From IMG/VR virus record IMGVR_UViG_3300047318_000243, positions 1 through 39,329 of that record: 39,329 nucleotides of DNA. One strand, given 5' to 3'. The position numbers were made by a program, and so were the translations under genes. The stretch is from a virus. How positions within the stretch are numbered: the first letter of the stretch is position 1; each line of letters opens with the position of its first letter. Under the pieces are notes generated by a model. It was given only the letters and a program-made list of their open reading frames with translations. It did not search any database and was not told the origin of the DNA. Of this stretch, positions 1 to 39,329 are shown in pieces.

Positions 1-220
1 CGCAGATGCGGCGAACGCCGTACCCTCAGGCTTGCGCGGAGCACGGACGACCAGCGAGAAAGCCTCACGCGTGAAGCCCACGGCGCCGTTGACGCTGTTA
101 GACACGTAGAGGTTCCAGCCGGAGAGCCGGCCGACCGCAGCGTCCCGCAGGGCGCCCGTGTCGTTGCTGGACTCAAACCGAATGATCTTGTCGTCCTCCA
201 GCAGGAGGGACAGGAGATCC
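1..220. repeat. Terminal overlap, left copy (same as 39110-39329)
   Basis: Bases 1-220 match 39110-39329 with one difference (C at 93, T at 39202). Both copies lie inside the capsid gene and keep its reading frame. This is best read as overlap of a circular or circularly permuted assembly and not as a physical genome end. The implied unit is 39,109 bp. Confidence 0.95.
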
Positions 221-741
221 GGGGACAGCACCAGCGTGCGGCCGGAACGGGACACCTTCCGCTTGTCCAGCGCAATGCCCGCGTTCTTGATTGCCTTGTA
301 GGCATTCAGCGGGTCAGCCTGCGAGACCGAGATAGCGCCCGCAGCAGCAGAGATCTTGTTGATCTCAGCGGCAAGGTTCGCCTCGATCTTGTCTGCCACG
401 GCCATGACCTGCGGAGCGAGGATCTGCGTACCGAAATCCTCAATGTTGAGGTTCGCGTCCTCCTCGGTCATGTCGACAGCCGAGTAAACGTGCTTGTCGA
501 TCGTGACCGGGATGGTGCCCTCAGCGACCGTGTCCGTGGTGATGGGGGTCTTGTTCTTGAGGGTGGTCTCACGCGCCGTCAGAGTGCCCGGGGTCTTGAT
601 GTTGACCACGGTACCGACACCGCCAGAGAAGTCCCGCTCAGCGTCTCGATAAACGAGACGACCAAGAATCAGCTCTTCCCGCAGAATGGGGAGACCCGTT
701 CGGGCGTACACCTTGGCAAGCTGGAGTGCATTGTCAGCCAT
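1..741 (-). CDS. Major capsid protein (5' part; continues at the window's right end)
   Basis: The N-terminal 247 codons of the shell protein. Reading continues across the circular junction into 38972-39109, giving 292 aa in total. The N-terminal part has a glycine-containing DFSGGVG segment followed by a basic KTPGTLTAR-type stretch and an IEDFGTQILAPQ segment, typical of the P22-coat-protein-like HK97-fold capsid family (family recall, no search). ATG at 741 has a good AGGAAGGA ribosome site about 8 nt upstream. It directly follows the scaffold gene (14 bp gap), the usual scaffold-capsid order. At position 93 the codon encodes Val, while the duplicate copy at 39202 encodes Ile. Confidence 0.9.
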   Translation of the reverse strand, partial: MADNALQLAKVYARTGLPILREELILGRLVYRDAERDFSGGVGTVVNIKTPGTLTARETTLKNKTPITTDTVAEGTIPVTIDKHVYSAVDMTEEDANLNIEDFGTQILAPQVMAVADKIEANLAAEINKISAAAGAISVSQADPLNAYKAIKNAGIALDKRKVSRSGRTLVLSPDLLSLLLEDDKIIRFESSNDTGALRDAAVGRLSGWNLYVSNSVNGAVGFTREAFSLVVRAPRKPEGTAFAASA

Positions 742-755
742 GTGTGAATTCCTTC

Positions 756-1271
756 CTAGCCGTTACGGCGGGCAAGGATCTTGGCCGCCAGCTTTACCGG
801 GTCGATCTCGCCCGGGTCGTTGGATTCAGCCGCGCCGCCACCCTGTACGGTGGCCACGGGCTTGGTTCGAAGGTTGGCCGTAGCCGTGCCCTTAAGGGAC
901 TCTGCGAGGGCCTTGGCGTCCGCTTCCATCTCCTCCGGGGTGTCGCCCTTAAGGCGGTCCACCAGGAAGGCAGGGAGGCCGTTCTCAGCCGCTACGCGGG
1001 CCCGGTCGGCAGTCGCCTGAAGCTCTGCAAGGCGTGCCTCAGCAGCCGCAGCGCGCGACTCGGCATCAGCCTTGGCCTGCGCGGCGCGTTCCTGCTCGGA
1101 AAGCTGAGCGTCCTTGAACGTCTTCAGCTCTGCGGCGGCATCCTGAAGAATCTTCAGGTCGGCCGCCGAAATGAGCGGAGCGGCGGGAACCGCAGGCTCG
1201 GCCGGCTTCTGGGGGTCGGGGCCATTGGCCGGAACCTCGCCCGTGCCCTCAGCCTGCGGAGTCTCCGCCAT
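756..1271 (-). CDS. Capsid scaffolding protein
   Basis: A 171-aa, charged, Ala/Glu/Lys-rich protein immediately upstream of the capsid gene. Residues about 36-105 are predicted helical and coiled-coil-like (repeated KTFKDAQLSEQE / AEARLAELQA patterns), and the C-terminus is short and basic (KILARRNG), as in scaffolds that bind capsid through a basic tail. It should be removed from the procapsid during maturation. ATG at 1271 follows GAGGAG and overlaps the end of the MuF-like gene by 23 nt. No protease gene is recognisable nearby, and no catalytic motif is visible in this protein. The call rests on position and composition. Confidence 0.8.
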   Translation of the reverse strand: MAETPQAEGTGEVPANGPDPQKPAEPAVPAAPLISAADLKILQDAAAELKTFKDAQLSEQERAAQAKADAESRAAAAEARLAELQATADRARVAAENGLPAFLVDRLKGDTPEEMEADAKALAESLKGTATANLRTKPVATVQGGGAAESNDPGEIDPVKLAAKILARRNG

Positions 1272-2043
1272 TCGTTTTCTCCTCGGTCTTAGGTGGTCGG
1301 CCGTCCAAGTGACGGCGCACGTCATTGAGAGAGCCGTGATCCTTGTAAAGCGCCTTGAAGTGATCGCCAGCAGGCGAAAGAGGCGTGCCACGGCGGAAAA
1401 TGGGCTGCACAGTGCACCGGCAGTTGTCGTGATATTCCTTGCCAGTGCGCTTTGCGGTACTGGCAACGACAGCCGCAGCACGGTCCTTGTAGACCGCACC
1501 GCGCGACGCCATGACCCCGCAGAATGCGCAACATCGGGAGTCGTGCCGCGCGACCCGCTGAAATCCAAGTGCACGTTCGTCCCCCGCTACGCGTTGCCCG
1601 ATGGTGTCCCGAGCACCGGCCATGACCGTGCGGGAGAGCTGTCCGGATTGCTTGACCCATGCGGCGGAGGCAGCCTGTTCAAAGGTCATGCCGCCCTCAA
1701 TCGCCTTGCGTATGTACGCGGGACCGATCGGCCCGAGGGTCATTTCCATTTCGCCGGACGCCACCAGGTCGGCGAGATACTTACCGGCGGAAGACGTACC
1801 GGGCACACCCTCAGCAGCGCGCAACATGTCGTAGTAGCCGGATGCTGCGCGGGCACTGTTGTGCTTGGCCTCTGCAAGGATTGGTTCGGTCAGCGCCAGG
1901 TACTCAGCGAAAGACGCTTCGAGGTTTTGCAGGTCGAGCACGCCCCAAACGGAGAGAATCCGCCGGAGCGTGCCCGAAACTAGGCTGCCTTGAACCGTGC
2001 TGAATGCCTGCGTAAGCGCCGTAGCGACAGGCACCGGGGGCAC
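1249..2043 (-). CDS. MuF-like minor head protein
   Basis: 264 aa between portal and scaffold, the usual place of Mu gpF/SPP1 gp7-like proteins. The first about 150 residues are helical. Near residues 168-175 there is a CCAFCG cluster, and near 203-212 a H-D-N-C-R-C motif followed by a hydrophobic TVQPIF. This Cys/His arrangement is the family hallmark and may bind zinc. Its likely role is in head morphogenesis or DNA ejection with the portal. The GTG start at 2043 shares one base with the portal stop (TAGTG), which indicates translational coupling. Confidence 0.85.
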   Translation of the reverse strand: MPPVPVATALTQAFSTVQGSLVSGTLRRILSVWGVLDLQNLEASFAEYLALTEPILAEAKHNSARAASGYYDMLRAAEGVPGTSSAGKYLADLVASGEMEMTLGPIGPAYIRKAIEGGMTFEQAASAAWVKQSGQLSRTVMAGARDTIGQRVAGDERALGFQRVARHDSRCCAFCGVMASRGAVYKDRAAAVVASTAKRTGKEYHDNCRCTVQPIFRRGTPLSPAGDHFKALYKDHGSLNDVRRHLDGRPPKTEEKTNGGDSAG

Positions 2044-3440
2044 TAGACCACCGGGCCCGTTCCGGCCGGCAGAGCGCCCGTGGGGGCCGTCCCTGCGCCA
2101 CCCGTGAAGAACTCCGCCATGGCAGCGCCAACGGCAGCGTCATCCTTGAGCTTGCGCCAGTACCGAACGTCCTCAGACGTGACACCGGGAATGCGGGACC
2201 AAAGCCCCTCCCCCGGAATGCCGAGCATCTGCGACGCCTTGCCGAGACCATCGACCGTGGCGGGCAGCGAACGGGATTCCGTGTCGCGCCACACAACGCG
2301 CGAAGTGGTGTCCTCGGCCGTCGCAATGTCACCCATGGCCGCAGCAATGAGCCGGAACACCTGCCCCCAAGACTCCCCGAACAGCGTTTGCCGTTCGTCT
2401 GTCTTGTGCTTCAGGCCCGCCGTACTGGCCGTGAGGGCTTCTGCTGAGATGTTCACCATGGCGCCCAGCAAGTAATGCGGAGGCACCTGGGCAATGGCAG
2501 CCATGTGCTTGACGCCAGCCTCAAGCGAACTCAGGAATCCGGACAAGTCCGTTTGGTTGAACTCGCCAAAACTGGCGTCCTTGCTGTCCGTCATCCAAAG
2601 TCGGTTAACGGCAGCCTTGAACGGCTCAATGGCTACACCGGTCTTGGGGTCGCGCGGGATGTTAATCCCCGTCGCCCAACGCTGACGGAAGGCCGAGTAG
2701 TGCTGAGCCATGATCAGACCGAGCGTCGTCTCGTTGAGCCGCAGCTGAATGGGAATCAGGGGGGCAACCTCGCCCACCGGGTCGGCGCCCTCTTCAAGGG
2801 GCAGCCGGTTCATGAACCGCACGATGGGACACACGCCCATACCGTGAGCGTTGGTGCTCACGATCTCCACGGCGTCCACGTCCTCAAGCGACGTACCGTC
2901 ACCCGGGACATTGACCACCGATATGGACACGGCGTCGAGTAGTTCGAACTGCGTACCGTCGCCACCGTCAAACATCTTCACGGAGCGGAGACGACGCAGG
3001 CCCCACATAGGCCATTCGTCGCTAGGCTCCGCGTAGGCCACCGTCCACGACGTGGCAGGCCCGGACTGCACGACCGGGAAAGGATCACCCGGCAGGACCG
3101 TGACGAACGACCGGCCAAACGCCAGCGCGCCACGGTGAACCGCAGACTGATACATGTTCAGCTTGTTGGCCGTCCACACGGCCCACACGCTCAGGTCGTC
3201 GCCCGACTCCGGGCGCCGGTACCCCTCAACGAACAGGTTCTCCGCCACCACGTCCACGATGAGAGGGAGCCAATTCGCAATCGACTTCTCACGCATGGAC
3301 TTGTACTCATCGTCGTATTGCTTGGGCATGTACGACTCTTCGAACTCTCCGCGCAGTGCAGCGGCGACAGTCCGAAGTCGGGGAAGCTCAGCCTTGCGGA
3401 TGGCCAGCGCGCCCGGCAGTACGTCAAGCGCACCGGCCAT
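2043..3440 (-). CDS. Portal protein
   Basis: 465 aa, normal for an SPP1-gp6/Phage_portal-type dodecamer at the DNA entry vertex. Family features: an N-terminal YMPKQYDDEYKSMREKSIANWLP-type segment, a mid-protein region around LRLNETTLGLIMAQHYSAFRQRW, and the PPHYLLGAMVNISAEAL segment (about residues 325-341) that matches the clip/stem area of this family. ATG at 3440 has GGAGG 7-8 nt upstream. Only 24 bp separate it from a CIR operator at 3465-3486, so a bound repressor would sit in its 5' leader. Confidence 0.92.
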   Translation of the reverse strand: MAGALDVLPGALAIRKAELPRLRTVAAALRGEFEESYMPKQYDDEYKSMREKSIANWLPLIVDVVAENLFVEGYRRPESGDDLSVWAVWTANKLNMYQSAVHRGALAFGRSFVTVLPGDPFPVVQSGPATSWTVAYAEPSDEWPMWGLRRLRSVKMFDGGDGTQFELLDAVSISVVNVPGDGTSLEDVDAVEIVSTNAHGMGVCPIVRFMNRLPLEEGADPVGEVAPLIPIQLRLNETTLGLIMAQHYSAFRQRWATGINIPRDPKTGVAIEPFKAAVNRLWMTDSKDASFGEFNQTDLSGFLSSLEAGVKHMAAIAQVPPHYLLGAMVNISAEALTASTAGLKHKTDERQTLFGESWGQVFRLIAAAMGDIATAEDTTSRVVWRDTESRSLPATVDGLGKASQMLGIPGEGLWSRIPGVTSEDVRYWRKLKDDAAVGAAMAEFFTGGAGTAPTGALPAGTGPVV

Positions 3441-3464
3441 TCCGTTACCTCCATGGAGTTGAGG

Positions 3465-3486
3465 GAGCGTTAGTTGCCTAACGCTC
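3465..3486. promoter_or_regulatory. CIR operator 1 (terminase-portal gap)
   Basis: Perfect 9-bp dyad GAGCGTTAG / CTAACGCTC around TTGC. It starts 1 bp after the terminase stop codon and ends 24 bp before the portal start, so it fills the intergenic gap. Confidence 0.9.
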
Positions 3487-3487
3487 C

Positions 3488-5119
3488 TTAGAAGCTGAAG
3501 AAATCACCCGGCCGGTTGCGTGCCCGCTTCTCCATGACCCCCGCCTCAAGGGCGGAGCGTCGAGCTTCACGGGACAGCACTAGGGCGGCGGCGGCATCGA
3601 CCTTGTGAGGCGACTCGCGGGCCGTCTTGCCGAAACCCACGCCGTAGTTGTTCGGCCGGCGCCGGGCATTCTTCAGGTGGCGAATAAGGGCCGGGCTCTG
3701 ATCAATCGTCAGAGCGCCCTCTACGAAAGCGGCGTGCGTGAACTCCGCAGCGCGCGTGAAATCCCGGATGCGGGACCGCATGTCGAATGCAAGCGAGTGC
3801 TTGGGCGACGCCTTGATAAACAGGCCCTCTCGGAACGACTCTGACCACTGGTCAAGGTACGACTCCCAGTAGGCAACGTCAGCGAAGAACGAGACCACGT
3901 CCCAACGCTCGAAAGCGTCACGGACGGCCCTGTCGACCTCATCGCGCGGCACAGTCCAGCCCACGGCGTCGGGGCCGTCTGGCTTCTCCCAAATGCCCAC
4001 GATGAACGAGTGCCCGGTGTCAACGTCGGTCGCAACGATGGCCGTTGAGTCGTCCGACTTGGCGCCGTCGAACCCAAGGGCAACCATGCCCCCATCAGGG
4101 GTGATCGCGTCCGCCAGGACCACGGCGTCAACCTCTGCCGGATCGAGCCACGCGTCAGATGCCGCCACAACCTGATTCAGGTAGAAGCGGCGCATCTCTG
4201 ACGGGTCGCTAGTCGGGTCGTAAATCTCAGAGATCACACGGTCCAAGTCGACCCACACAGAATCCCCGTACGCGACCCGTAGGGCCTCACGTAGGGCAGC
4301 CTCATCGGCTAGGTTCACATCCGGCGGGGCCTCGCGGCAGTCGTACAGCACATCGGCCGTACGCTTTGCCTTCCCTGACTTGATGTCAAGGAACGCCTCA
4401 TACTCTTGCTCCCCCACGCTGGCATACCCGGGCGCGTGTGCGTTGGTCGTCATGACCATGCGCGCCATACCACCCGGACGCTTACCGAGGTTTCGGGCCA
4501 GCACTCGCACCATGGCGAAACCGCCAGTACCCTTGGTCCACACGTGGATTTCGTCGGCCACGACAAAGGTAGGCCGAGCCCCTTCAAGGGAAGCCGAACT
4601 AGCCGTAACCGGTTCGATCTTGCCCGGTCGGCCGTCCGCAAATTGAATGAGCGTCTTTCCGACGTCAAGCCCGTAGTCACGGACCGCCGGAGATTCGACC
4701 AGCATTCCCCTGACGGCATCCATCGTGTTGTACGCCTGCTGCACCGTAACGGCAGCCATCTGCACGTGCGGAGCGGTCTCCGACCGACCGGCCGGGTGCA
4801 GGTTCCCCATAGGGTCCCTGACGAACCGTCCGTGATCCGGCCGGCACGGGCCGATGAACTCAACGATGGCCAGCGCTGCGAGTAGGGGCGACTTGCCCCA
4901 ACCCTTAGAGCGCCGGAGGATCGCACGGCGGAACGCGAACTTGCCCTTGCTGTCCAATGCGTAAAACCACAGGACGAATTGGGCTTGCTCACGGGTAAAT
5001 TGCCACGGCTGCCCGGCATTCTCGCCGTCCGGCTGCCGGATGTACCGAGAGCACCAAGCGAGGATGTGCCATCCAAGGGTGCGCTCCGGCAGTCCAGTTG
5101 GCATGTTGCCCGACTGCAC
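3488..5119 (-). CDS. Terminase large subunit
   Basis: 543-aa packaging motor and endonuclease. Walker A-like RRSKGWGKSPLL at residues 69-80; Walker B TFVVADEIH near 186; C-terminal RNase-H-like nuclease with GFDGAKSDD near 350 and a final acidic site in HKVDAAAALVLS near 510. This is the Terminase_1 type found in cos and pac siphoviruses. GTG at 5119 shares a base with the small subunit stop (TAGTG); an in-frame ATG at 5104 is an alternative start. The downstream neighbour is the portal gene. Confidence 0.95.
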   Translation of the reverse strand: MQSGNMPTGLPERTLGWHILAWCSRYIRQPDGENAGQPWQFTREQAQFVLWFYALDSKGKFAFRRAILRRSKGWGKSPLLAALAIVEFIGPCRPDHGRFVRDPMGNLHPAGRSETAPHVQMAAVTVQQAYNTMDAVRGMLVESPAVRDYGLDVGKTLIQFADGRPGKIEPVTASSASLEGARPTFVVADEIHVWTKGTGGFAMVRVLARNLGKRPGGMARMVMTTNAHAPGYASVGEQEYEAFLDIKSGKAKRTADVLYDCREAPPDVNLADEAALREALRVAYGDSVWVDLDRVISEIYDPTSDPSEMRRFYLNQVVAASDAWLDPAEVDAVVLADAITPDGGMVALGFDGAKSDDSTAIVATDVDTGHSFIVGIWEKPDGPDAVGWTVPRDEVDRAVRDAFERWDVVSFFADVAYWESYLDQWSESFREGLFIKASPKHSLAFDMRSRIRDFTRAAEFTHAAFVEGALTIDQSPALIRHLKNARRRPNNYGVGFGKTARESPHKVDAAAALVLSREARRSALEAGVMEKRARNRPGDFFSF

Positions 5120-5568
5120 TAGCCACCCCCGAACATCGAGCCGTACGCCCCCAAGTCAATGACGTTCGACCCATCGGCCACGCCTCCGGCGGGCCCTTGT
5201 GACGGCGCCTCAGCGACCTTGATACGGGCGCGTAGGCGGTCGAGGTGGGTCGCACCTAGGGCTGCCTCGTTCTGTCGGATCTCGCCCATGAGCTTGACGG
5301 CCCGTAGGGGGTCCTTTTCCCGGTTGTAGCCGTCCACCAGGGGCAGCAACATCATGAGTCGCTGCCAATCCGTCTGGACAAACAGCGCGGATTGGGGGGC
5401 CGAACACCAGGCTTCCCACCACTCGCGCGTTGCCTTAAGCCACCTCTTGGGATTGGGTAGCTCCGGGACCTGCGAGGCCGGGGCCGTAACCTCTGACGCG
5501 CCCTCAGCGAACGTGTCGTCATTGGTCCGACGGGCGTTTTCCTTGGGCGGCGGGCCGAACCCTGCCAT
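5119..5568 (-). CDS. Terminase small subunit
   Basis: 149 aa, directly upstream of and overlapping the large subunit by 1 nt. The core PKRWLKATREWWEAWCSAPQ (about residues 40-59) followed by a helical TDWQRLMMLLPLVDGY segment is typical of small terminase proteins of actinobacterial siphoviruses. It should recognise the packaging site, which probably lies in the gap just upstream (5569-5906). ATG at 5568 has a near-perfect AGGAGGTGA ribosome site, the best in the window. Confidence 0.85.
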   Translation of the reverse strand: MAGFGPPPKENARRTNDDTFAEGASEVTAPASQVPELPNPKRWLKATREWWEAWCSAPQSALFVQTDWQRLMMLLPLVDGYNREKDPLRAVKLMGEIRQNEAALGATHLDRLRARIKVAEAPSQGPAGGVADGSNVIDLGAYGSMFGGG

Positions 5569-5906
5569 CCGGTCACCTCCTCAGTGCGGGCCGACGCTCT
5601 GTACGGCCGTCTACGGGCCTCTCAGAGGGTCACCGGGGTAATCCCCCGGCCGTCGGCCGTGCGCCCGTCAGAGGGGCCGTGGGGCCCGTCTACGTGCACG
5701 CGTTACGTGTGCGCGCGCGTGGGGAATCCGGCCGATCCGGGAAGTTCCCAGGTCAGCCAAATTCCTTCGGAAAAGTTCTTGAAAATCCCAGACCCGTATG
5801 CGGGTGGGTTTCTGCTAAGACGCTGCGGTAGGGGGACACCGGGGAGGGGGTCCTCCCCCAGGTCAGGTCACCCTAAGTAACCGAAACCCTCAGCCGGCGA
5901 GCACGC
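5569..5906. other. Intergenic region, likely packaging (cos) region
   Basis: 338 bp without a convincing gene between the HNH endonuclease and terminase genes. In phiC31- and HK97-like phages the cos site lies here. It contains a terminator-like hairpin (5787-5808), a G/C-rich near-palindrome GGGGGTCCTCCCCC around 5846-5859, and several CGCGCG and GTCAGAGGGGCCG segments. The exact cut site cannot be read from sequence. The cos call is inference from position. Confidence 0.5.
5778..5812 (-). terminator. Terminator after HNH gene
   Basis: Read on the minus strand: CCCACCCG-CATA-CGGGTCTGGG hairpin followed by ATTTTC, about 100 bp past the HNH stop codon. It separates the tRNA/HNH transcript from the terminase transcript. 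Confidence 0.6.
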
Positions 5907-6224
5907 TTAGTAACCGGGGTGGCTCTGCGGTGCCCTCAGCCTTGAGTACCTGCCACCCGGTGCCCGGTCCGTGTCCTGCGCTGCCCTGCCCTCACTGCTG
6001 CTCTTGCTGCGGTGGTGGTACGAGCACAGCGCCTGAAGATTCGTCAGGGAGTGGTCGTCACCAGGGATGATGTGGTCACAGTCAGACGCATGCGCGCCGC
6101 ACAGTTCGCCCGTGTCCACACGCACCCACTGACATGACCAACCGTCACGGTCCATGGCAGCACGCCGGATCTTGGCCCATCCCTTGGGCAGGCGCGAGGC
6201 CCGGTCACTGGTGGACCAAGCCAC
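5907..6224 (-). CDS. HNH endonuclease next to terminase
   Basis: 105 aa. HNH core: RRAAMDRDGWSCQW, a Cys in GELCGAH, then CDHIIPGDDHSLTNLQALCSYHH, which supplies the His-Asn-His residues and the zinc cysteines. HNH proteins beside terminase genes are known to support cos cleavage by the terminase in several long-tailed phages, so a packaging role is more likely than homing. The GTG start at 6224 is fixed by a TAGTG overlap with the upstream gene and an AGGTGG ribosome site. The C-terminus is basic and low complexity. Confidence 0.85.
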   Translation of the reverse strand: MAWSTSDRASRLPKGWAKIRRAAMDRDGWSCQWVRVDTGELCGAHASDCDHIIPGDDHSLTNLQALCSYHHRSKSSSEGRAAQDTDRAPGGRYSRLRAPQSHPGY

Positions 6225-6505
6225 TAGCGGTACCACCTGTCGACAGCCCACCAGCCAACGGCCAGCAGGACAGCGAAGAGCAGGAAGATGCCGAGCACAT
6301 CCCAACCTGACATGTCGTCAGAGTGGGTGTGATGCACTGGCGTGGCGACCACGGGCACGACCACCACGGGGGCAGGGTGCACGATGATCGGGGGTGCAGC
6401 AACCTTGGGAGCCGCAGGCTTGGGGGCCGCAGGCTTGGGGGCCGCAGGCTTGGGGGCCGCAGGCTTCACAACCGAGACGCCCGGACGGGCACCAGTACCA
6501 GGCAC
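6224..6505 (-). CDS. Small membrane protein with KPAAP repeats
   Basis: About 93 aa, function unknown. After a short N-terminus come four imperfect KPAAP repeats (residues about 14-34), then a Val/Pro/His-rich stretch, then one strong membrane segment (GIFLLFAVLLAVGWWAV) with a short charged end (DRWYR). A Pro-Ala linker before a C-terminal anchor suggests a protein reaching across the periplasm-like space or cell wall, with the C-terminus in the membrane. Start chosen as GTG at 6505 because GGAG lies 7-8 nt upstream; the GTG at 6511 is too close to it. The gene begins only 20 bp after the tRNA at 6526. Confidence 0.65.
   Translation of the reverse strand: MPGTGARPGVSVVKPAAPKPAAPKPAAPKPAAPKVAAPPIIVHPAPVVVVPVVATPVHHTHSDDMSGWDVLGIFLLFAVLLAVGWWAVDRWYR
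6411..6467. repeat. 15-bp tandem repeat inside the membrane-protein gene
   Basis: The unit GCCGCAGGCTTGGGG is repeated almost exactly 3.8 times and encodes the KPAAP repeats. It is prone to slippage, so copy number may vary between isolates. Confidence 0.9.
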
Positions 6506-6525
6506 AGACACGCTCCAAATCGAAG

Positions 6526-6598
6526 TATCCCGAGAGGGATTCGAACCCCCAACTCACGGCACCTGAAGCCGTTGCCTCTACCGTTGGGCCATCGGGAC
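6526..6598 (-). tRNA. tRNA with CAG anticodon (Leu?), class I shape
   Basis: 73 nt. Acceptor GUCCCGA/UCGGGAU, anticodon stem ACGGC/GCCGU, loop UUCAGGU with anticodon CAG, T arm GGGGG-UUCGAAU-CCCUC. CAG would read CUG (Leu), but the variable loop is only about 4-5 nt, whereas bacterial tRNA-Leu normally has a long variable arm. The amino acid identity is therefore uncertain. No CCA is encoded. Confidence 0.85.
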
Positions 6599-6627
6599 AT
6601 GGCGCACGCCTACGGCGGCGCAAGGGA

Positions 6628-6858
6628 TCATCCGTGCAGGCAGCAGCCCTGACACACGGTCACGCCGGCCGCCCGTTCATGGGCAGCGCATAGAGCCCGG
6701 TCACCGACCACGCGTTCGCCCGCAGAGGGGCAGCGCGTATCCGGGTCTGACGGGGTCTCAAGCCATTCACAGCGGAACCCTGCGCGCTCTTTCACGGCAA
6801 GTCGCTGTCTGTGTGCGGCAGCCTGCACCATGCGGGCCGCTCTGTCGCTGCCTCGCAC
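6628..6858 (-). CDS. Small Cys-rich (zinc-type) protein
   Basis: 76 aa, function unknown. The N-terminus is basic; four or more cysteines with a histidine (FRCEW, TRCPS, ALCAAHE, CQGCC) could form a zinc site, resembling a degraded HNH or zinc-ribbon protein without a clear catalytic HNH core. GTG at 6858 is preferred (AAAGG upstream); an in-frame TTG at 6876 is possible. It lies between two tRNA genes and 20 bp downstream of a CIR. Confidence 0.55.
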   Translation of the reverse strand: MRGSDRAARMVQAAAHRQRLAVKERAGFRCEWLETPSDPDTRCPSAGERVVGDRALCAAHERAAGVTVCQGCCLHG

Positions 6859-6878
6859 GGGCCTACCTTTCCGCAAGA

Positions 6879-6900
6879 GAGCGTTAGGTGACTAACGCTC
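6879..6900. promoter_or_regulatory. CIR operator 2 (inside tRNA block)
   Basis: Both 9-bp arms are perfect, but the 4-bp centre is GTGA where most copies have TTGC. It lies 5 bp from the 3' end of tRNA-Asn. Confidence 0.85.
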
Positions 6901-6905
6901 ATGGG

Positions 6906-6978
6906 CTGCACGGGCAGGGCTCGAACCTGCGACACTGGGATTAACAATCCCGTGCTCTGCCAACTGAGCTACCGTGCA
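6906..6978 (-). tRNA. tRNA-Asn (GUU)
   Basis: 73 nt cloverleaf: acceptor UGCACGG/CCGUGCA, anticodon loop UUGUUAA, T loop UUCGAGC. No encoded CCA. Confidence 0.95.
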
Positions 6979-7118
6979 ATGAAGCCGACAGAGGCTAACC
7001 ACCGGACTAGGACCGGGCGGCGCATGTCGACACCCCAGCGCCCCGCAACCTAGGCGAGACGTTGGGTAAGGGTGTAACCGGCCTTGGACGCCTCAAGGTG
7101 GCATGCACGGTCACGCTG

Positions 7119-7191
7119 TCTGATCAGCAGGGCTCGAACCTGCGGCCTCTCGCTCCCAAAGCGAGCGCGCTCCCAACTGCGCCATGATCAG
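7119..7191 (-). tRNA. tRNA-Pro (UGG)
   Basis: 73 nt: acceptor CUGAUCA/UGAUCAG, anticodon stem CUCGC/GCGAG with loop UUUGGGA, T stem GCAGG/CCUGC. The 140 bp between this gene and tRNA-Asn hold nothing that I recognise. Confidence 0.95.
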
Positions 7192-7195
7192 ATGG

Positions 7196-7276
7196 TCCGT
7201 TGTCCCGGAATCGAACCGGTCTAGCCCCTCAAGGGCGAGGGCTTTACAGGCCCCCTTACGTCCCAGCGTTCAACGG
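7196..7276 (-). tRNA. tRNA-Tyr (GUA)
   Basis: 81 nt, class II with a variable arm (GCCCUUGAGGGGC). Anticodon loop CUGUAAA. The D arm is poorly formed and A7-A66 is unpaired, so folding or charging may be weak. Confidence 0.85.
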
Positions 7277-7280
7277 TTGG

Positions 7281-7353
7281 TCGGTGCGGCAGGGCTCGAA
7301 CCTGCGACATCCCGGTTAAGAGCCGGGAACTCTACCAACTGAGTTACACACCG
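7281..7353 (-). tRNA. tRNA-Lys (CUU)
   Basis: 73 nt: acceptor CGGUGUG/CGCACCG, anticodon stem CCCGG/CCGGG with loop CUCUUAA, discriminator A. Confidence 0.95.
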
Positions 7354-7354
7354 A

Positions 7355-7427
7355 TGGGACCGCCGGGGCTCGAACCCGGGACCTCTGGGTTATGAGCCCA
7401 GCGCGCTACCAACTGCGCCACAGTCCA
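7355..7427 (-). tRNA. tRNA-Met type (CAU)
   Basis: 73 nt with anticodon stem CUGGG/CCCAG and loop CUCAUAA. The first acceptor pair is a U-C mismatch. A mismatch at 1-72 is typical of initiator tRNA, but the three G-C pairs expected below the initiator loop are not clearly present. It may be elongator Met or, with lysidine, Ile(AUA). Confidence 0.9.
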
Positions 7428-7428
7428 G

Positions 7429-7503
7429 CAGCGCCACGGGGATTCGAACCCCGGTCTCCTGACTGAGAATCAGGCGGCCTAGACCTAACTAGCCGATGGC
7501 GCC
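7429..7503 (-). tRNA. tRNA-Glu (CUC)
   Basis: 75 nt: acceptor GGCGCCA/UGGCGCU, anticodon stem CCUGA/UCAGG with loop UUCUCAG, T loop UUCGAAU, discriminator G. Confidence 0.95.
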
Positions 7504-7508
7504 AAGAG

Positions 7509-7580
7509 AGCTGCACGGAGGACTCGAACCCCCATTACCTGATTACGAAACAGGCGGCTTGCCAGTTAGCCGAGCGCAGC
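7509..7580 (-). tRNA. tRNA-Thr (CGU)
   Basis: 72 nt: acceptor GCUGCGC/GUGCAGC, anticodon loop UUCGUAA (last pair of the anticodon stem is U-U), T stem GGGGG/CCUCC. phiC31 is reported to carry a tRNA-Thr gene too (recall). Confidence 0.9.
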
Positions 7581-7584
7581 AGAG

Positions 7585-7657
7585 AGGGGCCCGGGGGATT
7601 CGAACCCCCGTCACTGCCATGGCAAGGCAGTAGCTTTGGCCTCTAGCAGAGGGCCCC
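7585..7657 (-). tRNA. tRNA-Gly (GCC)
   Basis: 73 nt: acceptor GGGGCCC/GGGCCCC, anticodon stem CUGCC/GGCAG with loop UUGCCAU. First tRNA of the array in transcription order. Confidence 0.95.
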
Positions 7658-7659
7658 AT

Positions 7660-7850
7660 GTGCTACTCGCCATAGCCGGGTTCACGTGGTGCCGACCATG
7701 GCGAGAAGTGGTCAACCCCTTGGCTGGGGACGAAACCCACCGGCCAAGGGGAAGTCAAACCGGATTCGGCCCTGGTGAGGGGCCTATCCGGACTCACGTG
7801 GTCGGTTTCGTCACCGACTCTGCCCGCCGTTTCAGCTCACCGACCAAGGT
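7660..7850 (-). ncRNA. Multi-hairpin region upstream of tRNA array
   Basis: A string of strong dyads with no plausible gene: CTCGCCAT (7666-7673) with ATGGCGAG (7698-7705); CCCCTTGGC (7716-7724) with GCCAAGGGG (7743-7751), with an inner TGGG/CCCA; CCGGAT (7760-7765) with ATCCGG (7786-7791), with an inner GGCCC/GGGCC; GTCGGT (7801-7806) with ACCGAC (7813-7818). Alternative pairings exist between GACGAAACC (7729-7737) and GGTTTCGTC (7804-7812). Transcribed toward the tRNAs, this would fold into a compact RNA. It could be a small RNA, a leader or a processing region. No known family is recognised. Confidence 0.45.
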
Positions 7851-8050
7851 TCGCCTACTCGGGCCGGAGTGCAAGCTACACCCCACGCGAGAGCTTAGAA
7901 ACCCCCGCCCTTGACGGGCCCTCAGACCGTGCCGCACCGGAGAGAGGTAGCGACTTACGCACGGGAGTGCCCCAGAGGGGCGGGGGTGGCAAGGGGGCGG
8001 AGGGAACCGCAGTGAGTTGCGCGTTCGCGCTCTCCTCCCTTACATCTGGA
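7851..8050. other. Gene-free stretch between hairpin region and early element
   Basis: No convincing gene on either strand. A small GCCCC-AGAG-GGGGC hairpin lies near 7968-7981. On the minus strand just after the early element there is a purine-rich AAGGGAGGAGAG but no start codon at a suitable distance. Confidence 0.5.
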
Positions 8051-8068
8051 TTAACCGGGGAGGGTTAA
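8051..8068 (-). promoter_or_regulatory. Early element 1 (upstream of tRNA block)
   Basis: On the minus strand TTAACCCTCCCCGGTTAA. In this copy the element is a perfect dyad (TTAACC/GGTTAA around 6 bp). It is one of six copies, all upstream of early or tRNA genes. The promoter role is inferred from position. Confidence 0.6.
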
Positions 8069-8098
8069 CGGTCCGTCAGAGGCCGTGCCGCAGGCCCC

Positions 8099-8206
8099 AT
8101 GTAGAAATGTAGGTATGTAGGGGTCTTCCGCATCACTTCCTATAGGGAGAGTTGAAAAGCTCTTAGTATGGATGCTAGACCCCCCTACATATCTACACTT
8201 CTACAT
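8099..8206. promoter_or_regulatory. Inverted iteron module 1
   Basis: The left arm 8099-8123 holds three 8-bp units ATGTAGNN followed by GGG; the right arm 8181-8206 holds CCCCC then three units CTACATAT, CTACACTT, CTACATGG. The arms are inverted around a 57-bp spacer and pair almost completely (8 + 5 + 10 bp). It lies 31 bp upstream of early element 1. A second module with the same plan is at 25251-25355. Possible roles: activator binding array, replication or att-related site, or RNA stem. Confidence 0.65.
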
Positions 8207-8310
8207 GGCTTGAGGGTCATTTGGCTACCTTCAGTGATCAATGGTGACTCTGTGCTTGCTTGCCCTCGTGCGCTGTCGCGTCCCCTGGCCACCGGCCCCC
8301 GAACATGCGT

Positions 8311-8353
8311 GTGGCCCGGATCACAGAGACTGACTCTCCGTCACCCGGGCCAC
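8311..8353 (-). terminator. Hairpin after integrase gene
   Basis: Perfect 9-bp arms GTGGCCCGG / CCGGGCCAC with an inner AGAG/CTCT, 17 bp past the integrase stop. There is no T-run, so it is a weak intrinsic terminator or an mRNA end-protecting hairpin. Confidence 0.45.
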
Positions 8354-8369
8354 CGTTAGTGCCTGCCGC

Positions 8370-10163
8370 TCACGCTGCCATGGCTAGCGCTTCCTGTCGC
8401 TGCTGATTGTCCCGCGCCTCGCTTACGAACGTGACATTCACCCGGATGGCCGGGTCATAGGGGTGCCACCGGTTCGGCTTCACGGTCAGCTTGCCTACGT
8501 CGATGCGGTCCACAAAGAGAGTGACGAACTCCCGACGCTCCGACAGGCTTGCCGTTGCCCACCACGAACCCTCTCCGATCGGGTCACGCTCGTTGTCATC
8601 GTTCAACCATGCACCGATCGGCAGTACGGGAGACTGCACGTCGTCAAGGGCGGCCAGCGCGGCATCAAGGTGCGCTAGGCGCGCTTCTGCGGCGTCCATG
8701 GACTCAAGGACGGCCGCGCGCACGCGAGGGCCCGCATTGGCCGTCACAGCGGCCTTGTACTCCGTCTCAGCTTCCTTGAGGCCCTGCGCAGCAAGCGCGC
8801 GTTCCACGACCAACTGTCGGCGCTCCCGAACGTCTCCGGCCGGCTCAACCCTGCGCGCGAATCGGCGGGTTGCTGCAAGCAACATGTCCGCCGTGTCCGG
8901 GTCGTCTTCAGCGGCCCCCAGACGGGCAAAGATCAGAGAGGCAACGTACGTGTCTAGAGCTTTCTGATTCATGCTGTTGGTGCCCTTGTGGCCCCCGTCC
9001 CGGTCGTTGCACTTGTACGACGCCCCCACGGCCGTACTCGTACCTGACGGGTTCTGACTGGTCATCGACTTGCCACACGTGACGCTGCACCGCAACACCG
9101 GTTCGTCACGGGCGTTGCGCAACGCGCTGAGAAGTGAGTCATGCCGGTACAACCCTCGCCCCTTCCCTCGGCCGTCCAACCACGCCTGAAGCTCCCACCA
9201 CTCTTCCGGCGGGATGTTGGGTTCATAACCGGCCATGACGGGGTTGCCCTCTGCGTCCCGCTCGATGCGGTATTCGTGCCCGTGACGGCCTACGCGCTCC
9301 GCCTTGTATCCGGCCTGTCGGGGGTCACGCAGGCACCGATTCACCGTGCTGACAGACCACTTGGCGTGTGCGTGCACTCCGCCCTTGAGGGCACCACGGC
9401 TAGGGATGCCGTCCTTGTTGAGCATGAACATGATCCCTGCGAGGGATGCCGGGTCGCGCTGCCCCCTTGGCACCTCAGCGCCCCTACCGGCCTTGATGGT
9501 TGCCCACATGAGGCGCACTACGTCCCGTTCGGAGAGGCTGTGCCCGCCCGGGGCCGGTTCGTCCTGTGGCACAAGCGTCTGAATGACCACCTTGCCCACA
9601 AGGGCACGCTCCACTCTGAAGCCGTACGGCGGGTGCCCGCCAACCCATCCCCCGGCGGCGCGCTGCTGCTCGAAGGTGCCGCGCACGGCAATGGACTTGT
9701 TCCGGGATTCGTTGTGACTGGCCTCAAAACGGAGAATGATGTTCATCAAGTCCATGACGTTGTCAGACTTGAATTCACCTTCGTTCACACTGATGATGCG
9801 CACGCCGAGTGAGAACAATTCCAGCATTTGGCGAAGAACAAGGTTGGTGTCCTGCCGGGAGAAACGCGACGCGTAGTGCACCACGATCATGTTGACGCGC
9901 CCGGCCCGGCAGTCATTCATGAGCCGGCCGAATCCCTTTCGCTCAGCCGTAGGGGAATACCCCGATACGCCGATATCCTCATAGGCGCCACGGCCTACAA
10001 GGACAGTGTCCGGCTGCCGCTCGATGAAGTCGCAGCACTTGGCGCGCTGGTCCTCCGGCGAAGCCTCGCTCTTGTTCGCCTTAGCGCGCGACTGACGGAT
10101 GTACGGCGCTGCGTACCACATGGTGCCTGACACGGTGCCACCCCAAAGACTCATGGGGAGCAC
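8370..10163 (-). CDS. int: Large serine integrase, phiC31 family
   Basis: 597-aa site-specific recombinase for lysogenic integration. N-terminal resolvase fold with catalytic Ser25 in YIRQSRA and active-site arginines around YASRFSRQDTN; the recombinase domain starts with PPYGFRV; ELQAWLDGRGKGRGL is nearly the same as recalled phiC31 integrase; a zinc ribbon (RCSVTCGKSM ... YKCNDRDGG) is followed by a coiled-coil hairpin (about 425-500) and a C-terminal GSWWATASLSERREFVTLFVDRI segment, also phiC31-like. Start: GTG 10163 with GGGGAG 7 nt upstream; ATG 10154 and ATG 10121 are alternatives. attP should be close, most likely in 10164-10311 as in phiC31, but I could not place it. Confidence 0.97.
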   Translation of the reverse strand: MLPMSLWGGTVSGTMWYAAPYIRQSRAKANKSEASPEDQRAKCCDFIERQPDTVLVGRGAYEDIGVSGYSPTAERKGFGRLMNDCRAGRVNMIVVHYASRFSRQDTNLVLRQMLELFSLGVRIISVNEGEFKSDNVMDLMNIILRFEASHNESRNKSIAVRGTFEQQRAAGGWVGGHPPYGFRVERALVGKVVIQTLVPQDEPAPGGHSLSERDVVRLMWATIKAGRGAEVPRGQRDPASLAGIMFMLNKDGIPSRGALKGGVHAHAKWSVSTVNRCLRDPRQAGYKAERVGRHGHEYRIERDAEGNPVMAGYEPNIPPEEWWELQAWLDGRGKGRGLYRHDSLLSALRNARDEPVLRCSVTCGKSMTSQNPSGTSTAVGASYKCNDRDGGHKGTNSMNQKALDTYVASLIFARLGAAEDDPDTADMLLAATRRFARRVEPAGDVRERRQLVVERALAAQGLKEAETEYKAAVTANAGPRVRAAVLESMDAAEARLAHLDAALAALDDVQSPVLPIGAWLNDDNERDPIGEGSWWATASLSERREFVTLFVDRIDVGKLTVKPNRWHPYDPAIRVNVTFVSEARDNQQRQEALAMAA

Positions 10164-10311
10164 TGTACATCTCCCCTACAGACGACTACCCAACGATTGT
10201 ACCCGTTTAGGCAGATGTATGGGCAAGGCCCCTGACCTGCGGAAATGCGGATTCCCCCATCCGGCGCAGTACGTCCCGAGGAATGGTCCAGACCTCAAGT
10301 ACCGTTGAGGA
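10164..10311. other. Region upstream of integrase (probable attP area)
   Basis: 148 bp between integrase and the plus-strand ORF. It contains a direct repeat GAGGAATG (10279-10286 and 10308-10315) around a CCTCAA-GTACCG-TTGAGG dyad, and a CGGAT-TCCCCC-ATCCG dyad near 10248-10263. phiC31-type attP sites are about 40-50 bp imperfect dyads next to the integrase 5' end. None of these can be named as attP with confidence. Confidence 0.35.
10196..10226 (-). promoter_or_regulatory. Possible integrase promoter
   Basis: Minus-strand -10-like TACAAT (10201-10196) with TTGCCC (10226-10221) 19 bp upstream, giving a leader of about 25 nt before the GTG at 10163. The 19-bp spacing is long, so this is tentative. 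Confidence 0.35.
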
Positions 10312-10542
10312 ATGTGCGCCAGCAAGGAAGAGCCCATCCGCATCTCGGGGTGTCTCACGCGCGCAGACGCATGGGGGCAGGCTCTTGAGTTGGGGCCGAT
10401 GCTCCGCCGTATGGGCCGCCCCGACACGGTGGGCGCCGCACGTTGGGGGCAGGGGTGGGCTGTGTTCTTCTACCCACAGACAGAAGCCCCCGCCCGAGCG
10501 TCGGGGGATCGCTCAGACGGGGGCCGTTCACGGGGGTTCTAG
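10312..10542 (+). CDS. Possible small plus-strand gene, divergent from integrase
   Basis: 76 aa, function unknown. It is the only plus-strand frame that looks like protein: high G/C at third positions, a compact N-terminal part (PIRISGCLTRADAWGQALEL, then RRMGRPDTVGAARWGQGWAVFFYP) with alternating hydrophobic pattern. The last about 20 residues (low-complexity, basic) overlap the minus-strand terminator and may be non-native. ATG 10312 has GAGG too close to be a good ribosome site, which weakens the call. A divergent gene beside an integrase could be an accessory lysogeny gene. Confidence 0.4.
   Translation: MCASKEEPIRISGCLTRADAWGQALELGPMLRRMGRPDTVGAARWGQGWAVFFYPQTEAPARASGDRSDGGRSRGF
10486..10524 (-). 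terminator. Terminator after gene 10539-10838
   Basis: Minus-strand hairpin GCCCCCG ... CGGGGGC (10524-10518 with 10492-10486), then TTCTG. An inner CCCGA-GCG-TCGGG adds stability. Confidence 0.6.
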
Positions 10543-10838
10543 CCGGCCGACTCTGCGGGCTCAGCCTCGCTCTGCGCCGGGGCATCCTCCGGGCCCTCTG
10601 CGGGCCCCTCAGAGGCCGTGCAGCGGGTGTGTGCGGGCAGGTAGGCCGAACGGGGCGGGTGCCCGTCCCCGTGACTGTCGTACATCCCGGACTGAGGGCG
10701 GTTGGGGTCGAACGGCATGCGGTACACCCTCCGGCGCCGGTGGCGCACTTCTGAGTTGAGGATCATGGTTCGCCGACGCAGGGCGTCCACGTGCGGCACG
10801 CTGGCAGGCTCCAGCTCCGGCCCGGCAGGGTCACTCAC
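10539..10838 (-). CDS. Hypothetical protein
   Basis: 99 aa, unrecognised. Basic centre (VRHRRRRVYRMPFDPNRPQSG) and an acidic Pro/Ala/Glu tail. GTG 10838 follows GGGGGT and overlaps the end of the upstream gene by 8 nt, so the two are co-translated. Last gene of a three-gene overlapping operon (11461 to 10539). Confidence 0.6.
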   Translation of the reverse strand: MSDPAGPELEPASVPHVDALRRRTMILNSEVRHRRRRVYRMPFDPNRPQSGMYDSHGDGHPPRSAYLPAHTRCTASEGPAEGPEDAPAQSEAEPAESAG

Positions 10839-11199
10839 TCGACACCCCCACGCGCGGGTTGGGGCACTTCCGTGCATGCCTGTCGCGTCGGTCTTGGATG
10901 GTCTGCCGGAACACGTCCGGGTCCGGGTCGTGATGCGCGCGCGATGCCAGCGCATCAAGCCTGCTGCACTCCCCGCATTCGGTGCTGGTCACGCCGGGCG
11001 CATTCCCTTCCATGACCGTGGCCTCAGCGTCCGGATTCAGGAACCGGCACTTGGCTGCATGCGCCGTGCGCAACTGCTCGATGTCCGCCAGGGCCGCCAT
11101 GTCGCGCAGCTCTTCGGGTACCTCAGAGAACAGGGTGTTCATGCGCTCGAACGACCGGCAGACGGCGCACTTGGCCGGGGCTTCAGGCAGCGTCGACAT
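10831..11199 (-). CDS. Hypothetical Cys-rich protein
   Basis: 122 aa with three Cys groups: CAVC near residue 10, CRFLN near 52, and CGEC (about 75-78) followed by a His-rich segment and RHARKCPNP near the end. Spacing suggests one or two zinc sites. Unknown role; nucleic-acid or protein contact is plausible. ATG 11199 overlaps the preceding gene by 17 nt. Confidence 0.65.
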   Translation of the reverse strand: MSTLPEAPAKCAVCRSFERMNTLFSEVPEELRDMAALADIEQLRTAHAAKCRFLNPDAEATVMEGNAPGVTSTECGECSRLDALASRAHHDPDPDVFRQTIQDRRDRHARKCPNPRVGVSSE

Positions 11200-11461
11200 G
11201 CGCGGCCCCCGGTACGTGAACGTGGGAGCACAACGGGCACACGTAGCGGTACCCCTTGGCCCGTCGTTCGGCCTCGCCCTTGAGGTAGTCGGCGCGCATC
11301 TCTGCCATTTCGGCGGGGGTGGCACGCCTGCTGGGGGGCCGTCGCACAACAGGAACGGCGGCCGGTTCGGTGGGTTCGTCTGTACTCGGAGAGCCCACTT
11401 GACCAGCCGCCGAAGCGTCCGCGTCAAGTGGCCTTCTCCGCTGTGCTAGTGGCTCTAGCAT
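11183..11461 (-). CDS. Hypothetical zinc-ribbon-like protein
   Basis: 92 aa. Disordered Pro/Ser-rich first half, a helical AEMAEMRADYLKGEAERRAKG segment, then YVCPLCSHVHVPGAAH near the C-terminus, a CxxC with histidines. ATG 11461 chosen for the AAGGGGA site 5 nt upstream; an in-frame ATG at 11503 lacks one. Confidence 0.6.
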   Translation of the reverse strand: MLEPLAQRRRPLDADASAAGQVGSPSTDEPTEPAAVPVVRRPPSRRATPAEMAEMRADYLKGEAERRAKGYRYVCPLCSHVHVPGAAHVDAA

Positions 11462-11730
11462 GCGGTCCCCTTGGGGTCTTTTGAGTTGGTCTCGCCCGAC
11501 CATGCGTGATGATCACTCACAGCAACAGCGAGAAAGCCAAGCGTAGACCCCTTTTCGGACACGGTCTAGCAGCAACGGAGTTGAGGGAGCGTCATCAGAT
11601 GATCGGCATATGCGCCCCCGAACGGCCGTTCACGTCGTGCGCGACGGACCTACGGACCCCATGGTGGGTGGGTGGCCAAAACCCGTACTGCATACATATT
11701 CTGCGCTGCGCATAGTCATACACAGAGGGC
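11462..11730. other. Gene-free stretch
   Basis: About 270 bp with no supported gene. A half-site resembling the CIR arm (GAGGGAGCGTCATC near 11584) is present. The promoter of the 11461 operon should lie at its left end, but no clear -10/-35 pair stands out. Confidence 0.4.
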
Positions 11731-11770
11731 AAAAGTCAAGGCCCCCGCCACGGTCCGGCGGAGGCCCCTT
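11731..11770 (-). terminator. Terminator after gene 11773-12060
   Basis: Minus-strand stem GGCCTCCGCC / GGCGGGGGCC followed by TTGACTTTT; overlaps almost directly the stop of the upstream gene. Confidence 0.75.
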
Positions 11771-11772
11771 AG

Positions 11773-12060
11773 TCAGCGCTCAGTTTCGTTCCCCTCCTCA
11801 TCCCCCAGCAGGAACGGGAACGGGTCTAGTTCCTTGCCTACAGCCTGCTCTGCGGCTCTCCACTCAACGACGCGATGCCCTCCCACCCGGCGCACCATGT
11901 CCTCGATCATCCATTGATTAAGTACCTCGTTACCCTCGCCATGCTGCAAATTCCATTCGTCGCAGAGTTCCCGCAGGTCCCAGCCCGCGATGATCGCACG
12001 CGCGCCGCTGAAAGGCGCCCGCTTAGGGCCACCCTTCCCCGGACGCTTCTTGGATGCCAT
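11773..12060 (-). CDS. Small basic protein, likely leaderless
   Basis: 95 aa, not recognised. Lys/Arg/Gly-rich N-terminus, then a helical core (ARAIIAGWDLRELCDEWNLQH ... NQWMIEDMVRRVGGHRVVEWRAAEQAV) that could hold a helix-turn-helix, and an acidic C-terminus. There is no ribosome site: a host-type promoter ends 6 nt before the ATG, so the mRNA would begin at or next to the start codon. It is a stand-alone unit: CIR, own promoter, gene, terminator. Such wiring fits a gene expressed in the lysogen, for example an immunity or exclusion function (inference). Confidence 0.7.
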   Translation of the reverse strand: MASKKRPGKGGPKRAPFSGARAIIAGWDLRELCDEWNLQHGEGNEVLNQWMIEDMVRRVGGHRVVEWRAAEQAVGKELDPFPFLLGDEEGNETER

Positions 12061-12066
12061 ACGGGT

Positions 12067-12095
12067 AGCTTAGGGGCCGTCAGATGATCAAGCAA
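12067..12095 (-). promoter_or_regulatory. Host-type promoter for gene 12060
   Basis: Minus strand: TTGCTT (12095-12090), 17-bp spacer, TAAGCT (12072-12067), then 6 nt to the ATG. This is a sigma-70/HrdB-like pattern giving a leaderless transcript. Confidence 0.55.
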
Positions 12096-12180
12096 GCCGA
12101 ACGTCCAAATACCCCCCAATCGGCGGGGGTCCCGCCATGATCACCTGACTGTTACTCAGTTGACGAACAGGCATGGTACA

Positions 12181-12202
12181 GAGCGTTAGTTGCCTAACGC
12201 TC
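12181..12202. promoter_or_regulatory. CIR operator 3
   Basis: Perfect copy with TTGC centre, directly after the terminator of the 12258 gene and about 86 bp upstream of the promoter of the leaderless gene. Confidence 0.9.
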
Positions 12203-12212
12203 CGGGAACGAC

Positions 12213-12247
12213 GAAAAGGCCCCCACTCCGGGAAGGGGCAGGGGCCG
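12213..12247 (-). terminator. Terminator after gene 12258-12806
   Basis: Minus-strand stem GGCCCCTGCCCC / GGAGTGGGGGCC followed by TTTTCG. Confidence 0.8.
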
Positions 12248-12257
12248 TCAAGGGGTC

Positions 12258-12806
12258 CTAGGCAGGCAGGGAGAGAAGTTCCCGCAGGTAGTCCATACCG
12301 GTACGTACGGGGGCCGCTACGGGGGCTTCAGCGGCCGGCACGGGGGCATCCGTGACGTACTCATGAGTGACACCCTCAAGCGAGGCGGCGAACACGTCAG
12401 GGTCAACGGTCGTGAAGCGAACCGGCGCATCACCCTTGCGGCAGTCGACGTACTTCCCGCCGTTGTCCGGGAAGTTCTTGGCAGCCTTGAGGGCAGCGTC
12501 CCGAACCTTGGCAGCGTGGGCCATGTGCTGGCGAACAGCGTTGTCCCCCGCAACCTCCGGAGTGCCGTACTCAAAACCGAGCTTGACGTGTCGGGCCGCA
12601 GCAGCCTTGCGCACGCCCTTAGAGGACTTCTCGTCGTCCGCGTACCGGGCCTCAGCCTTGCCCGCCCGCCACGCTATGAGCGCTGCCTTGACGGCCTTGG
12701 TGTGCCGGGCCTCAAGCGACTTCAGGTCACGCGCGCTGTGAGCCTCAGTGAAGACAATGACGGCGCGACCCTCAAGGGTGAGCTCGGTCTGTCGGTAGTC
12801 GTACAT
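12258..12806 (-). CDS. Hypothetical protein, helical, own transcription unit
   Basis: 182 aa, unrecognised. Residues about 20-115 are Ala/Lys/Glu-rich and helical (LEARHTKAVKAALIAWRAG, AARHVKLGFEY, HAAKVRDAALKAAKN); C-terminal Ala/Pro-rich linker then a short MDYLRELLSLP helix. ATG 12806 has GAGAGGAA upstream. It is flanked by a CIR upstream and a terminator downstream, so it is a single-gene cassette. Confidence 0.75.
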   Translation of the reverse strand: MYDYRQTELTLEGRAVIVFTEAHSARDLKSLEARHTKAVKAALIAWRAGKAEARYADDEKSSKGVRKAAAARHVKLGFEYGTPEVAGDNAVRQHMAHAAKVRDAALKAAKNFPDNGGKYVDCRKGDAPVRFTTVDPDVFAASLEGVTHEYVTDAPVPAAEAPVAAPVRTGMDYLRELLSLPA

Positions 12807-12853
12807 TGCGCGTTCCTCTCGCTCGCTCGGTGCGGTCTCATCCTGACATACTC

Positions 12854-12875
12854 CAGCGTTAGGCAACTAACGCTC
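12854..12875. promoter_or_regulatory. CIR operator 4
   Basis: Centre GCAA (opposite orientation to most) and one outer base changed (C for G at 12854). It lies 48 bp upstream of the 12806 start, after a terminator. Confidence 0.85.
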
Positions 12876-12893
12876 CGGCGTGGCGTAGGCCAC

Positions 12894-12935
12894 AAAAAGA
12901 ACCCCCGACCGGCCTTGACCGATCGGGGGTAGTTC
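12894..12935 (-). terminator. Terminator after gene 12948-13349
   Basis: Minus-strand stem ACCCCCGATCGG / CCGGTCGGGGGT followed by TCTTTTTG; a strong intrinsic terminator. Confidence 0.85.
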
Positions 12936-12947
12936 TGAGTTCGCAGG

Positions 12948-13349
12948 TCAGCCGTAGTACGTAGCGCCGAGTGTCGCCACCTGCAACACCTGATCTGCGG
13001 TGTCTCCGTCAAAGTCGACGGCATCCCGGTTGAACAGGAAGTTGCGGCACTCCCTCACGCACTCCGCGCTTGGCTGTCCCCAACTGGGCACGTCAAGCTT
13101 GCGGCCCGAAATGGCCCGGATCGCTCCCATGATCAGCTTGTGATCCACCAGGACCTTACGGGTTTTGGCGGGACCCTCCGGGTCGTCAACCTCGACCTCA
13201 AGGACCCACCCGTCAGGGGCGGGGGTGTCATAGAACGCCCAACCCCCAACCGTGCTCCGCGCACTTACCCACCAGGAATGGGCGATGCACCCCGACCCAA
13301 GGATGTGATCGAACGTGTCCTGTTCGGTCGGGGCACTCAGCTTGGCCAC
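12948..13349 (-). CDS. Conserved phage protein of unknown function
   Basis: 133 aa. The pattern ILGSGCIAHSWWVS at the N-terminus, an acidic beta strand region (WVLEVEVDDPEGPAKTRKVLV), then HKLIMGAIRAISG and FDGDTADQVLQVATLG at the end matches a family that I recall from actinobacterial phages and integrated elements, with no known function. GTG 13349 has GGAGAG 7 nt upstream. Single-gene cassette with CIR in front and terminator behind. Confidence 0.75.
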   Translation of the reverse strand: MAKLSAPTEQDTFDHILGSGCIAHSWWVSARSTVGGWAFYDTPAPDGWVLEVEVDDPEGPAKTRKVLVDHKLIMGAIRAISGRKLDVPSWGQPSAECVRECRNFLFNRDAVDFDGDTADQVLQVATLGATYYG

Positions 13350-13420
13350 TGTCTCTCTCCTGTCGTTCGGTCTTGCGTGGGGACCAACGTACACACGTCC
13401 GGCCCGGTGCACAACAACCG

Positions 13421-13442
13421 GAGCGTTAGTTGCCTAACGCTC
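13421..13442. promoter_or_regulatory. CIR operator 5
   Basis: Perfect copy, TTGC centre, 71 bp upstream of the 13349 start and 6 bp after the terminator of the preceding operon. Confidence 0.9.
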
Positions 13443-13448
13443 TCACCC

Positions 13449-13486
13449 GAAAGAGGCCCCCGCCCGGATCTCTCCGAACGGGGGCC
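13449..13486 (-). terminator. Terminator of the 14879-13493 operon
   Basis: Minus-strand stem GGCCCCCGTTCGG / CCGGGCGGGGGCC followed by TCTTTC. Confidence 0.75.
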
Positions 13487-13492
13487 GATGGG

Positions 13493-13687
13493 TCACGCGC
13501 GCCACACCTCAAACGTGGTGTCAGCGAAGAACGGATGCGCGTTGGGGGTGCTGTCCAGTGCCACAGCTACGGCCGGTCTGTCGTACCAGTCCCCCGGGGT
13601 CACCTCAAGTACCTTGGGCCGGGCCATGGTTGCCAGCACATCGCCGGGCCGCAGGTCGGTTGCCTTGACCCTCTGACGGAACGTCAC
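13493..13687 (-). CDS. Small hypothetical protein
   Basis: 64 aa, beta-rich (VKATDLRPGDVLATM, KVLEVTPGDW, AVAVALDS). No family recognised; the RPGDVL pattern is seen in small hint/SH3-like folds but is too short to decide. The GTG start overlaps the upstream stop as GTGA. Confidence 0.65.
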   Translation of the reverse strand: MTFRQRVKATDLRPGDVLATMARPKVLEVTPGDWYDRPAVAVALDSTPNAHPFFADTTFEVWRA

Positions 13688-13932
13688 AGCACCTCACCCC
13701 GGAGCTTACGACCCCGGTCGACCAGGATTTCCCGGGCCTCAGCGATGAGCAAGTGCCCAAGCCTGTACGCCTCTTCCGGCTCGAACGCCAGGGCCGTTCG
13801 CGTCACCGTTCCCGGTACGTTGTGGTGTCCCTCAAGGATCACAACCTCACCGTGCGTCCGGTGGACCGCCTGCACGGCCCGGCCGGCACTCTGTACAACG
13901 CCCCGGAACTGCACCATCTGAGCCTCAGTCAA
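13684..13932 (-). CDS. Small hypothetical protein
   Basis: 82 aa, unrecognised. Mixed alpha/beta with a histidine-rich AVHRTHGEVVILEGHHN segment and a C-terminal helix (EEAYRLGHLLIAEAREIL) resembling the C-terminal helices of the 13925 and 14601 products, so the three may be distant relatives. Start taken as TTG 13932 (GGAGAGAG upstream, 8-nt overlap with previous stop); ATG 13959 is an alternative. Confidence 0.6.
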   Translation of the reverse strand: MTEAQMVQFRGVVQSAGRAVQAVHRTHGEVVILEGHHNVPGTVTRTALAFEPEEAYRLGHLLIAEAREILVDRGRKLRGEVL

Positions 13933-14122
13933 CGTCTCTCTCCGCACTGTCGATTTCATCGGCTGCCGCAATCAACAGCCGGGCCAACTCCCTTGCAGCG
14001 TCCGACTGAAAGAGCACGGCGTCATCACGACCCGCCGTGTTCTCCCATGCTAGGGACACCTCCTCATCCCACATGTTGAATACGTGGAACGTTCGACCAT
14101 CATGACCGTGCACTAGAGCCAT
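13925..14122 (-). CDS. Small hypothetical protein
   Basis: 65 aa: a beta part (FHVFNMWDEEVSLAW) then DAARELARLLIAAADEI. The strand-then-helix layout with 'ArELarlLi' also occurs in 14601 and 13684. ATG 14122 overlaps the previous gene by 10 nt. Unknown role. Confidence 0.65.
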   Translation of the reverse strand: MALVHGHDGRTFHVFNMWDEEVSLAWENTAGRDDAVLFQSDAARELARLLIAAADEIDSAERDVD

Positions 14123-14589
14123 GCGCGCCCCTCTCCCGCGAGGAATCGCGCCAACTCAACTCGACTCTCTCCGGACGCCGTTGCGCCGAGAAGTTCCGTC
14201 GCCCGGAGGAACGCACGCTCCCGACCCTCGGTACCGGGCTGAGGCAACATGGCCTCAGCGAACGTGACCGGGCGCCCCTGTCGACGCTCCGCCTTGCTGG
14301 CCTGTTCGTCCGCCTCGACCTGTTCGGGGGTGCGGTAGTCCTGCGGGGGCACCGGCATGCCCTGAGTCATGTACGTGGGCACCACGGGCGGGTTGAGCAT
14401 CCGGCGCCGATTGGCGCTCAGCGAGGCCACGGCACGCGCGAACGGCCCCATGTCCTCGGGGCGGACGTAGAACGCGACCGTCACATCATCGGTGCCGTCC
14501 TTGACGGCTATCCGCAAGTCTCCGTCAGACTCAAGCTCAAGGGTGAGAACGTCGTTGGAACTGTGCTGGCAGACGAAGTCATAGCGCAT
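14113..14589 (-). CDS. Hypothetical protein
   Basis: 158 aa. The N-terminal half is beta-rich (VLTLELESDGDLRIAVKDGT, VTVAFYVRPED), followed by a helix, a Pro-rich linker and a helical C-terminus (FLRATELLGATASGESRVEL). ATG 14589 with GAGAGG upstream. Second gene of the 14879-13493 operon. Not recognised. Confidence 0.7.
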   Translation of the reverse strand: MRYDFVCQHSSNDVLTLELESDGDLRIAVKDGTDDVTVAFYVRPEDMGPFARAVASLSANRRRMLNPPVVPTYMTQGMPVPPQDYRTPEQVEADEQASKAERRQGRPVTFAEAMLPQPGTEGRERAFLRATELLGATASGESRVELARFLAGEGRAWL

Positions 14590-14600
14590 GTGACGGCCTC

Positions 14601-14879
14601 TCAGGTGCGCGGGTAGCCGTAGGCACGGACGGCGGATGCCGTGGTGCGTCGGATGAGTTCTTCCCGGTCGGCACGGGCACGCGCGCCCTCTCGGATGTTC
14701 TCGGTCCCCGACCACTCGATGAGCCACTTTCCCAGGTCCCGGGCCTGTTCGGTCGTGAGGATGGTGTTCGGGTCGGTCGCAAGGCGGAGCATGCCCTTTG
14801 CCCCGTCGTCATCCGAAACGGCAGTCACGCGCCCGGACTTGGTGCTCATGCTGCTAACGGTCTTGGTGGTCATCGGCAT
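14601..14879 (-). CDS. Small hypothetical protein
   Basis: 92 aa. SGRVTAVSDDDGAKGMLRLAT then TTEQARDLGKWLIEWSG, the same strand-helix plan as its two downstream neighbours, then a basic helix. ATG 14879 follows AGGAGAG. First gene of a five-gene operon that starts after CIR 6. Confidence 0.7.
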   Translation of the reverse strand: MPMTTKTVSSMSTKSGRVTAVSDDDGAKGMLRLATDPNTILTTEQARDLGKWLIEWSGTENIREGARARADREELIRRTTASAVRAYGYPRT

Positions 14880-14926
14880 TGTGCGTCTCTCTCCTGAAGT
14901 CTGTTGGGTACTGCGAGGGCTAGGGA

Positions 14927-14948
14927 GAGCGTTAGTTGCCTAACGCTC
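14927..14948. promoter_or_regulatory. CIR operator 6
   Basis: Perfect copy, TTGC centre, 6 bp after the stop of the 39-aa gene and 47 bp upstream of the 14879 start. Confidence 0.9.
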
Positions 14949-14954
14949 CTCCGG

Positions 14955-15074
14955 TCACCAGTCGTCCCCCTCCGGGTCGTCTTCCGGGTCGTCCCACTCG
15001 GCCGGCCCGTACTCAAGGTCGAGCACGCTCGCACCTGCCAGGGCCGCATCCTCGGCCGTCGCGTACTGCCTCAC
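14955..15074 (-). CDS. Very small acidic protein
   Basis: 39 aa, strongly acidic, ending EDDPEGDDW. The GTG start overlaps the previous stop as GTGA (15074-15071), and the frame ends just before a CIR. Short acidic phage proteins often act as inhibitors or DNA mimics, but there is no direct evidence here. Confidence 0.55.
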   Translation of the reverse strand: MRQYATAEDAALAGASVLDLEYGPAEWDDPEDDPEGDDW

Positions 15075-15229
15075 ATCTGCCCCTCAACCTCGTTGACCAT
15101 GGCACGCATGGCCGCGTAACCGATTCGGACGGTTGCCACGCTCTCGCCGTCGCGGGTGAGGTGGCAGTCAAACTCAGCCTCAACCCGGGTCACGGTCACA
15201 ACGTCGCCGTTGGTCAGGGTGTAGCGCAT
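15071..15229 (-). CDS. Small hypothetical protein
   Basis: 52 aa, beta strands (RYTLTNGDVVTVTRVEAEF, LTRDGESVATVRIG) then one helix. ATG 15229 has AAGGAGA 8 nt upstream. Follows the sigma-like gene by 34 bp, so it is probably in the same transcript. Confidence 0.65.
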   Translation of the reverse strand: MRYTLTNGDVVTVTRVEAEFDCHLTRDGESVATVRIGYAAMRAMVNEVEGQM

Positions 15230-15263
15230 GGTGAACTCTCCTTTGGGGCGTAGGGGTTGAGGG

Positions 15264-16199
15264 TCAGACGGACAGCACGGCAGCAGCGTTGAGCGCGTCG
15301 TCAAAGTCGCCAAACACCTTTCGGAGCTTGGCGAGAGCCTGCGACTTCAGAACGGGCACGCTCTTGACGTTGCACCCGACAGCTTCCGCAATGGCTTCCT
15401 TGTCCGGGGTAACGTCGGCACCGCGCATGCCAATCTTGGTGATGCGGACCAGCCACGCGGCGCCCTCGGTGCCGAACGTGTGGTTAATGACGAGACGCTG
15501 AGTCGGCGAAAGCTTGGGCAGCAGCAGGACATTGACCAGCGCTGCGCGCGCCCGGCTGTCCTGCGCCACGTCGTCCCGCTGAAGCGTGAGCGACTTGTCA
15601 GCCTTGCCCTGTCGCTCCGCCCAACGATCCTGGGGGCTCTTGGTTCGGTCGCCACGGAACTTGAAGTTGCGCTGTGCGCTCTCCGCGTCGTCTTCCGTCA
15701 TGGTGTCGAACGATGCCGCCGGAGCGAACGAGTAGCGAGCCGCCCGCGCTTCCTCGCGGGAGAACCGGCGCTTCGGGTCGATGCGCTGGACAAGGGCCTC
15801 TGCCGCATCGTGGTCCCCGTCGCACTCCCGCAGCGCCATGGCGTACACGTCAGCCTGTCGGGGGTCGATGCCCGGGGCAGCGTGCCGGTACGCCTCATCC
15901 GACACGGCGCCCTTGATGCGGGCAATGGCGTACGTCGTGAACTTGACGCCGTTCTGCGGGCGGTAGTCGCGCAGTGCCTCAAGGATGGCGATACGCGCTT
16001 CCTGCTGCATGTCCTCCTTGTACGCCGCGCCGTTGCTGCTGCGCTCCGCCCGCTTGTGCGAGTAGGCCACGACCGCACCCTCAAGGGCACTGAGAACCGC
16101 CTCAACGGCCCCGGGGTGCCCGTGCTGGGCAGCCTCTACGGTCTCGGCAAAGTCGTCCGACTCAAGGGCCGTGGTGGTGGTCTCAACGGTGGCGGACAT
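15264..16199 (-). CDS. Phage sigma-70-like factor
   Basis: 311 aa. Residues about 55-105 match sigma region 2 (KEDMQQEARIAILEALRDYR, then GVKFTTYAIARIKGAV), the core-RNAP and -10 binding helices. A charged middle (120-215) replaces region 3, and residues about 225-300 look like region 4 (LSPTQRLVINHTFG ... TPDKEAIAEAVGCNVKSV ... SQALAKLRKVFGD) with an HTH-like segment. It could direct host RNA polymerase to phage promoters. Two early elements lie directly upstream, so it may be expressed early. ATG 16199 follows GAGGAG. Could instead be a sigma-like regulator without promoter activity. Confidence 0.75.
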   Translation of the reverse strand: MSATVETTTTALESDDFAETVEAAQHGHPGAVEAVLSALEGAVVAYSHKRAERSSNGAAYKEDMQQEARIAILEALRDYRPQNGVKFTTYAIARIKGAVSDEAYRHAAPGIDPRQADVYAMALRECDGDHDAAEALVQRIDPKRRFSREEARAARYSFAPAASFDTMTEDDAESAQRNFKFRGDRTKSPQDRWAERQGKADKSLTLQRDDVAQDSRARAALVNVLLLPKLSPTQRLVINHTFGTEGAAWLVRITKIGMRGADVTPDKEAIAEAVGCNVKSVPVLKSQALAKLRKVFGDFDDALNAAAVLSV

Positions 16200-16236
16200 G
16201 GTTGTGTCTCCTCTGTGTTTGTCTTGCTCGTGGGGG

Positions 16237-16254
16237 TTGACCGGGGAGGGTTAA
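16237..16254 (-). promoter_or_regulatory. Early element 2 (sigma-like gene)
   Basis: Minus strand TTAACCCTCCCCGGTCAA, ending 37 bp before the sigma-like start codon. Confidence 0.65.
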
Positions 16255-16303
16255 TGCCGTCCCGCGCGGTCTCTGAGGGGGCCGTTTCCGTCCCTCGCTG
16301 GCG

Positions 16304-16321
16304 TTGACCGGGGAGGGTTAA
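16304..16321 (-). promoter_or_regulatory. Early element 3 (tandem copy)
   Basis: Same 18 bp, 67 bp upstream of element 2; the only place with two copies in tandem. The remaining part of this gap (16322-16473) holds nothing recognised. Confidence 0.65.
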
Positions 16322-16473
16322 CGGGGGGCCGCTGGCCTCACTTGACGTGCACGCGTCATGGGTTGAGGGCTGGAGGTGCCGTGACCGGAGAGGCAGTTAC
16401 GGCTAGTGAGAGCCGGCCTTCCGGAGAGTGATCAACCGCAGGTCAGGGAGTGCGCCCGGATTCGGGCATGAGA

Positions 16474-16513
16474 AAGCCCCGGCCGGTAGCTCAGGCAGCT
16501 ACCGAACGGGGCC
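16474..16513 (-). terminator. Tandem terminator, second
   Basis: Minus-strand stem GGCCCCG..CGGTAGCT / AGCTACCG..CGGGGC, then TTTCTC. Confidence 0.75.
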
Positions 16514-16534
16514 TAGAAACGCCTAGAAACGGCA

Positions 16535-16574
16535 AAAGGCCCCTGCCTACCGGGATGGGTAGACAGGGGCCTTG
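16535..16574 (-). terminator. Tandem terminator, first
   Basis: Minus-strand stem AAGGCCCCTGTCTACC / GGTAGGCAGGGGCC then TTTTGCC. With the next hairpin 21 bp further on, it insulates the sigma-like unit from upstream transcription. Confidence 0.85.
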
Positions 16575-16594
16575 TAGGGGGCCTCAGAGGCCCG

Positions 16595-17059
16595 TCACGC
16601 CGCCACTCTCCACCCATGGAGGGCAGAGGCCCCAACGAGCGCCGCACGGCGCGCAATGAGGTTGTAGGAACGGCGGAGGGTGTAGAACGCAGCCATGGCA
16701 ACAGCCATGAGCTTGCGCGGGTAGCAGCGCAGAGCCGCCACCTGTTCCAGGACAGCCGGAACACCAGTCAGCGCGGAACGTCGGTGCGCCTCTGCGTGCC
16801 GCTGCACGGCCTCTGTCCTGGCCACGGCAACGAGAGCGCGCGTGAACGCCAGACGGCAGCCGGGTGCGAACCGACCCCATCCGTAACGCACATAAACGGA
16901 GAGCGCCGCGTAGACCTCATCCTGTCCAAGCTCAGTCCGTCCCGCGTCATCCTGAGCGGTCCGCAGAACCCGGGCCGCAGTATCGGCAAACGACCGCACA
17001 ACGGTCCCCATCCGATACCCGCACGTGGCCCGATGAGCCATGAAGCCCCAGCGCCTCAC
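16595..17059 (-). CDS. Hypothetical helical protein
   Basis: 154 aa, mostly helical and Arg/Ala-rich, low in acidic residues; middle segment EVYAALSVYVRYGWGRFAPG and a mildly hydrophobic C-terminal stretch (RKLMAVAMAAFYTLRRSYNLIARRAALVG) that could sit on a membrane. No family recognised. GTG 17059 has AGGAGGTG 9 nt upstream. It has its own upstream promoter candidate, CIR and tandem terminators. Confidence 0.65.
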   Translation of the reverse strand: MRRWGFMAHRATCGYRMGTVVRSFADTAARVLRTAQDDAGRTELGQDEVYAALSVYVRYGWGRFAPGCRLAFTRALVAVARTEAVQRHAEAHRRSALTGVPAVLEQVAALRCYPRKLMAVAMAAFYTLRRSYNLIARRAALVGASALHGWRVAA

Positions 17060-17120
17060 CTCTGTTACACCTCCTCTCTAAACGCAAAGTGCAGGTCAAC
17101 GGTTCGTTTACCTGTTGTTC

Positions 17121-17149
17121 ACCATATGTGGCGCGTCTGACACTCGCAA
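17121..17149 (-). promoter_or_regulatory. Possible host-type promoter for gene 17059
   Basis: Minus strand TTGCGA (17149-17144), 17-bp spacer, TATGGT (17126-17121), about 60 nt upstream of the GTG. Flanked by an inverted pair ACGGTTCGTTTA (17099-17110) and TAAACGAAACGGT (17177-17189). Confidence 0.4.
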
Positions 17150-17231
17150 CGCTGTTACCGCCGGTTACGCGCGGATTAAACGAAACGGTATGGTCACGAT
17201 CTTTGACGGGTCGTCACATGATCTTGAGGCG

Positions 17232-17253
17232 GAGCGTTAGGCACCTAACGCTA
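17232..17253. promoter_or_regulatory. CIR operator 7 (variant)
   Basis: Arms intact except the last base (A); centre GCAC. It lies 40 bp after the HNH stop and 172 bp upstream of the 17059 start, 82 bp upstream of the candidate promoter. Confidence 0.8.
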
Positions 17254-17293
17254 CCGTCGGGTAGCCCGTTCGGGTACCCCTCTAGCGCCCTCA

Positions 17294-17638
17294 CTAGAAC
17301 ATCCGTGCACGTTGGAAGTCAACCCCCATGCTGCACGTCAGCCACTCGAACGGGTCCCGATCGGACTTCCCCAGGTTGCACGGCGCACACAGCGGCAACA
17401 GGTTGTAGACGCTGTGCTCACCCCCCTTAGCGAGGGGCTGCACATGATCCGCATGCTCGTACGGGGCACCGCACGCAACGCACGCGTACGCGCCGATTTC
17501 CTCCCAGTAGGCCGCAAGCTTGGCGGGGGTAACCGTGGGAGGGATCACGTTCCGGACCCGTGAACGGCGCCGGTCGACTCCCCCAGCGTGCCTCACCGGT
17601 CGTACTGCGACGCTCTTGCGCGCCCGATCCCGTCCCAC
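17294..17638 (-). CDS. HNH endonuclease (second copy, after DNA polymerase)
   Basis: 114 aa. Basic N-terminus; CVACGAPYEHADHVQPLAKGG (about residues 53-73) and NLLPLCAPCNLGKSDRDP give CxxC zinc ligands and a complete HNH core. Only distantly like the HNH beside terminase. Position 13 bp after the polymerase suggests either a free-standing homing endonuclease or a replication/repair nuclease. GTG 17638 with AGGTGG upstream. Confidence 0.85.
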   Translation of the reverse strand: MGRDRARKSVAVRPVRHAGGVDRRRSRVRNVIPPTVTPAKLAAYWEEIGAYACVACGAPYEHADHVQPLAKGGEHSVYNLLPLCAPCNLGKSDRDPFEWLTCSMGVDFQRARMF

Positions 17639-17651
17639 GGCACCACCTTGT

Positions 17652-19508
17652 CTAGTACGCCGGACAGTTGGGATACAGGCTCCCCCACGGCCGGCCGCCT
17701 ATCTCTGCCTCAGCTGCGATGTGGACCCCAAACAGGTCCATGGTCATGCATTCCTCAATCGCCCGCGCAAGCTCCGTAGCCTCGCCAGCCGGGACCGACG
17801 CGACCACCTCATCGTGAATCGGCAGGCGGAGATACTGAGTTAGACCCTGTTCGTGCATGTCGATGAGGGCTTGCCCCAGCACGTCACGCGCTGCGCTCTG
17901 CACTTGGTAGTTGGTGACAGCGTACGTGCGATCACGGTCGAGCGGCTGTCGACGGCCCGTCACGGTCTCAATGACCATGCCGTTTGCCATGGCCTCGCGC
18001 TGCCAACGGGCAGACGCACGCTTGATTTCCGGGTAGACCCGGTCATAGGCCCTTAGAGCAACTTGGACTTGCTCAATGGGTGCGCCAGTCTGCCGGGCAA
18101 TCGTGGCAGCACCACCGCCGTACACCTTGCCGAACCCAATTCCCTTGGCCAGCTTGCGATGCGCCTTGGTGAAGTCGGGGCCGAACACAAGCTCTGCCGT
18201 GAAGTCGTGCAGATCCCGACCCTCATGGATAGCAAGCTTCATGCGCTTGACGTCTGCCAGCGCCGCCAAGACTCGCATCTCAACGGCGGCAAAGTCGCAC
18301 GACACCGTGACGTGACCCTCATCCGCCAACAGCGCACGGCGAATCATGGCGTCCGACGACGGAAGCGTTTGCAGCGCAGGGCGGTTGATAGACATACGGC
18401 CCGTGCGCGCCTGCAAGGGGTTCACGTTCGGGTGTACGCGCCCGTTGGCGTCCATGGTCTCAAGGAACGTACTCACGTACGCAGAGCGCCACTTACCGGC
18501 ACGCTTAGACCTAACCACGGCGTCAGCGAGCGGGTTGGGCCGCCGAACGTCTAGCCGCTCCCACTGAAGCGACATGTCCGCGAGGCCGAGCAAGACAGCC
18601 TTATCGACCTTGAGGGCACCCCCGGCCGTACGCTCGGTCAGTTCCTCGCCCATGGCCAGCAGCGAATCCGCAACCTGCGCCGTGCTGTTGATGTTGGCGA
18701 CGCCGTACCGGCCGGCCACCGCCGAGAAGTGCTCAGCCTCCCTCTCCAACTCAGCATCAAGGATGCGAACGTAGTCCTCATCAAGCACCATGCCAGCGCG
18801 CTGCATGATCGCGCAGATCAGTGCAAGTTGATGCTCATACGGGACAAGGGCCGGACGGACCCTCAGCTCAGTGAAGACGCGACGCAACACCTTGAGAAGA
18901 CGCGACGTGAGCAACACGTCAAGTCCCGCGTAAAGCTCATAGGTTGGGTTGTCCAGCGGGATGCCCGCCCACCCGGTCGCCTTAGTGAGCTTGAGGGAAC
19001 GGAAGACAGCCGTAAGGCCCTCTTGCGTGTCGGGGGCAGTCGGGTCAACCCAGTGCGCCGAAAGGGGCTTGAGGCCGGTCCCTATGCCGCCATCCTGGGG
19101 TTGCCTCGGGTCGATGAGCGCCGCAATGATCTTGCTGTCCGTGATGCGCGGGAAGGTCTCTTCCAGCGGCAGCCCCATGTGCCGGTCGAGTACCAGCAAG
19201 TCATACGCTGCATTGTGAACGACCATGCGCGGGAGGCGCATTAGCCACTTGAGGGCCGCTTGCCAGAAGATGCGCCCAGCCTCAACGGGGATGACGTACG
19301 CCACCGTGTCGTTGCCGAACTGCACCAGCCTGAGCCGGTGGCCGGGGCTGAAGATATCGAGACCGGTCGTCTCGGTGTCGACAGCCACCGGCTCACCAGA
19401 GTTGGCCATGTCGCGCGCCCACGCGTCGAACTCGGCTAGGTCGTCAGCGTTGGTACAGACACGTACCTCTACGGCCTCACCGGCTATGCGGTAGTCGTGA
19501 ACGCGCAC
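17652..19508 (-). CDS. DNA polymerase I-like (family A)
   Basis: 618-aa replicative polymerase with proofreading. 3'-5' exonuclease: VDTETTGLD at 43-51 (D44, E46), a middle VVHNAAYDLL, and YAGLDVLLTSRL. Polymerase: motif A VSCDFAAVEMR near 405, motif B RKLAKGIGFGKVYGG (O helix, K and F/Y) near 460, motif C PIHDEVVAS near 568. No 5'-3' exonuclease domain, as in T7- and phiC31-type phage polymerases. GTG 19508 follows GGGAGAG; a CIR begins 16 bp upstream, so repressor binding would block this gene directly. Confidence 0.95.
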   Translation of the reverse strand: MRVHDYRIAGEAVEVRVCTNADDLAEFDAWARDMANSGEPVAVDTETTGLDIFSPGHRLRLVQFGNDTVAYVIPVEAGRIFWQAALKWLMRLPRMVVHNAAYDLLVLDRHMGLPLEETFPRITDSKIIAALIDPRQPQDGGIGTGLKPLSAHWVDPTAPDTQEGLTAVFRSLKLTKATGWAGIPLDNPTYELYAGLDVLLTSRLLKVLRRVFTELRVRPALVPYEHQLALICAIMQRAGMVLDEDYVRILDAELEREAEHFSAVAGRYGVANINSTAQVADSLLAMGEELTERTAGGALKVDKAVLLGLADMSLQWERLDVRRPNPLADAVVRSKRAGKWRSAYVSTFLETMDANGRVHPNVNPLQARTGRMSINRPALQTLPSSDAMIRRALLADEGHVTVSCDFAAVEMRVLAALADVKRMKLAIHEGRDLHDFTAELVFGPDFTKAHRKLAKGIGFGKVYGGGAATIARQTGAPIEQVQVALRAYDRVYPEIKRASARWQREAMANGMVIETVTGRRQPLDRDRTYAVTNYQVQSAARDVLGQALIDMHEQGLTQYLRLPIHDEVVASVPAGEATELARAIEECMTMDLFGVHIAAEAEIGGRPWGSLYPNCPAY

Positions 19509-19524
19509 TTGCTCTCTCCCATCG

Positions 19525-19546
19525 GAGCGTTAGGCAACTAACGCTC
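19525..19546. promoter_or_regulatory. CIR operator 8 (primase-polymerase gap)
   Basis: Perfect arms, centre GCAA. Fills the 39-bp gap between primase stop and polymerase start. Confidence 0.9.
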
Positions 19547-19547
19547 T

Positions 19548-22028
19548 CTACTCGCCTCCGAAAATGCCGGGCCCGGTGCCCAGGTTGGCTGAGGCCAACT
19601 TGACCCCCACTAGGGCCATGCCTGCACCAAGTCGCTTTCGGGGAACGCCCCGCTCCTCCATGGCGCTGTAAAACGCGCGGCGGGTCCACCGCTCACGCAT
19701 GGGCAGGTTCTCTGCCTCGCACCACTCAAGGTACGAATTGAAGGCGTCCGACCCGATCACGTAATCCGTGTCGACACCCCGGGCCAGCGTGCCCGGAAAG
19801 AAGCCGTAGAGAGCGTCAGACGTCACCTTGTAGTCAGCCGTGCTGTCCTCAACGACCGCCGGGTCCTGAAGCCCCGTCGCATACCACTCAACGGCGCCAC
19901 GGACCGCCCATGCCACGATCCCCTCAGCCTCAGCCATCAAGTCCCGAGTGAGGTTGTAGTTCCGCTCTTCCGGGCGGAAGAACCGCGTAAACGGCAGCAT
20001 CTTGACGCGCCGCCAGAGGCCGTCATCCTGCCCGCGAAAGCTCGGCTTGTGGTTGGTCGCAAGCATGATGAGAAACGTCGGCTTGAACGTAAAGAACTCC
20101 TGCCGCAAGAACCGCGCGGCAATCTTGTCCTTACCGGTTACGCGCTTGATGATGGCCTCAGACATCGGCTTGCCTGACTCGCCCTCAGATGCCATGACCA
20201 GACGGGCACCGCGCAGGGCTGCAATGTCGTTGGGGATGCCGCCACTTGACCGTTCCTCAAACGTGCTGAATGGGGTTGTCTTCGAGATGCCCCCGAAAAT
20301 GTCCGTCAGTACGTCCGTGAGGACTGACTTGCCGTTCGCGCCCTTGCCGTACAGAACAGCGAAGCACTGTTCATCGGTCGACCCCGTGATGCCGTACCCG
20401 ACCAACCGGCGCATGTACGCGGGCATGTCCGGGTACTGCGGGAAGATCTCATCGAGAAAGCTCTCCCACCGGGGGCACGCGGCACTTGGGTTGAAATTCA
20501 GCGGGAGGCAGACCGTCAGAAGATCTGTCTTCCGGTGCTCCCTCAGCTCACCCGTTCGCAGGTCGACCGTGCCGTTACGGAAGCTCAGCAGCTCCGGGCG
20601 CGCGTCGAAATCGTCGGCCCCCACGTAAACGGCCGGCACGGACCGAAGCTCACGCATCAAGTCTTCAATGCGGCGCGACATCGTAAAGCCCTTGGCTGCC
20701 TTGCCGATTGGGCATTCCTTGTCGGGCTCTAGGCCGTCAAGCTTGCGTTGCTCCCTCCGCTTTGCGGCAGCCACCGTGAGGGCAGCGCCCATACTGTGAA
20801 TGACCTGACGGACCTTTACCTCTGAGCGCTCCCACACTCGCCCGGTCCACACGAAGAACCCCAAGCCCTCAGCGAACCGGATACGCCCGTCGGCCCATGC
20901 GACCAGCGCGTGAGCGTTGAGCACGTCTGACGCGCCGTAACGTTCCATGGTCCTTTCAAGGACCTTGAGAGCGGCATCCGCTTCTTTCTCGGACGGCATG
21001 GCCGTGCCGAGGTGGGCGTCAAGCTCCGCGTGCCCCTCCCCCGTTGATACCGGCATGGCAGCGTCGAGAGAGGCAGCGAGATCCGCCGTGAAGCGATCCC
21101 CGGCAGCCTCGCGCCAATCGGTCAAGTCCATGCCCGTAGCAGGCGTATTGAGGTGGAGAACGTCGAGCCCGAACGGGGCCAGTGCCGCAGCAACAGCCGC
21201 AGCGAACTTGTATCCAGCGTCGTCCCGGTCGGCCGAGACGAACACGCGCGCACCCTTGAGGCCCTGCGCCAACTCCTCAGCGAGGCCGGGCGAGTTGACC
21301 AGCGATGCACCCCGGATGACCACGGCCGTATGACCCGCAGCACGGGCCGTGAGGCCGTCGCCCGGTCCCTCCGTGATGATGGCCGTAGCGGCACCCGCAG
21401 CGAGGAACACCCCGTAGGGCAGCCACCGCATCCCGTCCGGGTTCGCCAGCGACAGCCAACGCTTAGGGCAGCGCCCCGAGATGTCGCGCCCTTGAAGCCC
21501 CTTCGGGTTCCCGCTGAAGTCGCGCAGGGGGACAGTCAGTCGGGGGAACCGCACGTAGTCAGTCGAGAGGTACGGGAACGGCGGTATGTCGTACCCATTG
21601 TCGTCAAGGCCAAGCTCCAGCTCACGCGCCAGCGCCGCCGAGACGCCGAACCGGTCGGCAGCGTACGCGCGGGCCCGGTCGGTCCACTCGCTACCGCCGT
21701 CGCCCAACAGGGCTGACGTTGCGTCAACGTAGTTGGCGAGGCCGGCCAGAGGGGCGCCCGTCACCATGTCCGGCCGCTCAGCCGGGGCAGACGCCACGAT
21801 CTGACCGGGCGTCACGTTGAACAGGTCCGACCACTGAAGATTGACGGCAGCGACCACCGCCGCAACGGTGCAACCCGCGCGGCAGTGGACGCCAACCTTG
21901 CCATTCTCATGGTGGACCAGCAACAGGGACGGGCGAGAGTCGTTGTGGGCAGGGCATCGGACGACCACGCCGTCCGGCACAGTCTCAAACTCCGTGCCGA
22001 ACTTGCCTACCAAGGTGTCCATGTCCAT
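19548..22028 (-). CDS. Primase-helicase (P4 alpha-like)
   Basis: 826 aa combining priming and unwinding. N-terminal zinc finger C25, H28, C49, C53; TOPRIM-like domain about 215-290 (IITEGPGDGL, then VFVSADRDDAG); D5-type region (LSFRNGTVDLRTGEL, about 470-485); superfamily 3 helicase with Walker A GKGANGKSVL near 562 and Walker B/B' downstream (MASEGESGKP, then a sensor Asn in MLATNHKPSF). phiC31 gp9a has the same architecture (recall). ATG 22028 with GGGGAGA. It starts 12 bp after the nuclease gene. Confidence 0.95.
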   Translation of the reverse strand: MDMDTLVGKFGTEFETVPDGVVVRCPAHNDSRPSLLLVHHENGKVGVHCRAGCTVAAVVAAVNLQWSDLFNVTPGQIVASAPAERPDMVTGAPLAGLANYVDATSALLGDGGSEWTDRARAYAADRFGVSAALARELELGLDDNGYDIPPFPYLSTDYVRFPRLTVPLRDFSGNPKGLQGRDISGRCPKRWLSLANPDGMRWLPYGVFLAAGAATAIITEGPGDGLTARAAGHTAVVIRGASLVNSPGLAEELAQGLKGARVFVSADRDDAGYKFAAAVAAALAPFGLDVLHLNTPATGMDLTDWREAAGDRFTADLAASLDAAMPVSTGEGHAELDAHLGTAMPSEKEADAALKVLERTMERYGASDVLNAHALVAWADGRIRFAEGLGFFVWTGRVWERSEVKVRQVIHSMGAALTVAAAKRREQRKLDGLEPDKECPIGKAAKGFTMSRRIEDLMRELRSVPAVYVGADDFDARPELLSFRNGTVDLRTGELREHRKTDLLTVCLPLNFNPSAACPRWESFLDEIFPQYPDMPAYMRRLVGYGITGSTDEQCFAVLYGKGANGKSVLTDVLTDIFGGISKTTPFSTFEERSSGGIPNDIAALRGARLVMASEGESGKPMSEAIIKRVTGKDKIAARFLRQEFFTFKPTFLIMLATNHKPSFRGQDDGLWRRVKMLPFTRFFRPEERNYNLTRDLMAEAEGIVAWAVRGAVEWYATGLQDPAVVEDSTADYKVTSDALYGFFPGTLARGVDTDYVIGSDAFNSYLEWCEAENLPMRERWTRRAFYSAMEERGVPRKRLGAGMALVGVKLASANLGTGPGIFGGE

Positions 22029-22040
22029 TGCAGCTCTCCC

Positions 22041-22451
22041 CTATTGAGATGTGGCGCCCGCCCTCACGGCTTGTAGCACCTTGGCGAAAGTGGCCAAGTC
22101 CATGACCACGTATCCCGAACTGACGCCCTTTCGGGGCGCCTTGACGACAGCGACGCCGTACGGAAGTCCCGCGTTACGCGCCTCTGCGTTGGCCTGCCGG
22201 ATGTACCCGGGCAGGTCGAACGACCGCTCAGCCTTGAACTCCAGACAGAACGGGATAGCGTGCGCGTCGCCGATGTCCGCCTTGCCCTCTTGCACCTGCC
22301 TGCGGACGTTCTCCGGGTCGGTCGGGTCGACCCAACGGAGCGTCCGCCCAAGCTCTTTCCAGCCGGGCCGGTACTTGCCCGTCACCTCGTTGAGGTAGTC
22401 ACACCCGGCCGTTTCCCACTCAGTCCCCTTGCGCTTGTTCTCATTTGCCAT
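22041..22451 (-). CDS. PD-(D/E)XK nuclease, Holliday-junction-resolvase-like
   Basis: 136 aa. RKGTEWETAGCDYLNE supplies the first acidic residue, GKADIGD the second, and FCLEFKAERSFDLPGYI the ExK pair (E71, K73). The end has a conserved YVVMDLATF segment. This pattern is common beside actinophage replication genes and often named Holliday junction resolvase; it could also be another structure-specific nuclease. ATG 22451 lies inside the end of the small membrane-protein gene (11-nt overlap). Confidence 0.75.
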   Translation of the reverse strand: MANENKRKGTEWETAGCDYLNEVTGKYRPGWKELGRTLRWVDPTDPENVRRQVQEGKADIGDAHAIPFCLEFKAERSFDLPGYIRQANAEARNAGLPYGVAVVKAPRKGVSSGYVVMDLATFAKVLQAVRAGATSQ

Positions 22452-22587
22452 GGGGCCTCAGCGCATCCCAGAGAGCGCCCAGGATCTCCGCCGTAACCAC
22501 GATCACGAGCCAGAGAACAACCATGGCCACGACCGCCAGCACGAACAGCGCCAGCAGGTTTGCCAGCAGCACCACGGCGTCAACCAC
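22441..22587 (-). CDS. Small membrane protein B
   Basis: 48 aa. Almost one continuous hydrophobic helix from residue 4 to 36 (LLANLLALFVLAVV, then MVVLWLVIVVTAEIL), short basic tail (RPHGK). GTG 22587 overlaps gene A by 8 nt and its stop overlaps the nuclease start by 11 nt. Overlaps on both sides and clean hydrophobic pattern support a real gene. Unknown role; exclusion or membrane tethering of replication are possibilities. Confidence 0.6.
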   Translation of the reverse strand: MVDAVVLLANLLALFVLAVVAMVVLWLVIVVTAEILGALWDALRPHGK

Positions 22588-22714
22588 GGTTCCCCCTACG
22601 CGACTTGTAACGGTCCACCAGGGCCAGCACGCCGGCCGAGATGAACAGCAGGATCATGAAAGCCTCAACGGCCAACAGGATGCGGAACACGACACCGAAC
22701 GTCTCACGGTCCAT
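22580..22714 (-). CDS. Small membrane protein A
   Basis: 44 aa: MDRETFGVVFRILLAVEAF start, one membrane segment (ILLAVEAFMILLFISAGVLALV) and a basic tail (DRYKSRRGNRG), so N-out/C-in is likely by the positive-inside rule. ATG 22714 with GGAGGGG upstream; overlaps the upstream gene by 11 nt. Unknown role. Confidence 0.6.
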   Translation of the reverse strand: MDRETFGVVFRILLAVEAFMILLFISAGVLALVDRYKSRRGNRG

Positions 22715-22898
22715 CAGGCCGGTACCCCTCCACGCTCAGGGTTGCGCCCCGCCCGACGGCCGACACGGCGGCATCGAGTAGGCGAGTCCAGTCCGGACGA
22801 TTGCGCGCTTCGCGCCGGATAATGATCACGTCGCCCTCTCGCGCCGCACGGATGTCCCCGGGGGCCGGGGCCTGAGTGGGTGTCACGATGTACATCAC
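22704..22898 (-). CDS. Small hypothetical protein
   Basis: 64 aa; beta-rich IIIRREAR centre flanked by Pro-rich start and a helix (RLLDAAVSAVG). The GTG start (22898) overlaps the previous stop as GTGA, with an ATG as the next codon. Part of an overlapping string 23170-22041. Not recognised. Confidence 0.6.
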   Translation of the reverse strand: MMYIVTPTQAPAPGDIRAAREGDVIIIRREARNRPDWTRLLDAAVSAVGRGATLSVEGYRPDGP

Positions 22899-23170
22899 GG
22901 GGCAACCTTGGGGGCCGGGGCCGTCACGGCGACGTGCTCGGTCGTGATGGTGATCTCGCGCATGGTCGCGCGCTTTACGAAACCGCTCTCGTTGCCGGTG
23001 GGCTGCACCTTGAGGAACGGAATCACTCGACCCTTGTAGCGCTCGGTGTAGACATCCGTCACAGTGGCCTCAGCGAGACGCACACGGTTGTTGTGTCGCG
23101 CGGCGTACACGATGAGGGCCCCCTTGGTGATCGGGACGCCAGCGATGTCGGTTGCGGGGCTCTTGGCCAT
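22895..23170 (-). CDS. Small hypothetical protein
   Basis: 91 aa, beta-rich: VPITKGALIVYAAR, AEATVTDVYTERYKGRVIPFLKV, then REITITTEHVAV. Could be a small OB- or SH3-like barrel. ATG 23170 follows GAGGAGAG. First gene of the replication operon after a CIR and terminator. Confidence 0.65.
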   Translation of the reverse strand: MAKSPATDIAGVPITKGALIVYAARHNNRVRLAEATVTDVYTERYKGRVIPFLKVQPTGNESGFVKRATMREITITTEHVAVTAPAPKVAP

Positions 23171-23210
23171 GTCTGTTCTCTCTCCTCTGAGTTGGGGCAC
23201 ACAAAGGGGC

Positions 23211-23232
23211 CCGGCCGTGGTGACCGGGCCCC
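23211..23232 (-). terminator. Terminator after gp3-like gene
   Basis: Minus-strand stem GGGGCCCGG / CCGGGCCCC followed by TTTGTG. Here the CIR lies before the terminator; at the other CIR-terminator pairs it lies after. Confidence 0.75.
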
Positions 23233-23236
23233 GTGG

Positions 23237-23258
23237 GAGCGTTAGTTGCCTAACGCTC
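23237..23258. promoter_or_regulatory. CIR operator 9
   Basis: Perfect copy, TTGC centre, 5 bp after the gp3-like stop codon and 4 bp before the terminator stem. Confidence 0.9.
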
Positions 23259-23263
23259 TCCGG

Positions 23264-24004
23264 CTAGAACGGGGGCTCTTCGGTGTACTTGTCCTCGTCG
23301 TACGTGGTGTGCGGCGCGTCGGCGATGGCATCCGCGTACGCCTTGATGACCCGCACGACCGGCTTGCGGTAGCTCACGGGCTTGCCGTCCTTGGTCACGA
23401 ACTCGACCAGCTCAAGCGAGAGCTTGCAGAGCGCCGGGCCGCCGACACGGTCGAGAGCATCCTCAACCTCGTGCAGCACCTTGACCAGTTCCCAGGAAGA
23501 CGACACGAACCGGAACTTGCCAAGCTCCGTGTCCTCCGCCAGACGGAACGTCACCTCAACCGAGGGGGCCGGGCCACGCCCGGACTTGGCGGCTGCCTTG
23601 CGGTCGACCAGCAGGGGCGGGCAGCCGCAAGGCTTGCCCTTGTCCTCTTCCGGCGACAGGAAGTCCACGCCGTCACACTCGTGAATGGGGCCCTGACGAC
23701 CCCACAGGATCATGCGCGACCGGATCGCCTTGGAGCCGTCGATCACGATCTCGACGCTGTCCCGGTCGGTGAGAACCTGCATGGCGTCTTCGCCCGTGGT
23801 GTCCCACTCCTCCGGGCGTCCGCCCATGAGTTCGGCGATTGCCTCCGCCGTGTCCGGGTCGCCGGTCGTGACGCGCCACTCGGGCAGCGACACCGGGCGG
23901 TTGTTCTGAGTCATGCCGGAGCGGAACCGGCCCACGTAGTCGTTGGCGAACCGGGCCTTGGGCTTGGAACCGGGGTCGGTCTCGTAGATACGACGCAGAG
24001 ACAA
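23264..24004 (-). CDS. phiC31 gp3-like protein (integrase directionality factor)
   Basis: 246 aa, the size of phiC31 gp3 (about 244). Segments that I recall as shared with gp3: RRIYETDPGSKPKARF and VGRFRSGM at the N-terminus, EWRVTTGDPDTAEAIAEL, LIHxCDGVxFxSPEEDKG-like ECDGVDFLSPEEDKGKPCGC, and KVLHEVEDALD with GGPAL. gp3 binds phiC31 integrase and switches it to excision (attL x attR); it sits among replication genes in phiC31, as here. TTG 24004 is preferred (GAGGAG 8 nt upstream). The recall cannot be checked here, so a general replication-accessory role remains possible. Confidence 0.7.
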   Translation of the reverse strand: MSLRRIYETDPGSKPKARFANDYVGRFRSGMTQNNRPVSLPEWRVTTGDPDTAEAIAELMGGRPEEWDTTGEDAMQVLTDRDSVEIVIDGSKAIRSRMILWGRQGPIHECDGVDFLSPEEDKGKPCGCPPLLVDRKAAAKSGRGPAPSVEVTFRLAEDTELGKFRFVSSSWELVKVLHEVEDALDRVGGPALCKLSLELVEFVTKDGKPVSYRKPVVRVIKAYADAIADAPHTTYDEDKYTEEPPF

Positions 24005-24115
24005 GGGTTGAACTCCTCTGTAGGGCTTCTGTGGTGGGGGTTGGAGCCAAGGGAGAGGGGCCGGTTGCTGCGCTTTCGCGTCTGCCGGTGCGTCCCTCTC
24101 CCTCGCTCACTTGAG

Positions 24116-24133
24116 TTGACCGGGGAGGGTTAA
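24116..24133 (-). promoter_or_regulatory. Early element 4 (gp3-like gene)
   Basis: Minus strand TTAACCCTCCCCGGTCAA, overlapping the stop codon of the upstream gene and 111 bp before the TTG start. Confidence 0.6.
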
Positions 24134-24369
24134 CGCCGCTTCTCGTGCGACGCCCACACGGTCTCTGCGCGCTCTACGTGACCCGTGACGGTTGCGCCGT
24201 CGCTTCGCCAGCGCTCGTAATTCCGGGCGTTGGTGATCGCTGCCGCAGCAGCACCAGAGGCGGCATACGGGCCGTACGTGACGGACGACTCCCGGCCGTC
24301 CGGCCACGTCAGCACCACGACAGCGCGAAATACCTCAGTGGCCATGTTTTGATTCCACGTGCGCGCCAT
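24130..24369 (-). CDS. Small hypothetical protein
   Basis: 79 aa: beta strands (VFRAVVVLTWPDGRESSVTYGPY) followed by a helix (GAAAAAITNARNYERW) and strands, a dsRBD- or ferredoxin-like small fold by pattern only. The ATG shares one base with the exonuclease stop (TAATG), so translation is coupled. Its TAA stop is part of early element 4. Confidence 0.7.
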   Translation of the reverse strand: MARTWNQNMATEVFRAVVVLTWPDGRESSVTYGPYAASGAAAAAITNARNYERWRSDGATVTGHVERAETVWASHEKRR

Positions 24370-25160
24370 TACTTGGCCCGTCGCTGAGTGCCGGACTCGA
24401 CGGCGCCGCCCGACTCAACCGGCCGGCCAACGACGGACTTTGAGCGCTCTCGCTCCCAGTCGAATACCTGCCGGAGCGCCAGGAAGACGCTAAACACGTC
24501 CTCGCTCACCTCAACGGGCTTGAGAGCCCATTGGTCGGCCGTCACGTGCAGTACGGCGCCAGCGTCTACGTGCGGCATCTCGAACTCGACCCCGTCCGGG
24601 TCAAGGATCTTGTCCGCGTAGGAGTAGGCGGAGAGCTGAAGCGCCACATCCGGGTAAGTCGCCTTGCTGGTCTTGTAGTCCAGCATCACGACTTCACCCT
24701 CAATGCGGCACAGCGCATCGAAGCTACCGGCGTACTTGTGGGTGTCGCTCCACGCCACGTCTTCCATGCGGATGAACTCCGGCTGCACCTTCGCCAGGAA
24801 CTCAGCGAAGTGCACCCGGTACGGCTCGATGTCCGGGTGTGCGCGTCGCACGTCCTCACCCCGGGCCATGCGCTCGAACACGTCGTGCGCGTCGCTGCCG
24901 ATGTTCGCGCGAAGCTTGGTGTAGCGGGTGGCCGCACCCTTCACAAAGTCGATTGCCCCGGCACGGTCGTTCATGGCCAGCGTGACGAGAGCACCGACGT
25001 TGTCAACGGCGCACTTGGCGGCCTCGTTGGCACGCCAGTACCCAAGGAACTCCTTGGGAAGCATGCTGATGATGGACGTGACGCCCGGGTACTTGTCCCG
25101 GGTCTCCGGGTTCACGTAGAACCGGCTGCCCCCGCGCATGATGGTGTTGACGCCTGCCAT
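24369..25160 (-). CDS. RecB/Cas4-type PD-(D/E)XK exonuclease
   Basis: 263 aa. Motifs of the family in order: IGSDAH (G88-H92), YAGSFDAL (D148), VMLDYKTSK (D161, K163), LQLSAYSYA (Q175, Y179). No iron-sulphur cysteine set as in true Cas4, so RecB-like nuclease is the better name. Probable role: end resection for phage recombination or replication. ATG 25160 with AGGAGAG; early element 5 ends 39 bp upstream, and iteron module 2 lies beyond that. Confidence 0.9.
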   Translation of the reverse strand: MAGVNTIMRGGSRFYVNPETRDKYPGVTSIISMLPKEFLGYWRANEAAKCAVDNVGALVTLAMNDRAGAIDFVKGAATRYTKLRANIGSDAHDVFERMARGEDVRRAHPDIEPYRVHFAEFLAKVQPEFIRMEDVAWSDTHKYAGSFDALCRIEGEVVMLDYKTSKATYPDVALQLSAYSYADKILDPDGVEFEMPHVDAGAVLHVTADQWALKPVEVSEDVFSVFLALRQVFDWERERSKSVVGRPVESGGAVESGTQRRAK

Positions 25161-25198
25161 GTGGTCTCTCCTCTGTGCGTCTGTCGCTTGCACAGTGG

Positions 25199-25216
25199 TT
25201 GACCGGGGAGGCTTAA
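25199..25216 (-). promoter_or_regulatory. Early element 5 (exonuclease)
   Basis: Minus strand TTAAGCCTCCCCGGTCAA (one change from consensus), ending 39 bp before the ATG. Confidence 0.65.
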
Positions 25217-25250
25217 CGGCCCGTGGCGGGGGCTCTGAGGCCCTGCGGGG

Positions 25251-25355
25251 GTGTAGAAGTGCAGTTGTGTACCGGGCCCGTCGTAAGGGCCGTAGAGAGG
25301 GCCTAGAGGGCTTTAGATGGAATGAGGGGGTACCTACATTCCTACACTTCTACAT
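25251..25355. promoter_or_regulatory. Inverted iteron module 2
   Basis: Left arm GTGTAGAA, GTGCAGTT, GTGTACCG (25251-25274); right arm CTACATTC, CTACACTT, CTACAT (25334-25355), preceded by GGTAC. TGTAGAAGTG and CACTTCTACA are perfect inverted 10-mers. Placed 35 bp upstream of early element 5, as module 1 is placed 31 bp upstream of element 1. The spacer sequence is unrelated to that of module 1. Confidence 0.65.
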
Positions 25356-25480
25356 TCCAGCCCTTCCCGCTGTCTGCTCACGCGCTCCGCGCGGAGCCTC
25401 TGACCTGCGGTTCGTCACGCAGATGCTAGGCCGGCGGGCACGGAGCGTGACAACGCCTACAAGGGCCCTTGAGGGCACGC

Positions 25481-25518
25481 AAAAGCCCCCGCCCGACCAC
25501 GGGGGCCGAACGGGGGCT
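25481..25518 (-). terminator. Terminator after repressor candidate
   Basis: Minus-strand stem AGCCCCCG / CGGGGGCT with an inner G/C hairpin, followed by TTTTGCG; 31 bp after the stop. The gap 25356-25480 holds nothing else that I recognise. Confidence 0.85.
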
Positions 25519-25548
25519 GAGAGGGGCGGAGAGGGCCGCTAGGGGGTC

Positions 25549-26883
25549 TTACTCGTCAGCGTCGGCAGCATCCTCGATTGCCTTACGGGACGCTGCGATC
25601 CACGCTTCCACGCTGTCCAGCTGTTCCATGAACTTGACCACGTTCTCACCCTCAAGGGTGGCCACGTAGTCCAACAGCCCGGGGAGGGCCGGGACCACCC
25701 GGTCAAGGAAGGCAACAGGCTTCACGGCCGGGGCCGCCTCAGCCGTCACGGTCTCCAGCTCCGTACCGTCTGCGGCCGGGGCCGGAGCGGGGGCGGGGGC
25801 AAGTTCCTTGGCTGCCTTCTTCTCGTTCTTGAGGCGGCGGCGCCGCTCGCTCTGAAGCTCGTTCTCCACGCCGTAGAGCTTGAACACGTCCGCAGAGGAC
25901 TTGCACCCGTCGTACTTCTCCAGCTCTGCCGGGTTGTTGTCCAGCGCACGCAGGTACTCAACCCGGACATCCATCATCATGACGCGCAGAGCGCCAGAGA
26001 AGTTCTTGGTCAGCTGCGACTCAGGGTCAAGGACACCATCCTCATCGGGCTTCTTGACTTCCTGAAAACCGGCGTCCTTGAGGACCTTGTCCGTCGCCTT
26101 GCGGGACGCGCCAGACTTGCCCAAGATGTCGGGCTTGCCCTCGTACACCAGGCGAGTTCGCAGCTTGAGAGTCTGGATAGCAACCTCACGGGTTGCAGCG
26201 GCACTGAGGTTGGAGCCGTCACGGTAGGCGGACGCTGCCTTAGTCGCCAGCGAGAGAAGGCCGATCACCTCAGCGTCGCTCTCGTTGAGCTTGCGGTCCG
26301 TTTGCGGCTTGGCCGGAACCTCAACCTCGGTGCTCGACTCGGCCGGCGGGGTCGCCGCCGCAGCAGCAGCCGCACGGGCCGCAGCGTCCCGGAGGACACG
26401 TTCCGTGGTCTCGCCGTTGGTCGGGAAACCCTCTTCCGGGGTCTCCGGGCCCTCTGCGGGGGTCTCCGGGGTCTCCGGGCCCTCTGCGGGGGTCTCCGGG
26501 GTCTCCGGGGTCTCCGGGGTGGGGGTGGTGGCCTCAGCGGCGGGGGTTTCCGGGGTGGCCTCAGCAGCGGGGGTTTCCGGGGTCTCGGCCGGGGTGGTGG
26601 ACTTGGCAGCAGTCTTGCGGGCAGTAGCCATGGTGTTACCCTCCGTGTTTGTAGCGAGAAGCTGAGCGCCGATCTTCTCGGCAGTGGTGTAGCAGGAACG
26701 GCAGAGCTTGAAACCGTCGCTCAGAACGTCACCCTTGCTCAGGTATTCCGAGACAACCCGCTTGCACAGGGTCTCGTCATTGCCGTTGCTCAGGTGGCCC
26801 GTGTTGGCCTTCCCGACCCGAGCGTCCCGACGCGAAGCACTGGCACCAAACCAAGCCTGAAGTTCGCTGACGTCGGCGCTCAT
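25549..26883 (-). CDS. Candidate immunity repressor, two in-frame starts
   Basis: 444 aa from ATG 26883 or 360 aa from ATG 26631; both starts have ribosome sites (GGGAG, and a better GGAGGG 7 nt before 26631). Extra N-terminus: H30, C40, C61, C64 could form a zinc site. Then a long ETPETPAEGP linker (about 97-165 of the long form), a helical basic core (residues about 200-330: LSAAATREVAIQTLKLRTR, GKSGASRKATDKVLKDAGF, ELQSERRRRLKNEKKAAKEL) that may bind DNA, an Ala/Pro linker and a C-terminal helical, acidic domain. The phiC31 repressor gene also makes in-frame N-terminally different forms and lies in the same place, between dNMP kinase and early genes, behind a CIR (recall). No HTH is certain; other functions are open. 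Confidence 0.55.
   Translation of the reverse strand: MSADVSELQAWFGASASRRDARVGKANTGHLSNGNDETLCKRVVSEYLSKGDVLSDGFKLCRSCYTTAEKIGAQLLATNTEGNTMATARKTAAKSTTPAETPETPAAEATPETPAAEATTPTPETPETPETPAEGPETPETPAEGPETPEEGFPTNGETTERVLRDAAARAAAAAAATPPAESSTEVEVPAKPQTDRKLNESDAEVIGLLSLATKAASAYRDGSNLSAAATREVAIQTLKLRTRLVYEGKPDILGKSGASRKATDKVLKDAGFQEVKKPDEDGVLDPESQLTKNFSGALRVMMMDVRVEYLRALDNNPAELEKYDGCKSSADVFKLYGVENELQSERRRRLKNEKKAAKELAPAPAPAPAADGTELETVTAEAAPAVKPVAFLDRVVPALPGLLDYVATLEGENVVKFMEQLDSVEAWIAASRKAIEDAADADE
26631..26631 (-). promoter_or_regulatory. Internal start codon of the repressor candidate
   Basis: ATG (26631-26629) in frame with the long form, preceded by GGAGGG at 7 nt spacing, which is stronger than the site before the upstream start at 26883. 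A short 360-aa form (about 38 kDa by length) is therefore expected. Confidence 0.6.
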
Positions 26884-26965
26884 TTTTTCACTCCCTCGCT
26901 CCCCCTCCGGCCTGTCCGGCGGGGCATGGCATAAGTTAAGCACCTCCCGGGGCCCGGTGCAAGCG

Positions 26966-26987
26966 GAGCGTTAGTTGCCTAACGCTC
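26966..26987. promoter_or_regulatory. CIR operator 10 (repressor candidate)
   Basis: Perfect copy, TTGC centre, 82 bp upstream of the 26883 start. It could serve autoregulation. Confidence 0.9.
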
Positions 26988-26996
26988 CGGGAACGC

Positions 26997-27040
26997 AAAA
27001 AGGGCCCCGCCACCGGCCAACAGGGGCCAGTGACGGGGCA
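26997..27040 (-). terminator. Terminator after dNMP kinase
   Basis: Minus-strand stem GCCCCGTCACTGGCC / GGCCGGTGGCGGGGC followed by CCTTTTTG. Confidence 0.85.
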
Positions 27041-27044
27041 GTTG

Positions 27045-27599
27045 TTACAGCGCAAGAGCGCGCCTTGCTTGCTTGAACAGGTAGTCGGGGGTGCGGTCGT
27101 TGTGGAAGATGTGGTCAGCATCCTCCGGGCCGAGCGAGTTTTCCGACGCGTGCTCCATCTGGGGCACACCGGGGCGGGCAACCCACACCAGCGGCATGCC
27201 AGCGTCCCGCAGGGCCTGCGCCTCATTGCGGTACCGCACGTCCGTGAAGACGACCGGCTTACCGGCGTCGCTTACTTCCTGTGCTGCCTTGAGGGCCGCG
27301 CGAACCCAGAACTCGGAGTCAAGGGCACGGATGCCCTGTCCAAGGTTCTGGAGGAACCGGCGAACCTCGGGATACTCCCTCTTCGCGTGCTCCCAACTAG
27401 TCGGGCCCGCAACCTTGTCCGACAGGCGACGCGCGAACGTCGGCCAGTCGTTGAGGGTGATGTAAGGGTCTGCGTACCATGCAACAAGCTTCAGCGGGTC
27501 GGCGAACGCCACACGGCCGTAACCGTGCGCGTGGACCAGCCACGACCCGAGAGTGTCCTTACCCGAACCTGCAAGCCCCATGATCCCGATACCGCGCAT
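27045..27599 (-). CDS. Deoxynucleoside monophosphate kinase
   Basis: 184 aa. P-loop GLAGSGKDT at 8-16, then FADPLK (about 32-37), a conserved segment in phage dNMP kinases, a lid region around RRFLQNLGQG, VVFTDVRYRNEAQAL with a Walker-B-like D, and VARPGV. It phosphorylates dNMPs for replication; phiC31 has a homologue at the same place. ATG 27599 has GGAGG upstream, and early element 6 ends 39 bp before it, so it is likely expressed early although it follows the lysis genes. Confidence 0.9.
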   Translation of the reverse strand: MRGIGIMGLAGSGKDTLGSWLVHAHGYGRVAFADPLKLVAWYADPYITLNDWPTFARRLSDKVAGPTSWEHAKREYPEVRRFLQNLGQGIRALDSEFWVRAALKAAQEVSDAGKPVVFTDVRYRNEAQALRDAGMPLVWVARPGVPQMEHASENSLGPEDADHIFHNDRTPDYLFKQARRALAL

Positions 27600-27638
27600 C
27601 TCCGGTTACCTCCAGCAGAGTTGGTGTGTCTGCCAGAG

Positions 27639-27656
27639 GTAACCGGGGAGGGTTAA
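27639..27656 (-). promoter_or_regulatory. Early element 6 (dNMP kinase)
   Basis: Minus strand TTAACCCTCCCCGGTTAC, overlapping the holin-like stop codon and ending 39 bp before the kinase ATG. Marks the late/early border. Confidence 0.65.
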
Positions 27657-27931
27657 CGGCCCTCGGGGTCGCCCAGCGCGTCACGCCGGGTCGCCATTGC
27701 AGCCATCTGTGCCGCCTCCTCGCGCGCGTCGGCAGTCTCGTTGGGGGTCACCTTGTTGTGTGCACTCTTACCGAGCACAAGGGCCGCCGCAGCGACCAGC
27801 ACACCGATTACGGTTTCGTTGGCCTCAACGCCCGCAAGCTGCGGGACGAACGACGCGACCAGCGACAGCGCCGCAACGACGATGCTCCGGACCATGACGG
27901 GGTTGCCCTTGACCATGTCAAGAATCTTCAA
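27653..27931 (-). CDS. Holin-like membrane protein
   Basis: 92 aa. Two membrane segments (VRSIVVAALSLVASFVPQLAG and TVIGVLVAAAALVLG) joined by a short turn, then a charged cytoplasmic tail; this is the class II holin layout. It should release the endolysin encoded two genes upstream. TTG 27931 has GAGGAG 8 nt upstream; ATG 27916 is an alternative. Confidence 0.8.
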   Translation of the reverse strand: MKILDMVKGNPVMVRSIVVAALSLVASFVPQLAGVEANETVIGVLVAAAALVLGKSAHNKVTPNETADAREEAAQMAAMATRRDALGDPEGR

Positions 27932-27996
27932 GTTCGGTACTCCTCTTGGTGGTTACCCTCAGCTAGGCCGGCTGTCACCGGCCGTGTCCGAGGGGG

Positions 27997-28230
27997 TTAC
28001 TTGCTTACGATCCGGATCACTTCGACGCCCAGCGCACTGGCACCCATGAGCACGGTCACCGGGATGGCGTACTTCCACCGCTCGACGCCACGGATACGTT
28101 CCTCATGGTCCGTCAGCGTCGCGCGTACGGCCTCGCTGTGCTGCGTAACGGCGCGCACGTCGTCGCGCATGCCAACGAGTTCGTCATAGATCTCGCGCGC
28201 CCCGATGGTCACGCCCAGGGGGTCAGTCAC
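27997..28230 (-). CDS. Small lysis-associated membrane protein
   Basis: 77 aa. Helical, charged N-terminal coiled coil (IYDELVGMRDDVRAVTQHSEAV ... DHEERIRGVERW) followed by a C-terminal membrane anchor (YAIPVTVLMGASALGVEVI). XhlA-like layout: a holin partner or a second holin. GTG 28230 with AGAGGTAA. Lies between endolysin and holin. Confidence 0.75.
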   Translation of the reverse strand: MTDPLGVTIGAREIYDELVGMRDDVRAVTQHSEAVRATLTDHEERIRGVERWKYAIPVTVLMGASALGVEVIRIVSK

Positions 28231-28242
28231 TTGGGTTACCTC

Positions 28243-29247
28243 TTACTTACCGTAGGCCGCGCGGAACAGGTACGCCCAACCCTTGGGACCGATGGACGGG
28301 TCATACGTCTTGCCCACCTCCTTGAACTGAGGGTGTGCATTCAGGAACTTGGCTACGGCCGCCTGAGTCGCCGGGCCGTAATTGTCAGCGCTCACGACCG
28401 ACTTGGGCATGTACCCGGTTGCCTTGAGGGCACCCTGAAGCGCACGCGCAGACGGAGACGCCTTGCCCGGTGCGATACCCGACGGGAACGCCGGAGGGGT
28501 GTACTTGGCCGCAGGCTTGGGCGCCGGAGCGGGGGCCGGCTTGGGGGCCGGTGCAGGCGCCGGAACGGGGGCCGGGGCCGGGGCAGGGGCCGAACCACCA
28601 GGCTGAGCCGGAGCGTTGGCCGGAACGTTGAGTTCCTGTCCCGGCTGAATGACGTTCGGATTGGTCACCTGCGGGTTGGCGCCGAGCAGGCTCGACAGGC
28701 TCACGCCCAGCAGCGCCGCAATGCCGCCAAGGGTCTGACCGGCACGCACGGCGTACTTGCGGCCCGAACTGCCAGCGCTGCCGCCGGAGTAGGCCGGACG
28801 ACCGAACCCCAGGATGGACGACCGGGGCCGGATGCGCCGGTAGACGCCGTCCCCGTTGCCCTGCGAACCGGCCGTGCCGCTCGACGTGTTGGCCTCAATG
28901 GTGGGCACGTCAGCGCCACCCTTGGACGCCTCGCGTACAACGCCCACGTGGTCGGCCGTCGGTCCGCCGTCCCACGAGAAGAACACGATGTCACCCGGCT
29001 GAGCGTCAGCCGTTCGGCCGAGCCACTGACCACGGGCCTTGAACCAATTCACGTGACTAGGGCAGTAAGCGAACTTACCGACAGCGGCACTCTCGCCGAT
29101 GGCCTCAGCCCACATACTCACAGCCATGTCGCAGTATGGATTGTGGTTCATGGGGTACCAACGGCCGTACTTCGTATCGTTGTTCGCGCCCTCGCGGTAG
29201 CCCTCATCGGCCATTGCGACGCGCACCATGTCCAGTGCATTGCCCAT
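28243..29247 (-). CDS. Endolysin: CHAP + LysM + peptidoglycan-binding
   Basis: 334-aa cell-wall hydrolase. CHAP amidase/peptidase domain about 1-125 with C39 (NPYCDMAVSMW), H100 (TADHVGVV) and a third acidic/Asn residue in TIEAN; LysM at about 164-209 (YAVRAGQTLGGIAALLG ... IQPGQELNVP); Ala-Pro-Lys linker 210-265; C-terminal PG_binding_1-like repeat (ARALQGALKATGYMP, GPATQAAVAKFL). No signal peptide, so export depends on the holin. ATG 29247 with GAGAGGA upstream; preceded by a CIR. Confidence 0.92.
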   Translation of the reverse strand: MGNALDMVRVAMADEGYREGANNDTKYGRWYPMNHNPYCDMAVSMWAEAIGESAAVGKFAYCPSHVNWFKARGQWLGRTADAQPGDIVFFSWDGGPTADHVGVVREASKGGADVPTIEANTSSGTAGSQGNGDGVYRRIRPRSSILGFGRPAYSGGSAGSSGRKYAVRAGQTLGGIAALLGVSLSSLLGANPQVTNPNVIQPGQELNVPANAPAQPGGSAPAPAPAPVPAPAPAPKPAPAPAPKPAAKYTPPAFPSGIAPGKASPSARALQGALKATGYMPKSVVSADNYGPATQAAVAKFLNAHPQFKEVGKTYDPSIGPKGWAYLFRAAYGK

Positions 29248-29272
29248 GTTTTGGGTCCTCTCATGCAAGAGG

Positions 29273-29294
29273 GAGCGTTAGTTGCCTAACGCTC
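29273..29294. promoter_or_regulatory. CIR operator 11 (before endolysin)
   Basis: Perfect copy, TTGC centre, 25 bp before the endolysin start. Confidence 0.9.
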
Positions 29295-29313
29295 CCCAGG
29301 TATGTGCGGCGAC

Positions 29314-29589
29314 TCAGACAGGGTCGCCGTTGGTGTTTGGGTAGACGGGATTCGGGTCCGTGGTGCTCGTGGAGTACGTCACGGATGCGCTGAGGGGCCG
29401 AAAGTCGGCCGACCGGCGGATTAAGTCACGTACGGCACTCTCGGCCACACGGCCCACGTGCTCACCCGCCAGCGCTTCCGTGTCGATACCATTCGGGCCG
29501 GGGTCGATGCCGGTACACATCGTGGCAATGGCCCGTGCGTCAAGCTCAGGCAGCACAATGGTTACGGTGTATGAGTAGGCGTCAGGCAC
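29314..29589 (-). CDS. Hypothetical late protein
   Basis: 91 aa, unrecognised. The first part looks like a small alpha/beta domain (YSYTVTIVLPELDARAIATM), followed by a helix and a Thr/Pro/Asn-rich tail. Placed after the tail genes and before lysis. GTG 29589 with AAGGGGG 4 nt upstream. Confidence 0.65.
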   Translation of the reverse strand: MPDAYSYTVTIVLPELDARAIATMCTGIDPGPNGIDTEALAGEHVGRVAESAVRDLIRRSADFRPLSASVTYSTSTTDPNPVYPNTNGDPV

Positions 29590-29598
29590 AAGGCCCCC

Positions 29599-30114
29599 TT
29601 ACGGGTAGTCAACTTGCCAGAAACCGGAGGCAGTAGCGCCGGTGGCAATGGTCGTGGTCGTGCCGTACGTCATGCCGGGCCACGCGCTCAGCGTTGGCGT
29701 GCCAGAGGCAATCCGGCCCTGTACCTCAATCTTTCGATTGCCCGTCGTCGGTCGACCAAAGCCGTTACCGAGGGGGTGCAGCCAATCGCAGCGCATACGG
29801 TGGTTACCGCCAATACCGGCCGTGTAGATAGCCGTTGTGGCGCCGGACGTGAGTTCACGCATGCGGAACTCGACCGTGCCCGACCCGCCGAGCGCGTAGA
29901 AGAACTCATGCCGGATGACAGGGTTGTTGAGCGGCCCGATACTGAATTCAAAGAAGCGGTTGAACGTCGTGTTGGCGGGCCACCAGGGGTACGACACCAG
30001 CGGTAGCGGCTCATCCCGGGCCCCTTGGCCGGCGGGCCGCTCTAGCCGGTCTAGCCGGTCCCGTAGGGCTGCCAACTCGCCTGCCAGGCTAGGGCTTAGC
30101 AAAACTTCCGACAC
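29599..30114 (-). CDS. Minor tail / tail-tip protein
   Basis: 171 aa. N-terminal short coiled coil (LAGELAALRDRLDRLERP), then a beta-rich domain (PVIRHEFFYALGGSGTVEFRM, KIEVQGRIASGTPTL, ATASGFWQVDYP) like small tail-tip or fibre-attached domains. Overlaps the upstream tail gene by 26 nt. Host-contact role is inferred from position. Confidence 0.65.
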   Translation of the reverse strand: MSEVLLSPSLAGELAALRDRLDRLERPAGQGARDEPLPLVSYPWWPANTTFNRFFEFSIGPLNNPVIRHEFFYALGGSGTVEFRMRELTSGATTAIYTAGIGGNHRMRCDWLHPLGNGFGRPTTGNRKIEVQGRIASGTPTLSAWPGMTYGTTTTIATGATASGFWQVDYP

Positions 30115-31213
30115 TCGCGAACACCTCCACAGGGGCCAGACTCAACGTGGTTGTCTCTCCCCCGTCGGCCACGGCCGTCTGAATCTCCATGATCTTGTAA
30201 TTGCCCCGCATGCCGGGCCACTGAGCGACCAGCGCACGCACCTCGACCACGTCACCAACTGCCAAGTCACCAACGCCCGGGAACCGGTCAGGGTGCAGGC
30301 GTACGGACGGGATGACCACGGGCTGAGCCCCGACACTGACTGTTCGCTGTGCGTACTGCGTGAGCGTGTCTACCTCGGTCACGTCGCTGCGCGATTCCGT
30401 GGCAGAGAGCCGGGGAATCCGGTAACTCGCGTCGGTCTCAAGAGTCGTGTTGTACCACCACGTCACAAGCTGTCCCTCAGCCTGTCCCGCGCCGATGCTG
30501 ATAGCTTCCGTGGCCATGTTGGTGCCGTCGGCACTGAAGCTCACAACGTCGCAGTTGCTGCCGTGCTCTAGTACAACGCCCGTGCCCGTGGTGTCAGTTG
30601 GGTACAGCATCGTGAACGTGTTGACCACACGCTCATTGCCCCATCCGTACGTGATCCGGAAGTCAAACCCATCCCGGACGGCCGCCAAGTCCTCGACAGC
30701 CTTACCGACGGACTTCCATTCGTGCTGAAAGTACGTCCGGTCCCGCTTCACGCCCGTGGCGTAAGTGGTGTCCCACGTAAGGGCCTTCGGTCCAACCTCG
30801 GCCCCGCCCCCGCCGTACGTCCCGTCACCAAAGTGGCCGAGTAGATACGTGGCAATGGCGGCTTGGTCCTGCTGCACGAACACAGCATTGGCCGTGATCG
30901 TACGACGCCGGTAGTAAGCCCAGAGGCCCTGACAGCTGAGGGTCATCTCTTCGGCCGCTAGGTCGACGCCGTACGACACCAGAGGGCCGCCCCAGAGGAT
31001 CTGACGGCCCCTCTGTATGTAGATCAGCACGCGCCACGGCTGAAGCGTTTGCCAGTCCATCCCCCGGAGGGGTGCCCCATTAAGAGGCACCTTGAGGGTG
31101 GCAGCGCCGGGGGCGTTGAGCGTCTGACTGAATGACAGGTCCGAGACGGGAAGCTCCCCCCACATCTGACCTGACACGAACTCCACGAACAGGACTCGAT
31201 ATTGGGGGGTCAT
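30089..31213 (-). CDS. Tail hub / minor tail protein
   Basis: 374 aa. Starts YRVLFVEFVSGQMWGELPV, then SFSQTLNAPGAATLKVPLN and QPWRVLIYIQRGRQILWGGPLV, the layout of the siphovirus Gp37-like/tail-hub family that follows the distal tail protein in many actinophages. Rest is beta-rich. ATG 31213 with AGAGGTA. Confidence 0.75.
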   Translation of the reverse strand: MTPQYRVLFVEFVSGQMWGELPVSDLSFSQTLNAPGAATLKVPLNGAPLRGMDWQTLQPWRVLIYIQRGRQILWGGPLVSYGVDLAAEEMTLSCQGLWAYYRRRTITANAVFVQQDQAAIATYLLGHFGDGTYGGGGAEVGPKALTWDTTYATGVKRDRTYFQHEWKSVGKAVEDLAAVRDGFDFRITYGWGNERVVNTFTMLYPTDTTGTGVVLEHGSNCDVVSFSADGTNMATEAISIGAGQAEGQLVTWWYNTTLETDASYRIPRLSATESRSDVTEVDTLTQYAQRTVSVGAQPVVIPSVRLHPDRFPGVGDLAVGDVVEVRALVAQWPGMRGNYKIMEIQTAVADGGETTTLSLAPVEVFASVGSFAKP

Positions 31214-31222
31214 GCCTACCTC

Positions 31223-32332
31223 TTACTCGGCCGGGAGAACGGTCATAGTGCCGTTGCTCTGCCACTCGTCAAACGCGCACCAACCGGCGTCCGCCTGCAT
31301 GCGGAGCTGCACCTTAAGTGACTTGTTCTTGGGAATGAACACATTGACCGTGGCAACGTCGGGAGTGAGGGTTTCGCTTGCCTGGAAGTAGCGCAGACCC
31401 TCCCAACGCCAAATGTCATCCGAGTACACATGGACGGAACGCCATCCCGACCGGCCGGCCGGGGCCGTGTACCGCACCTGATACGACAGGATGCCAACAC
31501 GGTCAAACGGCGCGCTCGGCCCGTCCCACCACATGACCAGACCACCGCCAGCCCCGGTGTCCGGGACGGACCACCAGCCCGTTGCACCCTTACCGGTCAC
31601 ACCGGTGTAGAGCCCAATTCGGTTCACCACGGGCTTAGTTCCGGTCACGCCCTTGTAGTACAGCCGGTCCTCATCCGTAGAGAAGATCAGTGCACCGGTG
31701 TTCGCGTCCGTAGCGGCAGCCGCAACCGTCTGCCCCGTCGCCGCTCGCACCGTGTTGAGGGGCGTCGGATCGCCCTGCCCGGTCGTGTTGAATCGCAGGT
31801 CCTCAACGTCCGTCGCGATGAGCGAAGTTACGCCCTTGCGAACCTTGACGCGGGCAATGATCAGGTAGTTGTCGAACGGCACGGCCGGGACGGGGCCGCC
31901 GTCGGTACCGCGCACAACGTCGATGCACCAGCCGGGCGTCATGTTGCCCGGGACGTAGGCCGCAAGGGGCACCTCTGCCCACGCAGTAGCGTCCGTGTCG
32001 TCAGCGCAACGGATGACAATCACGTCCCACCGGTCCGCCGATGCGCTAGCCGTAGCTAGGTCGAACGCGACGCCCGGGGTCGGGAGATCCACGTAGTACG
32101 CGTGCCGCTTGTCCCGCACGTTCGCCTTGATGACCGGTACCCACGCTCGGCCACCGGCGACAGCCACGCGGGCCGAACTACCGGCCACCGGCGTGACCTT
32201 GAAACCGTCTGAGGCCGTGCCAGGGATGACACCAATGGTGCTCCCTCGCATGTCCGAGTACATCGCCCGCAGGTCGCCAGCGTCATACTCACCCTTGTGC
32301 ACGAACACGGGCGCGCGCAGTCCACCAGCCAT
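31223..32332 (-). CDS. Minor tail protein, possible receptor-binding protein
   Basis: 369 aa, beta-rich. N-terminal about 170 residues (DAGDLRAMYSDMRGSTIGVI ... VAGGRAWVP ... RWDVIVIRC) resemble the attachment part of actinophage minor tail proteins. Middle NTGALIFSTDEDRLYYKG is a typical fibre/appendage segment, and the C-terminal 120 residues form a separate beta domain that may bind the host. Follows a CIR (22 bp upstream of the start). Confidence 0.7.
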   Translation of the reverse strand: MAGGLRAPVFVHKGEYDAGDLRAMYSDMRGSTIGVIPGTASDGFKVTPVAGSSARVAVAGGRAWVPVIKANVRDKRHAYYVDLPTPGVAFDLATASASADRWDVIVIRCADDTDATAWAEVPLAAYVPGNMTPGWCIDVVRGTDGGPVPAVPFDNYLIIARVKVRKGVTSLIATDVEDLRFNTTGQGDPTPLNTVRAATGQTVAAAATDANTGALIFSTDEDRLYYKGVTGTKPVVNRIGLYTGVTGKGATGWWSVPDTGAGGGLVMWWDGPSAPFDRVGILSYQVRYTAPAGRSGWRSVHVYSDDIWRWEGLRYFQASETLTPDVATVNVFIPKNKSLKVQLRMQADAGWCAFDEWQSNGTMTVLPAE

Positions 32333-32354
32333 CTGAAAGCCTCCAAAACCTGGG

Positions 32355-32376
32355 GAGCGTTAGTTGCCTAACGCTC
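32355..32376. promoter_or_regulatory. CIR operator 12 (between tail genes)
   Basis: Perfect copy, TTGC centre, in the 49-bp gap between distal tail protein and minor tail protein. Confidence 0.9.
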
Positions 32377-32381
32377 AATCA

Positions 32382-33611
32382 TTAGAGCCACGCGGAGCGC
32401 CAACGCACGTCCACAGAGGCAAGCTTGTTCTCTTCGGTGTCCTCGAATGCCAGGTCATTGGAGCCGGGCCGGAGGGGGAACCACACGGACGACGTGCTCA
32501 ACTGCCCATAGCGGGAAGCGCCATTCAGCAGCACACTGCGCGTGGCAGTGTCGATGGTCAGCACCTCGTTTGTCGGCACCTTGATAAGGACCGTGATCCG
32601 CTCACCGGTCACCCGATTGAAGATGCTCGGATTGGTGCACGGGCCCTTTACGACATAGCTAGGCCATGTGTTGGTGTCGCCAATCGACACCACGGGCGTG
32701 GGCTGATCAGACGTCGCCGCCCCCAACTTCATGAAGCCAAACGACAGCTTCAGTCGGGGGTTGAACAGCTTCGCTGACCCTCGACCCGGCACCCGGAGCA
32801 CGCTCTTGACGCTCTCCTGATCTGAGTACATCAGGGGGTCCGGCGCGAACAGTTCGACGTTGAGCGGCACCGCGCCAGCGATGTGCATTCCGTCGATCGG
32901 CATTGCGCGCTTGCGTACCTTGGCCATCATGTATCCGGCGCCACCGGCGATACCGGGGAACGCGAAGCGGAATGGCTGAGGATCGGCCCCGGGCTGAAAG
33001 GCTGCCAGCGCCTTAGCGACGTTCTGGTCAAGCACGGTCATTGACAGGTGAATGATCCGGCCGCCGAGGTAGTCACGCCCCGACACAATGCCGTCGCGCT
33101 GCAAGAGCGCACGGTCAGCGGCCCGAACGTCTGGCCCGTCCAAGAGGCCCGAAACCTCGTTGAGGACAAGCCCCGACGCTCCGCCCATAAGGACCCCGTC
33201 ATACGTGGCGGTCCAATCGGCTCCCGTGTACGGGGTGTCCACCTCCGTGGCATCCGCAATTGCGGGAGCCTGCGGGGGCGGGGGTGGGTTCCCCCTGGTC
33301 AGGAAAGGAACCGGGATAGACCAGGGGGACCACGTCGAGCCAGCGTCGCCGGCCTTGATTTGAGCCGAATACCAGGACCCCGGTATCAGCTCATAGTCAG
33401 CCGCATTCGATGCACTGTCATTGCCCATCGTCACGTCTCGCGTGCCGCTGGTGTAAGCGCTGGTGATGCTGTCGTGTGCAGCCGGCTTTCCGGCCGCATC
33501 GAGAATGCGGATTGCGTATCGGGTGGCCAGGGCAACGGGGGCCGCCACCGTGACAATTACAGTCGTCTCCGTGACTGACTTCACGGTGAGAACAGGCGTT
33601 TCAATCGCCAC
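32382..33611 (-). CDS. Distal tail protein with N-terminal Fn3-like domain
   Basis: 409 aa. Residues 1-110 look like a fibronectin-type-III domain (TPVLTVKSVTETTVIVTVAA ... YSAQIKAGDAGSTWSPWS) followed by a Pro-rich hinge (GNPPPPPQAP). The rest is a Dit-like protein (VLNEVSGLLDGPDVRAADR, RDYLGGRIIHLSMTVL, VELFAPDPLMYSDQ). It forms the ring at the tail end below the tape measure. GTG 33611 follows the tape-measure stop without a gap (TAAGTG). Confidence 0.8.
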   Translation of the reverse strand: MAIETPVLTVKSVTETTVIVTVAAPVALATRYAIRILDAAGKPAAHDSITSAYTSGTRDVTMGNDSASNAADYELIPGSWYSAQIKAGDAGSTWSPWSIPVPFLTRGNPPPPPQAPAIADATEVDTPYTGADWTATYDGVLMGGASGLVLNEVSGLLDGPDVRAADRALLQRDGIVSGRDYLGGRIIHLSMTVLDQNVAKALAAFQPGADPQPFRFAFPGIAGGAGYMMAKVRKRAMPIDGMHIAGAVPLNVELFAPDPLMYSDQESVKSVLRVPGRGSAKLFNPRLKLSFGFMKLGAATSDQPTPVVSIGDTNTWPSYVVKGPCTNPSIFNRVTGERITVLIKVPTNEVLTIDTATRSVLLNGASRYGQLSTSSVWFPLRPGSNDLAFEDTEENKLASVDVRWRSAWL

Positions 33612-36092
33612 TTAGCGGCCTCCGTTCCGAGCGTCCCACGCGATTGCCTTACCGATCTCATACGGGCTTGCGTCCGTACGGACGTTCACCGTGATGCCTC
33701 CCGTAGAGGCCACAGAGGCCCCGTACGCGCCCGTTCCCAGGTCCGCCGACCCCAGGGAGCCAACCGAGCCCGCAGAAGCGCCAGAGAGGCCGTTAGGGGC
33801 CGGGGCGAGGGCAAGGGACATGTCCAGCGCGTACGCCTCAGCGCTACGGCGCATCTCCCCTGCGGTCCCCTCAAGGCCCGTGATCAGACCCTTACCGGTC
33901 CACATGCCCAGTTCGGCCGTGACGCGCGACGGGGAGTGAATATCGAGAATGTCTCGGATCGGCCCGGGAATGTTGTCCTTGACAAGGCTGGACACCTTGC
34001 TAGCAAGACTCGACCCCATCGACATAATGCCGTTGATAAGGCCCTGGATGACGTGCTTGCCCTCATCGACCAGCAGCGAACCCATGTTGCCGAGACCAGA
34101 AGTGAACTTCCCAGGGATGCTCTTAACCCAATCGACAGCCTCACCAACCTTGCTGGAGATGCCGGAGACCATGTCACCAAAGAACCGCTTGACGTCTCCG
34201 GCGAACCGGCCCACGCCCCCGGCAGCATCGACCACGGACCGGCCGAAACTGACGACCCAACCGATTACGTTGCCAATCCAACCGATCGCCGTTCCCAGCG
34301 CGTTGAACAGGTTGCCCAATACCTCACCTGCGAATCGCAGGATTGGCGGGATCACAACGCCCAAGACCTTGGCGGCGAACTCGGCAACCTTTTCGGTCAC
34401 GAGCACCACAACCGAAATCACGGGCTGTGCCTTCTGGTAAACCTCGCTCAACTTCTCGCCCATACGCTGAATCGCGGGAGCGACGTACGTAGTAATTGCA
34501 CTGGCGAAAGCCGTGATGATCGGCTGGACATTCTCATAGATAGCCGCGTAGATCCGCATCACTGCGGGAACGACGGTATCCATGATGATGCTGCCGACCG
34601 TGCGAAGTACCGGCATGAACCCGTTCGCAATGGCGCTAGCCACGGTCATGTAAGCGGGCAACAGTTGGTCTCGCACCACTGCGGCAGCCCCAGCAAGAGC
34701 CGGCATCATCGTGGTCTGAAAGGTGTCAGACAGCTGTCGTGCCCAGAGGCCGACTTGTTCGAAGAATCCAGCGAGGCCCGAGGATGTGATGTCGCTCCCG
34801 CCCTCGCGGAAAGCGGCGCCCATCGCACGGAATGCGCCGGAGACCTCAGAAGCCATCGTGGTAGCCGGGCCGGACACCGACGAGAGGGCCGGGCCGAACG
34901 TCCCCGAAAGGAACGAAGCGCCCTTCTCAAGCGCCGGAATGAGGTACCCGCCAACGGCTGTGGTGACCCCCTCCATAAGCGTGCGCTTGAACGCCTCAAT
35001 CTTGCTCGAAGCGTTGTCCCGCAGGCTCGCGCCCATCTTCTCGGCAGCGCCGCCAACCTCACCGAGCGCGCTCACGGCGGTACTTGGGTCCATGGCAAAG
35101 AGCGCCTGCCCCAAGTCCTCGCTCTGCGTGCCGAACAGGGCCGTAGCCGCCGCAGCACGTTCGACCGGGTCCGGCATCTCCCGCAACTTCTTAAGCGTCA
35201 GGGAGAGGCCGTCACTCGCCGACTGGCCACCCTTGGCGATCTGCGCGCCCATGGCCGTAGCGTCAAGCCCAAGTGCCTTGAAACCGTCGGCCGTTGTCTT
35301 GCTGCCGTCGATTGCCCGGATGCTGAATTCCTTGATGGCGTCAGCAGCGATATCCGAGTCACGGGCACCCGCCTTGATGGCCTGCGAGATCAGACCCATA
35401 GCCATGGGGCCATCGACACCGACCTTACGGAATTGCGTCCCGTACTCATTCATGGTGTCGAGCAAGTCGCCGGCCTTGTCAGAGCCGTTCTGCATACCCT
35501 TGGTGATCAGGTCGAAAGCCTGATCAGCGCTTGACACCAGGCCCGTGCGCATCATCTGCGCGACAGCGTTAGTCACGCCGCCCAAGTCCTGATCAAAGGT
35601 CGACGCAACGTCAGATGCCTTAGTGGCGATGCTCTGAAGCTGATCATTCGTCGCACCGGGCGGCGCAATGCCCGACTGCATAACCGACTTGATGGCGTCG
35701 GCTGCACCCTGGAAATCCTCCGTGATGCCCTTCGCGTAGAGCTGTCCGGCCAGCTTGCCAGCCTGCGCCGCAACTTCAGGCGTGGCACCCAACTGCGCCT
35801 GAAGACGAGACTTAATCTTCCCGTTCTCAAGGGCAGTCTCTAGACCAACCTTGAGAAGCGCACCCGCCGCAAGAGCGGCACCCGCAAGCCCGGCCTTGAG
35901 CATCCCGCCGAACTTGCCAGCGAAGCCCCCGCCCGTCTGCGCGCCAGCGTCGGAACCAATCGAGCCCTCAAGCTCGTTGCTGGCCCGTCGACCAGCGTCC
36001 CGGGCGGCATCCGTCGCGCCGCTCACAAGGTGGGAAGTGTCGCCCGCCCGAATGTCTACGTACGCCGTACCGGCGCGAATTGCTCCGGGCAT
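33612..36092 (-). CDS. Tail tape measure protein
   Basis: 826 aa, the longest tail gene and right after the two chaperones. TP901-1-type core in the first 400 residues (GAADAIKSVMQSGIAPPGA, VTNAVAQMMRTGLVSSADQA), a hydrophobic helical centre (about 520-680, e.g. IVPAVMRIYAAIYENV and PAIQRMGEKLSEVY-like segments), and a C-terminal region ending in a short beta tail. About 826 aa implies a tail around 120 nm by the usual 0.15 nm per residue rule. ATG 36092 with AAGGGG. Confidence 0.95.
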   Translation of the reverse strand: MPGAIRAGTAYVDIRAGDTSHLVSGATDAARDAGRRASNELEGSIGSDAGAQTGGGFAGKFGGMLKAGLAGAALAAGALLKVGLETALENGKIKSRLQAQLGATPEVAAQAGKLAGQLYAKGITEDFQGAADAIKSVMQSGIAPPGATNDQLQSIATKASDVASTFDQDLGGVTNAVAQMMRTGLVSSADQAFDLITKGMQNGSDKAGDLLDTMNEYGTQFRKVGVDGPMAMGLISQAIKAGARDSDIAADAIKEFSIRAIDGSKTTADGFKALGLDATAMGAQIAKGGQSASDGLSLTLKKLREMPDPVERAAAATALFGTQSEDLGQALFAMDPSTAVSALGEVGGAAEKMGASLRDNASSKIEAFKRTLMEGVTTAVGGYLIPALEKGASFLSGTFGPALSSVSGPATTMASEVSGAFRAMGAAFREGGSDITSSGLAGFFEQVGLWARQLSDTFQTTMMPALAGAAAVVRDQLLPAYMTVASAIANGFMPVLRTVGSIIMDTVVPAVMRIYAAIYENVQPIITAFASAITTYVAPAIQRMGEKLSEVYQKAQPVISVVVLVTEKVAEFAAKVLGVVIPPILRFAGEVLGNLFNALGTAIGWIGNVIGWVVSFGRSVVDAAGGVGRFAGDVKRFFGDMVSGISSKVGEAVDWVKSIPGKFTSGLGNMGSLLVDEGKHVIQGLINGIMSMGSSLASKVSSLVKDNIPGPIRDILDIHSPSRVTAELGMWTGKGLITGLEGTAGEMRRSAEAYALDMSLALAPAPNGLSGASAGSVGSLGSADLGTGAYGASVASTGGITVNVRTDASPYEIGKAIAWDARNGGR

Positions 36093-36107
36093 GCGGCACC
36101 CCTTCCC

Positions 36108-36515
36108 TTAGCGGATCTTTGGACGCTGCCCCATGGCAGCCGCAAGAGAGGCCATGCCAGTACTCTTCCGGGGAGCCTCAACACCCGGGCGGGGAACCGG
36201 AGTCGGTTCCGGCATCGGGTTCTTCTTGAACCCAAGCCCTAGGCCAAGTTGGCCCAACTGCCAGTTATTCACGCGCAGGTGGTCAATCACTGCGGCTAGC
36301 AACTGTCGATCTGTCGTCCACTCGCCGACATCTCCCGCCACCCCTCGCGCATGGCAAGAGTCCTGCGGGAGCCGGGCCACGAAATCGCGGAACCGACCCC
36401 ACGTCAGGCGGTAAGTGCCCACATCCTCAGCGAGGTTGAACCCGTAGAGCCTACGGAAGTCCACATCAAGGTCAGGGAAGTGGGACTCTAGGTAGTCAGC
36501 GAGTGCGACTATTCC
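36108..36515 (-). CDS. Tail assembly chaperone, frameshifted extension (GT part)
   Basis: 135 codons read only by a -1 shift from the chaperone at 36814; the joined protein is about 235 aa. The frame continues without stop from the slip site (IVALADYLESHFPDLD, then FRRLYGFNLAEDV) to 36108. LTWGRFRDFVARLP is the conserved T-domain segment. An independent GTG at 36464 has no good ribosome site. Needed for tape-measure-guided tail assembly. Confidence 0.85.
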   Translation of the reverse strand, partial: GIVALADYLESHFPDLDVDFRRLYGFNLAEDVGTYRLTWGRFRDFVARLPQDSCHARGVAGDVGEWTTDRQLLAAVIDHLRVNNWQLGQLGLGLGFKKNPMPEPTPVPRPGVEAPRKSTGMASLAAAMGQRPKIR

Positions 36516-36814
36516 CCCAGGTCGGCACCCTGAGCCTTGCCGTACTCAGCGAAGATGAGCGTAAGGTCATCCGTCCGACCGCCACACGCAAGGAACTTGC
36601 CGTAGGCGTCGGCACCGAACAGGGCCTTAGCCATGGCGATGTCATCACCCGCACGAACCGCCTCCTTAGCGGTGTCCGGCCAGAAGCCCGGGGCGGGGAT
36701 GCTGAATTCGGTACCGTCCGGCGCCTCGAACTCGATGCGGTCGCCGCCCATCTTGTCCGCAGCGTTCTGACGGAGGGTCGCGAGGCGGTAACGGGCCTTG
36801 TTCGGCTTGCTCAT
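36509..36814 (-). CDS. Tail assembly chaperone (G part)
   Basis: 101 aa encoded between major tail protein and tape measure. EAPDGTEFSIPAPGFWPDTA and DDIAMAKALFGADAYGKFL fit the gpG-like family. Ends DLGE-stop; the sequence GGGGGAA just before TAG allows a -1 slip into the extension. ATG 36814 with GGAGA; CIR 13 lies 37 bp upstream. Confidence 0.88.
   Translation of the reverse strand: MSKPNKARYRLATLRQNAADKMGGDRIEFEAPDGTEFSIPAPGFWPDTAKEAVRAGDDIAMAKALFGADAYGKFLACGGRTDDLTLIFAEYGKAQGADLGE
36512..36518 (-). promoter_or_regulatory. -1 ribosomal frameshift site
   Basis: Minus strand G-GGG-GAA followed at once by TAG. The Gly codon GGG can re-pair one base back on GGG, changing GAA-TAG into GGA-ATA. 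Position at the very end of the first frame is typical of siphovirus tail chaperones. Confidence 0.8.
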
Positions 36815-36851
36815 GTGAAGTCTCCATACGTGCGGGTCTCTGCGGGTCTCG

Positions 36852-36873
36852 GAGCGTTAGTTGCCTAACGCTC
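36852..36873. promoter_or_regulatory. CIR operator 13 (before tail chaperone)
   Basis: Perfect copy, TTGC centre; directly follows the hairpin after the major tail gene. Confidence 0.9.
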
Positions 36874-36875
36874 CA

Positions 36876-36916
36876 AGCAAGTTGACCCCGGACCCGCATC
36901 ACGGGGCCAACTTGCT
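36876..36916 (-). terminator. Strong hairpin after major tail protein
   Basis: AGCAAGTTG..CCCCG / CGGGG..CAACTTGCT arms pair over about 14 bp, 5 bp after the stop. There is no T-run, so it is more likely a partial terminator or a 3' stabiliser that sets high major-tail expression. Confidence 0.6.
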
Positions 36917-36921
36917 GGGAA

Positions 36922-37494
36922 CTACGGGGCCGTAATGCCGGCCGTCTTCAGAGAGTCGGTGTCAACGATCTGCCACTCAGCGAGATCACCGTTAGCGCCA
37001 AGCGCCTTGATGGTCATGCCCCAAGTCACGGCCTCATCGTTCTTGAACGACGGAGACTCAAGGTCAGTGACCTGACCAACCGGGATCATGAGACGCCAGG
37101 TGTTCGGGCCGTCGACCCACTCAAACAGCCAAGCCTCGCGCGGACGGGTAACCGTCGCCTTGACCTTGAGGTTTGCCGAGAGCTTGTCAGTAGCCGCCAC
37201 CATCGAAGAGCCGTAGAACGTCTCAAGGACAAGCGGCGTGGACTCAAGGGCCTTGAGCTTCAGCGTCAGGTCACGGCCCTTAACGACCGTGCGCACAATG
37301 CCGTTCTGCCAGGACGTGATGTCCTGCGTGTCCTCAGAGAACGAGTGCTCCACGCCGTCATCCGTGAACGTGCCAAGGGACTTCCAGCCAACAGCCGGAG
37401 CGGCGGAGGCAAGGGGCATCACGGTGCCAAGGGGCGCCTTGTAAATGGTGCCCGTGACTGCCACGCGGGCAGTCTCAGGGTTGTAGGTCACCAA
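36922..37494 (-). CDS. Major tail protein
   Basis: 190 aa tail-tube subunit. VAVTGTIYKAPLGTVMPLAS start, FTDDGVEHSFSEDTQDITSWQN and RDLTLKLKALES segments typical of tube proteins of actinobacterial siphoviruses, beta-rich throughout. Start is TTG 37494 or GTG 37491 (shared GGAGA site). Strong hairpin and CIR downstream. Confidence 0.88.
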   Translation of the reverse strand: MVTYNPETARVAVTGTIYKAPLGTVMPLASAAPAVGWKSLGTFTDDGVEHSFSEDTQDITSWQNGIVRTVVKGRDLTLKLKALESTPLVLETFYGSSMVAATDKLSANLKVKATVTRPREAWLFEWVDGPNTWRLMIPVGQVTDLESPSFKNDEAVTWGMTIKALGANGDLAEWQIVDTDSLKTAGITAP

Positions 37495-37507
37495 GGGGTG
37501 TCTCCAA

Positions 37508-37879
37508 TCATCGGGGGCGAGTGCCCACGTCTACAGAGGCAAGCCACCGGGGCTCACCAGAAAGGGCGTCAGGGGCCCATTGCGGGGCGTTCGTCACCCG
37601 CACGAAAGCGAGGGGCCCGCCCTCGGTCCGAGACGCCAGGAGAGCCCCTAGGGCCCCCTGTAGAACGTCGTGCGTTGTCCCCCGGTCCGGCCCCCACACC
37701 TCAAGGTCAATGGCCGCCGTGTCGAGCACGGGCCAAGCCATCTCGCCACCAGTCCGGATGACCAGCAGGAACGGCGCGTCGTCCGGTAGCTCTGGAAGCT
37801 CAACGCCACATCGCAGACCCGGAATCGCGCCCCGCAGGAAGTCCAACACCAGGGCCTCAGCGTCCGGGAACACGATCAC
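37508..37879 (-). CDS. Tail terminator protein
   Basis: 123 aa. FPDAEALVLDFLRGAIPG start and ELPDDAPFLLVIRTGG strand, then DLEVWGPDRGTTHDVLQGALGALL, matching the gpU/Gp17-like terminator fold that caps the tail tube. GTG 37879 overlaps the previous stop as GTGA. Confidence 0.75.
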   Translation of the reverse strand: MIVFPDAEALVLDFLRGAIPGLRCGVELPELPDDAPFLLVIRTGGEMAWPVLDTAAIDLEVWGPDRGTTHDVLQGALGALLASRTEGGPLAFVRVTNAPQWAPDALSGEPRWLASVDVGTRPR

Positions 37880-38181
37880 TCGCGTACCGCCTCAAGGGCC
37901 CGGCCGAGCACGCGGAACCGGGGGTTCTTGCCCCCTCGCGCACCAAGCTCAATGACGTTGGCAGCCGGGTCCGTGTTGACCACCTTGGCAAACGCCTTGT
38001 TGTTCTTTACGCCAGACTGAAGCCGAAACTTGCTTGCGTAGTCGCCAGACTTGACCGGGGCAATGGACACCGCCTTTGCCTTGACTTCCTGCGCCTTGCG
38101 AACAAGGACAGCGAGGATTTCGGGGTCGCGCGCGATGCTCTCAAGCGCGCTGGCGTCAATGACGATTCGGACGTTAGACAC
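37876..38181 (-). CDS. HK97 gp10-like tail/head joining protein
   Basis: 101 aa. IVRK-type helix (EILAVLVRKAQEVKAKAVSIAPVKSGDYASKF) with the 'A P v k S G' motif of HK97-gp10 family, then VNTDPAANVIELGARGG. GTG 38181 overlaps the upstream gene by 8 nt. Confidence 0.78.
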   Translation of the reverse strand: MSNVRIVIDASALESIARDPEILAVLVRKAQEVKAKAVSIAPVKSGDYASKFRLQSGVKNNKAFAKVVNTDPAANVIELGARGGKNPRFRVLGRALEAVRE

Positions 38182-38512
38182 GGGGCGCCCCCTCGTAGGA
38201 AACTAGCTCGGCCTCAACATGGCTGACACCGGCGGGGGTTCGGCGAACGATGGCCGGCCTACTCAGCCGGTACCGGACGCCGTCAATGGTCAGCCGGTCC
38301 GCTAGGCCCAAGTCGACCGCACCGGGAACCATCAAAAGCCAAGTGCGGGACGAGAGTTCGCCGTTTCGCTCCGTAGCCTGCGGTTCAAACCAACACGGGA
38401 AGTCCCAACGCTGTGGGTCTGTCCAGTCGTTGGCCGTACCGCCGTACCGGTCAGCCTTGCCCTTGGGCCGCTCGACCAGCACGCGGTACGCCAACACGGA
38501 AGGGGAGATCAA
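38174..38512 (-). CDS. Head-tail connector (stopper-like)
   Basis: 112 aa, beta-rich: VLAYRVLVERPKG, CWFEPQATERNGELS, TWLLMVPGAVDLGLADRLTI, then RYRLSRPAIVRR, the head-closure/stopper pattern (Gp9/SPP1 gp16-like). TTG 38512 overlaps the previous stop as TTGA and has GGGGGG 4 nt upstream; TTG 38524 is less likely. Confidence 0.7.
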   Translation of the reverse strand: MISPSVLAYRVLVERPKGKADRYGGTANDWTDPQRWDFPCWFEPQATERNGELSSRTWLLMVPGAVDLGLADRLTIDGVRYRLSRPAIVRRTPAGVSHVEAELVSYEGAPRV

Positions 38513-38916
38513 CAGGCCCCCCAACCGTCAACGGCAGTGATTTGCTGCCGGTCCCACCGGTCAACCCCTAGGCCGATCTTGGGACTTGCAGTCTGCGACA
38601 GGCCAACAGCCTGCGCGACCTGCGCCCGCTCACCCTCCGTCAGGTCAAGGCCGATAGCCCCGACCGCCTCACGGGTGTACGAGTAAGAGCCGATGGTCTC
38701 CGCGCTAAACCCGTTCGGGTTGTCCAGCGCACGGGAGACCACCCGGCATGCCACTAGCTTGAGGAGAGGCAGCGCCGTTTCCGGCACAACTCCCCCGGTC
38801 GCCATGTCGATTAGCGCGGACGCATCCTCACAAAGGACCGTGACCCGCGCTCGGTCAGACTCCGCCAAAGGGGACGGACGCCGGGCCGATACATCATCAA
38901 ACGTTGCGTACGGCAA
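38509..38916 (-). CDS. Head-tail connector (adaptor)
   Basis: 135 aa helical protein: FDDVSARRPSPLAESDRARV, CEDASALIDMATGG, LLKLVACRVVSRALDNPNG, SYSYTREAVGAIGL. This is the Gp15/gp6-like adaptor that binds the portal. TTG 38916 with GGAGGAA; follows the capsid gene after a CIR. Confidence 0.8.
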   Translation of the reverse strand: MPYATFDDVSARRPSPLAESDRARVTVLCEDASALIDMATGGVVPETALPLLKLVACRVVSRALDNPNGFSAETIGSYSYTREAVGAIGLDLTEGERAQVAQAVGLSQTASPKIGLGVDRWDRQQITAVDGWGAC

Positions 38917-38939
38917 GGTTCCTCCACCCCAAGGGGGGA

Positions 38940-38961
38940 GAGCGTTAGTTGCCTAACGCTC
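38940..38961. promoter_or_regulatory. CIR operator 14 (after capsid gene)
   Basis: Perfect copy, TTGC centre, 10 bp after the capsid stop and 23 bp before the adaptor start. Confidence 0.9.
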
Positions 38962-38971
38962 CCCCAGGCCC

Positions 38972-39329
38972 TTACGCGACCAGCTTCAGACCCACTGCGC
39001 GGTTGGCGTCGAGGGTGGTAACACCCATGAGGGTGGACACGATGGAACGGTCCGTCAGGGTGTCGCTGTTGTAGTCGCGCAGGTAGCGGAGCGCGTACCC
39101 GTTGCCATCCGCAGATGCGGCGAACGCCGTACCCTCAGGCTTGCGCGGAGCACGGACGACCAGCGAGAAAGCCTCACGCGTGAAGCCCACGGCGCCGTTG
39201 ATGCTGTTAGACACGTAGAGGTTCCAGCCGGAGAGCCGGCCGACCGCAGCGTCCCGCAGGGCGCCCGTGTCGTTGCTGGACTCAAACCGAATGATCTTGT
39301 CGTCCTCCAGCAGGAGGGACAGGAGATCC
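38972..39329 (-). CDS. Major capsid protein (3' part)
   Basis: C-terminal part of the gene that starts at 741. The frame is open from the window's right end to the TAA stop at 38974-38972; its last 46 codons (38972-39109) are unique and 39110-39329 duplicates 1-220. Ends with ...LMGVTTLDANRAVGLKLVA. The copy here has Ile at codon 39204-39202 where the left copy has Val. Confidence 0.9.
   Translation of the reverse strand, partial: DLLSLLLEDDKIIRFESSNDTGALRDAAVGRLSGWNLYVSNSINGAVGFTREAFSLVVRAPRKPEGTAFAASADGNGYALRYLRDYNSDTLTDRSIVSTLMGVTTLDANRAVGLKLVA
39110..39329. repeat. Terminal overlap, right copy
   Basis: Repeat of 1-220 with T at 39202 instead of C at 93. See left copy. Confidence 0.95.

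Follow-up and report, generated by a model that had tools for sequence, protein, structure and literature searches.

What do the two matching inverted modules that lie 17 kb apart in this phage genome do? Among Streptomyces phages, phiC31 is the best known, and the integrase taken from it has found wide use; for phiC31 replication we know of no mapped origin. The DNA analysed here, a stretch of 39,329 nucleotides referred to as the window, is that of a phiC31-like Streptomyces phage, and the first-pass annotation had offered three candidate functions for its modules: an activator array for early promoters, a replication initiator site, or paired RNA stems.

The two modules and their surroundings

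The identified genes of the window all lie on the minus strand, and the gene set includes a gp3-like RDF (PF18897), a family-A polymerase, a tRNA cluster and a homologue of the phiC31 repressor c (PF25746). Module 1 (site B) is located between the integrase gene and the tRNA cluster and module 2 (site A) between the repressor and the gp1-like exonuclease genes, and together they flank the 17-kb early region. The features are as follows:

8048..8075, minus strand: early element next to site B, outside the module; minus strand GTTAACCCTCCCCGGTTAAT
8098..8207: whole of module 1 (site B), a candidate replication site in which an AT-rich spacer separates three 8-bp iterons from three inverted ones
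8099..8122, plus strand: site B left iteron array, ATGTAGAA-ATGTAGGT-ATGTAGGG
8136..8168, minus strand: site B AT-rich core; minus strand ACTAAGAGCTTTTCAACTCTCCCTATAGGAAG, like the family core TAAG...CTCTATAGG
8185..8208, minus strand: site B right inverted array; plus strand reads CTACATAT-CTACACTT-CTACATGG
8370..10163, minus strand: phiC31-type serine integrase, upstream neighbour of site B
19548..22028, minus strand: primase-helicase of 826 aa (Toprim, D5_N, DUF5906/SF3, C-terminal winged helix), proposed initiator
19593..19781, minus strand: C-terminal winged helix, aa 750-812, proposed iteron-binding domain
19632..19634, minus strand: codon for R799, at the primase column with the best separation of iteron types
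24369..25160, minus strand: Cas4/RecB-type exonuclease, homologous to phiC31 gp1 and next to site A on the downstream side
25196..25223, minus strand: early element next to site A, outside the module
25248..25356: whole of module 2 (site A), the other candidate replication site, with the layout of site B, upstream of the gp1-like exonuclease gene
25251..25274, plus strand: site A left iteron array, GTGTAGAA-GTGCAGTT-GTGTACCG
25290..25316, minus strand: site A core; minus strand CTAAAGCCCTCTAGGCCCTCTCTACGG
25334..25357, minus strand: site A right inverted array; plus strand reads CTACATTC-CTACACTT-CTACATTC

Both three-unit modules are present as first described, and the claim that the window holds no other copy was confirmed: searched over the whole window, the triple-unit pattern (up to 3 mismatches) matched at the two modules only, and 0 of 100 shuffled sequences reached as many matches (mean 0.05). 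The sole deviating unit is the third left unit of site A, which is degenerate (GTGTAC). Given that lone CTACAY words occur in the window at chance frequency (20 observed vs 17.6 expected), the signal is the array rather than the word. An oriented paired structure was produced in none of 300 Markov simulations. GC skew gave no clear origin signal. A serine-integrase attP was considered and rejected as the identity of the modules; such a site is ~50 bp long and present in one copy beside int, whereas the modules are ~110 bp long and present in two copies, one of them ~15 kb from int.

An early element had been placed 31-35 bp downstream of each module. It does lie beside both, but it starts ~25-30 bp away and occurs in four further places that have no module, and the link between the modules and early promoters is one of position. 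Both modules are also directly upstream of transcription units, as would suit operator or activator arrays serving the early operon and the tRNA/late region, where a phage DNA-binding protein or the primase-helicase would bind and the early elements would be the promoters. The four early elements without a module speak against such a regulatory role, which we consider unlikely also in view of the iteron types described below.

Counterparts in related phages

Against phages, megablast with the int-side region gave no match, and a sensitive blastn search with module 2 likewise returned no match and no named phage. The DNA searches were empty because unit spelling diverges too fast, and therefore neighbouring genes were needed as anchors. 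Surveying 21 other phages of Streptomyces, Arthrobacter, Microbacterium and Curtobacterium (four host genera), in which element boundaries were set by hand, we found both modules, in the same two positions, in 20, including phiC31, phiBT1 and TG1, so that conservation in related phages, a check named by the first-pass annotation, was borne out. Site A lies directly upstream of the gp1 exonuclease gene and site B directly after the integrase position; the only exception is Dismas, in which no such site was found. In phiC31, both homologous gaps contain inverted arrays of GTGAYG-type units. The spelling of the unit varies by phage, being GTGACG in phiC31 and RTGYAG in the window, and phiSASD1 and Dubu carry a variant with one longer unit per arm. 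Counterparts of site A were also present in two further loci, L005 and L006.

The survey bears on whether the modules are recombination or packaging sites, for instance accessory sites of the integrase or the RDF. Module 1 adjoins the integrase gene, and two copies ~17 kb apart might suit such a use. However, in phiBT1 the annotated attP (38686-38770) is upstream of int and not at site B, VroomVroom keeps both sites with no integrase annotated in the stretch read, and RDF columns hardly separate the iteron classes defined below. We regard a recombination or packaging function as highly improbable.

A layout that would suit a replication site, by comparison, recurs across the family. Of 127 iteron-to-iteron distances, 102 are 8 bp and most others 7 or 9 bp, and the innermost cores of the opposed arrays are 62-91 bp apart. 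The region between them, which had been called unrelated in sequence, is not simply so: it is 57% AT against 34% for the genome, exceeds the genome value at 42 of 42 sites, and holds a loose TAAG...CTCTATAGG-like core throughout the family. This would be the layout expected for opposed helicase-loading arrays around an unwinding region.

Each module is also a long inverted repeat whose arms are the iteron arrays (fold z -7.3/-7.6 and -3.8), and the 2-bp spacers of mirrored units match in 61% of cases vs 33-37% by chance, in a register chosen to maximise matching. In view of the matching of mirrored spacers, the arms may have a hairpin or cruciform role. Strong folding and matched spacers could also belong to long transcript hairpins, in which case the modules would act as RNA, e.g. 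as HK022 put-like antitermination signals or processing signals. Against this, the arms consist of short units repeated at 7-9 bp spacing, an arrangement superfluous for a plain stem, pairing is poor at several sites (e.g. L005 and Nesbitt), an Rfam search returned tRNAs only and no match for the modules, and unit spelling covaries with a DNA-binding wing (see below). We therefore consider a role as RNA very unlikely, and stem pairing may be a contributor.

The two sites of one genome resemble each other. In 18 of 21 phages, the A and B arms matched each other better than those of any other phage, and in the remaining 3, which have close relatives in the set, the phage's own pair ranked second; summed A-B similarity was 15.95, compared with a maximum of 10.3 in 20,000 permutations. 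Given that the sites are many kb apart and that spelling is strongly phage-dependent, some factor in each genome keeps A and B alike. The simplest reason would be a DNA-binding protein shared by both sites, with gene conversion as the alternative.

Iteron type and the wing of the primase-helicase

To relate iterons to proteins, we gathered 103 IMG/VR loci with a primase, of which 80 had a usable upstream region. Based on oriented 5-mers and including the named phages, 46 were classed as TGACG, 14 as TGTAG/TGCAG and 4 as TGTCG, and 37 were unassigned; the classes were defined after viewing the first phages, and the column scan was unguided. Among ~800 primase columns, those that best separated the classes (64 phages) were 799 and 804, both situated in the wing of the C-terminal winged helix, whose recognition helix spans aa 783-792. 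Arg799 was found in 18 of 18 TGTAG/TGTCG phages and Lys799 in 43 of 46 TGACG phages, the other 3 having Arg799. On a scale where 0 is perfect separation, overlap at the best column was 0.07 for the primase, 0.34 for the polymerase, 0.33 for the exonuclease and 0.46 for the RDF; the sigma-like protein had one column at 0.13.

We corrected for ancestry with a tree built from primase residues 1-690, which exclude the wing. On this tree, a quick one with some long branches, iteron class switches 11 times, with 8 or more of these switches on branches that are well supported, and residue 799 shifted with class in 7 of 8 independent pairs and in the opposite direction in none (p = 0.016). A natural swap is seen in L127 vs L049, the primases of which are 94% identical over aa 1-690 and only 56% in the winged helix, and the iterons of which differ. 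Among close relatives, mean winged-helix identity was 0.80 with the same iterons vs 0.60 with different ones, and the identity of polymerase, exonuclease and RDF hardly changed with iteron agreement. Attoomi has a divergent helicase and C-terminal part together with an ordinary exonuclease and primase N-terminus, and its arms are entirely different. Of the earlier claim that selection acts on protein- or RNA-binding units, the part on protein-binding units is supported.

Pairwise identity alone did not single out the winged helix, since the sigma-like protein and the Toprim part correlate with iteron type too; column-wise and tree-based tests separated the candidate readers better. The correlation of the sigma-like protein, the identity of which fell from 0.63 with the same iterons to 0.53 with different ones among close relatives, counts against the primase-helicase as the reader. 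As an iteron reader the sigma-like protein was rejected, given that L049 and L051, with primases 98% identical, share their iteron class while their sigma-like proteins are only 48% identical. Iteron type follows the wing of the replication helicase and not a known regulator, which argues against operator or activator arrays.

In the unassigned loci, units were read by eye after the class tests, and several gave no clear unit. Lys799 accompanied TGAYG units in phiC31, TG1, Shawty, L065 and L140; Arg799 accompanied TGTAG/TGCAG/TGTCG in L073, L108, L109 and Sycamore; Ala or Ser accompanied TGGTG in L111, L138 and L135; and Asn or Asp accompanied units of the phiSASD1/Dubu type. Exceptions were Arg799 with TGACG in L071 and L101 and with AGTGAAG units in DrSierra, mixed units in L113, and Lys799 with other units in Honk, Attoomi and Samy. 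Because of these exceptions, residue 799 marks the unit type among the common types but is not a complete code.

The modules as candidate replication sites

Having weighed these alternatives, we consider it probable from sequence comparison that the modules are cis replication sites, either a pair of origins or an origin and a helper, recognised by the phage's own P4-alpha-like primase-helicase, an SF3 initiator that would load itself. Among the three functions first proposed, the replication initiator site is strongly supported by the two fixed, conserved sites and their covariation with the wing, whereas the activator array and the RNA stems are not favoured. The same annotation had been aware of no described phage element of such a form. 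As regards the kind of element, this is incorrect, as the ori and crr of P4 and the origins of SaPIs are of the same sort and the kind of element is already known.

In P4, the alpha protein binds origin repeats through a winged helix before it unwinds the DNA and primes synthesis (PMC4234260). According to the annotation of P4, both ori and crr contain 8-bp type 1 repeats in opposite orientations, and P4 and the window alike have two separate cis regions sharing 8-bp iterons. Alpha likewise joins Toprim, D5_N, DUF5906/SF3 and a C-terminal winged helix, and its helicase part is 25% identical to the window protein over 237 aa (E 9e-12). Pfam matches in the latter (aa 217-303, 372-530 and 559-674; Toprim primase and D5_N/SF3 helicase) are to the same families as in alpha, although Pox_D5, present in alpha, was not found in it. 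P4 differs in that its repeats are GGTGAACA-like, crr consists of two 120-bp direct repeats, ori adds type 2 repeats and the arrays are less symmetrical; unlike those of P4, the phiC31-like sites closely resemble each other and bracket the early region. SaPI Rep and Cch2 bind origin iterons via their C-terminal domains, Rep apparently acting as two hexamers, and Cch2 of SCCmec binds AAGTG repeats (PMC7581432). SaPI and SCCmec elements differ in having a single origin directly downstream of the helicase gene, whereas the window's sites, at 8.1 and 25.3 kb, are several kb from that gene (19.5-22.0 kb). Domain content and layout support placing the modules with replication elements of the P4-alpha type, from which, as from SaPI systems, phiC31-like phages differ by their near-symmetrical pair and repeated switches of spelling.

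In the proposed mechanism, the C-terminal winged helix of the primase-helicase would bind the 8-bp iterons, and the opposed arrays would load two SF3 hexamers that flank the AT-rich spacer. These would melt the spacer and travel apart, and the Toprim domain would prime synthesis for the phage's family-A polymerase. We infer iteron binding from covariation, and we likewise infer origin firing, two-hexamer loading, melting, direction and the division of labour between the sites.

A broader proposal, which we put forward only tentatively, is that two origins bracket the early region and that a detachable wing sets specificity, with residue 799 as a partly readable code (Lys for TGACG, Arg for TGTAG/TGTCG, Ala/Ser for TGGTG). 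Repeated swaps of the wing together with both sites would then create replication groups in which the initiator of one does not recognise the origins of another, and this may be a way to evade competition or satellites. To our knowledge, there is no earlier account of the paired layout bracketing the early region or of the switching wing code. A search of the literature on phiC31-like phages, outside which lay older phiC31 work including the 1999 genome paper, found no description of these elements.

Exact candidate origin sites are now at hand in phiC31, at 21.67-21.76 and 40.44-40.54 kb, and in phiBT1, TG1 and many relatives, a predicted binding protein, gp9a in phiC31, is named, and single residues that may set its preference are indicated. 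The start of replication in a large group of actinophages thereby becomes directly testable, and the family offers a natural series of orthogonal initiator-origin pairs.

The predicted structure of the C-terminal domain is a winged helix, with pLDDT of 81-92 in that part; the alignment behind the prediction was restricted to the window protein and its IMG/VR counterparts. Its best PDB match was RFX1 (probability 1.00, TM 0.68 to the target, rmsd 2.0 over 72 columns), a eukaryotic transcription factor with which it has 15% identity (E 0.05), indicating likeness of fold only. RFX reads DNA bases through its wing, and this fits the position of residues 799 and 804 in the wing. The origin-binding fold of P4 was absent from the top 50 structural matches. 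In the structure of vaccinia D5, RFX1 was also the weak best match of the C-terminal domain (PMC9611036).

Repeated elements and ends of the phage genome

Two short sequences recur in the window. The GTTAACCCTCCCCGGTCAAC element is present in six copies, all on the minus strand and the majority immediately upstream of gene starts; these are probably early promoter or operator sequences. Scattered over the entire window are 14 copies of a 20-bp palindrome, AGCGTTAGnnnnCTAACGCT, possibly operators of a repressor resembling phiC31 c, for which the conserved inverted repeats of phiC31 offer a comparison, or else terminators.

Start positions of the repeated elements in the window
GTTAACCCTCCCCGGTCAAC, minus strand: 8048, 16234, 16301, 24113, 25196, 27636
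AGCGTTAGnnnnCTAACGCT palindrome: 3466, 6880, 12182, 12855, 13422, 14928, 17233, 19526, 23238, 26967, 29274, 32356, 36853, 38941

The presence of a 220-bp direct repeat at both record ends (1-220 and 39110-39329) suggests that the genome is complete and was circularly assembled; the two copies were 100% identical in one comparison while an exact string match was negative, and they may differ slightly.

Neighbouring genes and divergent proteins

Genes in the window and in a related phage
Window 6525-7657: tRNA cluster with eight genes (Leu, Asn, Pro, Lys, Met, Glu, Thr, Gly), directly downstream of the iteron array module 1
Window 15264-16199: sigma-like or DNA-binding protein, phiC31 gp12 family
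L022 24351-26792: primase of phage Attoomi

The sigma-like protein and its homologues diverge much faster than their neighbours: between the related loci L049 and L051, identity is 48% for the sigma-like proteins and 98% for the primases. The Attoomi primase looks chimeric, its N-terminal half being ordinary and its helicase and C-terminal part strongly divergent (33-38% identity to other primases).

Site A in a related phage

At the L093 counterpart of module 2 (site A), a portion of its right arm, together with the sequence that comes after it, recurs further upstream, as if the element had been partly duplicated. The repeated part may be compared with crr, the second cis replication region of satellite phage P4, which has two 120-bp repeats.
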